Shown here piece by piece: positions 1 through 64,000 of a DNA stretch of 64,000 nucleotides. Under the pieces are notes generated by a model. That model did not search any database. It had not been told where the DNA came from and saw only the letters and a program-made list of their open reading frames with translations. The stretch is from NCBI GenBank assembly GCA_001574975.1, contig KQ965762.1, positions 62,001-126,000 on the forward strand, in the 5' to 3' direction. Numbering within the stretch: position 1 is the stretch's first letter; every line of letters begins with the position of its first letter. The position numbers and the translations under genes are program-made. Source of the DNA: Gonapodya prolifera JEL478 (Eukaryota > Monoblepharomycota > Monoblepharidomycetes > Monoblepharidales > Gonapodyaceae).

Positions 1-1551
1 GTTGGCTGTCCGGCTGGCCAACTCAAGGTCGGCAGCCTCAGGCCGATGATGGACGCGGTGCGCAATGGTATCGTCCGAATCTATCTGAGAATTTGTCATT
101 GCATGCGCTGATGAGGTCAGGTGGGACGGTTGGTGCGAGAATTTTATGTACCGAGGAAGGGACCGTGAGTCACGCCTGCAATGCTCCCTCGATTTCGCTC
201 ATTTCGTTTGACGAGGTTGGAGCCACGTTCTCCCCTTACTCACTCGACGAGTCGGTCAACCGGGTCTGCGATCCCTGCCCGAACTGCAAATACACTGGAT
301 GCATTTAAATACAGATAACAGCTCAATTAAAATACTTCAAGCCCACGCGGGACCAGGGCGATGTCACTTCGAAACACATTTAAAAGAATAAGAGAAAGCG
401 CGGAGATGGAGTAGTTTGTACTGGTTACGAGATAGAAGACGGGTATGCTATTTAAATCTGCGTGGTTGAGCGAAGGCAAGTTGTGTGTCACTATCCATTC
501 GTCAAATCGGAATGACTCATTTTCATGAGGTTGTTTCTTGCTGTCTCCACATTTGCACAAGGTTTGCTAAGCTGGAGGAGCTTTTGTCCTCCTTCATTCC
601 GTAAAAGCCCACACCTGCCTATTTGCATTCGTGAAACGTGGACAGCTTTAATACATTGTCGTTTCGAGCGACAACTTGATCTTGCAAGTCAACAGACAAG
701 CATGGGCGAATGTCTGCCCACCTCGAATAGGTTACGATTCCAACCGATCGTTGTATTACATTTTCGCAAAATTTCGTCTGGCCACATCACGATCGAGTGC
801 CTTTTCAGACAGCACAGCATCCTCGAAAGCTGGGTTGGTGGGGAGGGTGTTGGTCGCGTTGGGATTGCAGGAGCATGGAGCGTGGGCAAATATTGGAGGG
901 CAGACGGGGTTGATTGGTGGGACGGTGGAGCGATGAGGGGAGACGGCGGGACTTCATGGAGCAGCGAGCGGGATGGAGACTGCTAGCGGGAGAACATAAG
1001 GTGAGACTGGATGTGGGACGTTGGTGTTGTTCGGGTGGTTCCCCCAAGAAGGATCATGTCTGTGCGAGGCACTCGGTAGTCAGTGCCCGTAATTCAGTTC
1101 CAAACTGTATCTTCTGTTCTGTTGTTGCAGTTTACAAGTCATGCAATTGAACGTTCCAACCAGCTGTGGCCGTGCATATGTGAGGGCACTGGCTGCCGGA
1201 TCGCAATGGGCTCAGAGCATGGTATGGGCGTGTGGGAAAAGTGGCCGAGTGCCCTTCACAGAGTGTCGAAGAGAAGGGCGGAAACGCGGGAGAGACCCAA
1301 GCCAAAGGCAAGCCGCGTATAGTCCTAGCGATAGTCCCCGAATAGACCGAACGACGAGACGTGTACGAAGGCCGAACTGCGCGAATAGAGGCTTGGGAGA
1401 CACGTTCTGTTGATCTCTCTTGGGCTACAGAAACTAACCGCGCTTGTAAAGGTCCAAAGCTCCTAAACCAAAAGACCAAGCCGAAACGCCTGAATTACGG
1501 TCCAGTTAATCCTCCGATTCGGGAAGAGGGCTAAAGTCCATGCGGCTCGAT
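1..1551. other. no recognisable gene
   Basis: Only short overlapping frames on both strands, none with a domain, a credible intron pattern or similarity to anything else in the window. The sequence could hold the edge of a gene that lies mostly outside the window, but nothing supports that. Confidence 0.5.
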
Positions 1552-1578
1552 GGGTCCGTGTGGTGTAGCGGATAATCC
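1552..1578 (+). pseudogene. tRNA 5'-half-like fragment (Val-type)
   Basis: The stretch reads like the acceptor strand, D-arm and A-box of a eukaryotic valine tRNA (GGTCCGTGTGGTGTAGCGG). No anticodon arm, T-loop B-box or complementary 3' acceptor strand follows, so it is not a complete tRNA. It lies about 110 bases before a truncated ankyrin-family gene head. It could be a broken tRNA, a SINE head, or chance. Confidence 0.3.
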
Positions 1579-1686
1579 TATTTTGGCGCCCAATGCTTGT
1601 CAGGCGAGCCAACGCCCTGACACATAGCAGCTATATTCTACTTCGACACACTGTCTTTCCACTCTGACTTGCTCCGACGCCATCAA

Positions 1687-1790
1687 ATGCCCACTTCTTT
1701 GAACGCTCGGCTGATCGACGCAATGGAAGCTGGCTGTGAGAAGGACATGAAACGGCTAATCGAGGCCAGTGGTGGATCTTGGTATGAGTT
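1687..1790 (+). pseudogene. 5' remnant of an ankyrin-family gene
   Basis: The reading starts MPTSLNARLIDAMEAG and continues to KRLIEASGGS, which is the conserved start of the ankyrin/coiled-coil/SH3 family seen in full at 2358..4055. After about 30 codons similarity ends and the frame runs into unrelated sequence. It is therefore a truncated extra copy of the gene head, in the same orientation and about 670 bases upstream of the intact gene. Confidence 0.7.
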
Positions 1791-2325
1791 CTCGAGCCCG
1801 CCAGGTTGCCGTACTCGAGAACGTCTAAACCACAGATGTCCTCAGTGAAGAGGCAATTGGTGATGTTGGATGGTGTCGAGAAAAATTTACATGCATTGGA
1901 AACGCAGTTGGCTGGCTGGCGCGGCGTCTCGAAGGTAGATTAGAGCAGCATTTATTCTGCTGAGCAGGCATTTTGTCCATTGATATGTTTAGCGGTCACT
2001 GCCCAGCGCCCGTGACGGCAAGGCGCGGAACAAGTCCTCACTGATAGCATGCTCAATACGACCGTTACATTAGAAAACCTGGATGGGGCTTTACATTCTC
2101 GATATTGCCTTCTGCATTTGACTTCGTGTGACGTTTCGTTGACGTGGTTGATGAGTCGTTGGAAATTTTGCCATCACCGCGATACAACACGTTGATGACG
2201 AGCTACTAATTTATCATTTGCTTCAGTCTTCACTTATGGACAATATCATATTTGTGACTGTGGACTGGGGACAATCACATGTTTTTGGCCAAATATCCGC
2301 TCAAACGTCTCACTGACGCAATCAA
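1791..2325. other. intergenic sequence
   Basis: No coding signal recognised. It is bounded by the truncated family head on the left and the intact family gene on the right, so it includes that gene's presumed promoter. No TATA or other motif is distinctive enough to call. Confidence 0.4.
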
Positions 2326-2373
2326 ATGACCGGCTCTCTGAACGCAGCACTGATCAAATGTCCGTCTCTCTGA
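2326..2373 (+). promoter_or_regulatory. overlapping upstream ORF from a duplicated start region
   Basis: The start region of the following gene occurs twice. ATGACCGGCTCTCTGAACGC at 2326 is an imperfect copy of ATGTCCGTCTCTCTGAACGC at 2358, with a 32-base offset. The first ATG is therefore out of frame with the gene. It opens a 15-codon frame that stops at 2371..2373, just past the real start. If transcription begins upstream of 2326, a scanning ribosome would meet this decoy first, which usually lowers translation of the main frame. The effect is inferred; the overlap is visible. Confidence 0.5.
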
Positions 2374-4055
2374 ACGCAGAACTAATTGAAGCCGTGGAAA
2401 ATGGACGGGAAGCCGAAGCAGAATGGTTAATCAACTCAGGGGCGAGTCCAGATGCCCGGAAGAGGGTGATGTTGAGGGCTAAGGTGGAGAATGGAAGTTG
2501 GCTCTTGGGATATGACTGGAAGACGGACACTGTTGACTGTGAGAGCGCTTTAGCGCTTGCAATATTTCACGGATATGTTGGAATAGTCAGAGTGCTGCTT
2601 CAGAAGGGAGCTACGGTTGATGGCGAAGTCAACTGGAAACTCAGCAACTGGTTCTGCAATCGGAGCTGGAATTCCCATGAGTGGCAGAAAGAGAGATGGA
2701 TGTACACCTGCAGCTTCCCTTCTCCCATCACTGTTGCCATCGGACGAGGGGGGACGTGCGCGTACCTGGGAGGACACCATAGCGCGAGCGACATTCCATT
2801 CGGCACCGGAAAGATCAAGGTCAGTATGATGGGCGGCGTAGCGATCGTCAACCACCCGACAAAGTGTGAAGAGTGCGGCGATTGGTTGGCTGTTCAACCC
2901 AACTTGGAGATTCTCCGCCTTCTCCTTGCATACGGCGCACGCGTTACCAATGTCGAACTCGAAGCTGCACAGAGAAATCCGAATCCAGAATTCCTCGAGA
3001 CTCTGACGTCTCACCAACGCAGCTCAATCCCCCGGCACAACATAGCGACTTGTCCATCCCCTCTCGAAGTAGCCAATGCTTCTCACGCCAGGCAGGTTCA
3101 AGAGCTAACTCTGCACATGACATCTGCGAGGGAGGATGCGTTAGCATCAGAAAGGTGGGGCTACTTGACCCGCGCTCGACGAAATGCAGTGGTTTCTGAT
3201 TTCTATCTCAACTCGACACCAGGAAATGTGCGGACGCAGAGAAGAACATCGCGGAGTTACAAACATATATTTCTGAGCTACAGCAGGAGGTCTCCACCCT
3301 CCAGGGTCGCAACTCCGCTCTGGACCTGGAGGTCTCCTCTCTTCGTACTCTCACTTCCACCCTGGAGAAAGATAACGCTGGCCTGCGTCTTGAAATTCCC
3401 ACTCTGCGCCAGGAAAATGCATCCCTTGTACAAGAAATCGTCTCTTTGCGCCTGCAGATCGCCACCCTCCGTTCCCGAGTTTCCCCACCTCCAGAACCGA
3501 AGCCCGCTGTTCGGCCACCAACAAAAGTCCGGAAAATGATGTTCGCCATTGCAGATTACGAGCCGCGAGACGCGGACGAGATCGCCCTTGTTGCTGGTGA
3601 TGGGGTATTCCTGAATCTGGCGTTTGCCGATGGATGGGGATCGGTGCGTGCTTCATTATTCCGTCATTCTAAGAAGCTGCAATTCTTGTATTGACGCACC
3701 GCGTTTTCCACGACAGGGCTTCCATACCACAACTCAAGCATCTGGTTACTTCCCCCTCTCCTTCGTCACTTCGGTCCCACCAACACCTGGCATGCCCCCA
3801 TCAGGCGAACCGACAGCCCCACCCCTTACCACGCCCCGTCTCGAATCTCGCCCCCAGTTTGCACAACAAGTACCAATCACACCGCCCTCGTCTACTGCGG
3901 TGAGGGACGTCGTGGGGCCGCCAAGTCGAGAGGTAATTGCCAACAGTGGAATGGAGCAGGGACAGGGTACTGCACGGCGTGTAGCTTTTGCGGGGATGCT
4001 CGCAATAGTGACGAGCGAAGGAGTTGAGCTTGGAGTCGAGACGGTGGCACCTTAG
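2358..4055 (+). CDS. ankyrin-coiled coil-SH3 protein (518 aa, 3 exons)
   Basis: Exons are 2358..3154, 3223..3643 and 3717..4055 (introns 68 and 73 nt); they join in frame to 518 codons. Residues 1-90 hold an ankyrin-like unit with the family start MSVSLNAELIEAVENG and the block DCESALALAIFHG. Residues 90-190 form a family-specific insert (W-rich, GRGG, NHPTK), followed by a second unit, LEILRLLLAYGARVT. Residues about 265-380 are a heptad coiled coil rich in LRxE/STL. An SH3 domain follows: ADYEPRDADEI, GD, ADGWGS, then SGYFPLSFV. Intron 2 cuts the SH3 between GWGS and GFH. The tail is Pro/Thr-rich. Ankyrin and SH3 modules bind proteins and coiled coils oligomerise, so a scaffold or adaptor role is likely, but it is inferred. 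This is the only unbroken full-length member here; it has a decoy upstream ATG. Confidence 0.85.
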
Positions 4056-4436
4056 GAGAGGCTATGGAAGTGGGTCGAGGTTTTGGAGACGGGGAAGGAA
4101 CTTAGCACGAATAGACACAGTGAGACGACCACGTAAATCTAGAGTTCTGTACTTTTTGCAGAGTAAAATGATACACAGTTTGTGTTGTTCCCGTCGCTTG
4201 AACGTGCCACCAAAGGTGCAGAGGACAGTATCACGATGTCACGCAATTTCAGCGCCATGCATCTTGAGCCAACTTGCGATGAGTGAGCTGGAAGGGTTGA
4301 CGCGACGCATCCATCAGTGAGGGCCGGGAGAACTCCAGCAACTCTCGTTGTCGAGCTGTATATTTCTCTACGAAAGCGTCCTGCACGCACCCATTCGCAG
4401 TAGTGGCTCTCACCGCTATCACCGTGGGGCTCGATA

Positions 4437-4727
4437 CTACAGCGTATAGATGCTTGCTGAGCGTCGGCGGGAAGGCAAAGCCTTGTACACGTCGAATCGA
4501 CCGCCCCGGCGTCGGTACAGCCGTAGGCCCCCGTGGCGATTGTCGACGGGATGGCAATACATCGCAATACGGGTGAGTGTTTCAGTGGGCAGGTTGAGGA
4601 GGGGAAGCACTCGGGTGTTGTCGGGATGTGGAATGGTGGGGCATGTTGACGGCGATGGAGGTCTCTTCGCAGTCCTCCTCGGTGCCCGAGAATATAAACG
4701 AGGTGTTCTCAGAGCTCGATGTTTCAT
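4437..4727 (-). pseudogene. possible F-box protein fragment
   Basis: On the minus strand the sequence reads LPLLNLPTETLTRIAMYC, which fits the first helix of an F-box (LP.E.L..I). The frame then runs into Arg-rich, non-domain sequence and stops, and no substrate-binding region is recognisable. Neighbouring minus-strand frames give no continuation. F-box-like genes and remnants are frequent in this window (21.1, 23.6 and 30-32 kb), which makes a broken copy plausible. A chance match cannot be excluded. Confidence 0.3.
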
Positions 4728-4830
4728 TCGTGTGGTGTATTCGGTGGAAATAACTGGACATTGTGTTTTGCGTGTTTGCTCTGTCCGTGACCTCAGCCTG
4801 AGGAACGGCTGCCCACATTTTCTTTATGCA

Positions 4831-6216
4831 TTTGGCGGGATGGCGTTTCTTCAGCAGAGAAGGTTAGACGTACGGGTGTATGGCGGTCGCATACGCGTTC
4901 TCAAAGTCGGCGCATATCCCTCCTTGCAAAGATGCAGTCCAGCTCACGTGAATAAAGTCCCGATGCCATATGGTGCAGTGATTGCGGTGCTTTGATGGAC
5001 GCGAGTTGCGACAATTGACTGATGGCAATCGGCACACGAGCTTCCTACCAATGACGCCTCATCGACAAATAGATTGTTTTTTTTTGGCATTGTCATGAGG
5101 AGTTTGGCCGGCATTGCAGATGCGGCATGAGAACTTCAACGATGAAGCTTGATAGAACCTTTCCGTGCGAGGACTTGTTTTTCTTTTGTTTTTGCGTTGG
5201 GCGTGGAAGGCTATTTTGAGCCTATTGGAATCCCTGTCGATTCGCATCGGGAGTGACTACGATGGCCTTGCGGTATGGCGTATATTCTTTGGACCAAGTG
5301 GCATTGCGCTTTGGCTTGACAAGCCACGGGTCTGGTTTGGGTCATTAAGTCTACAGTGGGGCTGATTGCTCCTTGGGGCTGACTTGACATCTCTGCGCCT
5401 GCTTGTTCGTATCATGCGTAAGGTGCTCCCTTGCCACAGATACAAAAGCAAACATGTGTATTGTGTCTTCGTTTCTGTTGGGTGCCCGCAGCGACGGTGT
5501 TGTAATGTCGCTCGCAACCCTGACAACAGTTCTCACTGGGACATCTACAGTATGCTTTCGTCGCGCACAGTGGGCATACACATCGGATAATGCGGGATGT
5601 CGAGCAGCAAGTCACAGGAAGTCGGGCAAGGATGGAATGTATTCAAGACGGCAATCATTGTAAGGAAGAATCTTTTTTGTTGTGTGGGTAATGACGTGGT
5701 TGTCCTTACATCCCCCAACAAATCGCTATCTGAACGTCCGAAACGTCAGCCCCGGTTTCGGAAGAGCGGAGACGGTGGGGTGCTGAACTGAGTAAAAGAC
5801 CATGAGCTAAAAGGGGCGTGAGGAGACGGTGCAACGGTAAGAAGCGAAGTGTGACAAAGAGGAAGTGGGGAAGTGGGAAGGTGCTGAAGTTGTACGGATC
5901 AGGTGAAATGTTGTAACTTTTATTGACATAACACCATCTAGCAGCGCAAACGCAGCCAAGGAGAAAAAGGAAAAGGCGAGGTGGTGTCCTCCGACGGAAG
6001 TGGACAAGGATAAACTTACCTAAAGTGGCATATTTTCGTCGCAACAGTCCAGTGGCAAGTTCAAAGCCATGGTTTCGGGGTGCATTTGACGTGTGGGAGG
6101 ACAGGAAAGCTACAGACCTTCAGAGGATGCCTCAACTGGGGGACAGGGGCGTGCCGTTTTGAACACGGAGGCACGTACGCCACAACTCTACCCGCCGCGA
6201 CTCAACCCGGACTGCG
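4831..6216. other. no confident gene; one small Cys-rich frame
   Basis: No domain was recognised. The minus strand at 5412..5615 encodes a 67-residue frame with closely spaced cysteines (CVCPLCATKAYCRCPSENCC), a spacing that could bind zinc. No splice pattern or second exon supports it as a gene. The rest holds only short frames. Confidence 0.3.
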
Positions 6217-7044
6217 ATGGATATTTGCGCCCACGAACTCGTCCATCTCACCACATACGCAGCGCTCGGAGTGGACTTCCGCAGAACAGCGCCACAGTGG
6301 GTCGACGGGAGAGAGGATTCCCTTTCGCGAATCCATCACGCGGAGCTTGCTGCAAAAGACTCTGGCCGCGAGACGCTGTGGAAGATGAACATCGCCGCCT
6401 TTGAGGCTCTCCGCTCTCAGTCTTCCGCTCCCGTTGGAGGAATGCCCGAAGGTCCGAGGATCTTGGCTTTCTGTCGCGAAGATCCATCCCTCTTCTACCG
6501 ACAGCAATACACACCCGGTAGACGACGCGTCCGGTTTGGGACGGAGCTCCTTGATCCCTTGATCCCGGCCGACCTGTCCCGTGTCCCACACGTCCTCGAC
6601 CTTTCGCTTTACACCTCGCTCGGCATCGACTTTGACAACACCCTTCCACTCATGGCCAGTGAAGGTCAATTCAACCATGACTCGCTCACCCATGAGCAGT
6701 TCTGGTACATTGCCGGCATGAAGGGCGGATCCCGCCTTCTCTGGCAGCTTCATCTCACGCGTTTTGAAGTTGCCCAGAGAGACCAGTACTCCCGTCCCCA
6801 CTGGCTTGACGTACGTGTGCCGCACCATTCGGTCAAGATGCTTGAGGGGCTTTCGCAGAAGGAGGACTTTGGGGCGTTTGTCGTCTACTGGTATCTGGCG
6901 TTCTACGGGAGGTGGTACAATTTCCCAACAGAGAAAGCAACACGATCACTCGTGAGGGGAGTCTTGGAGGCGTTTGGGCTGCCCTGGGTCACACAAGACG
7001 AAACGTCAAAGAAACCCACCACCGGCACAGGGAAGACGACGTGA
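6217..7044 (+). CDS. hypothetical protein with two internal repeats (275 aa)
   Basis: A single uninterrupted frame starts at an ATG (MDICAHELVHLTTYAALGVD) and ends ...TGTGKTT. It contains two related units of about 70 residues, near 6-73 and 125-197. Both follow the order (H)xLxLxxYxxLGxDF, then a Leu/Trp segment (LWKMNIAAFEA and LLWQLHLTRFEVA), then QxxxxP. No known family was recognised, and no signal peptide or membrane segment is visible. Codons are GC-rich at third positions like other genes here, which supports coding. The next in-frame ATG choice is unclear because the frame is open slightly upstream. It lies between the SH3-family gene and its decayed minus-strand relatives, without an obvious link. 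Confidence 0.55.
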   Translation: MDICAHELVHLTTYAALGVDFRRTAPQWVDGREDSLSRIHHAELAAKDSGRETLWKMNIAAFEALRSQSSAPVGGMPEGPRILAFCREDPSLFYRQQYTPGRRRVRFGTELLDPLIPADLSRVPHVLDLSLYTSLGIDFDNTLPLMASEGQFNHDSLTHEQFWYIAGMKGGSRLLWQLHLTRFEVAQRDQYSRPHWLDVRVPHHSVKMLEGLSQKEDFGAFVVYWYLAFYGRWYNFPTEKATRSLVRGVLEAFGLPWVTQDETSKKPTTGTGKTT

Positions 7045-7518
7045 TTGTAAAATTTCTTGAACAGTGAAAACAGTACACAATTAGGCATCGATAAAAATCA
7101 GAATATTTAAATATCATGATACAATGTAGTTTTTCACACGAATGACACAATGAAGGGAGCGCTTTCGAAATCAACGTTCACCCTTGCGACAAGTACCAGC
7201 AAGTCACAACCCACGCCGGACACATAACGAGACAGGTCCTGCAAGGTACCTGCGAGATACCAACGTCACGTATCCTGTTCTCACCTTCGACCGCTCCCAG
7301 TGTCTCCAGCATCCTCCCTCGCCTGGATTCCAAATGTCTCCACTCCAGGTTCACCTCTCTCGCCTCTCATAACCGTCTGCACTCCAGGATGCGTCAAGAA
7401 GTTCCCTCCTTGCGCCTGTGCCTGCGTCTGAGTCTGCCCTTCCGCCATCCATCCACTCCCACCTGCCACTCCTCCAACCCGCCGTGACAGGGCTCTTGGC
7501 GGCACCGTGCCCTTGACA
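7045..7518. other. intergenic sequence
   Basis: Sequence between the convergent ends of the 275-aa gene and the broken SH3-family copy. It should contain both 3' ends; no clear polyadenylation signal or further gene was found. Confidence 0.4.
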
Positions 7519-9178
7519 CTACGTGACGGAGGGAGTGTTATTGGTGCTTGGGTGGCATATTGCGGGGGATGCGGCTGGTGGAGGTGAGGACAGTGCGGGT
7601 GAGGCAGAGCTGGGAGAGGGTCCGTCGGGTGAGACGTGGGAGAGGGGGAAGTAACCAGACGCTTGGGTTGTCGTGTGGAAGCCCTGTGGGAGATTGCGTC
7701 AGTACATGCGTGAAAGGCACACGAAAAAATGACAGTTGAACCAGAAGCTTAGACTCACCGATTCCCACTCATCCGCGTATGCGAAATTCACAAAGATCCC
7801 ATCACCAGCACCAAAAGCAATTTCGTCTGCATCGTTCGCTTCATAGTCCAAAATTATCAAACATTATCTGTCTGACCATCCTGGGTGGGCCCGTTTGGGT
7901 TGGGGCTGGTAGCTGCGAGCGGAGGGAGGTGTTTTCGGCGAGGAGGGTTACGTTGTGGGAACAGAGTGAGGTGCTTTCCTGTCGAAGTGACAAAACATCT
8001 TGGCGGAGAGTCGCGTTGTCTTGCTCCAGGGTGGAAGCGCAGGCGCGAAGGGTGGCCACCTCTTGCTCAAGCGTTTTAGTTTCCTGTTGTGAGTCCGACA
8101 TATCTTTGCTGAAGAATGTGCTGCCATGCCGCAGGGCCAAATTTCCATGCTCCAGGTTGGAGCTGCGGTTGGAAAGGATGGAGACTTCCTGGTCGAGCGC
8201 CAACGTGCGGTGGCGGAGTGACGCGACCTCGACGAGGGTGCAGGGCTCTGGTTGATCCAATCTGGAGGCGTGATTTGCGAAGAGTGGAAACCTCCCGTTC
8301 TAGCATGGAGATATGGGTGAGAAGTATTGCAGTCGCACTTTCCGCCTCTTTCAGTTTCCTAGTCAACGGGTGAAGTGACTTCAATGACGATTAAGCAAAC
8401 CCACCTCTCTGCGACTTGCGGCTTCACCTCCGCCGCAGTCGCGCGAGATTCTGCAGCCGCGATGCGCGTGCTCAGCTCCCGAACCTCCTCGGCGTGAGTG
8501 GCGGTGGCAAGTTCGAGTGGGGATTTTGGTGCAGGTGGAGTGGGCCCAGGAATTGGAATGCGTTGGTGGGAATCCAACATACGAAAGAACTCCACGTTTG
8601 CATTCGTCCTGGCTGCATCGATTTCTGTCTCGGTGACAAGTGCGCCGAATGCGAGCAGGAGACGGATGACATTCACATTGGGTTGCGTGGTGAACAAGAC
8701 TCGAATGTCATCCACCTTTCCCCTTCGATTAAGGGCGACAGCGCCGCCTGTCAGATTGATTCCAAGCTTCTCCTCGCTGTCTGTAACGTCGGACTTGATT
8801 CTGATGAAGACCGTCCTCGTCCCCCCACGACCAACAGCCACGACAAGAGCGGAAGTGAAAATGAACTTGCAATACCATCAATATCGCTTCCACTCGTACC
8901 CAGTCCACTTGCCACTGCCGCTGTAGTGGCTGATTCTCCATCCGACTTCGCCGTGGAATCTCGCTCCCTTCTCCAGCAGTACCTTCACAACTGCAGTCTT
9001 TGCGTGAAGAATCGCCAGCACCAGCACACTCTCGCAATTCACAGTGACCTCCTTCCAATCGAATCCACCGCGTCCATTGTCCACCCTGGCCGTGAGTGTA
9101 ACTCTCAGCCCGCTTCACGTCGTCCTCTCTTCCTTCCTCCACTGCTTCGATGAGTTGCGCGTTCAGAGTCACCGACAT
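7519..9178 (-). pseudogene. ankyrin-coiled coil-SH3 family copy, broken
   Basis: This has the full architecture of 2358..4055, including both intron positions. It starts MSVTLNAQLIEAVEEG at 9178. An SH3 core reads DYEANDADEIAFGAGDG, then an intron of GTGAGT type, then GFHTTTQASGYFPLSHV and a Pro-rich tail ending at 7519. Lesions: about a dozen codons are missing after DVKR, with loss of frame; an in-frame TGA replaces the residue after EWKRY; frame is lost within the coiled coil near 8250 and again just before the SH3 DYE motif near 7850. With four independent breaks it is not expected to make the full protein. It lies 88 bases downstream of, and in the same orientation as, another family member. 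Confidence 0.8.
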
Positions 9179-9266
9179 TTGGTTCCCTTATGGAGGAAAA
9201 GAGAGAGAGATTCTAACGGAGATTCCCAATTCGGTTGGAAGGGTGGGGATTGTGGTGAGTTTGCGT

Positions 9267-9980
9267 TCACGTTGTCCCGGGCGACTGGCGAGTAATGATG
9301 TTGCGCTGATGGGACAGCAATACGTTCAAGAACTCTTGATTCGGATTCGTCCGTGCGCCTTCGAGTTCCACGTCGGTGACGCGTGCGCCGTGTGCGAGAA
9401 GGAGTCGGACGATCCTTACATTCGGCTGAAGAGTGATCGCGACACAGGCATGGTCCCACTTTGTTGGGTGGTTGAGTATGACAGTGCCACCTCGTGGACT
9501 GATGTTGAGCTGTCCGTTGACGTCTGGAGTGTCGGATTTGCTTCCATAATAGTCGTTTTTCGCCTGCCCACCACACCCAAGCGCCGCAGCAAGAATAGAG
9601 GGGAAGGTCGTCGTCCAATGCCATCGCATTCGCTTCCACTCGTCCGCTTTCCACTTCTGCTCGCCGAAATAGCTGGTGTAGCCGATTTTCCGCTCGACGA
9701 CTCGGTCGACTGATGCCCCGTTCTCGAGCAGCACTCGCACGACCCCAACACGGGCATGCAGAATCGCCAACACGAGCGCACTCTCGCAGTCGGCGGAATC
9801 GTCCTTCCACTCGAGTCCGCCTCCACCGCCAAAGAGACCTTTCGGCATTTCCACCTTCGCCTTCAACGTCACCGTCTTCCGCGCGTCCGGACTCGCCCCC
9901 GCCTCGAGCAGTCGTTCGACGTCGGCCTCCCGTCCATCCTCCACCGCGTCAATGAGTTGCGCGTTGAGAGTCGCCGACAT
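9267..9980 (-). CDS. ankyrin-only family member (237 aa)
   Basis: The start was chosen at MSATLNAQLIDAVEDG (9980), matching every other family head, although the frame is open further upstream. It has the first ankyrin-like unit (DCESALVLAILHARVGVVRV), the W-rich insert with NHPTKWDH, and the second unit (VRIVRLLLAHGARVTDVE). It ends a few residues after the conserved SHQR motif. The coiled coil and SH3 are absent, and the stop lies 88 bases before the start of the next copy, so the 3' half appears deleted by the junction between tandem copies. There is no internal break, so it may still be expressed as a short ankyrin protein. Confidence 0.65.
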   Translation of the reverse strand: MSATLNAQLIDAVEDGREADVERLLEAGASPDARKTVTLKAKVEMPKGLFGGGGGLEWKDDSADCESALVLAILHARVGVVRVLLENGASVDRVVERKIGYTSYFGEQKWKADEWKRMRWHWTTTFPSILAAALGCGGQAKNDYYGSKSDTPDVNGQLNISPRGGTVILNHPTKWDHACVAITLQPNVRIVRLLLAHGARVTDVELEGARTNPNQEFLNVLLSHQRNIITRQSPGTT

Positions 9981-11115
9981 CTGCGGAAAAAAGGTATGGA
10001 CCGGGTAAATTCGCCGGAGAGTTCTCCCGCTCGCAGACCAAACGGCCAGGGACACACGGCAGGCAAAAGTGGAGTTCTCTGGGTTTGAACTCGAACTGCA
10101 TGGTGCGTGCGGTGTGCAAGTGCTTTCGCTCGCGACGGCGAGACCGCAAAATAGTTGGTTTTGTCCACTGTGGACACCCCGAACCAATCGCCTCAAACTC
10201 ATTACTGCAACACCATGTCGACCTCGTCAAGCAAGTAGGTATATTGGTCGTTTAGTGAAGAGAAGTGGGCTTGACTGCTAGATTAGTGAGAAAAATGCGA
10301 TACAGTGACTCAACCCAGTGTACTTGTATTTGCCATTGAAAAAACGACATCACGAAATTCCAATTCAGGATCAGTGATCCCATCTCCACAGGCAGGGTAT
10401 CTAATGCCAAGTTCTCCGTCCTCCCCCTCGCAATGGTCACACGGAGCGTAATATCCACAGGCATGACACATGAACCAGTTGTCTTATCGACCGCGCGTAC
10501 TGCAAAAGTACACATGAGATAACGCGGAAGTTATGCATTGCAGCCCAAGAGACGCTATGTGTCGTCTCCACACGTCAAATGGACGGAATGTCCGCTCCCA
10601 AAGCAGTCCCAACAATATAGAACTTCGCACAAGTCACACTCGAACCAAGAGCAGTACACGTCAAAAGAGCCGACCAAATGTATTAACAGACTTACACACA
10701 ACAGAGCTGTGGTAGAACTGTGATCCGGGCCACGATTCATGCACTTGGTCCCGCAATGAGTCTGCTCAAAAGCGAAACGTCACCTCTGTAATGGGAGAAA
10801 GCCGTGCCCCAATATTGTTTGTCATCCAAAAAAAATTACCCCATCGACTAGTAAAGCCCAAAAACCACCTCCGTGAAAGAAAAACTCCGCTCCTGCAGTC
10901 GATGATCGTTGAGACGTAAAAACTTTAAACACAACGTCGTGGTCAATCCTGACACCATATTGACGCCTTCAACTACGCTCTTAACGTCCACTGCATGTAC
11001 TCTTCAATGTACGATCATGTCCACATATTCCACACATCCACTCTCTTCAAATTCTTCCAAACTCGTTTTTGTTTGCGTTTTTCCACAATGGTCACTCGAT
11101 GCTCTCCGAGTTACA
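9981..11115. other. intergenic sequence
   Basis: Upstream region of the ankyrin-only gene and downstream region of the RGG-type gene. Only short frames; nothing recognised on either strand. Confidence 0.4.
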
Positions 11116-13957
11116 TCATGCCTCAACATTCACCGCCCCGTTGGCGACACCGTTGGCGTGGTCGCGTTCCTGACTGCCGACTTTTTTCCCCGCTCCTGGT
11201 GCTGCTGCTCCTTCAACCTCGTCGATCTTCCTCTTGACACCAGCCCCAGTAGCAACACTCGCATTGGCGCTGCCCTCACCAGTATCGGCATCGGCGCCTT
11301 CCATCCCATCGACGTCTTCATCACTCGGGCCGCCAGTAAAGGTCCCGCCCAGAATCTCCGCAATCGACCCATAAGAGTAATCCACGTCCGCGATCTGGGC
11401 CTCCGTCACAACAGGTGCGTCGCTGCTCGCTTGGATGCTCCCGTTTCCGTTCGCGTTCACGTTTGGAGCGGGTGCGGCGGGCTGGTGCGGTGCCGCGACG
11501 TCCGAGGGTGGCACAACACCATCGTCTGCGACCCACGCATCAGGTCGTGCGCCCTGTCCGGCGTAATACGCCTCAAGCGCGGCGCGCTCTTCCTCCGTCA
11601 TGTGCTCCTCTGGATTCTGTTCCGGTTCCAGCTCCGGCTTGTGCTCGCCTGTACCGTGCCCCTCATGCTCAGGCACTCCCTCTTCCTCCTCCTCTTCCTC
11701 CTCCCTCTTTTCCTCTAGCGCCTTCCACGGATCCGCTAACATTCCCTTACGAAAAAAAACCTCCCCGCGAAATGGCTCCTCCACATCCTCCTTCCCTCCT
11801 CTGTACCCTCCACCACCTCCAGGTCCTCCCTGCCCATACCCGCCCCTTCTTCCACCGCCCCTCCTGTTGTACCGATCGTACCCCCCTGGCCCTCCACCGC
11901 GACCATAGCTCCTGCGATCCTCCCACTCGCGCCCAGGGGTCCCTCTGTTGAACCGGCGATCGTACCCGCCTGAGCGACGATCATATGGAGGGTATCCGTA
12001 AGGCGCCGCTGCGTACCCGTCGCGTCGGTCGTAGCGGTTGTCTCTGCCGTCTGGACCAGGGTTCCGCACTGGAGAGCGTGGACGCCCGCCTGGGGGTGGA
12101 GGTCCGTCGTAGCGTGGGCGCTGGTGGGGCGGTTGTAAGGAGGAGAGGTGCGGTGAGGAGTCAGAAAGGCGCATAAGTGCGGAACATGGGCACGAGAGTG
12201 TAGGGTGCTGACCAACCTTGGCTCCTCCATCATCCACCCTCCTCCAATCCCTCCCCCGCACATTCGCATCATCCCTCGGGGGCCTTCTGTCCCTAGTACT
12301 CCTATCATCAAACCTCCTGTCGCCGTCGTACCCCTGCCCGGGGGGCGGTGGCGCAACACCAGGCGGAGTCGGAGCGGCGCGGTCGCGTCCTGGAAGAGGC
12401 ATTCCGGGGGCTGGAGGGAGCGCTTGCGGGCCGAACTGAGCCTGTCCCTGTGCGTGGGGCTGTTCGTGCGCCTGTCCGTACCCGCGCACGCCGCGAGATG
12501 AGGGAGGGCTGTGAGACGGTGCTGGCGGGTAGGAGCCACGAGGCGGCGGCGCTGCAGCAGATGGGTACGACGCCGGCTGTTGGTATGTCGCAGGGTACTG
12601 CCCCGTTTGGGCGGCTGCCGGGTATCCCGTCTGGGATGTTTGGGCTGTTGGATACGCAGTCGGTGGAGCTTGGGGGTACACCGCCTGGCCAGCAGCCGCT
12701 GTTGGATACGGTGAAGCGCCATAAGCTGCTTGGGCGTAGGGCTGCTGTGGGTAAGCTTGCTGGTAAGGCGCCGCTTGATTGGAGGGGGGTGGGTTGCGGC
12801 CTTGTGGTGCCCCACCGCCACCGCCACCACGGCGGTTCCGGTTGTTGTTGCGCGGAGGCAGGGGCTGAGACACTGCACCGGGACCGTACGCTTGGGCTGT
12901 TTGCGCTGGATGGGCGTAAGGCGTTTGTTGTGGTTGGGGAGGGTAAGGGTACGCTTGTGCTGCGGCTTGGGTCGGGTACGCTGCAGGTTGGGCCGCGGGA
13001 GTGGGGTAAGCTGCAGGTTGGGGTTGCGCGGCAGGGTACGTTGGTTGAGCTTGGTATCCTTGGGTGGGATATGTGGCCGCAGCCTGGGCGGGATACTGGT
13101 TCGCGGGTGCACCATAAGGGTAGGCTGCCGTTGCCGGTGCGGCAGGTGTCGGAGCTGGAGTTGGGGCTGGATAGGCGGCGGTGGGATAGCTTGCAGTTGG
13201 CTAGAAAGAAGTGATTTAGTTTGGACGGTGAAAACGCGGAAGGGAATTGTAGACCGTAACTTACAGCTCTGTTGCCGGTGTTGTAGACTTGACCTTGGGC
13301 CGCGGCTGCAGCTTGTTGAGCTGAGATAGAGTTGAGTATGCTTGCGTGATGTTGAACGGAGACAGTATATAGACTTACCGTATGCAGCTGTAGTGAAGAA
13401 AGAGAGAAAATGAGAAAATTCGAGAGGAGAGTTGAGAGTTGAGTGGAGTAGAGAGAGAAGAGTAGATGAGAAATGAGTGTTGAACCGATAATGTCGATTG
13501 CACGCACCTGCACCTCCGCTCTGCGGCTGCTGCTGCTGCTGCTGCTGAGACGCATAATACGCCTACAATATCAGAATAAATTAAGTCACATTATTATCAG
13601 CATTTGATCCATCTTCTACATCCCGTTCCCGCATCCAACTCGCAGCCACCCCATCCCCGCCTCCCCGACTCCTACACTCACATTCCACGCCGCCCAGTCG
13701 TACTGCTGCTGCTGCTGTCCACCCGCGTTTGGTGCTGCGTACGGTGTCTGCATCGGTACTGTTGATGGTTGCCAGGGAAGGGAAAGAGTTAGGACCCGGG
13801 TCAGCACGGTGGGAGCGGTCATGCCAAGTAAGTAAATGGAGAGAATGGGGGAGCGGGAAGACTCACCGCTGATTGGTTGTGATGTCGTGGGTGTTCCAGT
13901 CAAAAACGCACACAACAAATGTGGCACTCCAATCTCCGGTGCACGGTTTCCACTCAA
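11116..13957 (-). CDS. Q/Y/P-rich RGG-type protein, probably RNA-binding
   Basis: A multi-exon gene. The N-terminal part is low-complexity Q/Y/P/A (MQTPYAAPNAGGQQQQQYDW, AYYASQQQQ, then many YPT/AYP repeats). A middle part is rich in Arg/Gly/Asp (DRRFNRG, GGYDRYNRRGGGRRGG). The C-terminal part is acidic with a Glu run and EERAALEAYYAGQG, ending at 11116. Such Tyr/Gln-rich plus RGG composition is typical of proteins that bind RNA and condense into granules; no RRM or KH domain is visible. A 9-nt exon (13379..13387) joins in frame between the polyQ exon (13508..13562) and the next one. An in-frame stretch at about 12119..12213 looks like an intron (GTTGGT...CACCAG) that can also be read through. 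The start is uncertain: either the ATG near 13755 or an upstream exon ending in GTPTTSQPIS. Confidence 0.7.
13379..13387 (-). other. 9-nt microexon
   Basis: On the minus strand the order is CTACAG, CTGCATACG, GTAAGT: a 3' splice site, nine bases, then a strong 5' splice site. The preceding exon ends in phase 1 and the next starts in phase 1 (acceptor TCTCAG), so inclusion adds exactly three residues and gives GAAAYAQQ. Skipping would also keep frame. Confidence 0.6.
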
Positions 13958-14544
13958 GCTGCAAAACGAATTTCAAGGGCAAACGCGTATGCAATTACAT
14001 ACCCATCAGTTCATTTGTTGATCGTTTCTTTGAGCAAAGGAATGCAAATATCCTTGAATATGAAATTCTCGATCTTCGACGTTCTCCAAATCTACAGAGG
14101 CAATACTGACTTCCACCACCGACGCAAGTCCGATTGACTCACGGACAACTCAATGATCAGGGAGGTTTAGCAGGTGGGCCTCGGCGGGTGATATGATGAT
14201 CAAGTCCGCCGATAGAAAGTACACAGTCGAATGTAAACTCAGCAATTGCAATAGACGCAATCAATCCAGCAGAAACGTGCAGCAGCAGTCCCCCAACTCG
14301 TCCCCAAACCGGTCCTCGGCCTGCGTGCCTTCGGTGGTCGGGTTTCGCCTCCGTTCGCACAAATCAGTGTATTCCCCTTTCCCTCCTGTCTCACGGCACA
14401 CAGCTAAATATACATCAAGCTGAGCCAAATAAAGCTACTCGTCACTCGAAGAACCAAACCATAGTCCGCACAGAATCAACCACTACTAAACCCAGACACA
14501 AAAACTCTTCAATCCATATCGCTCCTGCTCCATCAACATTTGTG
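13958..14544. other. intergenic sequence
   Basis: No domain or intron pattern was recognised. It may contain 5' untranslated exons of the RGG-type gene, since a 3' splice-like TTTTGCAG lies just inside 13.98 kb. Confidence 0.35.
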
Positions 14545-14724
14545 GTCCTTATCGCTTTTCACGTCGCAAGGTTGTTTCGTCCTGCCGCAGTGCCCGGTCA
14601 TTCTGCACGTGGATTATCGCATACAGGGTGCAGAGTCATTGTGTCCCAGTGTTGAGATTCCAGTGTTCAAGGTGCAAAGTTACTGGCCAAGAGCAGAGTT
14701 GCTTCCGTGCAGTGCAGAGACCAC
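14545..14724 (-). pseudogene. decayed coiled-coil remnant behind the ankyrin gene
   Basis: Directly after the stop of the next-listed ankyrin gene, the minus strand still reads VSALHGSNSALGQ, LNTGISTLGHND and, in another frame, NDRALRQDETTLRRE. These correspond to the family coiled coil (VSTLQGRNSALD, TLEKDN, TLRQE). Stops and frame changes interrupt them, and no SH3 is found beyond. The copy therefore once had the longer architecture and lost its C-terminal part by decay rather than clean deletion. Confidence 0.6.
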
Positions 14725-15408
14725 CTAAGGACCGTCAGATCCAGGTCGACTGGTTGGACTGCGTTGGTGTGACTCCAGAATTCGCAAGAACTCCGGATCT
14801 GAGCTCCTTTCAACTGCGTTAAGCTCGACGTCGGTAACGCGTGTGCCATAGGCGAGCAGAAGGCGAGCAATCTCGACGTTTGGTTGAACCGTGACCAACA
14901 CACTCCGGTCCTCAGCCTGTGTCGGGTGATTGAGGGTGACCATGCCGCCCCGCAGGTTGATGTCGAGTTTACCCTTGCGTGTTGGTCTGGGGAACGTGTT
15001 TCCGTCCCAACTGGTCAACGTCCCGCCACGTCCGATTGCCAGGGTGAGAACACTGGGGAAACTGTACGTTGCCATCCACTTCGAGTCCTGCCACGCATCC
15101 GCACTCCAATTCTGACTGCCACTGGGGCTGATTTTCCAGTCCAACTGGCCATCCACGGTCGCGCCCTTTTCGAGCAACACCATGACAACCCCAACCCAAG
15201 CGTGCACCACCGCAAGTACCAGCGCACTTTCGCAGTCCTTCGTGTCTTCCTTCCACTCGAAGCCTCCTTTTCCATCGTCCACTTTTGCACGCAGCGTGAC
15301 CCTCTTCCTCGCATCCGGACTCGCCCCTGTATCAATCAATCGCCTGACATCCGTCTCGCTACCAGCTTCCACCGCGTCAATAAGCTGCGCGTTGAGTACC
15401 GCAGACAT
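14725..15408 (-). CDS. ankyrin-only family member (227 aa)
   Basis: The start at 15408 gives MSAVLNAQLIDAVEAG, the family head; the frame is also open upstream but without similarity. It has both ankyrin-like units (DCESALVLAVVHAWVGVVMV; VEIARLLLAYGTRVTDVELN) and the insert with AIGRGG and NHPTQ. It stops soon after ESHQRSP. The coiled-coil exon behind the stop is visibly decayed. The remaining frame has no lesions, so a short ankyrin protein is possible, but loss of the partner-binding half suggests a gene in decline. Confidence 0.6.
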   Translation of the reverse strand: MSAVLNAQLIDAVEAGSETDVRRLIDTGASPDARKRVTLRAKVDDGKGGFEWKEDTKDCESALVLAVVHAWVGVVMVLLEKGATVDGQLDWKISPSGSQNWSADAWQDSKWMATYSFPSVLTLAIGRGGTLTSWDGNTFPRPTRKGKLDINLRGGMVTLNHPTQAEDRSVLVTVQPNVEIARLLLAYGTRVTDVELNAVERSSDPEFLRILESHQRSPTSRPGSDGP

Positions 15409-16144
15409 TCGATTCGGCGGCAGGAACGGTGAGAGTGGAATCGAAAGATGGTTAGGAGCGGAGACTCCTGTGCCACATTTACTGACCAAGCCATTTCGCT
15501 TGTCCAAAATTCTTCAAGCGGGGAGACTTTAGAACTATGGACATCGATGTATTTAGGGAACATCTTTTGACCATGAAATATGTAAAGCATTAAAAAAGCA
15601 CAACGCCTGTCCCTTCGATTCCGACTGGCGCGGACGAACGGAACAATAAGGGCGAGGGTGGCAGAGTGATGTTGAGACGGGCGCCGGTGGCGTGCGAGGG
15701 GAGCGGTCTGCGTCCGCCATTCGGGATACGCGCGCGAATTGGTGCACGTCCGAACGCGGGACTGTCGTCGCCGGCACCCGCACAGTCGGGGTCGAGAGGA
15801 AAGTTGGGAAACGTGGCGCTGATACAATCAGTCGCGCGGAAGATTGTTGGGTGTAAATGCGCACGATCGTGAGGTACGAGATCCGGATGAAAATATGAAT
15901 CGTGAACTCGTTGATGACTTTTAGAATTGATGACGCTGTTTGAAGGCGTACTGCAGAGACTTAGGTTTGTGTACGATTGTCAACAAAGTCTAAACTATGA
16001 ATGAACAGTATTTGATTTGGTGCCACCCCCGTCGCCGCCGGTTGGTTCACACTACCGGTCACTATTCCCTTTGATTACTAGCCAGAAGAGCAGAAACGCT
16101 GTCCGACTTGGGATTTTCAGCCTCTTTTTGCGGTGGATGTTGTC

Positions 16145-16183
16145 ATGTTTGCCAAAGAGCCTCCAATGACTTCAGGCATCAAG
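16145..16183 (+). repeat. diverged direct repeat, copy 1
   Basis: ATGTTTGCCAAAGAGCCTCC at the start of this copy matches ATGTTTGTCAAAGACAGTCG at 17152, and the match continues through (A/C)ATGAC(T/G)TCAG-type sequence. Identity is partial. No ends or coding content identify a family. Confidence 0.35.
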
Positions 16184-17151
16184 TTTTTAGCTTGTCCGAA
16201 ATAATTGTTGGATTGCGCTCCACGCTCTTAAAGTTACTTTTTTTACAGTTTGGCCTTGAAGCGGGATGCCCAGCTCGCCCTCTCTTTTGATTTGGATGCA
16301 GATGTCGATTTTGTTTCCGTAATCACCTTACAATCACGAAAGACATGGAAGGCTTTGTGCTCTCCGCACCAGACACACTTTGTAACTTTTTAGCTGCGTT
16401 TTTTCTACCTGGATTATTGATTGCTGTGATATTGCTTGTACTTGCACTCGTACGAATGCGAAGCCAGTGACGTCACCTTCACCTTTCCAAGTTATTTTCC
16501 TCATCCATGTTTTCCGATCTTCTTATTGGGTTTTTATGTAGCTCTTCTCGTATTTGAACTGCATGCAGAGAGTCTGATACTCACATTATTTTCCGACAGT
16601 TAGCTGGAATCAGTCGTGCTCCACCCAACCTCAAAACGTTTTCCCGGTACTGACATCCGCGGAACATGTGGTTGATTTCGGGACACTTGTCGCTCGGAAA
16701 TAATCGCAAAGTAATTGCGACCGGCTTCGTGATCAGATGACAGACACTTCAAACCGCGTTCCTTTCTTTCATGCAAGCGCGGGTTTCTTGTCGCCGCAAC
16801 CATCACTTCCAAAAACCAATCACGGTTTCGATACATTGATTACATTGACGGAAACTTAAAGTAACGCCATTTTTGGGATTACTTTTCAAATGCACCAGGA
16901 TGGTTGCATTAGCTACATTGTCAGCAGCGTGGATGCACTGCTATGATGCTCTTTGAATCTGAATATCCAATTTGAGAAGATCTGAAGAGCGTATAAAGGT
17001 CTACTACCACAAAAAGCGGTTCTGATCCTCGGTGATTTTCATATTATATACCCTGACGGCCACATCTCGCAATTCCCCTCGACTCCATGTCAGTTGCGCA
17101 CTGAGAAGAAGCGTGTGTCACAATTTCGGAGTTCTTTTTAGGGGGGTCGTA

Positions 17152-17190
17152 ATGTTTGTCAAAGACAGTCGACTGACGTCAGACATTAAT
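17152..17190 (+). repeat. diverged direct repeat, copy 2
   Basis: Second copy of the short repeat described at 16145, same orientation, about 1 kb downstream. Confidence 0.35.
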
Positions 17191-17542
17191 AAAAGCCCGC
17201 CCTCTTCTCTGCGTTTGCACTCCACACACTCTTCCACTTCTTTTCCTCGCTTATTGACCTATTCTGTGGGTTTGTGATACGACAATTGGCACGCGAATCT
17301 GAACCAGATGAGAAGCGACGAGAGACAATGGAACTTCAGCAGCTGGGTGTCATGCAGTAACACCATTTTACTCTGTGGAGTTAATTGAACGGAGTACACT
17401 TATCAATACCAAACCAATGGCATTACCTTCACATTGGTTCAATTCGGGTTTGAAGAAATGTCTCGTTACTCGAGTCCATTCGTTTCAACAACTCTGGCTC
17501 CCCCTTCATACAGTTCCGCACCTTACCACCGCAGGAAGGGGT

Positions 17543-18267
17543 TCACGCGGCGGCGGCGGCTCGAGTCTGCTGCATCTTCAATTCTGTGTTGCTGAGCTGA
17601 AGTGCCACGCACGGCTCCGCAAAGGCAGCACTGCGACTCTGAAGGTAGGTTTCGTTCGTCGCAAAGGTCGTTGACCGCCGAGGAGGATTCAAATGAGTGT
17701 CCTGAGTGTCGTGTCGCGTCAAGTACGCCATGAGTTCAAAGGCGAATCCCAAAAAAACCTCATGATTCAGCGCTTCTTTCCGCTGCACCTCCTTTCCAAC
17801 ACCTTTAATGCGCGCTTCGAGCTCCTGAACTTGTGCCGCTAGTATGGCAGTAGCACGTTCACGTTCCAAGGCCCGCTGGTGAGACTCCCGCCCCGTCCGA
17901 TGGCAGCGGAGAGAACACTGGGGAGACTGCACGCTGACCACCACCGTTCGCGATTCCACTCGTCGCTCGTCTCAAGCCTCACTGCCATGCCAGTGGCTGA
18001 TTCTCCATCCGACTTCTCCCCCACCTTCGCCAGCAACACCTTCACGACACCAATCTTTCCATGAAACACAGCCAGCGCCAGCACTCTTTCACAGTCGATG
18101 GAATTGGTCCTCCACGCGAATCCGCTGCGTCCATCGTCCATCTTCGCCTTGAGTGTCAACCACATCCGGGAATCCGGGCTCGCACCGAACTCAATCAACC
18201 GCCTCACGTCCGCGTCTCGCCCGACCTCCACCGCGCTGATAACCTGGGCGTTGAGAATGGATGTCAT
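17543..18267 (-). pseudogene. ankyrin-coiled coil family copy with internal deletion
   Basis: Starts MTSILNAQVISAVEVG at 18267. The first ankyrin-like unit is present up to AIGRGG. The sequence then jumps, out of frame, to the end of the second unit at SHQRALERERATA, so the whole second ankyrin unit is missing. The following coiled coil (LAAQVQELEARIKG, then YLQSRSAAFAEP) closely parallels the C-terminus of the copy at 19968..20963, and there is no SH3. The out-of-frame deletion means the two halves cannot be read together. A MITE-like element lies 57 bases upstream of its start codon. Confidence 0.75.
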
Positions 18268-18323
18268 TCGTCGTTTGGAGAATCGGAGTGTGTGGTGCAA
18301 AATGATGGGGATGTACAATGGCG

Positions 18324-18887
18324 GGTCTCAAAGTTAAATAGCAAGCTTGCTATTTGCTTGCTATTGGACCCTTTGCTATTTCGGTAAAAGGTTTTTGCGA
18401 AATAGCAGGTTGCTATCTTGAGAGCGAGGTAAAAAGGTCACTAACCTCGTGCTATCTGTGCCTCATTGCTATCTTGAGCTCCTCGACACCAAAAGAACCA
18501 ACGCGTCGTTGAAACTTCAATCAAATGATAAACAGCTTGTAGACTCTGTGAATCGTGGTTGCCGCCAGAAGCTCGGCGGAAATCGAGCGAAATCAGCCTA
18601 TTGTATACCATCGTCACGTTAAATCGACGTAGCTGGACACCGCGGCAGTCGGAGCAGACGTGGGACGATGGTATCGACTCGAGTACCTACTTTCGCGTGT
18701 GATTATGGTTGCGGGGGGGCCTGTGTTCAACATACTACCCGGACATGGAGCAATTTGGGACGTTCGATGTCATCATGTTTTGAGACATCTTTTGGAGGCG
18801 CGCTTTTGCTCACTATTCAGGGAAGTCCGAGGTAGCAAGAGGGTCCAATAGCAAGAAAATAGCAGCTTGCTATTTAACTTTGAGACC
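18324..18887. mobile_element. MITE-like element with long terminal inverted repeats
   Basis: The left end GGTCTCAAAGTTAAATAGCA is repeated in inverted orientation at the right end. The inverted similarity continues for about 50 bases through TTGCTATTGGACCCT with a few differences. The left repeat contains a perfect 20-base palindrome (18336..18355, AAATAGCAAGCTTGCTATTT), and the right repeat has a 19-base version. The internal 450 bases have no coding frame and repeat TTGCTATCTTGAG twice. The size (564 bp) and lack of a transposase indicate a non-autonomous DNA element. No convincing target-site duplication is visible, so the superfamily is open. Confidence 0.75.
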
Positions 18888-19230
18888 TACCAATTATGGA
18901 GCCGCTGCACCTTCACTACCACCCGTGCTCGCACTTCCAGTGTCCATCGGTTTCGGAAGCTTCGACCGGTGCTCACTCCAGTCACTCCTCCAGTTCGTAC
19001 TGCACTAGTTACTGTCACATCCGGCGTCGCCATCAACTACCCGCGGCCGCCCTTCTCGAACAACAAACACCTTCACAACAGGAGCGTCCTTCCCGTACAG
19101 CTGTCAAGCAAAAGAACATTTTCACAATCCATGGAACTTTTTCCCGGCTCTGATTTTTAAACTTCTTCCTCATTGCGATTCGACTTGCGACTGACGTCGA
19201 CTCTTGAATCTTTTTTTGATTGCATGATAG

Positions 19231-19563
19231 TTTTTGAACCCTGGATTCTATCGGGGCACTACAAACGAGTACCGTTCTCTCGTGGACGACTGCGACATGG
19301 ACGCGGCCTTTGAGTAGGGGGGGAACGTGAGCAAGAAAACTCTGGACTGAGTCTTGACCGTACGGTCTCTCTTGCAGAAGGTAACATGGCAATTTTGCGA
19401 TCCGCCCAAGGAACCCTGGAACTCGCGTCACCTGCAACCTAAAGCCCTTCGTGATGGGTCGGAAGCCCTTGTCGCGAAACTTATTGACCACAAGGACAGT
19501 GACTTAGTGCAAAAGGCCTTTGCGGGTTTGTTCTCTATCAATGCGGCCGCGACGTCTATTTAG
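19231..19563 (+). pseudogene. 3' fragment of a Baeyer-Villiger-type monooxygenase gene
   Basis: It corresponds to the last two exons of the intact gene at 31971..34936: LNPGFYRGTTNEYRSLVDDC parallels NPGFYPGTTNEYRSLLEDC, and WQFCDPPKEPW parallels WELPDPPKEPW, ending at the TAG at 19561. The intervening intron is still present (GTGAGC...TTGCAG), so the copy arose from DNA, not from mRNA. A TAG replaces the Tyr codon of FEYGEK. The upstream part of the gene is absent. Confidence 0.8.
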
Positions 19564-19967
19564 TCGCACAGTGTAAATGCTATATGAGTTGTTCAAGAGC
19601 TGGCAGCATAATGAAGATTGTATTATATTCATAACAAAGTCCAAACACAACTCTGCGTCACAAACTCCCCCAATGCAGTACGCTGTACACTTGAAGTGCC
19701 ACAGTTTAAGCCTCTCCTGGCTCCACGCTCTACCCCACATTCCCGTCTGCAAATGCGTACCATCCTGGTTGAAGACAAACTCTTATAGATAGCTCGCGTC
19801 AAATTATCGCAGCAGGTACCGTGGTGGGTCCAGTATTAGCTGGAGTCTCTGGCAGAGTCCCGCGTTCCATGTATGCAGCGCAGAATCGTCCGGCTCCTGA
19901 CTTAACAAGGCTACATGACAACAACTTTTGCAAAGTTCCATATTGTGCCAACACCAGGTCAGATGAA
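19564..19967. other. intergenic sequence
   Basis: Sequence between the monooxygenase fragment and the convergent ankyrin/coiled-coil gene. It contains presumed 3' ends and no recognised feature. Confidence 0.4.
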
Positions 19968-20963
19968 TCACGTTGTGAATCCAGCTCGTGCCCTCTTTAG
20001 TGCGGTGTTGCGGTCGCGAAGTGCCACATGCCGCTCTATGATGACAGTGCTGCGGCTTTGGAGGTAAGTACTGTTGTACACAAACATCGATAAGCGCCTG
20101 GAAGGATGTGAACATGTGTCGTGAGTAGCTGTCTGATTCTAGTTGTGCCTTATAAAGGCCGACTTACCGCACCTAAACCAAACAACTTACGAGGTTACCT
20201 CCTGGTTGACATCTTCCTTCTTCCGCACTTCCCTTTCCACAAGCGCAATGCGCATGGTGAGCTCCTGCAGCTGTGCGGCGAGAGCGATGGTGGTAAGCTC
20301 AAGCTGGATCCGCTGGTGGTGGGCCTCCAGGGTAGTGAAAAACTCTTGGTCAGGATTCTTGCGGGCGGCATTCAGCTCCGTTTCGGTGATGCGGGCACCG
20401 TGCGCGAGCAGTCGGCGGACAATCTCCATGCTCGGGCGAACAGTGTGCGTTACATAGACGTCGGGCCGTTTCTCAGGATGCGTGATCGTCACCGCACCGC
20501 CTCTGATGCAGATTTCGAGGTTCTTGTTGCTATTCGGGCTGTCGTATACCCGTCCGTCCCGGTCCGTCCACTTCCCGCCTCGTCCAACAGCCAAAGCCAG
20601 CGGACTAGGGAAGCTGAACGTTGAATACCACCGCCGTTCTTCCCATCGATCACGCTTCCAGTTCTTATCGCTGTAGTAGTTGCTGATTTTCCACCGGACT
20701 TCGCCATCGACCGCCGCGCCCTTCTCCAGCAACACCTTCACGATGGCGACGTTCCCGTGTAGTATGCCAAGCGCCAAAGCACTCTCGCAATCGACAGAAT
20801 CCTCCATCCAGACAAATCCGCCCCGTCCATCTTTCACCTTGGCGCGCAGTGTGACCCTCTTCCTCGCATCGGGGCTTGCTCCAGCCTCGATAAGCCGTTT
20901 GACATCCGCCTCGCGCCCGGCTTCCACTGCGTCAATCAGCTGTGAGTTCAGAGTGGTCGACAT
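19968..20963 (-). CDS. ankyrin-coiled coil family member without SH3 (300 aa, 2 exons)
   Basis: Exons 20191..20963 and 19968..20097 are joined through a GTAAGT donor and TTCCAG acceptor (93-nt intron), giving 300 codons in frame. The start is MSTTLNSQLIDAVEAG. It has a first ankyrin-like unit (DCESALALGILHGNVAIV), the W-rich insert (RWEERRWYSTFSFPSPLALA) and a second unit (MEIVRRLLAHGARITETE). A short coiled coil follows (LAAQLQELTMRIALVEREV) and an extension with YLQSRSTVIIERHVALRD. There is no break, so this is the best-preserved short form. It is divergently arranged with an F-box/ankyrin gene 117 bases away, sharing the intergenic promoter. The role is unknown; the modules suggest protein-protein binding. 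Confidence 0.8.
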
Positions 20964-21080
20964 TCGCTAAGGTAGCGGGAGCAGTGTGGTGAGGGAAGAT
21001 TGCGCCTCTTGGTGGAACGATTCAGCCCGATAAAGTGTTGCTTGTGTCCATAACGACCAGTTTTCTGCCGGCCCTGCGAG

Positions 21081-22281
21081 ATGGTTTCCATAGCTGATTT
21101 TCCCCTTGAGATTCTAATCCGAATCGGGCAATTCCTTCCCGGACGTCTTGGCTCCCTCTCAACCACAAATTCCGAGCAATCCTCGGGAGTCCCGTTGAAA
21201 TCGCCCATAGGGCTCTCTCCCACTACGGAGCTGCGAAGGCTCTTGTTGAAGAGTCACGAAGGCCAGGGACAGATGGCGAGGTCGTCCGTGTGCTTCTGAG
21301 AAATCGCCGTGTTAGAGAGTCGATCGACATTCAAAGACCGCATCCAGACCACAAAACCGCGCTCATAGCAGCGGCTCGAGCTGGAAATGCAATCGTTTGC
21401 GAAGTCCTGCTAGACGCTGGCGCGAATGCCTCCATAAAACCCCAGTATTGCCAAAACAACTATTGCTTGGAGTCGCTGTAGTTCTTTGTCTTCGGTACCA
21501 CTGCCATATGTTATGCTGCAACGGGCGGCCACGTAGACGTTGTTGACGTTATGGTGGCGAAGGGCGGACGTTCGTCAAAGGAAAAGGATGAAGCGCCATG
21601 CGGGAAAATCGCGTTGCTGTTCCGAGAATGCTTTTTCATTGAGGAGCAAAGGTTGACCAGGACGCATATCGCAGTATTGTGCGACAAGGTCATGTTGAGA
21701 TGGTGGACCTGTTGGTTCAGTACGGGGTGGAGTTACCTGTTGGACGTCGAGATATCGAACCCCTCACGCATGCTGCGAGCTTGGGTCATGGGGATATTGC
21801 GGATATTCTGCTTAAGGCCGGGGCCGACCCGAACACAAATAATGGGCTTCCACTCCTGGAGGCCGCGAATGCAGGCCATGCTGATATCGTTGAGACTCTT
21901 TTGAACCATAGCGCAGATGTGCACGTCCAGGGTGATCGTGCACTGCTTGACGCTGCCGAAACAGGCTGGCTGGATGTAGTGACACTGCTCCTGAACCGTG
22001 GAGCAGATGTGCACGCCCAAGGCGATCGCGTCCTCCTGTGCGTAGTTGAAATGGGCGCACGTGAGCATCGTCACAACGTTGGTACTTGGTTTGACCCGCT
22101 AAAACATCGAAGAGACCATTTCAAGGTTGCGGAGCTGCTGTTGCGGCGAGGTGCCAACACCACCGTGACGGATACCCTCGGTCGCACGCCATTGGATATT
22201 GCGGCAGAGTATAATCATTCAACACTTATTAATCTGCTTTGCGCTATACAATCTCGAAGTGAAGAATTTCTCGCGCTCTAG
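21081..22281 (+). pseudogene. F-box/ankyrin-repeat gene, broken
   Basis: The start MVSIADFPLEILIRIGQFLP is an F-box N-terminus. The second F-box helix (LNHKFRAILGSPVEIA) continues in a different frame, so a frameshift lies near 21150. Ankyrin repeats follow: HKTALIAAARAGNAIVCEVL, then ATGGHVDVVDVMVAKGG in another frame, then GHVEMVDLLVQYGV through five typical repeats to LGRTPLDIAAEYNH and the stop at 22281. Three frame changes and a stop after 21480 separate the segments. F-box/ankyrin proteins usually serve as substrate receptors of SCF ubiquitin ligases. Unless the frame changes are sequence errors, this copy would not make an intact receptor. Confidence 0.75.
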
Positions 22282-22542
22282 TGTATTTTTAACAATATAA
22301 CAGATATCTCGACTATAGTCTCGACGCTTGAATACTAATCGATTTCTTGTCGCCCTGGACGACCAACCCGCGACCGCCCTTTCGAAAAAGCACCTCCCGA
22401 CGTGTACGCACCGTCCCGGCGTGCGTTCAAGGTCACGAGTCCAGCTGGCCTCCACCACCGCTTCACGCCATCAGCTCGCTTGCTCCTCCGCTGGGTGCTT
22501 TCCTTCTTCCGCACCTTGCTCCTAAAATTACTCCTGTTCCCA
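22282..22542. other. short intergenic stretch
   Basis: Convergent 3' ends of the F-box/ankyrin and ankyrin/coiled-coil copies. No feature recognised. Confidence 0.35.
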
Positions 22543-23533
22543 TCACCACCTGGACTTCACGCCATCTGTTGTCGCAGCAAAAACATTCTCCTGACGGAGG
22601 GTCGCGGCCGCCTGCATTAGAGCGGCAATGTCGTGTTTGAGCGATTCAAGGTCACGTTCCAGGGTGGAGGTACGGCTGCGAAGTGTAGAGACCTCCTGCT
22701 CCAGAGCGGAATTGCAGATTTGTAACGCGGCGGCATTTGTCTCCGCTTCCACGCATATCCTGGTGAATACACCGCCGGTGAAATCAAAAGCAAGTTTCGA
22801 CGCAAATGCAGTTCCGCCTACATCTCTGCAATCCGTGCCCTCTCCTCCTCCGCACTGCAACACGTGCGGCGAGTTCCAGTACCTGCATGGCGTGCTCAGC
22901 ATTTGCGAGTTCGAGAGGTGGAGGCTTTGAACTAGCCGGTGCAGAGCGAGGTATTGGGCTACGCTGGTGACTCCAGCGTGTGCAGGAATTCTCGGTCGGG
23001 ATTCTTTCTCGCTGCGTCCAGTTCCACGCCAGTGACAAGGGCGCCGTACGCGAGCAAGAGACGGACGATCTTCACGTTTGGCCGAACGGCGAACAGGACA
23101 CTGCACTCTTCCCACGTTGTCGGGTGATTGAGTGTGACTTCGCCGCCTCTCAGATTGATTTCGAGCTGCCCGTCGTTATCTGGACAATCGACCGTGTCTC
23201 CATTCAGCACTGCTTCCTTCCCGCCACGACCAATGGCAGCGCCGCAGTCGTTGCTGAGTCGCCATCCGACTTTGCCATCGACGCTCGCTCCATTCTCTAG
23301 CAGCACCCGGACAACCGCCACCAGTCCATGTAGCACTGCAAGAATCAGCGCGCACTCGCACTCCACCGTATCTTCCTTCCAATCGTACCCGTCACGCCCG
23401 TCCTCCACCTTTGCCCTCAGCGTCACCGTCTTGCGTGCATCGGGCTCGCCCCGGACTCAATCAACCGTTTCACATCGGCCTCCCGCCCATCCTCCACCGC
23501 GTCGATCAACTGAGCGTTCAAGGTCGCCGACAT
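22543..23533 (-). pseudogene. ankyrin-coiled coil family copy, broken
   Basis: Starts MSATLNAQLIDAVEDG at 23533. One base is missing in the SPDARK motif (near 23447), and frame is lost again at the SHQR motif (near 22985). The W-rich insert between WRLSN and AIGRGG is also deleted. The second ankyrin-like unit (VKIVRLLLAYGALVTGVE), the conserved intron acceptor CACCAG and the coiled coil (LQICNSALEQEVSTLRSRTS) remain. The frame then ends at 22543 without an SH3. It is paired head-to-head with an F-box remnant at 23631. Confidence 0.75.
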
Positions 23534-23630
23534 GTTCCTTGGTCTCGGAAGTTCGCGCTTTCAATAATCAACCTGGCCCGGATTTTAGCCGTGGAGATTA
23601 TTACCGCCTATTTTCTGTCTTTCCGGCGAC

Positions 23631-23662
23631 ATGATTTCCATCGCTGATTTCCCCTGAGATTG
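23631..23662 (+). pseudogene. remnant of an F-box gene start
   Basis: ATGATTTCCATCGCTGATTT matches the start of the F-box/ankyrin gene at 21081 (ATGGTTTCCATAGCTGATTT). One T is missing shortly after, giving an immediate stop, and similarity ends within 35 bases. Its position, about 100 bases from a divergent ankyrin/coiled-coil copy, mirrors the arrangement at 20963/21081. Confidence 0.65.
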
Positions 23663-23798
23663 TCCTCCACAATAGTAGCACACATTCTCGAATTAAAGGA
23701 AGGTTGCCCGCGTTCTAAATAGAATATCTATCATAGCGGGATATGTCGGGCTCAATACAATTATGTAAAATCTCGATGGTCTTTGACAGGCCATGTTG

Positions 23799-24354
23799 CT
23801 AATTAAAACAATACGGCGGCTCACAACTGTCAATAACGGTACTCCACGTCCACCCAGGTGGCAGACACTTGTAAACCTCCGCCGGCCTAGCCGACTGCCA
23901 TCCGAATGGCGTATACTCGCTCTTGACGCATCCGGCACAGTTCTGCCACTTATCCGTCAGGACCCAACTCCACTTCCCGTCGGTCGCCATCTCGTGCACG
24001 TAGACTTGATACTTCATCACCATGTCGTTGGGCCTGAGTGACCCGGGTACTTTCACGGACCAGTACGGGTTCGTGTTTGCAGGAAGTAGGTCCATGTACA
24101 TGCCGGGGCAGCGGGGCAGTGCGGACCCGTCGCCGGGGAAAGCGACGGAATAGATAAGATCCCTCTTCTCAAGCGGCGGTGTCGTCGGGAGGGCCTTGAT
24201 CGGTTTGGTTAAGGAAGACGACTGAGATAGTGTGTGATCATGAAGGTCGTCAGCGAAACTATAATTGGCGGTCCACCGTAGTTCAATCCGCTCACCAGAA
24301 GACCGACGAGCGCCAGTGAAGCGTCAAGATGACAGCAGAGAGTCGACCAGTCAT
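23799..24354 (-). CDS. putative small secreted cysteine-containing protein
   Basis: A frame on the minus strand ends SCEPPYCFN. It contains RCPGMYMDLLPANTNPYWSV, a W-rich segment (GKWSWVLTDKWQNCAGC) and six cysteines in its C-terminal half. A plausible first exon starts MTGRLSAVILTLHW at 24354 and joins through a short GTGAGC...TATAG intron (37 nt) in phase to FADDLHDH. The hydrophobic N-terminus would serve as a weak secretion signal, and EKR before DLIYS could be a Kex2-like processing site. Overall composition (Trp, Cys, Pro) suggests an extracellular, possibly carbohydrate-binding protein. That is inference; no family was recognised, and the first exon is less certain than the second. Confidence 0.5.
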
Positions 24355-25466
24355 TGCGGTTGCAGACGGGGGAAATGCGAGGCAATAGCTTTATTCGTTA
24401 CAAATATACCTGACATCCGGTACTGCAGTATACTGAGAACGCGTGTGTACCTGTTCCACGTATAAAAATTCCGGAATTGCAAACAAGGCACAGGTCCTGC
24501 ATAGCAACCCCAAAAGCATCTATTCACTTAACATCAAACATATATTATTGAAAATTGCCGGCGGATCTGTGACTGGTTTGTGGCTATCACGTTTTCGGTA
24601 TCGAGCGCCTGTTGCCACGTCAACATATTGTGTGAGGTCGCTGTCGGGGGGTCTGCGACTCTCTGGGGTTAAGATGGGTTGAAACAAAGACTTCGTTAGT
24701 GACCAAGGGTGGAAGGGCGGTGAGGCGGTGATGCGGCAAGGGAATGACAACAGAGAAGTGAGGCACGTCATTCTAACGCCAGCCTGAACAACTTCAAACG
24801 TTTCCCAATCGCCGAAGATGCTGACAAAGACCCAATGTTTAATAATCCGTTTTAAAAAGGAAAATGAAGTTCAAGCGCCATCGGAATCAAATGTCCACAG
24901 CAACCAAAGTCCTTCGATCTGTCGACACCATGACAATTGCAACGTTGGCGATAATCGTCAGACGTCTGACCGCAGGCTTGTATTATGCCCAACGAACTCG
25001 TGCATCATAACGCGCGTGTGAAATGTGTGAGGAACATCGAAGTTATCGCTTGTGATGCTGTCCAAAGTTGGTGAACAATGAGCTCCACGCAGCCCCCTCC
25101 TCCTGTCTCTGCCGTGTTATTATGAAGCTACGAAGGGACCACACCGGGGACGTCCCGGTCGCCTTATCGACCTATGCGAGAAACCGCCGCCTCTTTCCAA
25201 AACACTCAATCACACACTACAAGCATTTCCAGACTTGAAATAGTCACGGTACCATCATCATCCAATAAATACCAATTACTTTCGTATGCGTACTCTCCTC
25301 GCCGGTCGCAGCACAACACAGCGTAGCCGACCAGCGGCTGCCGACCGTTCATTTCGAAAAAAAGCAACTCCCGACATACGTCTCTCACGTACCACGAGCG
25401 CGACGTGCTTTTTTTGTGATGTCCCCCGTCTCCTGCGGGCAGCAGGCGGCGTCTGACGTCACAGAA
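24355..25466. other. mostly intergenic; one unplaced frame
   Basis: No gene was recognised. The minus strand at 25206..25388 encodes an uninterrupted 60-residue frame (MNGRQPLVGYAVLCCDRRGE, ending EMLVVCD) that lacks an ATG start of its own. It could be a last exon or chance. Confidence 0.35.
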
Positions 25467-27062
25467 TCACTCCGCACCAACCCCCGACCGCCGCTTGGGA
25501 ACTTTGCGACTCCGCCCGGAGGGCTCTCGTTTCCTACTCGCACCCCTTACTGCTCCCGCTCTTGCTCCTACCCCCGCCCCTCCCACCTCCCCGCCGTCCA
25601 AATCATGCTCGGGAACCTCAGGCCCGCTCCACCCCTGTCCCGCGAGCCCGGGACTATCCGGAAACACGAACGCAGACCCGGTGTCGGACCCGTCCGAGGA
25701 GAATGAGAGGGTGGAGATGGGCCGTGTCTCGGAGGTGGAGGCCGGGTTAATTACCGAAACAGGGATGGACCGGCGCGATGGGTTGGAGGGGTGGGATGGG
25801 TACGCGTAGGAGGAGGGTTGGGCGGGAGGGTGAAGGGACGGGGATGGAAATGATGCGTAACCGCCGGTAGCGGTCAGGGAGGAAGGGTTCGTGGGAGATC
25901 GGACCAAGGCAGGTGAGGAAGGGGAGGGGAATGTGGGCGAGGGTTGGTGGGGGAAGGATGTGGGTGATGGTGGGACGGCGCGGTACGTGCCTGTGTCGGT
26001 GTGCGGGGTGACGTTAACGTCGGTTAGCAAACGTGCACGTGCATGGCCTGCAGCGAACTCTGGATGGCGGACTCACCAGACCCGTCACCAAACGCCCCCT
26101 CGTTCCTTCCTCCTCCCCCGCCCCCGCCCCCGCCTGCTCCGTCCTTTCGTCCCCTCCTCCTAACCACCACCACAGCGCCCACAACAACCAAGGCAAAGAC
26201 CCCGACGGCGGCTCCTACTATCGCAGGAATAGGCACGGAAGAAGGACCGGATATCGCGAGTGATGCGGGTGGCGCGGCGTTTGCGTTTTCAGGGACGAGG
26301 GCGGTGGTGGTAGAGGTGGATGTGCGTGTTGGAGCGGGTGCGTTGCGTGCAGAGGCGGGAGTTGGGGAAGAGGGACGGGATGTAAGGGATTGGGCCGTGA
26401 GCGTGGACGCCTCGGGACCTGCTGGTGCGCTTTGGAGGGGTGTGGAGTCGGGCGGTGCGCCAAGTGCAGGCGCAGGGTCAGGCGAGGGTACAGGGACTGG
26501 TGCATAAGTAGGTGCTGGTGTGGGATTGTCACCCGGCGACGGAGGCGGCGGCGGTGCTGTAGGTGGTGGTGCTGTTGGTGGGAGGGGCGTGGGAGAAGGG
26601 TCGGATGGTGGCGGTGGTGGGGCTGTCGGTGGTGGTGGTGGCGTAGGAGGCGGTGCTGTCGGTGGTGGTGTGGGTGGTGGAGGGGGCGGAGGCGGAGGGG
26701 GGCTGAGCGTATACGGGTAAGAGTGAGTACAAGTATATCGGCACCGCACGCGGACATCCAAGCATCCAACCCCGCGGAATCGAATCTCGAATTTGCCACT
26801 CTACTCACGGCGCAGGAGGAGGAGGAGGAGGCGGTGGTGGTGATGGCGGTGGTCTCGGAGGCGGTGGTGGCGGTGGAGGAGGAGGCAGACACCACCAGCA
26901 GCCCTGCCTCGCACGCAATCTCGCTCCCGCATGTCCTTGGGTCGTGTCTCTGTGTCGCTCCGGGTGTGCATCGGATGCTATTGCGGGAGCGACGAGCAGG
27001 AAGACCGAGCAGAGCATCCACATCCACGTCCACGTCATCGCCGCACCCCATCGCCGCGCCAT
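25467..27062 (-). CDS. proline-rich single-pass (type I) membrane protein (467 aa)
   Basis: Exons 26809..27062, 26077..26702 and 25467..25990 join in frame to 467 codons; intron 2 (86 nt) has a GCTAAC branch site. A signal peptide is visible (MARRWGAAMTWTWMWMLCSV, cleavage near AIAS). A short Cys-bearing segment follows (GCWWCLPP), then an ectodomain of about 170 residues built of Pro runs and PTAP/PPPS units, then Ser/Thr-rich sequence suited to O-glycosylation. The membrane segment (AIVGAAVGVFALVVVGAVVV) is followed by RRRGRK and a Gly run, and by a Ser/Pro-rich cytosolic tail of about 170 residues. The layout resembles fungal wall-stress sensors or wall-anchored adhesins, but no WSC or other known domain is present, so the function is unassigned. 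Confidence 0.75.
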
Positions 27063-27348
27063 CTCCCGCAATCCGATGGATCCAATCGCGCGGAGAAGGT
27101 TCCGTCGGGTGGTCGGATGTGCGGACTATGAATGCACGGCGATTCCTCGAAAGGCAGAACTGTTCCTGAGGGCGACGTGGCGCCGCGTGTGGCGTGTGGC
27201 GCTTTCCCCGGTGGTCATTTGCAAGGTCAGGGATGAGATTCTTCAGCGGGCGAGATACATAGATGGGGTACTCGCTTTGCGCGTGACTGATGGCCACGGC
27301 CCACGTATGCAAGTACCACACCAAGTGCACAGAAACGTCAACTTACCA

Positions 27349-28558
27349 CTATGTACATGTACCCGATCCACGAGTCGCATGTCTGTGTCGGGCAATTGTT
27401 TTTTTCGGGGTGGCCGAGTCGTGGCGCTTGACAGTCAAGTATTTGCTCCGCACGCCGTATCCGTTCGTGTCTTCGTCTTCGGCCTGGAATGAGCGGGGTG
27501 AGTGGAGAGAGTGGGTGGAGCAGACTGATTGGGGCGAGCAGAGTGAGTGGGGAGAGTAAGGTGCAGAGTGGGGAGAGCGAAAGACGTACCATCGCAGTCC
27601 CAGCCACAATCCACGTATGCAAGTCCAACTCCTTGGCACGTCCGTGGATCGTTTCATGCACGTGGCCAGCGAGGTAGTGATGGATGTCGTGGCGTTTGAG
27701 CTGGATGGCCGAGTGGAGGGGGGTAGGTGCAAGAGCAGGGGTGGGAGTGGGGTCCGAAGGTTAGTAGAGCAAGCGACGGTGGTCGATGAGGCAAGGGGGG
27801 TACAGTGAGGCAAGAGATGGATGTGAATGATACAGGCCGAACACACATACCAGGCTCAACATGCGCTCCCGGTCTTTCAGTGAGTACTCGCACGGCTCCT
27901 CCGTCTCGTTGAACAAGAACGCTACATGCAGAGGGTGAGGAGGACATATGTGATGCTGCAGCTGAACCGTCGTTGCATGCCGGCCCCAGCAAGGCGTACT
28001 TCGTTCGCGGCCCTTTCTTCCATATTCTCTTCACCTCACCCCCCCACCCAACTAACCCTCCCCTCGAACACTTACGCGGATAATGCCTTACCACGAGCAC
28101 CACCCTCTCCTCCCTCTTACAACTCCCAAGCTCCCCTTCAAACCATCCCCCACTGCATCTTCGCATGCTCCTCCTCCGCTTTCCAGTGCTCGAGGCCGTG
28201 GGTGCGCCAGTGGATTTGGTCGCCTACCCTGAGTGGGCGCAAACGTGTGGGTGGGTTGTTCGGGCGGACGGAAGATGGAGGCAAGAGAGCGGATGAGAGA
28301 GTAAGCGCAGAAACCGGGAAGAGTGGGAAAGAATGTAGAGAGCGTGAGCGGGGAGCGGCCGGGAGCTGGGTGATTGGGAAGTGCCAGGGAAGCAAGAGCC
28401 CGAAACCTCACTTGCGAGTCGCCGAACTGGAAGAAGAGGAGAGGTTTACCGTCCTGCTCCATCGCGTGGCTGTGATTGTGATCCTGGTCGACGAATCCGC
28501 GCTGGAAATAAAGAGTTGAGCTCCAGTTGGTTCTGCCGAGTTCAGCCGAACATGCCAT
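27349..28558 (-). CDS. hypothetical multi-exon protein
   Basis: Several minus-strand exon-like segments carry good splice signals and GC-rich codons. The first starts MACSAELGRTNWSSTLYFQR and ends FFQFGDSQ at a GTGAGG donor (28412). A later exon reads FLFNETEEPCEYSLKDRERM before a GTATGT donor. A further one reads LKRHDIHHYLAGHVHETIHG and ends before GTACGT, and the last reads EDEDTNGYGVRSKYLTVKRH and stops at 27349. The second exon is unresolved: a very protein-like frame (HWRTHGLEHWKAEEEHAKMQ) does not match the phase of its neighbours, whereas another frame does. No family was recognised. The protein would be soluble and rich in His and charged residues. Confidence 0.5.
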
Positions 28559-28870
28559 TGTGAGCGCAAGCGGCGACATGGACGTTGAAAGCTCGGGCGA
28601 CTTGGAATTGTATATGCTCGTTGTTCTGCCCAGCTCTTCGATCTCGGTCATGGTGCAAACCAAGTGACGAACACAGTTACTGCGCGTTAGTGATGTCAAG
28701 GTGCTCAGCGTGTGATAAGTCCGTCGTCTCGATATGAATTCGATATGAATTCATTCATGTTAAAGATTGAAGAAACCAAACGTGTATTTTTGCAACAGAA
28801 AACAATATAAAGGTTTGGCAACGACGACGTGATTATAGTGAAGGCAGATATAAGCGACCACTGCGGCAGT

Positions 28871-29727
28871 CTAGGTGCGCTCTTTCCAGAAGAGCGGCTC
28901 ATTTGCTCGGGCTGAAGAGGGATCCCACTGTTCGGCACGTCATGCGGTGAACCAAAAATTAGCATGTTGACATGTCCGCGAGGACGAGCCACACCGCAAC
29001 GAAACCCACCCGACCTGTTATGCAACACGCTCCCATGCTGGATATGCCCGACCTCGTAGTCCTTCTCCGTCAGCTGCACCTCTGGCTCGGCGGGCTTGGC
29101 TGCCTCGGCCGGCGCGACGTATCCCGTCCCGGCCTCTTCGGGGAGCGAGCCACCGAGGGAAGCCGACTCGCCGGAAAAAAGAGCGGCGGGGTCTTTGGGT
29201 GTGAGTTGGGAGGTCAAGGGCGCGAGGACTGTGGCGGCGAGATGGGAGACTGGGGGGGTGTAAGTGAGGGAAGGGAAGGTCGATGAAAGGAGAGAGCAAT
29301 TTCGAAAAATGACGGAGGGTGCATTCTTCGAGTGCCGGAACGCGTCCAACCACGATGAAGAGCGATCCCCGTCCAAACTCAACGATGAACCCACGTCCCC
29401 TCCTCCACCTGCCCTCCACCCTCTCTGTCCCCACTCCCACACCCACCATCAACGCTCTTCCCAGGCAGCACTTCCTTCCCATCATCCAGCGCACCGCCAA
29501 GCGACGCCGACTCCCCCGCGAACAGCTTCGCGCCCTGGTCGTCGGGGACTTGTTTGTGCGCGAGCGAGCTGAGCGAGGAGACGACGGTGTCGAGGACTGC
29601 GTCGGGTGGGGGTGGTGGGTGGGGGGAAGGGGAGCGGGAGAGGGGAAAGGGGGACGTTGGGGTGATGGGTTGGAAAGGTGGAACCCACGGATGGGACGAA
29701 AACGCGGGGAAACTCACGTTTGGACAT
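28871..29727 (-). CDS. small acidic protein with duplicated exon (146 aa, 4 exons)
   Basis: Exons 29718..29727, 29447..29596, 29010..29249 and 28871..28911 total 441 nt, 147 codons with stop. Exon 1 encodes only MSK plus one base. Exons 2 (150 nt) and 3 (240 nt) both begin and end in phase 1 and encode related peptides. Exon 2 gives VVSSLSSLAHKQ... then LFAGESASLGGALDDG, and exon 3 gives VLAPLTSQL... then LFSGESASLGGSLPEE. Exon 3 continues into an acidic part (EPEVQLTEKDYEVGHIQHG). The C-terminus is ANEPLFWKERT. No signal peptide or membrane segment is present. The product is not recognised. Either exon could be skipped without loss of frame. Confidence 0.7.
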
Positions 29728-29987
29728 TGCGTAGTTGAAATGCGAGATCTAATTGGTGTCTTTCGAGTGTTTTCGGGTGGATTTTTTCGGGTATTTGAAG
29801 GAAGGCGAGGGGCAGAGTCGGTGAGTCACTGTTTGGTGCGGGTGAGTCACCCCCACCAGCAAGTCAATAATGGCGAGATTCTATACTCTCAGATATTCTT
29901 TACTCCCCTACTCTCCCGGATTCTAGTAAGTTGTTTCTGACTTTTCATCTCGAACAACCACTGAGCAGAAATCCATGAACCGCAGTC

Positions 29988-30088
29988 ATGTCCAATTTCG
30001 CAGACTTCACATCTGGAGACTACCCTTCAGACATCAACAAAGTGTCCAATCACTACGCCGAAACTCTAGACAAAATCGTCACCAAAAG
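29988..30088 (+). pseudogene. orphan first exon of a lost gene
   Basis: A frame starts ATG at 29988 (MSNFADFTSGDYPSDINKVS...) and runs 33 codons to ACCAAAAG followed by a GTGAAC donor-like site. Immediately beyond lies the 3' end of a broken minus-strand F-box-like copy, and no second exon is seen. It is divergent from the small acidic protein gene, 260 bases away. It looks like a first exon whose gene body was replaced by the neighbouring copy. It could also be a chance frame. Confidence 0.35.
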
Positions 30089-30473
30089 GTGAACACAAAC
30101 TTATTTGTCTTTGATAAATGGCTTCGTCTCTTATAAACAACGTAACACCCATCTTCCGCGCCAAATCCTTAACGCTCGCCTCGAACGCCTTTTCCATGGG
30201 AGAGATTGAATCATGTAGTGCATTTAGTGTTCGAAGTCTTTCTGACCGGAACTCAATGGAAACGCGAAACATTCCCGCGAGGGCCTTGCCGACTTGAAGC
30301 AAGCTCTCCAACATTGCCAGTACTGCAACATCAGCACCTGTAACCTCTTCATAAGTGTCCTCTCCCACTTCCTGGACAAGGTAAACCCAAATGTACATTG
30401 TGATGATTCTGGGCATTGTTGCAAAGATTCGGTAGGGATAGAATCCAACGCTTGATGAATTGTGTCCGTTCAA
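30066..30473 (-). pseudogene. truncated F-box-like paralog
   Basis: The frame IFATMPRIITMYIWVYLVQE, then EDTYEEVTGADVAVLAMLES and MFRVSIEFRS, and finally LARKMGVTLF, parallels the C-terminal third of the neighbouring copy (IFAVMPGITKMNIKVDLI, ETYEDVPGSDTAV, LARRTGVTLF). Just upstream, the same bases in another frame resemble the family start DSIPTES. The central two-thirds of the gene therefore seem to be deleted, with the start fused to the end out of frame. Confidence 0.6.
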
Positions 30474-30595
30474 TTGCCATTTGATTTAGAGTTCAATGAT
30501 ATTACATACAGCAAATCAGTCAGCAAGAAATCATTATTGCTATTCATAAATATCTGCTGCAAGGTCGAGATAACCATGTATCCATGCGACCTAAT

Positions 30596-31863
30596 CTATG
30601 TATCATGAAACACATCGTCCTCCTCCGAGAACAATGTCACACCTGTCCTTCGCGCCAAGTCCATTACATTCCGACCAAACGCCCTTTCGATTGCATACGT
30701 CGAATCACGCAGCCTGTAAAATTCGATCGACACTTGCTCAAGGGAAATGAGCTGCATGGAGACACGAAGATTTCCCGCGCGTGCTTTGCCAACGCGAAAC
30801 AAGCGCCCCAAAACAACACCACACCGCCGTGTCGCTTCCAGGAACGTCCTCGTACGTTTCTTCCGGTCGAATAAGATCCACTTTGATGTTCATTTTGGTG
30901 ATACCAGGCATGACAGCAAAGATCCATTCCGCCAGATTTTCTGTGAATGGTGTTTCCACCATGTAAGTCCCAAATATCTGAATATTCAGACCTTGGACCG
31001 ACGTTAGCGCCTTGTCCCCTCCTGGTAAAGCAGATCTGCGTGTCTGAGCAAATGATTCAGAGGATTTCGGTCCCTACCCCAAATGAGGAAGGTTCCCAAT
31101 TGCGACGTCATCGTAACTGACAACGCGACTTCTGCCAGATTCCGGAACTGTTTTCACCAGATGCTTCGAAGACACTTTGTCGATCAGATAGATCCCCGAA
31201 ATATACTCCACCTCTGGGCACAGGTTCAGGAGGACTTCCAGTTTCACCCCTGTGTCCTCGCCCTCGGTCCCAGGAAGGTTGAGATATTTTACGTCGAAAG
31301 GTTATGGGAGATTTGTGAGGCGTTGCAGCTGTGCATAAAACTGATGATTGGCGTGAACTGTAAGACCTCTCGGGGGATTCGAGTGGGCGAAATGCACAAT
31401 ATTCCGCATAGCTGGAGCGAAATCGTCGTCGAAATCGTCAAAGAATGGGTAGGCGAGGTCCACTTCCACGATGACTAGTTTCAAAGTGGCAGGTCGGACA
31501 GTATCTCGTGCAATAAGCGCCATCAAGCCATCGTCAACTGTGGGCAATCCTTCGAATATTGCAGTGTCATGCGAAATGTGAAATAGGCATTGGAGTCCAG
31601 TCCACACTCTGCTTCCACGATAATCGAACTCCACAAACGCGTTTGTCCATTCCCATGGTTCTGACGATTGTCCAATCTCATAAAGATCAGATATGCTGAT
31701 TTGGCAAGCGACAGCTGCTTCTCCCGGGTCACATCCGGGAATCGTGACGGCTGCCTGCCTTATCGCGAAATCGCCGAGAGATTCGAGGAATCAGACTGAA
31801 GAACGTTTTCGGGGGAAGGAAGCGGAAAATTTGGATGAACGATTCGGCTGGGATGGAATCCAT
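30596..31863 (-). pseudogene. F-box-like protein gene, broken
   Basis: It starts MDSIPAESFIQIFRFLP at 31863, an F-box-type helix followed by FSLIPRISRRFRD. The rest lies in shifted frames. One segment holds WEWTNAFVEFDYRGSRVW and MALIARDTVRPATLKLVIVE; the next, after a stop at 31302, holds EVLLNLCPEVEYISGIYLID, interrupted by a TAG at the end of GNLPHLG (near 31080). The last segment includes NLAEWIFAVMPGITKMNI and, after a further frame change near 30800, LARRTGVTLFSEED. The product resembles F-box proteins with an LRR-like substrate region, by layout rather than clear repeats. At least four breaks are present. Confidence 0.65.
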
Positions 31864-31970
31864 GGCTTGATGGGTCAGCAGTTCAAAAGACCCTGATTGG
31901 GAAGGGGACTGACAACATATAATACAATTATGTCATTGACAACAATAAAACAATAGCGTTTCATCACGCA

Positions 31971-34936
31971 TTAAGCTGACGAAGCAACAGCCTTGACGGT
32001 AAACAACCCCGCGAAGGCGTTTCGAAGTAGCTCGTTGTCGTTGTCCTCGTTAACAAGTTTTGCAACAAGCGATTCCGAACCATCCCGCATGACTTTCGGT
32101 CGCAGTTGACGGGTGATCCAAGGCTCCTTGGGGGGGTCAGGAAGTTCCCACGTTCCCTTCTGCAGGACAGCCGAACATTTCAATCAAGTAATACAACGAG
32201 AGCTTCCTCGCCTTACCTTCTCCCCGTACTCAAAGGCCTCGTCCATATTGCAGTCTTCCAGAAGGGAGCGGTACTCGTTTGTTGTGCCTGGGTAGAAACC
32301 AGGGTTCGAAAACTGTGCGATTCAAACAGTCAGATGTTCCTGAAGCTGGGAGGAATCAATGAGCCATTATTCAACAAACCTTTTTGTACTTGTCACTTTG
32401 TTTTCCGATATGACCACCTCCAGTAGTTCCTGCCTCGTCCCACGCCTCCCACGTGAATTTATAGTAGGAGACTAGACACGTCGCACGTCATGTCAGGAGG
32501 ATTCGCCGATCCTGTGAAATGACGGAGGGTACCTACTGCAGCTTCCACCAAATGGACTGACGCGGCCCGCTTCATTGACAATTCGAGTCCAACCTAGCTC
32601 ATAATCGAGTTTTGGCATGAGCCACTGAGCGTTACGACGTTGGAGTTCTTTTGATGAAGAAAGAGCATTCACGGCGATGACTTCTTCGATGAACTTCAAG
32701 TTGGACTCACCTTTGATTGCCCTGACCATGAAATCAACTCGGATTTCAATCATCTCAACGAACGAATCGAAAGTGGTTCCGTTCTACAGATTTTTGGGGC
32801 TCTGATCAGGAATCGTACGATTATTAAGCGACAAGAGCGCAGAACGAACTGGCCCGCATGTATAGATCATGTTCGGGAAGGAGTTGCTCCTGCGGATACC
32901 GTGCAGGTTGTGATTATTACTCGTCGAAAATGGAGTGAATGCTTTGCTGCTCACATGGCTCCCAGGCTTCCGTCGGTGAGGAATTGGCGAGCGAAGCATT
33001 TTTGAATAAGAACAGACGACCATCTCGCAACACTGATAGGGTCACTTACTAAGCACTGGGATTTCCTACTTTGCGCCAGTAATCCCACAGCTCCTTGCCA
33101 CCGACGCCGTAGACCGGGAACGCACGACCGAACGCAAACGAGCCCCATCCTTGCGAATCCACAAGCGCGTTAAAAAAGTACAGCATTCAGACGAAGGTGC
33201 AATCGTTCACCTGTTGCCCATACAATGACGTCATACTCCCGCTCCACCTCTTTGCCGGTACTCTTATCCCTGCCCACAATACCCCGTTCAGTCACGTGAT
33301 CGATGGGATCCACGATGAGGTCACAGTTGTCTTTGTTAAGTGCGTCGACGTAGTTGCAGTCGATGAGGAACCGTTTGCAACCAATGGGGAACTTGAACGA
33401 ATTTATTCCCACCACAGTCAATAACAAATCAGTCGCACGAGTCGATTATCGTCACTTACGTTAGGCACGAGTTTTTCGTAAAGTCCAGGCTTCTTGCAGG
33501 TGGAGCTGAGGTCTTTTTGTATGCAAGAGGTTTGAGGTGAGCAGTGCAGCATTACATTCGTCGCGCAACCGTGTCAATCACCCCTTACTTACATCCCAAC
33601 AACGCCGTTTTAAAGTTTGCATGAGTTTCGCCATTCGGGTTCTCTATTGTGACCCAAAGCCCGTTACCAGCGTCCATCAAAGACTGACGCTTTGCTTCTA
33701 AAGCTTTCAGGTCAGAGCGCCAGAGAGCTTTTTGCTCTTCGGTGACTATTGCATCAGACCAACCACGTTCAGTTGTGATGAAATACAGGTGTGCGGCAAC
33801 ACTTACAAGGGGCGTTACCCCAAGGGAAGATCCAAGCGGCGGTCCGTTGGTACACGTCTAACTGGCGGGCTTCGTGCACGACCTGTGATACAACTTGGAG
33901 GCCCTGCGATATAAATATTAGCAAAAAACACGCTAACGACGTATGAGAATTTCGCAACTCACAGATGGCCCGGTTCCAATGACAGCAACTCGCTTGTCCT
34001 TCAGAGGTACAGTGTCGTCCCATTCGATAGTGTGAATGTACTTATGTGCACCGCAGAGTAGGTAACATGTTCGCCAGAAGGAATGTATGAAACATGCGAC
34101 GAATACTAGAAGCGGCAATCTCGTCACACCTGTCCTTGGAAAAGGTCCACGCCAGGGTAGTTCGGAGCGTAAGGCCGAGTAAAAGGGCCACTCGACTATA
34201 AGTTGCATATACAACATTAATTAGAGAAATGACAGTTGAATTGAACGTGAAAACCTACGTTGTAAAAGATGTTTGCCTTGAAAACACCTTCGCCGACAAT
34301 CTCTCTTTTTGCGAGTTGTCCCCACTGACCCTCTCCCTCAACCTTAGTAATTTCTTCTTGCGTCTTGGGAGGAGCAAACTCGCGCCAATGGAGCTCCCAT
34401 AGTCCGTCTTGCTCGTTCCATCGCGCCGACAGAATTTCCGTGTTGAATCGCACATACTTCCCCACGTTGTATTTATCGAACACATGCTCCATGTAGGACT
34501 TTATTTCGGTACGTGGAGGGAACTCGCAGCTCCATTCTGGATTGAGTTCGAATGACAAGGAGTCTGCAGGCAGTGTTCTACAGCTGGGGACATCTCAGAA
34601 AGACACTGAAAGACGTACATGCATGGGCCGCAACATCGCATGCAGCTCCAGGGTACCGTTGATGTCGCCACGTCCCTCCAATCCCGTTTGACTTCTCTGG
34701 AAATATTGCCCTATCAAGATGGATGGTGTCACAATCCCAAAACACAAGCCACTCACCAAAGATGACAAAGTTCTCGAGGCCAAGTTTCTTCGCGAGGTTT
34801 GGGCCGGCACACAATCCCGAGAAACCTGTTCCGATCTGTATGTGGCAACCGCCAGCGTTAGACGTCGCCGGCAAGTACTGACGCGAAGGCTCACAATTGC
34901 TACCACCGGGGCTCCACCATCACTGTAGGAAGACAT
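31971..34936 (-). CDS. Baeyer-Villiger-type flavin monooxygenase, multi-exon
   Basis: An NADPH/FAD monooxygenase that would insert oxygen into ketones or related substrates. Exon 1 (34895..34936) gives MSSYSDGGAPVVAI; exon 2 gives the FAD Rossmann motif IGTGFSGL. Later exons give GIGGTWRHQRYPGAACD, the second dinucleotide motif VIGTGPSGLQ and, across a splice junction, FQGQ-YIHTIEWDD. That restores the family fingerprint FxGxxxHxxxWD. GCKR and DVIVWATG follow further on. The C-terminus has FPNMIYTCGP, WEAWDEAG, NPGFYPGTTNEYRS and DPPKEPW, stopping at 31971. About fourteen short exons with normal splice sites keep the frame wherever checked, and no lesion was seen. The substrate is unknown; self-standing, with no cluster partners. 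A partial copy lies at 19231..19563. Confidence 0.85.
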
Positions 34937-35141
34937 CGTCAAGCTGATTATTGGAAGCTCAGAATGCCGATTGGACGTATTATAAATGAAAAGTGTCGGG
35001 AGAGGTCGGCCCGAAGGAGCTCCAACCGCTCATTCTGCCGGCGAAGCATGTCAGTTTATGTGGACTCCAAGGCGAAAGAAAGTAATTTTATTTATACCGC
35101 AGAACCTTCGGGTGTATTCTCCTCAACATATACATTCACGG

Positions 35142-37279
35142 CTAGTTCGTGTCTCCGCCCAAAAACATCCTCACGGCGACACCACCGGTCTCCTCCACCC
35201 AGGGATACCCAAGCTCTTCGAGCCACCTCTCGAGCGCCGTGCTATCTTCGGGAGGCACCTGGAGTGCGCACATGACTTTACCGACGTCGGAGCCGTAGTT
35301 GCGGTAGTGGAACAAGGTGACGTTCCAGGACGGCGCGAGAGTGGTCAAAAATCGGTGAAGAGCGCCGGGGCGTTCGGGGAAGGAGAAGCGGAAGAAGCGT
35401 TCGTTGGGGACCTGGTTGGACGAAAGATTCAGTGGGCAAGATTCACAAGACCCGCCCTCCACCACAACTCACGTCGACGCGCCCGCCAACCAAATATCTC
35501 GCGTGTCCCTTCACAACTTCGTCTCCCGAGCAGTCGTAGCACTTGAAGCCTTTCCGCTGAAGGTCTTCCATGACCACTTGTAGGTCACCTGGGCGGGCGA
35601 GGTTGAAGGACAGCAAAACACGGGCGACAGATGGAGTAGTGTAGCGGTAGGAGAAGGAGGTGACCGAGCGGGGGTAGATGGAGAGGTAGAGGTTGAGGAA
35701 GCTGGTGGAGCGTGGCGAGAAAACACAGTTGGGTACAGTATGACAGGCCAACGCAAGGTGAAAACTGACCTTCCAGGTTGTTCGGGTATCTCGACCGCCA
35801 AAATGCCCTCCCGTCCTTCTCCCAGCTCCGCTCTCTCCGCGACAAACCTCAACCTGTCAAAGTTCATATTGGCCCCGCTGGTGACACACACATAGCTTCC
35901 CTCATCGNCATCCTCGGCGATATCGCCCCGTTTCCGCATCTCCTCGATCCACTTCTTGGCTCCAGCGACACCAAGCGCACCCGCGGGTTCCACTACACTC
36001 CTGCAATCCTCGAACACGTCCCTGATGGCAGCGCATACCTCGTCCGTGGACACGAGCACCATGCCGTCCACGTTGTCCTTGCAGATGCGGAACGTTTCCT
36101 CGCCAACGAGCTTCACGGCGGCGCCGTCGGCGAAGAGGCCGACTTCGGGGAGGGTGACGCGCCGCCCGGCTCGGAGTGAGCGCGTCATGGCGTCAGCGTC
36201 GTAGGTTTCGACACCAATGACCTTCACGTGCGGCGCGACGCGCTTAACGTAGGCGGAGATGCCGGCGATGAGGCCGCCTCCACCGACACAGACGAAGATG
36301 GCTCGGAGGTTGCGAGAGGGAGTTTGCCGAAGGATCTCCACACCGACGGTGCCTTGCCCGGCGATGACAAGGGTGTCGTCGTAAGGCGGGATGTCAACCA
36401 GGCCGGTCTTCATCACGAACACATTGGTGCATATTGTAGGCCAAGTTGCAACGATTCCACTGACAACTCACCTGGGCGAGCTCCTTTGCTTTCCCTTTCG
36501 CCTCATCAAAGTCCGTCCCAAACAGCAACGCCTTCCCGCCAAGTCGTTCCACATTCTTCACTTTTATCGGCGGAGTCGCCAACGGCATCACAATCGTCGC
36601 ATTCACGCCCAACTTCTTCGCTGCCAGTGCCACACCCTGGGCATGGTTCCCCGCACTGCACGCTACCACACCTCTCTCTCGCTCCTCTTTCGACAGCTGA
36701 ACCATGCGGTTGTACGCTCCACGAAGCTTGAACGAGAACACGGGCTGCAGGTCCTCCCGCTTGAGGAGGATCTTGGCCCGCACGCGGGTCGAGAGGTTCA
36801 CGGCGTGTGTCAGTGGGGATTCCATGGCAACGTCGTACACTTGGGCGGTCAGGGTGAGGCGGAGGTAATCAGGTCGCAACGGGTCCGGGGCGTCCAGCGG
36901 GGAGGTAGCGTCGTTGACGTGGGGGTTGATGTAGAAGGGATCACCCGTGTAGTTTGTTCCATCGACGCCTAAGAATGTCAGAAGGGCGGGTATGGCGAGA
37001 CGAGGAGCATAGGTCAATGTACTGTTGCAACACCCCACACCCCACTTTCACGCCATCGCGGGCTCGAACCTCACCGAAAACATGCAGCGGCATCTCATCC
37101 GTCCCTTGCACCTCCGCGGGCAAGTCCAGGCTGACGTATCCCATGGGTTTCGGGCTCGAAGTGTCGTCTCTGCTCACACCTGACGTCGTAGAGCGAGCAC
37201 GGGAGAGGGGTGGAGGTAAAGGCGACGGACTCGCGGTTTCTTGTGCGTGGCCGTTCATAGTCGTGGGAATCGGTGCCAT
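35142..37279 (-). CDS. ILV1: biosynthetic threonine deaminase (612 aa, 5 exons)
   Basis: Converts L-threonine to 2-oxobutanoate and ammonia with PLP, the first step of isoleucine synthesis, in mitochondria in fungi. Exons 37075..37279, 36472..36968, 35770..36407, 35473..35701 and 35142..35411 join in frame to 612 codons. Residues near 130-180 hold the PLP lysine motif ([12 protein letters not shown]) and [17 protein letters not shown]. The glycine loop is [12 protein letters not shown], and SGANMNFDR closes the catalytic domain. Two C-terminal ACT-like regulatory domains follow ([35 protein letters not shown]), the site of isoleucine feedback in this family. The N-terminal 68 residues are Ser/Pro-rich and fit a targeting leader. 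One undetermined base at 35908 leaves one residue unknown. Confidence 0.95.
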
Positions 37280-38452
37280 CGAGGTGGTGGAACGTTTTGA
37301 GGAGATGCAAACTGTGCCTCGGTGAAAAAGCGGAGCAACAATTTCTTCGCATTTTTGGCATCGGGCGAGGTCCCGTGCCTATGATGATTGGTTGATGTGC
37401 CTGCAATGTTTCAGTCCAGCGAGACCCTCGCCAGACTGAGACGTCGATATGATCAATATGCAGCGACTGGGAATCCGACTCGTCTGATGCCTTTATGTAC
37501 GCCTACACGACAGTACTACTGCAATAGACAATGAAAGACGTTTACGAGTGTGCTACGAATTAGTCGCAAGCTGCGAATAAGTCCGATGCGACTATCATTT
37601 TAAGTGACGAACCTGGAAGGAAAGTGCTCACGCGTCACAGCACAACAAAGCTTACAATGATAGGCACCGTTCGTACTCATTTTCTGAGCCTGCCGAAACA
37701 TTCCGTGTTCGCTCACCGAGTACGGAACGGAGGACCAGTACGTTCGAGTGCACGCATGAGCTCCCGCAGAAGCGATGACACGGTACATGTCGCAGGTTCA
37801 AATGTTACTGAGAAAGATACTACTGTTTCCTTGATCTACTTTTTCACATGGGAGGAAAAGGATGGTGGTCTTGCTTTGGAGGACGGACTTCGCCGCCGCT
37901 CTTGATTAATTTTTGTATATGCCCCGCGGGGGGTATCACGGAGCACTTCCGATTAATATTCTCATTCGAATTGGTACTTCTGACTGCCTTTTCACAATGA
38001 TCTCTTTGGAGCGCCCCCGTGGACCCTTTCTCGTTTGAAAACACATCATTCTGCAATCAAGTCTTGGGTCAGGTCAAGCCTGAGCACGTGCAAAATATCT
38101 TACCTGTAAACACGCCAAGACTCCGACGTCTAAACAAAACGGTGGTTGATCTCGGTCTTTTTTGATGCTTGGACCTATCGCCACGTGAAGGAATACGGAT
38201 CGCTTTTGGATAGGCACGACTAACAAGGCCGCTAACCAGAGCGGGGATTTATTCCTGTGCATCACTGCTTTGCTACCATGCATTGTGCCGCGTTTTGCGG
38301 CGTCTTTGGATGTATGGCATCGGAGGAGGCGCTGGGGTGCACTGCGAGCGGCACCAACCCTGAAAGCATCCGATTGTGTTGACCCGGAACAGGCATCGAA
38401 ACAGGTTTCTTATTATCTGTAGAGGCGCAACACCTCTACCACCGCAATCAAA
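37280..38452. other. intergenic sequence
   Basis: Divergent promoter region between the threonine deaminase and the 7TM receptor-like gene. Frames are short and carry nothing recognisable. Confidence 0.45.
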
Positions 38453-40201
38453 ATGTCGAGCGGGCGGTGGATACCCACACTTTCTGACAGGCACTTCAGA
38501 GGTCTTATCTTCATCCCCGTGTTCACCTTCTCCATCCTGGGGGATGTACTCGTCCTGGGACTGTTCGGCGCTGCCATGCGGTAAGTTACTTCTCGCATCA
38601 GTGATGCCTATTCTACCGATCTTGATGACTTCCACCGCTGTCGGATGTGCATTGACGTCGGCTCCTTACCCTGCACCGATGAAGCCTCCGCCCATCCTCG
38701 CTCAACCACACCATCCACAAACTCCTCGGCGTGCTCTTCCTCAGCAACTTGGTCGCATCGTGCGCGTACACGGCGGATTTTTTCGTCGTACCTGGATCCC
38801 GTGACTGCGAGTGGGTTCATGTTCCCTCAGGTCGCCAAGACCGTCGATTCTCCGGATCGAGAGTTTAACGTTAATCTCCTACCTCGCTGGGGCATCTCCC
38901 CCCTCCGTGTTCTTCTCTACAGTCTGGCTGTCTTCTTCACTCTCGCGGGATACGCTGGCGACGTGAGTTTTCCCGGCGAGACATCAGGTCGCATTGGGCA
39001 CCTACTGAACCGAAACTCACTGATTCCAACCAGTACTACGCCACAATTGCCATATGCATTTTGCTTTTCCGCTCGCTGGTGCTGAACCGACCTCCACCAG
39101 GATTCTACGGGGAGGTATGTTCTTTCAGATCCGAACCGTCCCACAACGGGAGATGACCTCACCAAAAATTATTCACATCCACAGCTCCTTCTTGTAGCGC
39201 TCCCGCTTGTTGCAATCGTATTTTTCGGATGCGCAACGATTGGAGGGTGAGTGACGGTTGTGTTGTTTTTCAAGGATCAATGACCATCTCTCATACCCCC
39301 CTTCTTCCTCTTCTGCAGGGCCGGTATCAACAAAGACGACTTTGGCTGCTGGTATGTCGACCCCCTGGGAGCCACCGCAATCACCGCCATGGTAAGTCTT
39401 CGCGTGCAACCTATCTCTCCACTTTTGCAAGCCACCCGCTAAGACCAACCCTCACCCAACACCATTCTTATCCAGGTCGGCATCGGCGTGGCCGTCTTCA
39501 TCAACCTCATCCTCGTCATCACAATCTCTGTGCGCCTGTCCCGCAGCGTAAGCCGGCGCACTTATGACGGGCTGAGAATCGCAAAGGGAGGGATTATGGC
39601 TGTGAACCAGCGGGCTAGTGATGACGTGGACGTGCTGTCGAGGAGGCTGGTTATGGTGAGTAGCAGCAGACCGGATAGGGAAGAGCTGAAGATTGAATGC
39701 TAATTTGGTCATCCGTTCGCGATATCCTAGTATCCAGTAATTATTCTCGTAACAGGCGGTGTCGCAATCATCTCAACGTCTTTTGGAAACCATCCCGTCG
39801 CACTGTTCTTCGGTGGTGAGTTCCAGTTGCCATTGAGTCAAACCCCAACCAGAGCCTCGTTTCTCACGTCACCTTTCCGCATCTTCCACCCTCCTTCAGA
39901 ACTCGCCCTGGCTCTTGGCGGCCTTCTCAACTCGGTCGCATTCCTCTTCTTCGACCCCACCGCCCGCAAAATGTGTTCCGGCCTCATCGAAGAGCTCGAC
40001 CGCACCGAGTTCGTACCTGCGCCGGACGTGCGCATGCGGCACAACCCTCAGTGGGGAGTAAAGCGCGCCGAGAGTGCTGCAAGCTCGCAGGCGAGCCAGA
40101 CAATGAATAGGTGGGGTGTACCCGAGGCGGAGTACGCCCATGGACAGAACGCCCGGAGGTGGATACCGTTGTTCAGGTGGTTGGCACAGTCTAAGAGATA
40201 G
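38453..40201 (+). CDS. 7TM receptor-like (GPCR-type) membrane protein
   Basis: Exon 1 (38453..38580) starts MSSGRWIPTLSDRHFRGLIF and contains the first membrane helix. Later exons give helices around LLGVLFLSNLVASCAYTADF, RVLLYSLAVFFTLAGYAGD, IAICILLFRSLVLNR/LLLVALPLVAIVFFGCATIG, VGIGVAVFINLILVITISVR, VIILVTGGVAIISTSFG and LALALGGLLNSVAFLFFDP. These are followed by a soluble tail of about 80 residues ending at 40201. Conserved GCW (GINKDDFGCW) precedes helix five, as in cAMP-receptor-like and Git3-type fungal receptors. About seven introns have GTAAGT/GTGAGT donors. The join between the second and third helices is unresolved: the frame changes near 38810 and either a very short intron or an error is needed. 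Ligand and G-protein partner are unknown. Confidence 0.65.
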
Positions 40202-40680
40202 CCACCCTTTGAGGCGTGGCATGAAGTACCATAATTGACGGACCTTGACGTGTTTTGAGCGATGAGGCAATCTTTTGTCACTTGGTTGTTTCTCGTCGCA
40301 ACATCCACACTTTATTTTTGCGATATTTTTTCATCTTTGTAACCACTTTTGCGCGCAACTAATGTTATTTCAAAATTCTGTCGTTGTACCATTACACCGT
40401 GTGCAGAAATCGGATGTCCGCCTAGGTACGCCTGGTATGCAGGAGGTAAATCACGTGTGCTTGTCGACCGTCAGCTGTGAGATCATCGTCCGATGTTTCT
40501 AATCGCGTTGAGACCACAAAAATGTCAAGCTTGGAGAATGCCCATTTTTTGGTATGAAAGATGTACTATCGACAGTGCCATGGATGGGTGGGAAGTATTG
40601 CGTATACGAAGATCCAAAGAGTGGATGATCTGTCGATAGTAGATTGAAGGGTGCTGGAGGTGAAAGGGGGGCAAATTAAG
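40202..40680. other. intergenic sequence
   Basis: Convergent 3' ends of the receptor-like gene and the Zn2Cys6 gene. No further feature recognised. Confidence 0.45.
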
Positions 40681-43609
40681 TCAGTCGGCAGTATAATCTT
40701 TTGAACGATCAAACCCACATTGTATCAGAGGAACAAATGCTTCCACCGTCGCTCTCGTGGCTGGGGGAGGCCATCCGCCGCTTGGGTCTTGCTGGCCTTC
40801 TTCAGGATACCCAGATCCACCCGTTCTTGAGCTCATGACACTGCTTTCCGTTGAGGCTCGAAAGTTCTCAACAGCTGAACTTGCAGTTAGTGTTCGCGAT
40901 AATAAGACGTTTTTGGAACGATATAAGCGAGGGAAGCCGCCAATCCATCGCTCGAATTGCTGGAAAGGGTTTGATGAGCTGTCAGGGAGCCTGGGAAGAG
41001 TGAGAGGGATCGACGAGGCTTTCGTGGTCATCGTTGCAATTGAAAATCCTCCGCGAGCCTCTGCAAGGCGGTCAACGCCAAAGTGCACAAGAACATCTGC
41101 AACATGCTGAACTGCAACCGCGACGTACGGGTCCCCAGACGCAGCTGCATTTGAAAACGCCAGGAGGGCGACCAACAGTTCTGGTAATCGAGATAGACGT
41201 GGGCCAATGGCTCCCCAGGATTGCAGAAGAGGATGCATGGGCGGAGGTGGCAAGGAGAGCAAGGCCGACAATACTGAGGGTGACAGTGGAGTCTCCATTT
41301 CGAGAGGAGACAACAGTCTTATCGGAACTAGAGCAACGACTGTAGACTGAAGCGCCCAATACGCCGCGTGGACGCCCATCTGTGTAACGGGGTTCCACGT
41401 ATTGTCGTGGAGTGCCGTCGACATCACGGAGAAGGCTACTTCCCCCACCCTCACGGACTCAGCAAATGCAGCGGGGAAACTTGGGTGGGTCAACCATAAG
41501 GTATCTAGGTGCGCTCTCGCGAGATCCACGGGACGATGTAAGAACGTGCGGACACCAGAGTATGTAAGGTGCAAAAGGGCAACATGAAGGGATAAGTGAG
41601 TTGTTCCTGACGCTACGTCCAAGGGACTCGGAACGGAATGCGACCACGATTTGAGAACAACATGGCGGGAGTACGGCGCCTTGTGTGGGAAGCGTGAGTG
41701 TAGGGAGACGAGATGGTGATCAAGATCTGACTGAACCAGAAATGTCATCATCAAGCCATATACGTGGCAAAAACGAGGGAAGAACTCACTAATCGCCCTC
41801 CCGGCTCCCATCCATCTCCCCACGGGGCTCTATCAAACTGATTTGAGTCCTGGTTCCCCGAAAACGAACTGCTTTCCGAGTTTTGTATGTCTGCTCGATA
41901 CATGGCTGCTTTGATCATCCCCACTTTCCCCGCCAAGTCGGCCAGAAGTAGCATGTGCGTGTGCGCGTCTTGACCTTCGGCAGGGGTTATGTGAACGCTT
42001 TGTGTGATCGCAGCGCCGTAGGGAAGAGGGGTGACTTTTATTGTTGCGGAGTCTGGTGGTTGAAACTCCGTGTCGGGACATGAGAGTTGGAGTGTTGTCG
42101 TTTCGGGGACAGTTGGCGGCAGGTGGAGTATAGAGGATATTAATCGATCACCTGTCACACCACGAGGTTAGAAGCAGTTCGCAATGCGTTAATTAACGGG
42201 CTCACTTTGGTAGAGCGCCCACCAAATCCTTCTACGGGTCTCTCGCTCGGCCCACGTGGGAAATTGCCCATCTCTGGTGGCGTCGGAGTAGACAGGGGAC
42301 GGATTAGCAGGAAGCTCGGTGTGAAGCCCGAGTTCGAGTCCAATGCCTGTCACAGAAGAAGCGAATGAGTTAGATACGACATTTGATACTATACAAGCGG
42401 CAAACTTACGGAGAGCTATTCCGAGGAAGCGAGAGTCTGAAAGGGGTAGGGCGACCGTTGAGCGAAAAATCAAAGAAACAACTTCAGCTTGCTTACGGAT
42501 CCATGGCGGCTCTCCAGTAAGAAGTGCGATCCTTGTAGCAAGAAACAACGCAACGACGACATCCAAATCGGGTGGGCCTGTGGCTGCGTCGAGGAGATGT
42601 TGCTTTATAGACGAGTAGAAATGCTGTATGGTGTACTGAACCGGGACGCCAAGTTTGTTGAGCTCTACATCAGCAGACGTCAAACATGCTGCAGCAAATA
42701 CGGCGTTGAGGAGAAGAGGGGATGGTTTGGAGTAGCCAGTCAGGGAGTACGTTTGTAGAAAGGTTTGACGGTGTATGATGGGATACCGAGGATGTACGCG
42801 GTTGAAATATAACTCCAGGAGGATCAAGGCAATTGGGAGAGGAGGAAGGTCGAGGGTGAATTGATTCTGCGGCAAGGTATCCTGACTTGCTGCAGTTGTT
42901 TCTATATGGTCTCGTAAGTGTTTTGGAAGGAAGTCAGACGATGGTCCGGTGTTATCGGTACTGGTAAGTGGAAAGTCTGCGCCAGGTGCTTCGAGTGTCG
43001 AGAGTGATGATATTGACGCCTCCCGAGACCATGGTTCGACCTCTGGAGCGAGAAAGAGCGTCGTTGATCCCAGTGACAAAGCCCGCCAAGGACGCTCCAA
43101 AAGGGCATCCGCACCAGCCGCAGCATATCCAGAATCACTGGGGACTGTCGCTACAGAACCCCTTCTGAGACTCCTTCTTCCAACTGGCCACGATTCGATT
43201 CTATCACGGACCGTCCCCACCGACGCTCTCATCACCTGTGATTCCTCCCCATCGGTCCTGATGCTTTTTCGTCGTCTCGTCGCAGGTCCTACGCTCGCCT
43301 TGGCCCAATCACCGCTTCCCGATTTCCTCCGCTTTATGGGTTCCCTCACATACGTGCACCCAACCCCAGCTACGAAGCAGTGAGCGCAAGGATTCCCCGC
43401 GTCACATCTTTGGCGGCGAGCATTGCATCGATCGCAAGCCTGCGAACATGGCGAGTAGTCACGAAAGGAATGAGTTGGTTATTGAAATGGTACCGCACCG
43501 AGCTTCTGTCCTCAAAACTCACCTTAGATACCCTTTTGGGCTTCTGCGTATCCGTGTTCCGTATCGTTCCCGCCATCCCTGCCTCCAATGGCACCGAAGA
43601 CGCTTCCAT
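40681..43609 (-). CDS. Zn2Cys6 fungal transcription factor (869 aa, 6 exons)
   Basis: Exons 43523..43609, 42497..43439, 42410..42436, 42206..42346, 41790..42151 and 40681..41730 sum to 2610 nt, in frame. Exon 1 starts MEASSVPLEAGMAG. Splicing at TTCGCAG creates the binuclear zinc cluster ACDRCNARRQRCDAGNPCAH followed by CFVAGVGC (spacing C2C6C5C2C6C), then a basic linker IKRRKSG. The middle region (LILLELYFNRVHPRYPIIHR; SPLLLNAVFAAACLTS; HDSRFLGIALRGIGLELGLH; RRRIWWALYQSD) is the fungal-specific regulatory domain. Exon 3 is only 27 nt. A nuclear DNA-binding regulator of CGG-type sites is expected; the target genes are unknown. It stands alone between the receptor-like gene and DIM1, without an obvious pathway cluster. 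Confidence 0.92.
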
Positions 43610-44400
43610 GGAATATTCGCGAACCGTGCTTCTCCGCTAAATCGCCGAGGAATCACCGCTTGATATCAGCAGCTATGCCAGTAGATTATCCCATTTTTTG
43701 CAATTCAGGGCGATGAAATGGGTCCATGACATGACGTCCCGGTCGCGGGATAACTCGGACGTCAGAGCCACCCCAATCTTTGGTTGAGCCCCGCGAAGTC
43801 CCTCTTGGAGATCGGCGCAAGTTCGCACAACAAAGACGAGTTCGGTGTAGGGAAGCTTGTCACTCGACGCAATTTAATTTGTCCAGAACTGGTGCAATCT
43901 TCCCATACTTTTATCCCGGCAGTCTGCCCAAGTGTCAAGAAGCAAGAAAAGGAAGTTCAGACTCTCGGGATCTGAGTAATTTGGGGAGGTGTATCCACTT
44001 GCTTCTGCATACCTACAAGTACGTACAAAGTAATTTGGCCAAGCCTTCGTCAATTACGGGTGACAGGGGGAGCCTCACTCAGGATCCTGCCACGTCACTT
44101 TATTAACTCGTTCCGCTGCCGCCACACACATTTGGATCGGTCTACTTTATTTTAACTGTTGCATTATGACGATTCGGCTAAAATAATGTTTGAAAGGGGA
44201 ATCTACTTGGCTTCTGCCATTCCCATCGCCTCGTTGTCGATTACTTACATCGTTTTGCACCCGCTTTACGGCATCCAACGCTTTCCTCCAATATGCTTCA
44301 TTAAAATTGTATGCATGAAGAATAATATGAATGTTGGTATCGATGTCCCAACGAATCTAGCAAAACTTCCAGGTACAGTCGGGCGCTAGCACGTCCTTCC
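43610..44400. other. intergenic sequence
   Basis: Upstream region of the Zn2Cys6 gene and downstream region of DIM1. No gene or repeat recognised. Confidence 0.45.
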
Positions 44401-46033
<1,633 letters not shown>

Positions 46034-46453
46034 CGCGGGGCGGGCTGTGGGGTGGTCTGGAAAGAAATAGCTTGGGCCGCAGGAGCATTTTTGTGGTGTG
46101 CAGCTACCGACGTCTTAGAATCACTTCACGGACGTATTAGGTGAGAATCGACGGCTCATGCACAGGACGAAGGAAATCGTGATGGAACTTTGCACTTTGG
46201 GCGGACTTGCTGGCCGGCCGGGAGGGAGTTCCGGTCTGTTGGGATCACGTTGGACTGATGCAAAAACGCATCCATCCATCACCTTCCCGTCCACGAATCT
46301 CATCTAAACTTTATTTTATCGCAAATTTCCTCTCAATCTTTCTCCGGACGATGCCTGACTCGCCCCGGTGGTGGCATCACCCATCTGCTGTTCTGTGCTG
46401 TGGAACGAAAATGAAAGGCACCCCGTCACCGTTACTCTTTGACGTCAGCCGCA
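46034..46453. other. shared divergent promoter region
   Basis: 420 bases between the DIM1 and uS2 gene starts, transcribed in opposite directions. Both are ribosome-related genes, so co-regulation from this region is plausible. No specific motif is called. Confidence 0.45.
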
Positions 46454-47660
46454 ATGTCCAAGTTTCCCGCTATTTTGAACCGTGAGTAGTGTACGGTGTG
46501 GGTGGATGGCAGCTTGGGCGGAAGGCGGCGGGGTGGAGAGAGGATCGCTCGCGGTATGGGGTCTGGGAATCGGAGAAGGTGAAGATGAGAGTCGAAATAG
46601 CCACAACTTTAATCATCGGAGCGGCGTGGGTGGAAAGTTGACAATGGAGGGATGCTCCTACCGAAAATGAAACCAACACTCACAAATACGCTGTCCTTTA
46701 GCCACCGCTGAGGATGTACAGATGCTCCTCGCTGCCCAGGCCCACCTCGGCACCAAGAACTGCGACAAGCAGATGGAGCAGTACGTTTGGAAGAGGAGAA
46801 CCGACGGTGAGTCCCGAAGACGTTGCCAATCACTTTCTTCTACTTACCGTCTCGGCACTCTCCACCCCAACTCCAGGTATCCACGTCCTCAACATAATGA
46901 AAACCTGGGAGAAGCTCCTCCTCGCCGCCCGCATCATCGTCGCCATTGAGAACCCCGCCGACGTCACGGTCATCTCCGCCCGCCCCTACGGACACCGTGC
47001 CGTGCTCAAGTACGCCGCCAACACTGGTGCCACCGCCGTTGCTGGACGTTTCACCCCCGGAACATTCACCAACTACATCACCAAGGCCTTCCGTGAGCCC
47101 CGCCTCATCGTCGTTACCGACCCCGCCACCGACCACCAGCCCGTCCGCGAGGCGTCGTACGTCAACATCCCCGTGATCGCCCTGTGCGACACTGAGTCCC
47201 CCCTGAGGCACATTGACGTCGCCATCCCGTGCAACAATCGCGGCAAGCACAGCATCGGTCTCATGTGGTGGCTCCTTGCCCGTGAGGTCCTCCGCCTTCG
47301 CGGAACCCTCAACCGCGCCCAGCCATGGTCCCTCATGGTGGACATGTTCTTCTACAGGGACCCCGAAGAGCAGGAGAAGGACCGCGCCGCGGACGAGGTG
47401 AAGGAAATCGAGGCTGCTCCCGCCAAGGAGTACGCTGGAGCCACCGGCGACTGGGGTGCGCCCGAAGAGGAGGTACGTTTTGTCCCGATTATGTTTCAGT
47501 TTCGAACTCCACTCATCTGGTTATGTACTTCGTGCGACAGTGGGGAACCTCCGCTCCCGAGGCCACCGCTGCTGCCCCTGCCGGAGACTCGTGGGGAGCT
47601 CCCGCTGCCACTGAGACTGGGAACTGGGGCGACTCGGCTGAAGGTGGTGCTGCGTGGTAA
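46454..47660 (+). CDS. RPS0: 40S ribosomal protein uS2 (282 aa, 4 exons)
   Basis: Exons 46454..46481, 46702..46806, 46877..47472 and 47541..47660 join to 282 codons. The start is [10 protein letters not shown]. Family blocks: [37 protein letters not shown], the RFTPGTFTN motif, [40 protein letters not shown] and [20 protein letters not shown]. The C-terminal tail has W-G/D repeats (GDWGAP, WGTSAP, GNWGDS), as in eukaryotic uS2/RPSA. It is a cytosolic small-subunit component needed for 18S rRNA maturation. The early position of intron 1, ten codons in, is common for ribosomal protein genes. Confidence 0.97.
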
Positions 47661-48457
47661 ACGGAGTCGAGCACTCCTACCTAGGGTATTTAACCAACGG
47701 GAGCACATAACCGGAAAATACACATCGCTGTGAAGGGACACTCTTCTACACTCGATCATCGCCTTTCATCTGCCGTAATTGCGAACATCATACGATAACT
47801 CCCCGCTCAATTAGCCTCCGATGTTCTGCAAGAGACGTATTTACTTAGAGGAGATTCTGCTGGTTGCCTGGGGACAGAGGAGCGGAATTTCGCTCTGTAC
47901 ACACCAGCTGCTGCAGTGTCGAGCGCTCCGGGAGAGTATTCCTCTTGAAGAGTCCTGTCGTGCGGGGGGTGGTAAAGACACGGACTTTGTCGGCGAAGGG
48001 CAATTGGAGATTGTACCAGTGAAAAGTGATTTGAATTGTGAAGATGCATGCAAAAACGTGAACGTGATTTCACCAACCAAAGAACTAGTAGACCCCAGTA
48101 ATTATGATATGGTGATATGATAGAATCTCTCAGCCCTTCAATTGTGAAACCCCACACCCAAACGAATCGGCGGATGTCACACCCCTCCGTGAACTTGCAG
48201 GGAATCTAAGAAAATCAAAAAAAAAAACGTCGCAATCAAGCAGGCGGACCGATTTCTGCGCCCATCCGGCCAAATCGCCGGAAACCGAGCCCTGGATGGT
48301 CGTCGTCAGCCATCACAACGGCGGCACACCTCCACTCCATGGTAACTTAAACGTCAAAATCAACGTGTATGTCATAAGATACTCATGGGCGTTGCCCGAT
48401 CTTGAAAAAAAGCACGTGATAAAAAGCAATATATAAGCTGTTCTGGCTATTGTCTCT
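47661..48457. other. intergenic sequence at the edge of the repeat block
   Basis: No gene recognised. Base composition becomes visibly less GC-rich toward the right, where the mobile-element block begins. Confidence 0.4.
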
Positions 48458-51400
48458 TCACAACAACCCGTCGCCTTCAACTGCAACGTTGTCCATCTCC
48501 TGCTCCTCATTACACACCCATTTTGTCACACTCAGTGAGATTTTGCTTACTTGTTGCCAAGGAATTCCAGCTTCCTGCGCCTGTTCCTCAATGCTCTGGA
48601 TTGCATTGGCGGCTCCACACATCCTCACCTGCATTTGTGTTTCAATGGCATGTATCAGGGCCCAGTAGTGCTGCCTGTACAGGGACAAAATGATATGGGA
48701 GACAGTTGTTTGATGACATCAACGTCGCAATATAGCAAAATGAAACTTACCTTGACACCTACAGGTCCAGAGCCTCTGCGCCACTTGTAATTCTACAGAC
48801 GCTCCATCAACTCAATTGTTAGAGTAGAGACCCATTGCCCCTCGCTTATGATAAACTGCCAATTGTACCAAGAATTCCACACATTGGTCAGAGATCCAAA
48901 TTTTCCCACCATCTTGAACCCATAATGCTCAAAGCATTGCTGCAATTGCGATTTTTGCATCCTGGAGAGTATATTGCTCCATGAGGCTTGAGGAGGAAAT
49001 GCAGGTAGAACTTGAGGGCTCGTGTTTGGGGCATTGAAGAAGCACCATGGGTAGGTAGAATGGTGGTTGAGCCATGTCAGGGGAAGCTGCTTGCAAGGTG
49101 GAGGGTGTTGGTGCAGTAGTTGTGGTTGCATTCGGAACTTGAACCTGGGTTGTGGCACATTTGACATAAAGGTCCCAGGGTCTTCAATGTTGTGCTGCAA
49201 AGGGGGTACAGGGCAAGGTCAAATAGCTTCAAAATGATAATACAAAGATAAAAAACATATTACAAGATGTGGGCTGCTGGAGTTCATAACAACTCACCTG
49301 ATTGCATCCCAATGTTGACAGGGCTGTTCTCAAAGATGTAGGCCAGCTTAGATGGGGAATGGCTTCTGTCCTACGTTGCACCACATTAAACAGATTGTTG
49401 ATGTTGCAGGTCAGTTCAGCAAGCTATTCAGCAATTTGCTGGTGAGCGGTATCAGGAATTCTCTCCAACTCTGCAGTTCTAGATTCCTCCTGCACTAGGC
49501 AAAGCAGACCTGGGAATGTCTTGGTAACCCAGGTTCTGTTTTCTTGCATGCAGAATGCTGGCAGCTTTTCCAAGGCCGAGTTGGGTGCTGCTTGGAAAGT
49601 ACAATATGCAACCTTGAAATCAGACAAGTTTATAACAGTAAAATGTATGATTGCAAAGAAAATTGCACATCAAGTCTCACTTACCTGGAAGAACAATAAC
49701 TGGAACAGTGTAACAAAGTTCAAGAAATTTTCTGCCTGAGTGACCTTCTGCACCTTTGCCTTCTTAAGCTCTGCCTCTGCTCAGGGGAAGACTGGCTTTA
49801 AAAGGTGTTCTGGGACTTGTACTCAGGTGTGGAGAGGTTTTGCTGAAGGTGCACTTGGCAAAATTCCAGCTGTGCAACTACAGTCTGAAATTTGGGTACA
49901 CAATCTTCACAATATGATTACAGAATGGAATGACACACTGCACTCACATCTGCATCAACATTTGGTGCATAGAAATTGCTCATTGTCCCATTAGCCCAGA
50001 ATCCTGCTTGCTTCACCTGGTCTTCATTAATTTCACCACCACATGAGAAGGTAAAGAAATGTGAGCAATTGAGATGCATGATTCATTTAAATGCACAAAA
50101 CAATCTCACCTGTATTGTTCTGGAAGGACCTTTGTAACATAATATCAATTTGCATGCCCAACTTTGCCAATCCCATCAACATTTGCAGCCACAAAGCCCT
50201 GCAAGAATGTTTTGTACAGGGCAGACTCACTCAATTTGTTTTGTGGATCACGGCCCCAGAACAAGTATTCTTGGGTCAGCATATGGGATCATTGCCCTGT
50301 AATTTGTTTTTCCAACCTATCAGTTCAAATAAAAGTTTAGACTGAGAGATTGCCACATAATAGAAACGGCATGAAACAAACTCACATGGACAGGTGTCTT
50401 GGCTTTGGTGTCAATGATTACTAAAAGTGGAATAACTTCACCAGTCTGTGGGCACTGAATTTTGCATTTTTGGAGCGCACTCATGCAATTTGAGCATTGA
50501 TTATCTGAATGTTGAAATTTTTGAGACGTCCAAATAGCCCAATTCCAAATAGAAACTTACACTTTCACCAAATTTTGTATTAGAAGTTCAATGTCTGAGT
50601 TATGAGAATGTTTATTACGTTGTCATCCATTCAGAAGAGCTAGCAAAATTTTGGCAGAATCATTCTCTGTGAGGGTGGTGAGAAATGTGCCCACTGCTTC
50701 GTCTTTGCATTGCACACTAAGGCACCAAAGGAGGGTGAATTGAACAGAATACCAAACTACCATTAAGGGGAACTCACTCAATTTTGTGATGCTGTGCCTT
50801 TGTGCACAGTGCTCTGTAACAGTTCTTCACTTGGGTGGTGAGCAGAAACCTTAAAGAAGGTTTGAGCACTTGTTGTTTATGAAACACTTTTAAAAGGTAG
50901 TAGAGGTTCTTTTTGATGGTTATCATTTCATCAATGTGCATTAGCTCACTCACGCAAGTAACAAATCATGGCACCAAACAAAGAAACTCACTGGTGAGGG
51001 AAGTGTGCCAGCAACAGGGTTCCCCTCCTGTCAAAACATTCACAACCTGCAGTATACTCCAGATACTTATACATGTGCACATAGGTCACAGTTCTATCAG
51101 GAATGAGATCAGGAATTGTTTTAGTTTCCAGCCACGCCTGAAAGGAGATGCATATACAAATATTCATCAGAAGTGCGAACAATAGCTTAGAACACCAGGC
51201 ACTCACCTCATGCTGACACTGCAAAGTTTTGTCTGTTTATATGCCACCTGCATGTCTTTCACTCTGCACCAAACCAGGTTTCCTGGCCAACGTGGTTGTA
51301 ACACTCTTTGTTGCATATGGTCTCAGGCTCTGCAAGAAGGGGAATCCACTGTTGAATTGCAAAAAAGGGGTACCATGCAAAGAATCATGCCACAGTGCAC

Positions 51401-51600
51401 TCACCTTTGATTTCTTCATCTTCACCTGCTTTGGGGAAGCTGATGTTGCTTGCTATCTTCCATATTCAAGTTGGATTCACTTTCTGACCACTCCTCCACC
51501 ACAGCAATTCCCTCCGTCAGCTCCTGCAGTGCTCTCCTTCTTACCTTATCTGCCAGGGCTTCTATCTCAGTATTGTCTGACCATTATCCAGATGGCAGAG
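48458..51600 (-). mobile_element. Crypton-like tyrosine recombinase gene with GCR1_C-type domain
   Basis: Minus-strand exon-like pieces separated by GTGAGT-type introns, in order. First is an acidic N-terminal segment (ALADKVRRRALQELTEGIAV; EEWSESESN). A core-binding-like segment follows (AWLETKTIPDLIPDRTVTYV). A segment with the look of a tyrosine-recombinase active-site end comes next, VKQAGFWANGTMSNFYAPNV, with the candidate nucleophile Tyr at about 49970. A helix (AENFLNFVTLFQLLFF) and LEKLPAFCMQENRTW follow. The C-terminal region (GSLTNVWNSWYNW; LYRQHYWALIHAIE) resembles the GCR1_C DNA-binding domain, a known partner of recombinases in fungal Cryptons. Cryptons move as circles and have no inverted repeats, which fits the lack of visible ends. 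Whether the gene is intact cannot be judged; some joins are uncertain. Confidence 0.55.
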
Positions 51601-53712
51601 GCTGAGGCATTGATCCTTGTTTGCCTTTCTCCTGTCCCTGTCCTCCTGCTTGGTCTGTTACAGCACAAGATTGCACGGTTTGGGAAGTGACACATATGGT
51701 GGCAGGGGAGATTGGTGCACTCTCTCCCAACACTGACAGTCATGACCTCTTTGAAGGCTGTGACTCTTCAGAGTCTTTGGGCTGTTTAGGCTCCACCTCT
51801 GCTGGTTGTCATCAACTTGTTCTCCTTGAAGCCCAGGTATTTTCCTTGTTCATAGCCATGACATCCGCTTGGCTTCAATTCCCCAATGGTCCAGAAGGGA
51901 GCGGATTGCTCACACACACAGTGTTGTCCATGTTATTGGTGATTTTGTTTGGTTGTGTGGCCTCAATGGGAGGTATTGGCCTTTGGATTCTCACTTTGAA
52001 GCCTCAAGCCATCACACAACACCTTGCAAAGGCAACCAGTTTTACAACACCAAATGGGGAATAACGTTTCTCCTTTGCCATACTTCCAATCTATGTTTGC
52101 ATTGGACTCACCAGAGGATGCTGTTTTTGTGAACCCTCTGCTGATTCCAACTGGTCCAACAATCCAAGTGATTGCTATGCTGATGAAGGATTTACTCAAT
52201 GGACCATGGCAAGAAGAACAAGAGCAACAGGCAGGGTGGGCAGGGCAATTGATAAGATTCAGGCAAGGATGGCAAAGATGGTCAGAGTTGCCACACAGCT
52301 TGGAGGAAAGAAAGTCCTTTTTTACATGGTGACAGTTTGGTTTTTTCAGTGTGATTTTGCACTGAGAACTCATGAAACTGCACTGGGAGCCAGCCTAGTT
52401 TTGCCATGGGTCAGGGGCATGACATTATGTGGCACTGCAGGGTGCAGCACAGGAAACTTCATGGTGAGATTGACTGAGAATTCTGGTAATCAACCCAATG
52501 TGGCACTTTCAAAGCAACCTTATGCTTTACCTGGGAAACAATCAGCACATTTCCACCACATTGCACATTGGAGGCATTCCTTCTGTTCCCGTGTTTGTCT
52601 TTCCCAAGCTTCTTGGCCTGATGCTCAGTCACAGTTCTTCCACATCTCTCTCCTTCATCTTGAGACCGTGGCACTCCAACAGTTTCACTTCTTCCCCAAC
52701 CCCTTTTAAAGCTCCAAAACTCAAATATGGCCCAGATTTGCCTCCTTGCCAGTCTTCTGCCCAAACAGGGCCCCATACACTGGACCAAAATCTCCAAAAC
52801 AGGGCGATTCAATCCACTCTGGATTTGCAATTCACTCTTTTCTGTGTACAATAGGTACATAAAAGGGTACTATTGTGGAGCTTTGTTGCTTGCCAACAGC
52901 AAAGGTAGACCCCTGAATGGTGGACTGGAGGATGTTTTTGCATTGCCTGAAAAGACATTATACAATGGACTCTCAAGGAAGAGTACATTCTTGCCAAAGG
53001 GGTGGAGTTGCTGACTACCTCCTTGATAAATGGGCTGCAATATGTTCTGCAATGTCTCAAACCCACTTGAACAAAGTCAGCCCCAAACTGGATGTATTGG
53101 ACCAACCAAGTTTATTCGGATGAGTTTGAGGGGATGGAGCCCATGACAAACTCCTCTTTGATTTCCATGACCGCACCCACTGTGTTGTCAATTCAGGCTG
53201 GGTTGGGCTTGTTTCAGATGTGCCACAGAAGCGTGGCACCAGATTTGGTGTACAGGGCTTTGACAGCAAAGATGAGCTTGTTGGGTCCTTGACAACACAT
53301 CTGGCTATCTGGATGCCTGCTGGCTTGAGCATCACTGCAAACAAGTCAATGTATTTGGGGCCAAAATTGGAACTGTTGGGCAAGAACAAGTAGCTTCAAT
53401 GAGGGTATGAACTACTTGCGCCATGTTTGGGACGAGTAAAAGGAGATGCTGTAACTTTTTTCCAATGTGTTGATCTATTGGCATGATGTGTGACAGAGCT
53501 TGCCACCTTGAAGTTGGAAATAACAAGACTCCATATTTTCATAGCTCAACATACATAATTGATCAGTTGGTGCCAGTTGGACAGCATTGGTAGCATCAAT
53601 TCAAAGCATATACAAAGACTCTCACAGGGACAATTGCAACTCATCTGAGTCTCCATCAAAGTCCACAAATGACGTCAACAATACCACAAGCTGCTCCACC
53701 AATACTGTTCTT
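51601..53712. other. unassigned sequence inside the mobile-element block
   Basis: The plus strand has frames with some protein character, for example AIDKIQARMAKMVRVATQLG at 52.2 kb and KGYYCGALLLANSKGRPLNG at 52.87 kb. No family was recognised and frames change often. It shares composition with the neighbouring Crypton-like and LINE sequences. It is probably the 5' part of the LINE or another old element. It ends at the hAT insertion. Confidence 0.4.
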
Positions 53713-53720
53713 ATGAAGAC
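53713..53720 (+). repeat. hAT target-site duplication, left copy
   Basis: ATGAAGAC directly before the left end of the hAT element; the identical octamer directly follows its right end at 56843..56850. Eight-base duplications are the hallmark of hAT insertion. Confidence 0.9.
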
Positions 53721-53742
53721 TAAAGCCATGAATGAGCGAGTT
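53721..53742 (+). repeat. hAT terminal inverted repeat, left
   Basis: Twenty-two bases starting TAAAGCCATGAATGAGCGAG, perfectly complementary to the right end at 56821..56842. Confidence 0.9.
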
Positions 53743-53917
53743 ACTCGCTTGATTTGTAGTTAACTCACAACTTGTAATTTAAATATATTGTCGACTCATG
53801 AGTACGAGTATATTCTAAATGCAAACTCGCAAACTCGCTCGGCTAAAGTACAAGAATTTGCCGTATTTTTGCCGGACCGTCCAATACCGAAACCTTTGTC
53901 AGGCAATATTTCACGTA

Positions 53918-56353
53918 TTATTTACAAGCTAGTTCTGGGAAGTGTTGCTTCCACTTCTTAAGCCTAATTAAATCTCTAATCATCACAGGTCCAAGTCCGC
54001 TCCTCTTGTCCCCAATCACTTCCTTAGANTCTCTAATCATCACAGGTCCAAGTCCGCTCCTCTTGTCCCCAATCACTTCCTTAGAGGCAGAAAAGATTCT
54101 TTCTGACTCCACACTACTTCCAGGAATTGCCATTATCCCCCGGGCTATACGCTGGAGGCCTGGGAGGTCCGTCCGCGATCTCCAGTACTCCAGCACATCC
54201 TGCCCCTTCACCCTCTTAGGCTCCATTAAATAACGCTCCAGCTCTCCCTCTTGTGTGCGCTCACCATAAAAGTCTACGTCAAAATCGTTGTCCCTTACGT
54301 TTTCCTTGTCGGTTGCTGGTTCCAAGTCCATTCCTTCCAACGCAGCATCCAGTTCCTGTTGCAGCACTTCACGCGCCCACGCAACAAAATGCGCCTCCCA
54401 GCCCTGTTCTTGAATCCAGTGGAGCTTGAACGAGGGGTGGAGACCTGGCGATGGCGGACATATCGGTAGAAAACAATACATAACCGTTTGATCGAAAATA
54501 TTCAACACTCACCTAGAGCCAGCATATATAGTTTTGAATCATCCGTTTTCGTGTAGTATTCCCGAAGTTTGACCATAATTGCCGTCCGCGTCGCCTCCAG
54601 AGTGCAGTCTCCACCGCAGAGTACCGCATCCTCCAGCAAATCCATCACCCGGTTGAAGAGTGGCACCACCATGAATAGGGTGGGATACTGCGATGCTTCC
54701 ACCTGGGTGAGGGTGTATGCCAGAGGCTACGCGAAACAGTCAACAGTCGCGGGGAACGAAAATAGACGTCGACAAACGTACATGCAAAAGCTTCCTTGTT
54801 GTCTCCAAGTTCCCCCATTCTGCATCCGTNNNNNNNNNNNNNNNNNNNNNNNNNNNNNNNNNNNNNNNNNNNNNNNNNNNNNNNNNNNNNNNNNNNNNNN
54901 NNNNNNNNNNNNNNNNNNNNNNNNNNNNNNNNNNNNNNNNNNNNNNNNNNNNNNNNNNNNNNNNNNNNNNNNNNNNNNNNNNNNNNNNNNNNNNNNNNNN
55001 GCGCAGCTGGGGGGACTTGCAAATCTTGAAAATGAGCTGGTACAGCTGTGGTGGAAGGTGGAACATCATGGAATCGGAAGGAAATCGCGGAATCACTCAC
55101 CTTTTTCAGTGTTCCCCGGTCCGCATCCACTGCATCCGCCATTTCCTCCTCATCGACCAACGAAATCTCCAGCTCCGCAAATCCTGCCTTGACCGCGAGG
55201 TGGAGGATGTGGGGAAGGCACCGGACATGGGACTGGACGGCATCGAAGTCCTTCGCGATGCCGTCCTTGAGCGCCAAGGCACGCATCATTGTAGTGTTGT
55301 TGCTGCCATTGTCTGTCGTGATTGATTGTAACTTTGATGGTCAAAGATTAGCAGGTTACAAAAACGCNGAAACAGAAAAGACAAGCCCACACTCACCTTA
55401 TTAAATACTCCAAGTTTTGTAAGTGACTCCGCAATATAATCCGCGATGTTCCCTCCTGTGTGGCTCCCCTTGACGTGAATGAAGTCCAGCAGTATGGACT
55501 TCAAAGTCCAATCTTGCCCAATCCAGTGTCCTGTAACCGCGGCAAATGAAAACCGCGAGTCCCGTGATGTTCACATGTCTGTTGTAACCGAGAGTCGCTC
55601 GCAGTCAATCTGTGTAATGATTCAGCCAGTATCTGAAGAGAAATGTTGATAACTGTAACTCACCTTCAACAGGTCAACGATTGCTGCTTCCACCCTTGCC
55701 ACCTCCCGCGGTACATCGAAATGAATCTGATCAACACTAAGCTCCGGGACACTTGGATGGAGAACGTCCAGGACGCGCCGGAACCAGGGATTCTCAACTT
55801 CGGAGAGAGGTTGGTTTGAACAGGCCACCCAGTTGAGGAGGGTGGCCCGTAGGCGATTCTCATCAACGTTCTGTAAAATGGTTAGCTGAGAAATGACAAA
55901 TACAATTGATTCCACTCACTTCAAGCCGCTTCCTCTTCAACAAATCCCCAATGGTAGTCTGTACCATGCTGCCATCCCTGACCTCCATCAGCACCTTGCC
56001 ATCCCGAATCATGTCGGTGTGGAACTTCTTGACGTGGACTTGCATCACGGTGGTGGACTTTTGGTTGGTCATGTCGTATCTAAAAGTGGCACTAAATTTG
56101 TAACAATTCTCTATGATTGCCGATTGGTTGATTTAAACACTTACATGGGTCCCTTGCATCCGTTTTTCCCCACATGCATGCAGATTGCACGAATATGATT
56201 GCCATTTGCCTGTTTCTTGAAGTGTCCATCCCTGAACACCCAAGAAACCGAGCGCCGCACGCTGACTTCCGGCCTGTAGTCACGCCATCCACCCGGCTGG
56301 GCAGTTTCTGACATTTCACTGTCAGATGTGCCCACTGAGACGGAATCGGCCAT
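53918..56353 (-). CDS. hAT transposase, multi-exon, gapped and with a stop
   Basis: Starts MADSVSVGTSDSEMSETAQP at 56353. A BED-type zinc finger spans the first intron (RAICMHVGKNGCKGPM, then VMQVHVKKFH). The RNase H-like core has TTDM-TSRDSRFSFAAVTGH, ITTDNGSNNTTMMRALALKD and the CxxH motif RCLPHILHLAVKAG. The C-terminal dimerisation domain reads GIMAIPGSSVESERIFSAS and GDKRSGLGPVMIRDLIRLKK. The Trp expected after TTDM is a TGA codon (55572..55574), next to the first catalytic Asp, so this copy is probably inactive unless that base is an error. The 171-base gap (54830..55000) hides part of the insertion domain, and a 56-bp duplication at 53973..54085 disrupts the C-terminal exon. Confidence 0.85.
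53973..54085. repeat. 56-bp exact duplication around one undetermined base
   Basis: Bases 53973..54028 recur identically at 54030..54085, separated by a single N at 54029. It duplicates part of the transposase dimerisation domain. The N at the join and the exact identity indicate that two overlapping contig ends were placed side by side, an assembly artefact, rather than a biological repeat. Confidence 0.85.
54830..55000. other. assembly gap (171 N)
   Basis: A run of undetermined bases inside the hAT transposase gene. Confidence 1.
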
Positions 56354-56820
56354 ATTTTGTGGGTAGGGGAGGGCAATTGCGTAATGAAAGGGGCGGGGAA
56401 ATGTGAACTGTCAGGGGTGGCAGTAGGGGTGCCGCGTACGAGTCTGAGATGTGCCTGTGAGAGATAAGTGCGTCGAATTGCCGGTTGTGAGTGTGTGACC
56501 AAGAGTGCCAGGTAAGTCCTCTTGCGAGCTCCGAGCATGCACACAAGAGAGAACTGTCTGGTGAAGGAGATAGCTTTTAGGTACTAAATCACTTTGTTTA
56601 CAAATGTTTATATATTGCTATTTGAGATGGCCACAAAAGGTGCCCGCAGTTTGTGGTTTGCCGTTCGGAGTCCACGGTGGCCACAGGTATTTACCCGAGC
56701 GAACGAGTTTTCGAGTTTACTCATTGTGTTCCAAAAAAAACCTCGCAACTCGCTGGTGTAAAAAATAATACTCCCTCAACTCGCTCCGAGCGAGTTGAGT
56801 GAGTTAATGAGTGAGTTTTC

Positions 56821-56842
56821 AACTCGCTCATTCATGGCTTTA
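56821..56842 (-). repeat. hAT terminal inverted repeat, right
   Basis: Perfect inverted copy of 53721..53742. Confidence 0.9.
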
Positions 56843-56850
56843 ATGAAGAC
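56843..56850 (+). repeat. hAT target-site duplication, right copy
   Basis: ATGAAGAC, identical to 53713..53720. Removing the element and one copy would restore a continuous pre-insertion sequence. Confidence 0.9.
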
Positions 56851-58384
56851 ATCCTGAAAATGCTACGCTATCACTCTCAGCAATTAGACTTCCAAAGAAA
56901 TGTCCCCACACTGGATTTTTATGGTTTTCCTCTTTGCAAAAAAGGAGAGGAGCCTCCTCTGGGAAAGCGCAAAGGACTTCAGACAAGCACCTAAAAACGT
57001 ACCATGGCAAAGAGTAACCACAGTTCCACCGAATCTGTTTCAACACTGTTGCACGGATGCAGGACCTCTTTGACTCTAATGTCTTGTACCTTCTGGTTGG
57101 CAGGCATTGTGTCAGGCAAGATGGCAAACAAGCAGGGGGCTTTTCCAGGGCAGCTTGCTCTCCCCCTGCTTGTTCAACTTCTTCATCAATGACTTGGCAC
57201 TGCACCTTGCACTAGAGTTGGGCACTAGTGTGCACATTGCTGGTCATCAACATGCTCTTCTTTGCCAATGATGCCACTGTCATTGCCAACAGACAGTATG
57301 CCCTCCACGGAGATGGCCACCTATCTTGGATTCCCCTTCACCCATCTGGGGGTGAACTGGAGTCGTATTAGCAAGGAGCAGTGTATGAAAGCAGACGTGC
57401 TCATTGGGATGCTCTCCACCATGGGTTTCAACCTCACAAGGTGGGCCCTGCAATCAGCGCGCTACATCTACATAGCATTCAGACGCCCTGTTATGGAGTT
57501 TGGTGTGGTGCTACAGGTTCGCACTGGCCCCCTCCTGCAACAATCCCAGCGGACCCAGAACTGCGCATTACAGACCATCTCACTGCCCCCCCTTCCACCT
57601 CCATTGCGGTGTTGCATTGAGTGCTGGGAGTGCAACCTTTTGCCAAGCGTACACGTGAGTTGAACTTGCTCAACCCTGGGCAATTTCACAATTCATTTGA
57701 TGCCACCATCTTGGGCATGGTCATCTGGCGCCGCTGCCTCTAAGCACCCTGCAGCACCCCACCCAAGGGCACCATCCCTTTTGCCACATGATCTGGAGCT
57801 TCCGCAAGGAATTCACAGAGCATGCCTTGACCCTGCTGGTGCGTACGACCCCTCCGCCAAAACCCCCCCACCCCATTGTCCCATGTCACATGCGTGTCAA
57901 GTGGCAACAAGCACAGCTGGAGATCCTTGCTGCCCCCAGAAGGGCCGTCCCAGGGTCGATTCAAGTGCGTGGGTGCACCCGCCCTCACCAATACCTCTCC
58001 CCCCACTTGACGGTCTTGCACAGGGACCATGTGACCCTCTTGCAATCGCAACTGGGTCTAGTGGCATTCCAACAAGCTGGTGGCTGTAAGTTATATGGTG
58101 CGCCGCTGATCCAGACCCATGTGGTGGAATGCGCAGGAGTGAGGCATGGGCTTGAAGACCTGCCCGATGAGCTCTTCCCAGGCACTTGCCGCACCCTCGG
58201 GGAGACCGTTATTGATGAGTTTCTGACTCTATCAGTAGTGGAGATGCTTCCGCGCGTCTGCGTGGAACTTGTTTTGGCGATCAAAATTTTGCGGAGCAAT
58301 GCGCTGGACGCTACAGGATCGAAACGGGATACCTGTATACCCCTGAACCACCTACAGAGGGTACCCGCGGAGGTGTGGATGTGA
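56851..58384 (+). mobile_element. degenerate LINE (non-LTR retrotransposon) reverse transcriptase
   Basis: The plus strand at about 57146 reads QGSLLSPCLFNFFINDLALH, the conserved RT block (QGxxLSPxLFNxFINDL). About 40 codons later comes LFFANDATVIAN, the catalytic block with FAND where FADD is usual. Then YLGFPFTHLGVNW, the post-RT segment of LINEs, follows at 57321. The blocks lie in different frames, and the first is followed by stops in the others, so the copy is dead. The downstream frame to 58384 (HMRVKWQQAQLEILAAP; DELFPGTCRTLGETVIDEFL) may be its C-terminal region. The 5' part probably extends left of the hAT insertion, into 51.6-53.7 kb. No poly-A tail was seen. Confidence 0.7.
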
Positions 58385-58534
58385 CGGGGGAGCCGGGATA
58401 GCCGCTTTTTAATGTGTTTTTTGGGGGGCGACCCTAACCCAGTTGACTTCTGCAATCTGCGGGACTGGCGTTGGATGCATGCGTAGGAACCATTTTGGGT
58501 ACCATACGTGTGGTTTGGAAGTGTTGCAGGGTGA

Positions 58535-58553
58535 GTGAGGCCGCTGAAACAGG
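58535..58553 (+). repeat. short direct repeat, copy 1
   Basis: GTGAGGCCGCTGAAACAGG followed by a related AGGTGGAC; repeated at 58670..58688, 135 bases downstream. Confidence 0.6.
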
Positions 58554-58581
58554 CAGGTGGACTGCCCTTGGCGTGTAATGG

Positions 58582-58887
58582 GTGTCAGCGTACTGGACGC
58601 GACAGAGACCCTTGCAGGCGAGTGTAGGGGCTCATTTTGGCTCGAACAGGCGTATGGCGTACCGGTTGCGTGAGGCCGCTGAAACAGGAGGGTGGACGGA
58701 CTGGGACGGATCTTGGTTTTGGGAGTGTTCCAGGTGCTTGAGGGAGTGCATTTGTCGGGCTTGCCGAGAGCAATTGGAAATGATTAATTCTGAAGATGAC
58801 GTCGGCGCCAGTGATCAAGAGTCGGCCAACGATGAATATTATTGTGACCACCACGCTTGCCCGTATTGTGATGTCTTTCTGGACTGA
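58582..58887 (+). CDS. possible small Cys-rich zinc-binding protein (101 aa)
   Basis: An uninterrupted frame from the ATG at 58582 (MSAYWTRQRPLQASVG). Its C-terminal half is unusual: WECSRCLRECICRACREQLE, an acidic stretch, then YYCDHHACPYCDVFLD. Cysteine pairs spaced C2C3C1C2C and C-HH-C2C could bind two zinc ions. The N-terminal part overlaps a short direct repeat and may not be coding. It lies next to the LINE and could belong to a mobile element. No family was recognised. Confidence 0.35.
   Translation: MSAYWTRQRPLQASVGAHFGSNRRMAYRLREAAETGGWTDWDGSWFWECSRCLRECICRACREQLEMINSEDDVGASDQESANDEYYCDHHACPYCDVFLD
58670..58688 (+). repeat. short direct repeat, copy 2
   Basis: Second copy of GTGAGGCCGCTGAAACAGG, inside the small Cys-rich frame. 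Confidence 0.6.
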
Positions 58888-59239
58888 GTCTGGACAAGGT
58901 TTATACATGATTAGAGATATACTTATTTATCATCACCACGCGTACAATGATCCTTTTCATCATGGAGCAACCACCGATTACTTGAATCGTTTTGAATACT
59001 CTCGCAATTACGCAAATGACCCAATACAACAACAACAACAAACAACAAACAGCACGGTACCACTGAAACCAAATCTAACATCCTTCTGCACATCTATGTA
59101 CACCCATCCACACCTCCTGATTTCTGACCCACCGCCCATGCAAATGCTACGTGACTTCATTCCCTCCCTCGCCTCGTTCCACATCCGACCCGCCACCACA
59201 CGACACCACGCCCCGCCCCCGTCTCCGCCCTCCCCAACC

Positions 59240-61694
59240 TCAAACGAAATCCCACCACGCGCAATCCTCGCACTCGCCTCCATCCTGCGGCACGCACGCT
59301 GGAACAGGTAAAGACCACTTGAGCAGCACGTTCTGAACAAACCACGCGATGCGGTGGTGGTTCACGCTGAGAGTCGACGTTGCGCCCACTTGCCCGGACT
59401 CCTGCGGGGAAGGGAAATTCTCGAGGGAGCCTTCAATGTCCCCGCTCGATTCAACAGCGGCACGCGCAGACTCCCGCACGGCGTTGTATAGCGCCTCTCG
59501 ACGCGCAAAGTAGTCGTGTGAGGTCGTGGTTGCGTACAGGCCCAGAACGCCCTGTGCCTCCAGGTCCCGCTTCGCGAGTGCCGAGGAGGTCGAGGTCGAC
59601 TTGGAGCACCAGAAGAAACACCACGGGTCGCCTGGGGGTTCTGGCGTGTCGTCTCCCGACGAGGGGGGCGCAGGGGCGGGCGAGGGGGCCGGAGACGGGG
59701 AGGGCGGCTCCGTTCCAGGATCGGTCGGAGTGTCTGTCCCGTTTGACTTGTCCTTGCACCACCCAAACCCATGCCAACACCACCCCCCACCTCCACCTCC
59801 ACCTCCATCACCGGGGGCGGGTACAGGCGACGGCTCGGGCTCCGGCTGGGGCTCGTCATCCTCAGGCGGGGGCTGGCTCAACTTATCCGTCTCGTAGATG
59901 CACCATTTCCCATTATGACAGCGCGTCTCGATCGCGTAACCAACATAGTAACAGCTCGACCGCGCGCCCCGGCATTTCCCGAGGAAGATCGGGTCCCCGT
60001 CGTTCCCGACATGGAAGATCGGTAAGGACTCGTGGAAGGCCAGCCGGGATGCAGCGTCGGGACCCGGCGCGCCGCGCGGGAGAGCACCGACACGGGACGC
60101 CCAGAGTGCTTCACCAGGAGCTTCGAAAGAGACGGCGGGGATGCGGAACCGTAACCCCACGGAGGTGGCAAGCGCGCCGCCGAGAGAATGTCCGACGGCC
60201 CAGATGGTCGACGTGGGGTAGGTCCTGCGCACGTACCGCACGATCTCGGTCGCGAGGTTGTAGTACGAGTCCGGGAAGGCCGGTCCACAACTCTCCCTGA
60301 TACACTCCCCGTCACAGCTCATTTTCCCTTGCGTCTTGCCCGCGTAGCACGGGCACACAGCCCACCACGACCGGTCCTCCTTGCCGCAGCAGCATGAAAA
60401 CATCATGTTGTCGTTGAGTTTGTCGCTGGGCGAGGTGGGGCCCCCCAGGCCGAGGGTGTTGAGGGACGTGCCTTTGATGACGACGGCGACCAGGGGTGGG
60501 GAGGAGGAAGGGGAGGAGGGGTCGTGGGCTTCAAAGACGTAGCCCCGGATGCCTTCTTCGGACCAACCGAAGCCGGCAGTCTGGATGTACGGGAGGGGCA
60601 GGGGTTAGAGGTTTGAGCGTGGGATACGGTGAGGGGAGGGATATCAAGCAGGGAACATCGCTCCGCGTTGTGCCATTCGCGCTTCGCGCAGATCACTCGC
60701 CCCCTCGGTCAGCGCCTAGCGGCGCTTAGGCCTCGGGCTCGCTGCGCTCGCAGGGGGACGTACCTCGTTCCATCCAGGCACGTCGACCCAGTCCCCCGTG
60801 TTGGGTTCCGTGTAGGTGTTCCAAGCCATATATGCGAGAGATAGGACCGTCATGGGGTCCTCCATTTGCGGGACGGGGACGGGTCGTTCCTCCAGGGTGA
60901 GTTCCTCGACCTCGCCTGCACCTGCGCCTGCACCAGTGCCCAGAGGCGGCGCCATGTAGGTTTGGTGTTTGAGCGAGACGGGGTGGAAGTAGGAGTGGCC
61001 CTTGGCGCCCGAGGTGGATTGAGCAAGGAGGGTGTCGGCGGGGAGGGGCAGGCGGAGTTGCTTGAAGGCGTTGGAGGTGGAGGGTGGTGAGAGGTGGAGG
61101 ATGCGGGACAAGCGGAGGAGGGAGATGGGTGAGGCGGTGGCGGGTGGGGTGGTCGCTGCATGAATGGGACGTTGGTGCAGGTGCGACGATGAATGTATGG
61201 GTTGGGGTGCGAGGGAAAGGTGAAGAATTAGAGGACGAGCACGTAGAAACATAAAGTATACATTTAGACGAGGGAAATGCACTCGATCCTGCGTGACGTG
61301 CAATCGTTCGTTTCGAATTGTGATCCGATCCAATTGCCCATCAACCACCTGCCATCCGCATCACACCACAACCCCACCACTCCCACTCAGACTCACCTTG
61401 TTCACCTCTCCCTACAGCCCCGTCCACAGCCACCGCAACCTGGACGTCCCGCCATCCTGCGCTCCGCCACCCCAATACCACACCCGCGACGACCAGACAC
61501 ACCGCTATGAGTCCCGCAGCAAGTTGGAGCACAGACGTAGAGAATCGCGAAGACGTTCGTCGTGGTTGAGCGAGTCCCGACGGTGAATCGGAATCGAGCA
61601 GCGGAGTGGTCTCGATCGTGTCGTTGTCCTGAGGAAGGCGAGTGTCTCCCGCTCGCTCAGTCCATGGAGACGAGTCCGTGTGGTGGCGCAGCAT
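59240..61694 (-). CDS. ATG15: autophagic-body phospholipase Atg15-like
   Basis: Breaks down membranes of autophagic bodies in the vacuole. Exon 1 starts MLRHHTDSSPWTERAGDTRL at 61694 and carries a single membrane anchor (LQLAAGLIAVCLVVAGVVLG) near residue 60, as expected for a type II protein. Further exons include TYMAPPLGTG, MTVLSLAYMAWNTYTEPNTG and WSEEGIRGYVFEAHD. The main exon has MMFSCCCGKEDRSWWAVCPC and the lipase nucleophile elbow WAVGHSLGGALATSVGLRF. The catalytic Asp region (HVGNDGDPIFLGKCRG) and a Cys-rich lipase C-terminus (CYYVGYAIETRCHNG) follow. After that comes a long Pro/Gly-rich tail with WCWHGFGWC, ending CAWWDFV. The C-terminal tail is longer and more Pro-rich than usual. 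Intron positions upstream of 60.4 kb are approximate. Confidence 0.88.
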
Positions 61695-62135
61695 CGCAGA
61701 GTGTGGGCTGCGTGGGGACGGGGCGTGTTGCCTGCGAACGTGGGGGGTCGCGTGACCACAGGGAGCTCGGGGGTTTGGGGCGGGTAAACTATTGCGCCAT
61801 CAAATGTTGTGTGCAGGGTGCTGAAACCGCAACTTGCAGAATATCGAAGCGATTACACGATCATCGTTTTGAAAGTGGCATGGGTACTGTGCTCTGCGGT
61901 TAATTTTGATGTGGGGACGACGCTTGCTCGCAGCATGTGTCTATTCGCCGCACACCTGCCCCCTCACGCGAGTGGAGTGACCCTGTCAACGATGTCATCA
62001 TTGCATGGTTGTCATCTATAAAATGACTTTTCTCTCAAGAACTGGAAAGCTTTCTTGTAGTTAACCCACTGAAGCAAAGTTCAGGGTACCATGAGAAACA
62101 AGGACTGAGTGATGTAAGACATGCACAATGGCCCG

Positions 62136-62150
62136 GATAACGCGTTCACT
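62136..62150 (+). repeat. 15-bp direct repeat, copy 1
   Basis: GATAACGCGTTCACT; second copy at 62314..62328, 178 bases away. The flanks diverge. Confidence 0.5.
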
Positions 62151-62313
62151 CATCAAGGCAGAAGTCGGTCACTATTCCATTCTGTGACAGATACCTACTT
62201 GTATAAACAAGATTATCCAAAGAAGCAATTATGCTCATTTTGCTTACACATCAAAGGGTGCCGTGACACAAAAGTGGCCAAGTGTCCAATCAGTTTGGCA
62301 TGGCTCCAACTCA

Positions 62314-62328
62314 GATAACGCGTTCACT
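62314..62328 (+). repeat. 15-bp direct repeat, copy 2
   Basis: Second copy of GATAACGCGTTCACT. Confidence 0.5.
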
Positions 62329-63049
62329 GAGCAAGTTGGATGTCAGGGTTGGCATGGTGCTCTTGCGCAAGGATTCAAAAGGTCTCTTGAATCATTACGT
62401 CCGCCTACATCAATCTGATAGCACCGAACAATAGATTTCAAAGAAGAACTTATGACAGTGGCCAAAGCTTTACGTTGGCTGTTAGTGCATGCTCCCATTA
62501 AACGGGCCCCTGCATTGTTGAGGAGGACAGAGGGTGTACGCTTGTCAGGAATTTAAGACCCGTACACACGTCCAATGCTACCATTTGCTGCTGGCGAGAT
62601 GGACTCTAACAACCTCTTTGCATTCAAGGCACTACAATTGTCCGAACTGAATGTAATTTGAACGCGAGAGTGTCTGACGGATTCGCATGTAAGTTCCAAA
62701 GGTCATCAGCACATCGCACATTGAGAATCGCACGCATTCACAATCCGACCATTTTCTTGCACACCGCTCTGCAACTTTTCGGTGAAAGCCGGGTTTTGCA
62801 TTTCGGTAGTCAATTAGTGCGTGCAAGACAAAACTGAAATTGGCAGGGTGGATCTCGCGGTCTCGGTCTGCTGTTCTCCCTTGCCTTTGTATCCTATTGA
62901 TCTTAAAGAGACCCTAGCACTGAGCATTGATTGTAGAAAGCCAAATTGTATTAGCCAATAAACGGGCAACTGTAAAATTGGTCCAAGTTGCCACCCAGAG
63001 TGGCAAGGACGGGCTGACAGATGATCGCCAGATGGAATGAGTTTAAACA

Positions 63050-64000
63050 GTTCACCATTCGCACCATTGGCAAATGAGCCTTGGGTGGTAAGCGGGTGGT
63101 CTCTGCGGGAGGCCAGTCGTGACATGCCGACGGCTCAGCGAGAAGCCTGGCAAGCAAGAGATGGAAGGCCATCCCGAGGTGCAATCGATGGAGCTCCATC
63201 CTGGCTGCGCATCCCATTGATTTGAGGGCATTTTCCAGGCAATCGAGAGCAGGATCCATTCCTCGGTGGGCTGTGTCGCCAGACTTTGTGCACCATTGAA
63301 TTGCACACCAGTATGCAATTGGGACCTTCTCAAAGTGGCACGCGTCCGCTCGGATATCCCACGCAAAAGACTCCAGGCCCTATAAGTCAGCCAGAAGGCT
63401 CTAACTCTCGCAGCCAGTCCCTGCGTTCGTCGCTCGTCAAGGCATTCGGGCTTTCCCGCAAGACTTCTGGCGGCACGTTGCCTAACCCTCCCGCAGGTAA
63501 TCGTGGTAAGCCTCCAGCAGGAGCCCAAGCATCGCGTTTCGACAGGCTTTCACCTTGGTTTCCAATACGGAGGGGGCCTGCAGATAGACTTGCGTCTCGC
63601 AATTAATAGGGCGCTGATGAACTCGCTGGTAAACGGGATCATGCGCAGCCTTCTGAACATTGCGGCATCTATACGCTTGTTGCTAGGCAGGTGGTTGGTT
63701 GAAATCACGATCTTGAGGCCGGGTTTGAACTCTTTCCTGAGTCTGAAAGAGGCCACGGAAAGCCATGAGTGTCCTCTACAATCAGGTACTTCACCAGAGC
63801 GGTATCAATTTCGAGATCCTCCTGCAGCTCCGTGCAGTACGCCAGTCTTGCTTTCACCAGAGACTCCATCGAGGCGTTGCGGCATTGGATCGCCATCATT
63901 TTAGAGAAGAGTTCGTGGGTAAGAAGGGTCAGTTCTGGTGGTGACCGTCACAGCAGACCAACTGGTGGAGGGCTCGTGTTTGGGAGAAGCTGACCGATTC
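63050..64000 (-). mobile_element. D5-like helicase fossil of virus or plasmid type
   Basis: On the minus strand, sequence around 63.55-63.75 kb matches the C-terminal helicase region of D5-type primase-helicases (superfamily 3), a family found in large DNA viruses, their relatives and some plasmids. The similarity extends to both sides and reaches the right edge of the window, so only part of the gene is seen. The copy is broken, with several interruptions, and is treated as an old integrated remnant. No capsid or other structural gene is visible here. Confidence 0.55.

What the first reader, a model, noticed from the sequence alone, without database searches (positions are those of the whole stretch)
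2358..23662. An expanded gene family joining ankyrin units, a coiled coil and an SH3 domain
Eight or more copies or remnants share one head (MSxxLNAQLIDAVExG), one W-rich insert inside the ankyrin region and conserved intron positions. The full form ends in an SH3 domain split by an intron. I know of no named family with this order. Expansion and different C-terminal truncations in one 22-kb cluster suggest rapid turnover, as seen for recognition or adaptor proteins. The function is inference.
Basis: partly seen in the sequence, partly recalled or inferred. Interest (0 to 1): 0.75.

Follow-up and report, generated by a model that had tools for sequence, protein, structure and literature searches.

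The report
Expanded ankyrin, coiled-coil, SH3 scaffold family
A fungus that seems to have flagella carries dozens of copies of a gene that joins an unusual ankyrin domain, a leucine-zipper-like coil and an SH3 domain, a combination we could not find described, and the copies look conserved rather than racing to change.

Summary
The window has seven ANK heads and a head remnant; the 2358 copy is a complete three-exon gene (2358-3154, 3223-3643, 3717-4055; 518 aa) for ANK, leucine-zipper-like coil, SH3 and Pro-rich tail. The cluster is a corner of a genome-wide family: 150 listed ANK matches merge to 132 loci on 58 contigs, and 46 of 118 family-type SH3 matches follow an ANK match within 2.5 kb on the same strand. 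Of the 30 best loci, 25 are stop-free over the ANK match and 13 have a spliceable SH3 with its intron at one position. The order also occurs in distant members. AlphaFold gives ankyrin helices with long hairpins. Rapid turnover is not supported: dN/dS is 0.24-0.38 in the 12 closest of 300 pairs, and 4 of 6 groove positions are nearly invariant. Best reading: cytosolic oligomeric scaffolds with a shared ankyrin ligand and SH3-recruited partners; function is inferred. Six paper searches listed no such family, but fungal proteomes could not be searched.

The parts
2358..3154 (+). Exon 1 of the one complete gene: ANK domain with W-rich insert, linker, start of coil
   Evidence: AlphaFold model of residues 1-265
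3155..3222 (+). Intron 1 (GTGGGG...CACCAG), phase 2
   Evidence: same junction with donor and acceptor in 5 other loci
3223..3643 (+). Exon 2: leucine-zipper-like coil (11 of 15 Leu in one heptad register, reached by 0 of 20000 shuffles) and the first part of the SH3
3644..3716 (+). Intron 2 (GTGCGT...CGACAG), phase 0, inside the SH3 after DGWGS
3717..4055 (+). Exon 3: rest of the SH3 and a Pro-rich tail
   Evidence: no Pfam match for this piece
1687..1767 (+). Head-only remnant (59% to the 9980 head)
9267..9980 (-). Copy stop-free over the ANK domain, stop 9 residues after it; the next head begins about 90 bases on
7759..9178 (-). Broken copy: part of the head missing, stop in the ANK part, coil and SH3 remnants in shifting frames
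14725..15408 (-). Copy stop-free over the ANK domain, stop 10 residues after it
17884..18267 (-). Broken copy: first half of the ANK domain in frame
20187..20963 (-). Copy stop-free over the ANK domain plus a helix; no SH3 found in the 1.5 kb held downstream
22585..23533 (-). Broken copy: head and rest of the ANK part in different frames, W-rich part missing, coil remnant

Best explanation
The finding is one complete member and several truncated or broken members of a large, old family of scaffold or adaptor proteins in a fungus that appears to be flagellated. Shown: an N-terminal ankyrin domain with long hairpins and an extra W-rich insert; a heptad-repeat coil; a C-terminal SH3 split by an intron at one position in 13 of 30 loci; the same order in distant members; purifying selection. 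Inferred: the protein stays in the cytosol, pairs or oligomerises through the coil, holds a ligand common to the family with its conserved ankyrin groove and W-rich insert, and recruits proline-rich partners with the SH3. Copies without the SH3 would be shortened partners or competitors that mix with full-length ones through the coil or share the ankyrin ligand.
For: Spliced 518-aa product. SH3 by Pfam, 3 of 6 spliced domains above cut-off, and PDB relatives: vinexin 5.6e-5, Nbp2 8.6e-5, p47phox 3.3e-6 summed over its two SH3 domains. Ankyrin fold: designed ankyrin proteins are the best Foldseek hits of both models (5e-4 and 7e-5). 46 of 118 SH3 matches follow an ANK match within 2.5 kb on the same strand, 10 lie on the wrong side (tandem arrays), 7 on the other strand; chance about 0.4. 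Seven distant members, chosen because both matches lay together, show ANK, a coil by eye and an SH3 that leaves frame at the same residues. dN/dS 0.24-0.38 in the 12 closest of 300 pairs; first SH3 exon median pS 0.81, pN 0.23 in 13 copies. Groove positions by the ankyrin register (recalled): E14 25/25, L70 23/25, H71 24/25, G129 22/25; positions 15 and 130 vary. W93, W109, R113, W114 in 23-25 of 25 and in 6 of 6 distant members. The highest 19-residue hydropathy mean, 1.81, lies in an ankyrin helix, not at the N-terminus; no signal-peptide program was run.
Against: No expression, binding or localisation data. Synonymous sites are near saturation, so dN/dS is rough. The ALYDY-type motif reads AIADY, so one usual ligand-contacting aromatic is missing (recalled rule; p47phox also reads AIADY). 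A self-ligand for the SH3 in the ANK-coil linker is not supported: PxxP in 7 of 27 linkers against a shuffle mean of 11.8; class I motifs 4 against 2.1 (260 of 2000 shuffles reach it), class II 2 against 2.2. AlphaFold confidence is moderate (71.4, 76.6) and under 50 at 139-178 and 146-174; the SH3 and the coil were not modelled. 72 of 118 SH3 matches had no listed ANK match beside them; of seven such loci fetched, five show at least part of an ANK domain and two show none. At least 3 of the 46 paired SH3 matches carry a stop.
Confidence: 0.55

Rival explanations
1. A recognition or allorecognition family under diversifying selection, with the ankyrin domain reading variable ligands.
For: Many copies; 20 merged loci on C44 and 12 on C32; C44 begins with telomere repeats; broken copies; variable positions beside the invariant RW of the insert (112, 115, 116); a weak pull to contig ends over 16 contigs (KS P 0.05).
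Against: Purifying selection over the ANK stretch, 4 of 6 groove positions nearly invariant, mostly old copies. 10 of 16 best hits per contig lie within 50 kb of an end, 7.5 expected; on the 14 contigs over 150 kb 8 against 5.6, P 0.14; six distant members show no such pull.
Confidence: 0.15
2. Effector-like proteins acting outside the fungal cell.
For: Expanded ankyrin genes occur among effectors of some microbes (recalled).
Against: No hydrophobic N-terminus by hydropathy; coil and SH3 conserved as in cellular adaptors; lifestyle of the organism unknown.
Confidence: 0.07
3. Mostly non-functional duplicates carried along by tandem and segmental duplication, with few working genes.
For: 3 of 7 window heads are broken; SH3 absence is scattered over the tree; homology upstream of the start in two pairs among 30 loci.
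Against: 25 of 30 best loci are stop-free over the ANK match, about 225 codons in most, at near-saturated synonymous distance; the 12 copies without SH3 are not more diverged than the 13 with it (mean identity 0.56 and 0.54). The 30 were the best hits, which favours intact ones.
Confidence: 0.2

Closest known systems
ASPP family (53BP2, iASPP; recalled)
   Same: Ankyrin repeats followed by an SH3 near the C-terminus
   Different: In ASPP the SH3 packs directly behind the repeats; here a W-rich insert sits in the ankyrin part and about 150 residues with a coil lie before the SH3
SHANK and CASKIN (recalled)
   Same: Ankyrin repeats before an SH3; scaffold role
   Different: PDZ and/or SAM domains follow there; no Pfam match after the SH3 here
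OSTF1 (recalled)
   Same: One SH3 and ankyrin repeats
   Different: Opposite order, no coil
Nbp2 (yeast SH3 adaptor)
   Same: Its SH3 is a sequence relative in the PDB search
   Different: No ankyrin domain (recalled)
Ankyrin expansions in anaerobic gut chytrids (PMC8778642, passages seen)
   Same: Proteins with an ankyrin domain expanded in an early-diverging fungal group
   Different: The passages seen speak of transporter-database ankyrin families; no coil or SH3 order is mentioned in them

Membership tests
SH3 domain superfamily | Match to a curated SH3 profile | tested here: met
   Above cut-off in 3 of 6 spliced family domains; the window copy is below it, 27.2 of 30 bits (SH3_9) and 20.2 of 22.9 (SH3_1); PDB relatives
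Ankyrin repeat superfamily | Match to a curated profile, and fold | tested here: met
   PF00023 1.2e-8, 35.2 against 21.1 bits; Foldseek to designed ankyrin proteins
ASPP family | SH3 directly behind the repeats (layout recalled) | tested here: not met
   About 150 residues with the coil lie between
ASPP family | p53 binding | not testable with these tools
   Needs a binding experiment
SHANK family | PDZ domain after the SH3 (layout recalled) | tested here: not met
   No Pfam match at E 1 in the exon 3 product of the 2358 gene
A described fungal family with the order ANK, coil, SH3 | Named in print | tested here: inconclusive
   Searches: none in the listings (one search listed 20 of 26); most subscription papers are not held and no fungal proteome could be searched
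Viral or prokaryotic origin | Relatives in those collections | tested here: not met
   48 pattern matches in viral contigs, no relative; one archaeal ankyrin match of 54, 30% over query residues 4-107

The most novel reading that the evidence does not exclude
An undescribed, ancient scaffold family built from a new ankyrin variant (ankyrin with W-rich insert) plus leucine zipper plus SH3, with at least 46 loci that pair ANK and SH3 (some broken) and many SH3-less partners, so that mixed oligomers could wire different SH3 partners to one shared ankyrin ligand: a combinatorial adaptor system in zoosporic fungi.
Probability: 0.35. Interest if true: 0.65.

Novelty: new variant of a known kind. Interest (0 to 1): 0.45.

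Why it matters
Ankyrin and SH3 domains are ordinary, but this order, the W-rich insert without a Pfam match, and the number of copies point to a large uncharacterised adaptor repertoire in an early-branching type of fungus. It gives a clear signature (head, W93, W109, RW113-114, SH3 intron after DGWG) with which other fungi can be searched.

Tried and rejected
Open frame of 3673 aa at C44:125761: it reads into a run of N, not a gene. SH3 binding its own linker: PxxP rarer than in shuffles. Subtelomeric location as a rule: weak, not significant on long contigs. Viral or bacterial origin: no support. NCBIfam: one weak TRP-channel match far under its cut-off. The tree inside the expanded clade is mostly unresolved (2 of 29 inner branches well supported), and three distant rows (L042, L043, L047) were badly trimmed at the head there. 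Rows left out: 5 of 30 loci (four with stops, one cut by N) and in the conservation and identity counts; L047 also, as a near-copy of L043; the linker test used 27 of 30. The pairing used the 150 listed rows of 164 ANK matches, and only 150 of 350 candidates were scored. The seven distant members were chosen because an ANK and an SH3 match lay together.

Full report
Setting. The window is G000:C32:62001-126000 of a 47.6-Mb genome in 207 contigs. It looks like a fungus with flagella: Zn2Cys6 and fungal transcription-factor domains in the window; a chitin-synthase profile with 36 matches, the best 2.6e-176 (that profile also rings in 4 of 14 bacterial controls, so only the strong matches count); an IFT46 match in three pieces, none in the controls; TTAGGG arrays, several at contig ends. 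The species was not identified.

Observation. tblastn with two heads finds seven copies and one remnant in the first 24 kb (read). The 2358 gene splices cleanly into 518 residues: ANK about 1-220, linker, coil about 267-348, SH3 371-423, Pro-rich tail. Intron 1 is phase 2; intron 2 is phase 0 and inside the SH3. Three other copies are stop-free over the ANK domain and end soon after; three are broken.

Domain evidence. Pfam finds ankyrin above cut-off in exon 1. Two AlphaFold models, built from window paralogues only (4 and 7 rows; pLDDT 71.4 and 76.6), show ankyrin helix pairs, a long hairpin at 34-63, strands and a short helix in the W-rich insert, and an uncertain stretch at about 139-178. 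The best Foldseek hits are designed ankyrin proteins with TM near 0.4 by query length: the fold is ankyrin, but much of the chain is extra. Residues 97-174 have no Pfam match. The SH3 matches solved SH3 domains and Pfam SH3 profiles.

Family in the genome. A search with the 9980 head gives 164 matches, 150 listed; its weak end may hold generic ankyrin genes. The 150 merge to 132 loci on 58 contigs, 20 on C44 and 12 on C32. An SH3 consensus gives 118 matches; 46 follow an ANK match, 29 of the best 40 among them; at least 3 of the 46 carry a stop. Pfam SH3_1 itself has 148 matches in the genome, so SH3 domains are common here in general. Of the 30 best ANK loci, 25 are stop-free over the match, 4 carry stops and 1 runs into N. 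Of the 30, 13 have both SH3 exons with GT-AG ends at one position and introns of 63-89 bases; a fourteenth first-exon match there belongs to the neighbouring broken copy.

Depth. Seven distant members, 34-45% identical to the query head, were fetched because ANK and SH3 matches lay together. Each shows ANK, a coil by eye, and an SH3 that leaves the frame after DGW(G/A)S; splicing was not worked out for them. One (L042) carries two ANK modules. Of seven SH3 loci without a listed ANK match, five show at least part of an ANK domain by tblastn and two (L048, L049) none; these two have a Pro/Ser-rich head in its place.

Evolution. In 25 stop-free ANK stretches, median pS is 0.67 and median pN 0.28; the 12 pairs of lowest pS give dN/dS 0.24-0.38. 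The 2358 copy and C44:72 kb are a recent pair, with homology upstream of the start. SH3 presence changes about 8 times on a poorly resolved tree. Repeated loss is the likelier direction, but the distant members were picked for having an SH3, so this is not shown. Four of six groove positions and the W/R positions of the insert are nearly invariant; the 11 most variable positions lie mostly in the insert and the long loops. This speaks for a shared ligand and against variable recognition.

Mechanism. A conserved ankyrin head, a coil and an SH3 are the layout of a multivalent scaffold. The coil has a strong Leu heptad register, so dimers or mixed oligomers are likely but not shown. Self-binding of the SH3 to the linker was tested and not supported. 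What the head and the SH3 bind is unknown.

Known families. ASPP, SHANK, CASKIN and OSTF1 (layouts recalled) share ankyrin and SH3 but not this order with a coil between. Six paper searches (listings and abstract starts seen; passages of one paper, PMC8778642) showed no such family. That is weak evidence of absence.

Against my calls I mended the identity range of the distant members, stated how they were chosen, replaced 'more than 46 genes' by 46 loci of which some are broken, re-ran the ANK check on the seven unpaired SH3 loci, and lowered the observation verdict to partly confirmed because the window alone cannot show conserved introns. The odds did not need changing.

Verdict. A real, large, uncharacterised family; the local cluster is ordinary tandem growth of it. 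Interest is moderate: a new arrangement of known domains, function open.

Noticed in passing
window 21054-22281 +: A different, ordinary ankyrin-repeat gene, with an F-box-like start by eye, lies inside the cluster; its ankyrin part matches Ank_2 at 2.6e-26.
   Followed up: partly
L048 and L049 (G000:C98:166600-169300, C17:24050-26800): Coil-SH3 genes of the same family whose N-terminal part is Pro/Ser-rich; no ankyrin match by tblastn in the stretch fetched.
   Followed up: partly
L042 (G000:C67:54900-57600) and L052 (C54:195100-197700): Members that seem by eye to carry two ankyrin modules before the coil and SH3.
   Followed up: no
window 54557-55340: A hAT-transposase-like stretch by eye next to a run of N; no Pfam match at 0.001.
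   Followed up: partly
L039 (G000:C44:123500-133000): A run of N that begins inside an ankyrin copy makes a false open frame of thousands of codons.
   Followed up: yes
L043 and L047 (G000:C81:137500-139900, C94:147600-149900): Nearly identical distant members on two contigs, both of which hold further ANK-SH3 pairs: a recent segmental duplication or two haplotypes.
   Followed up: no
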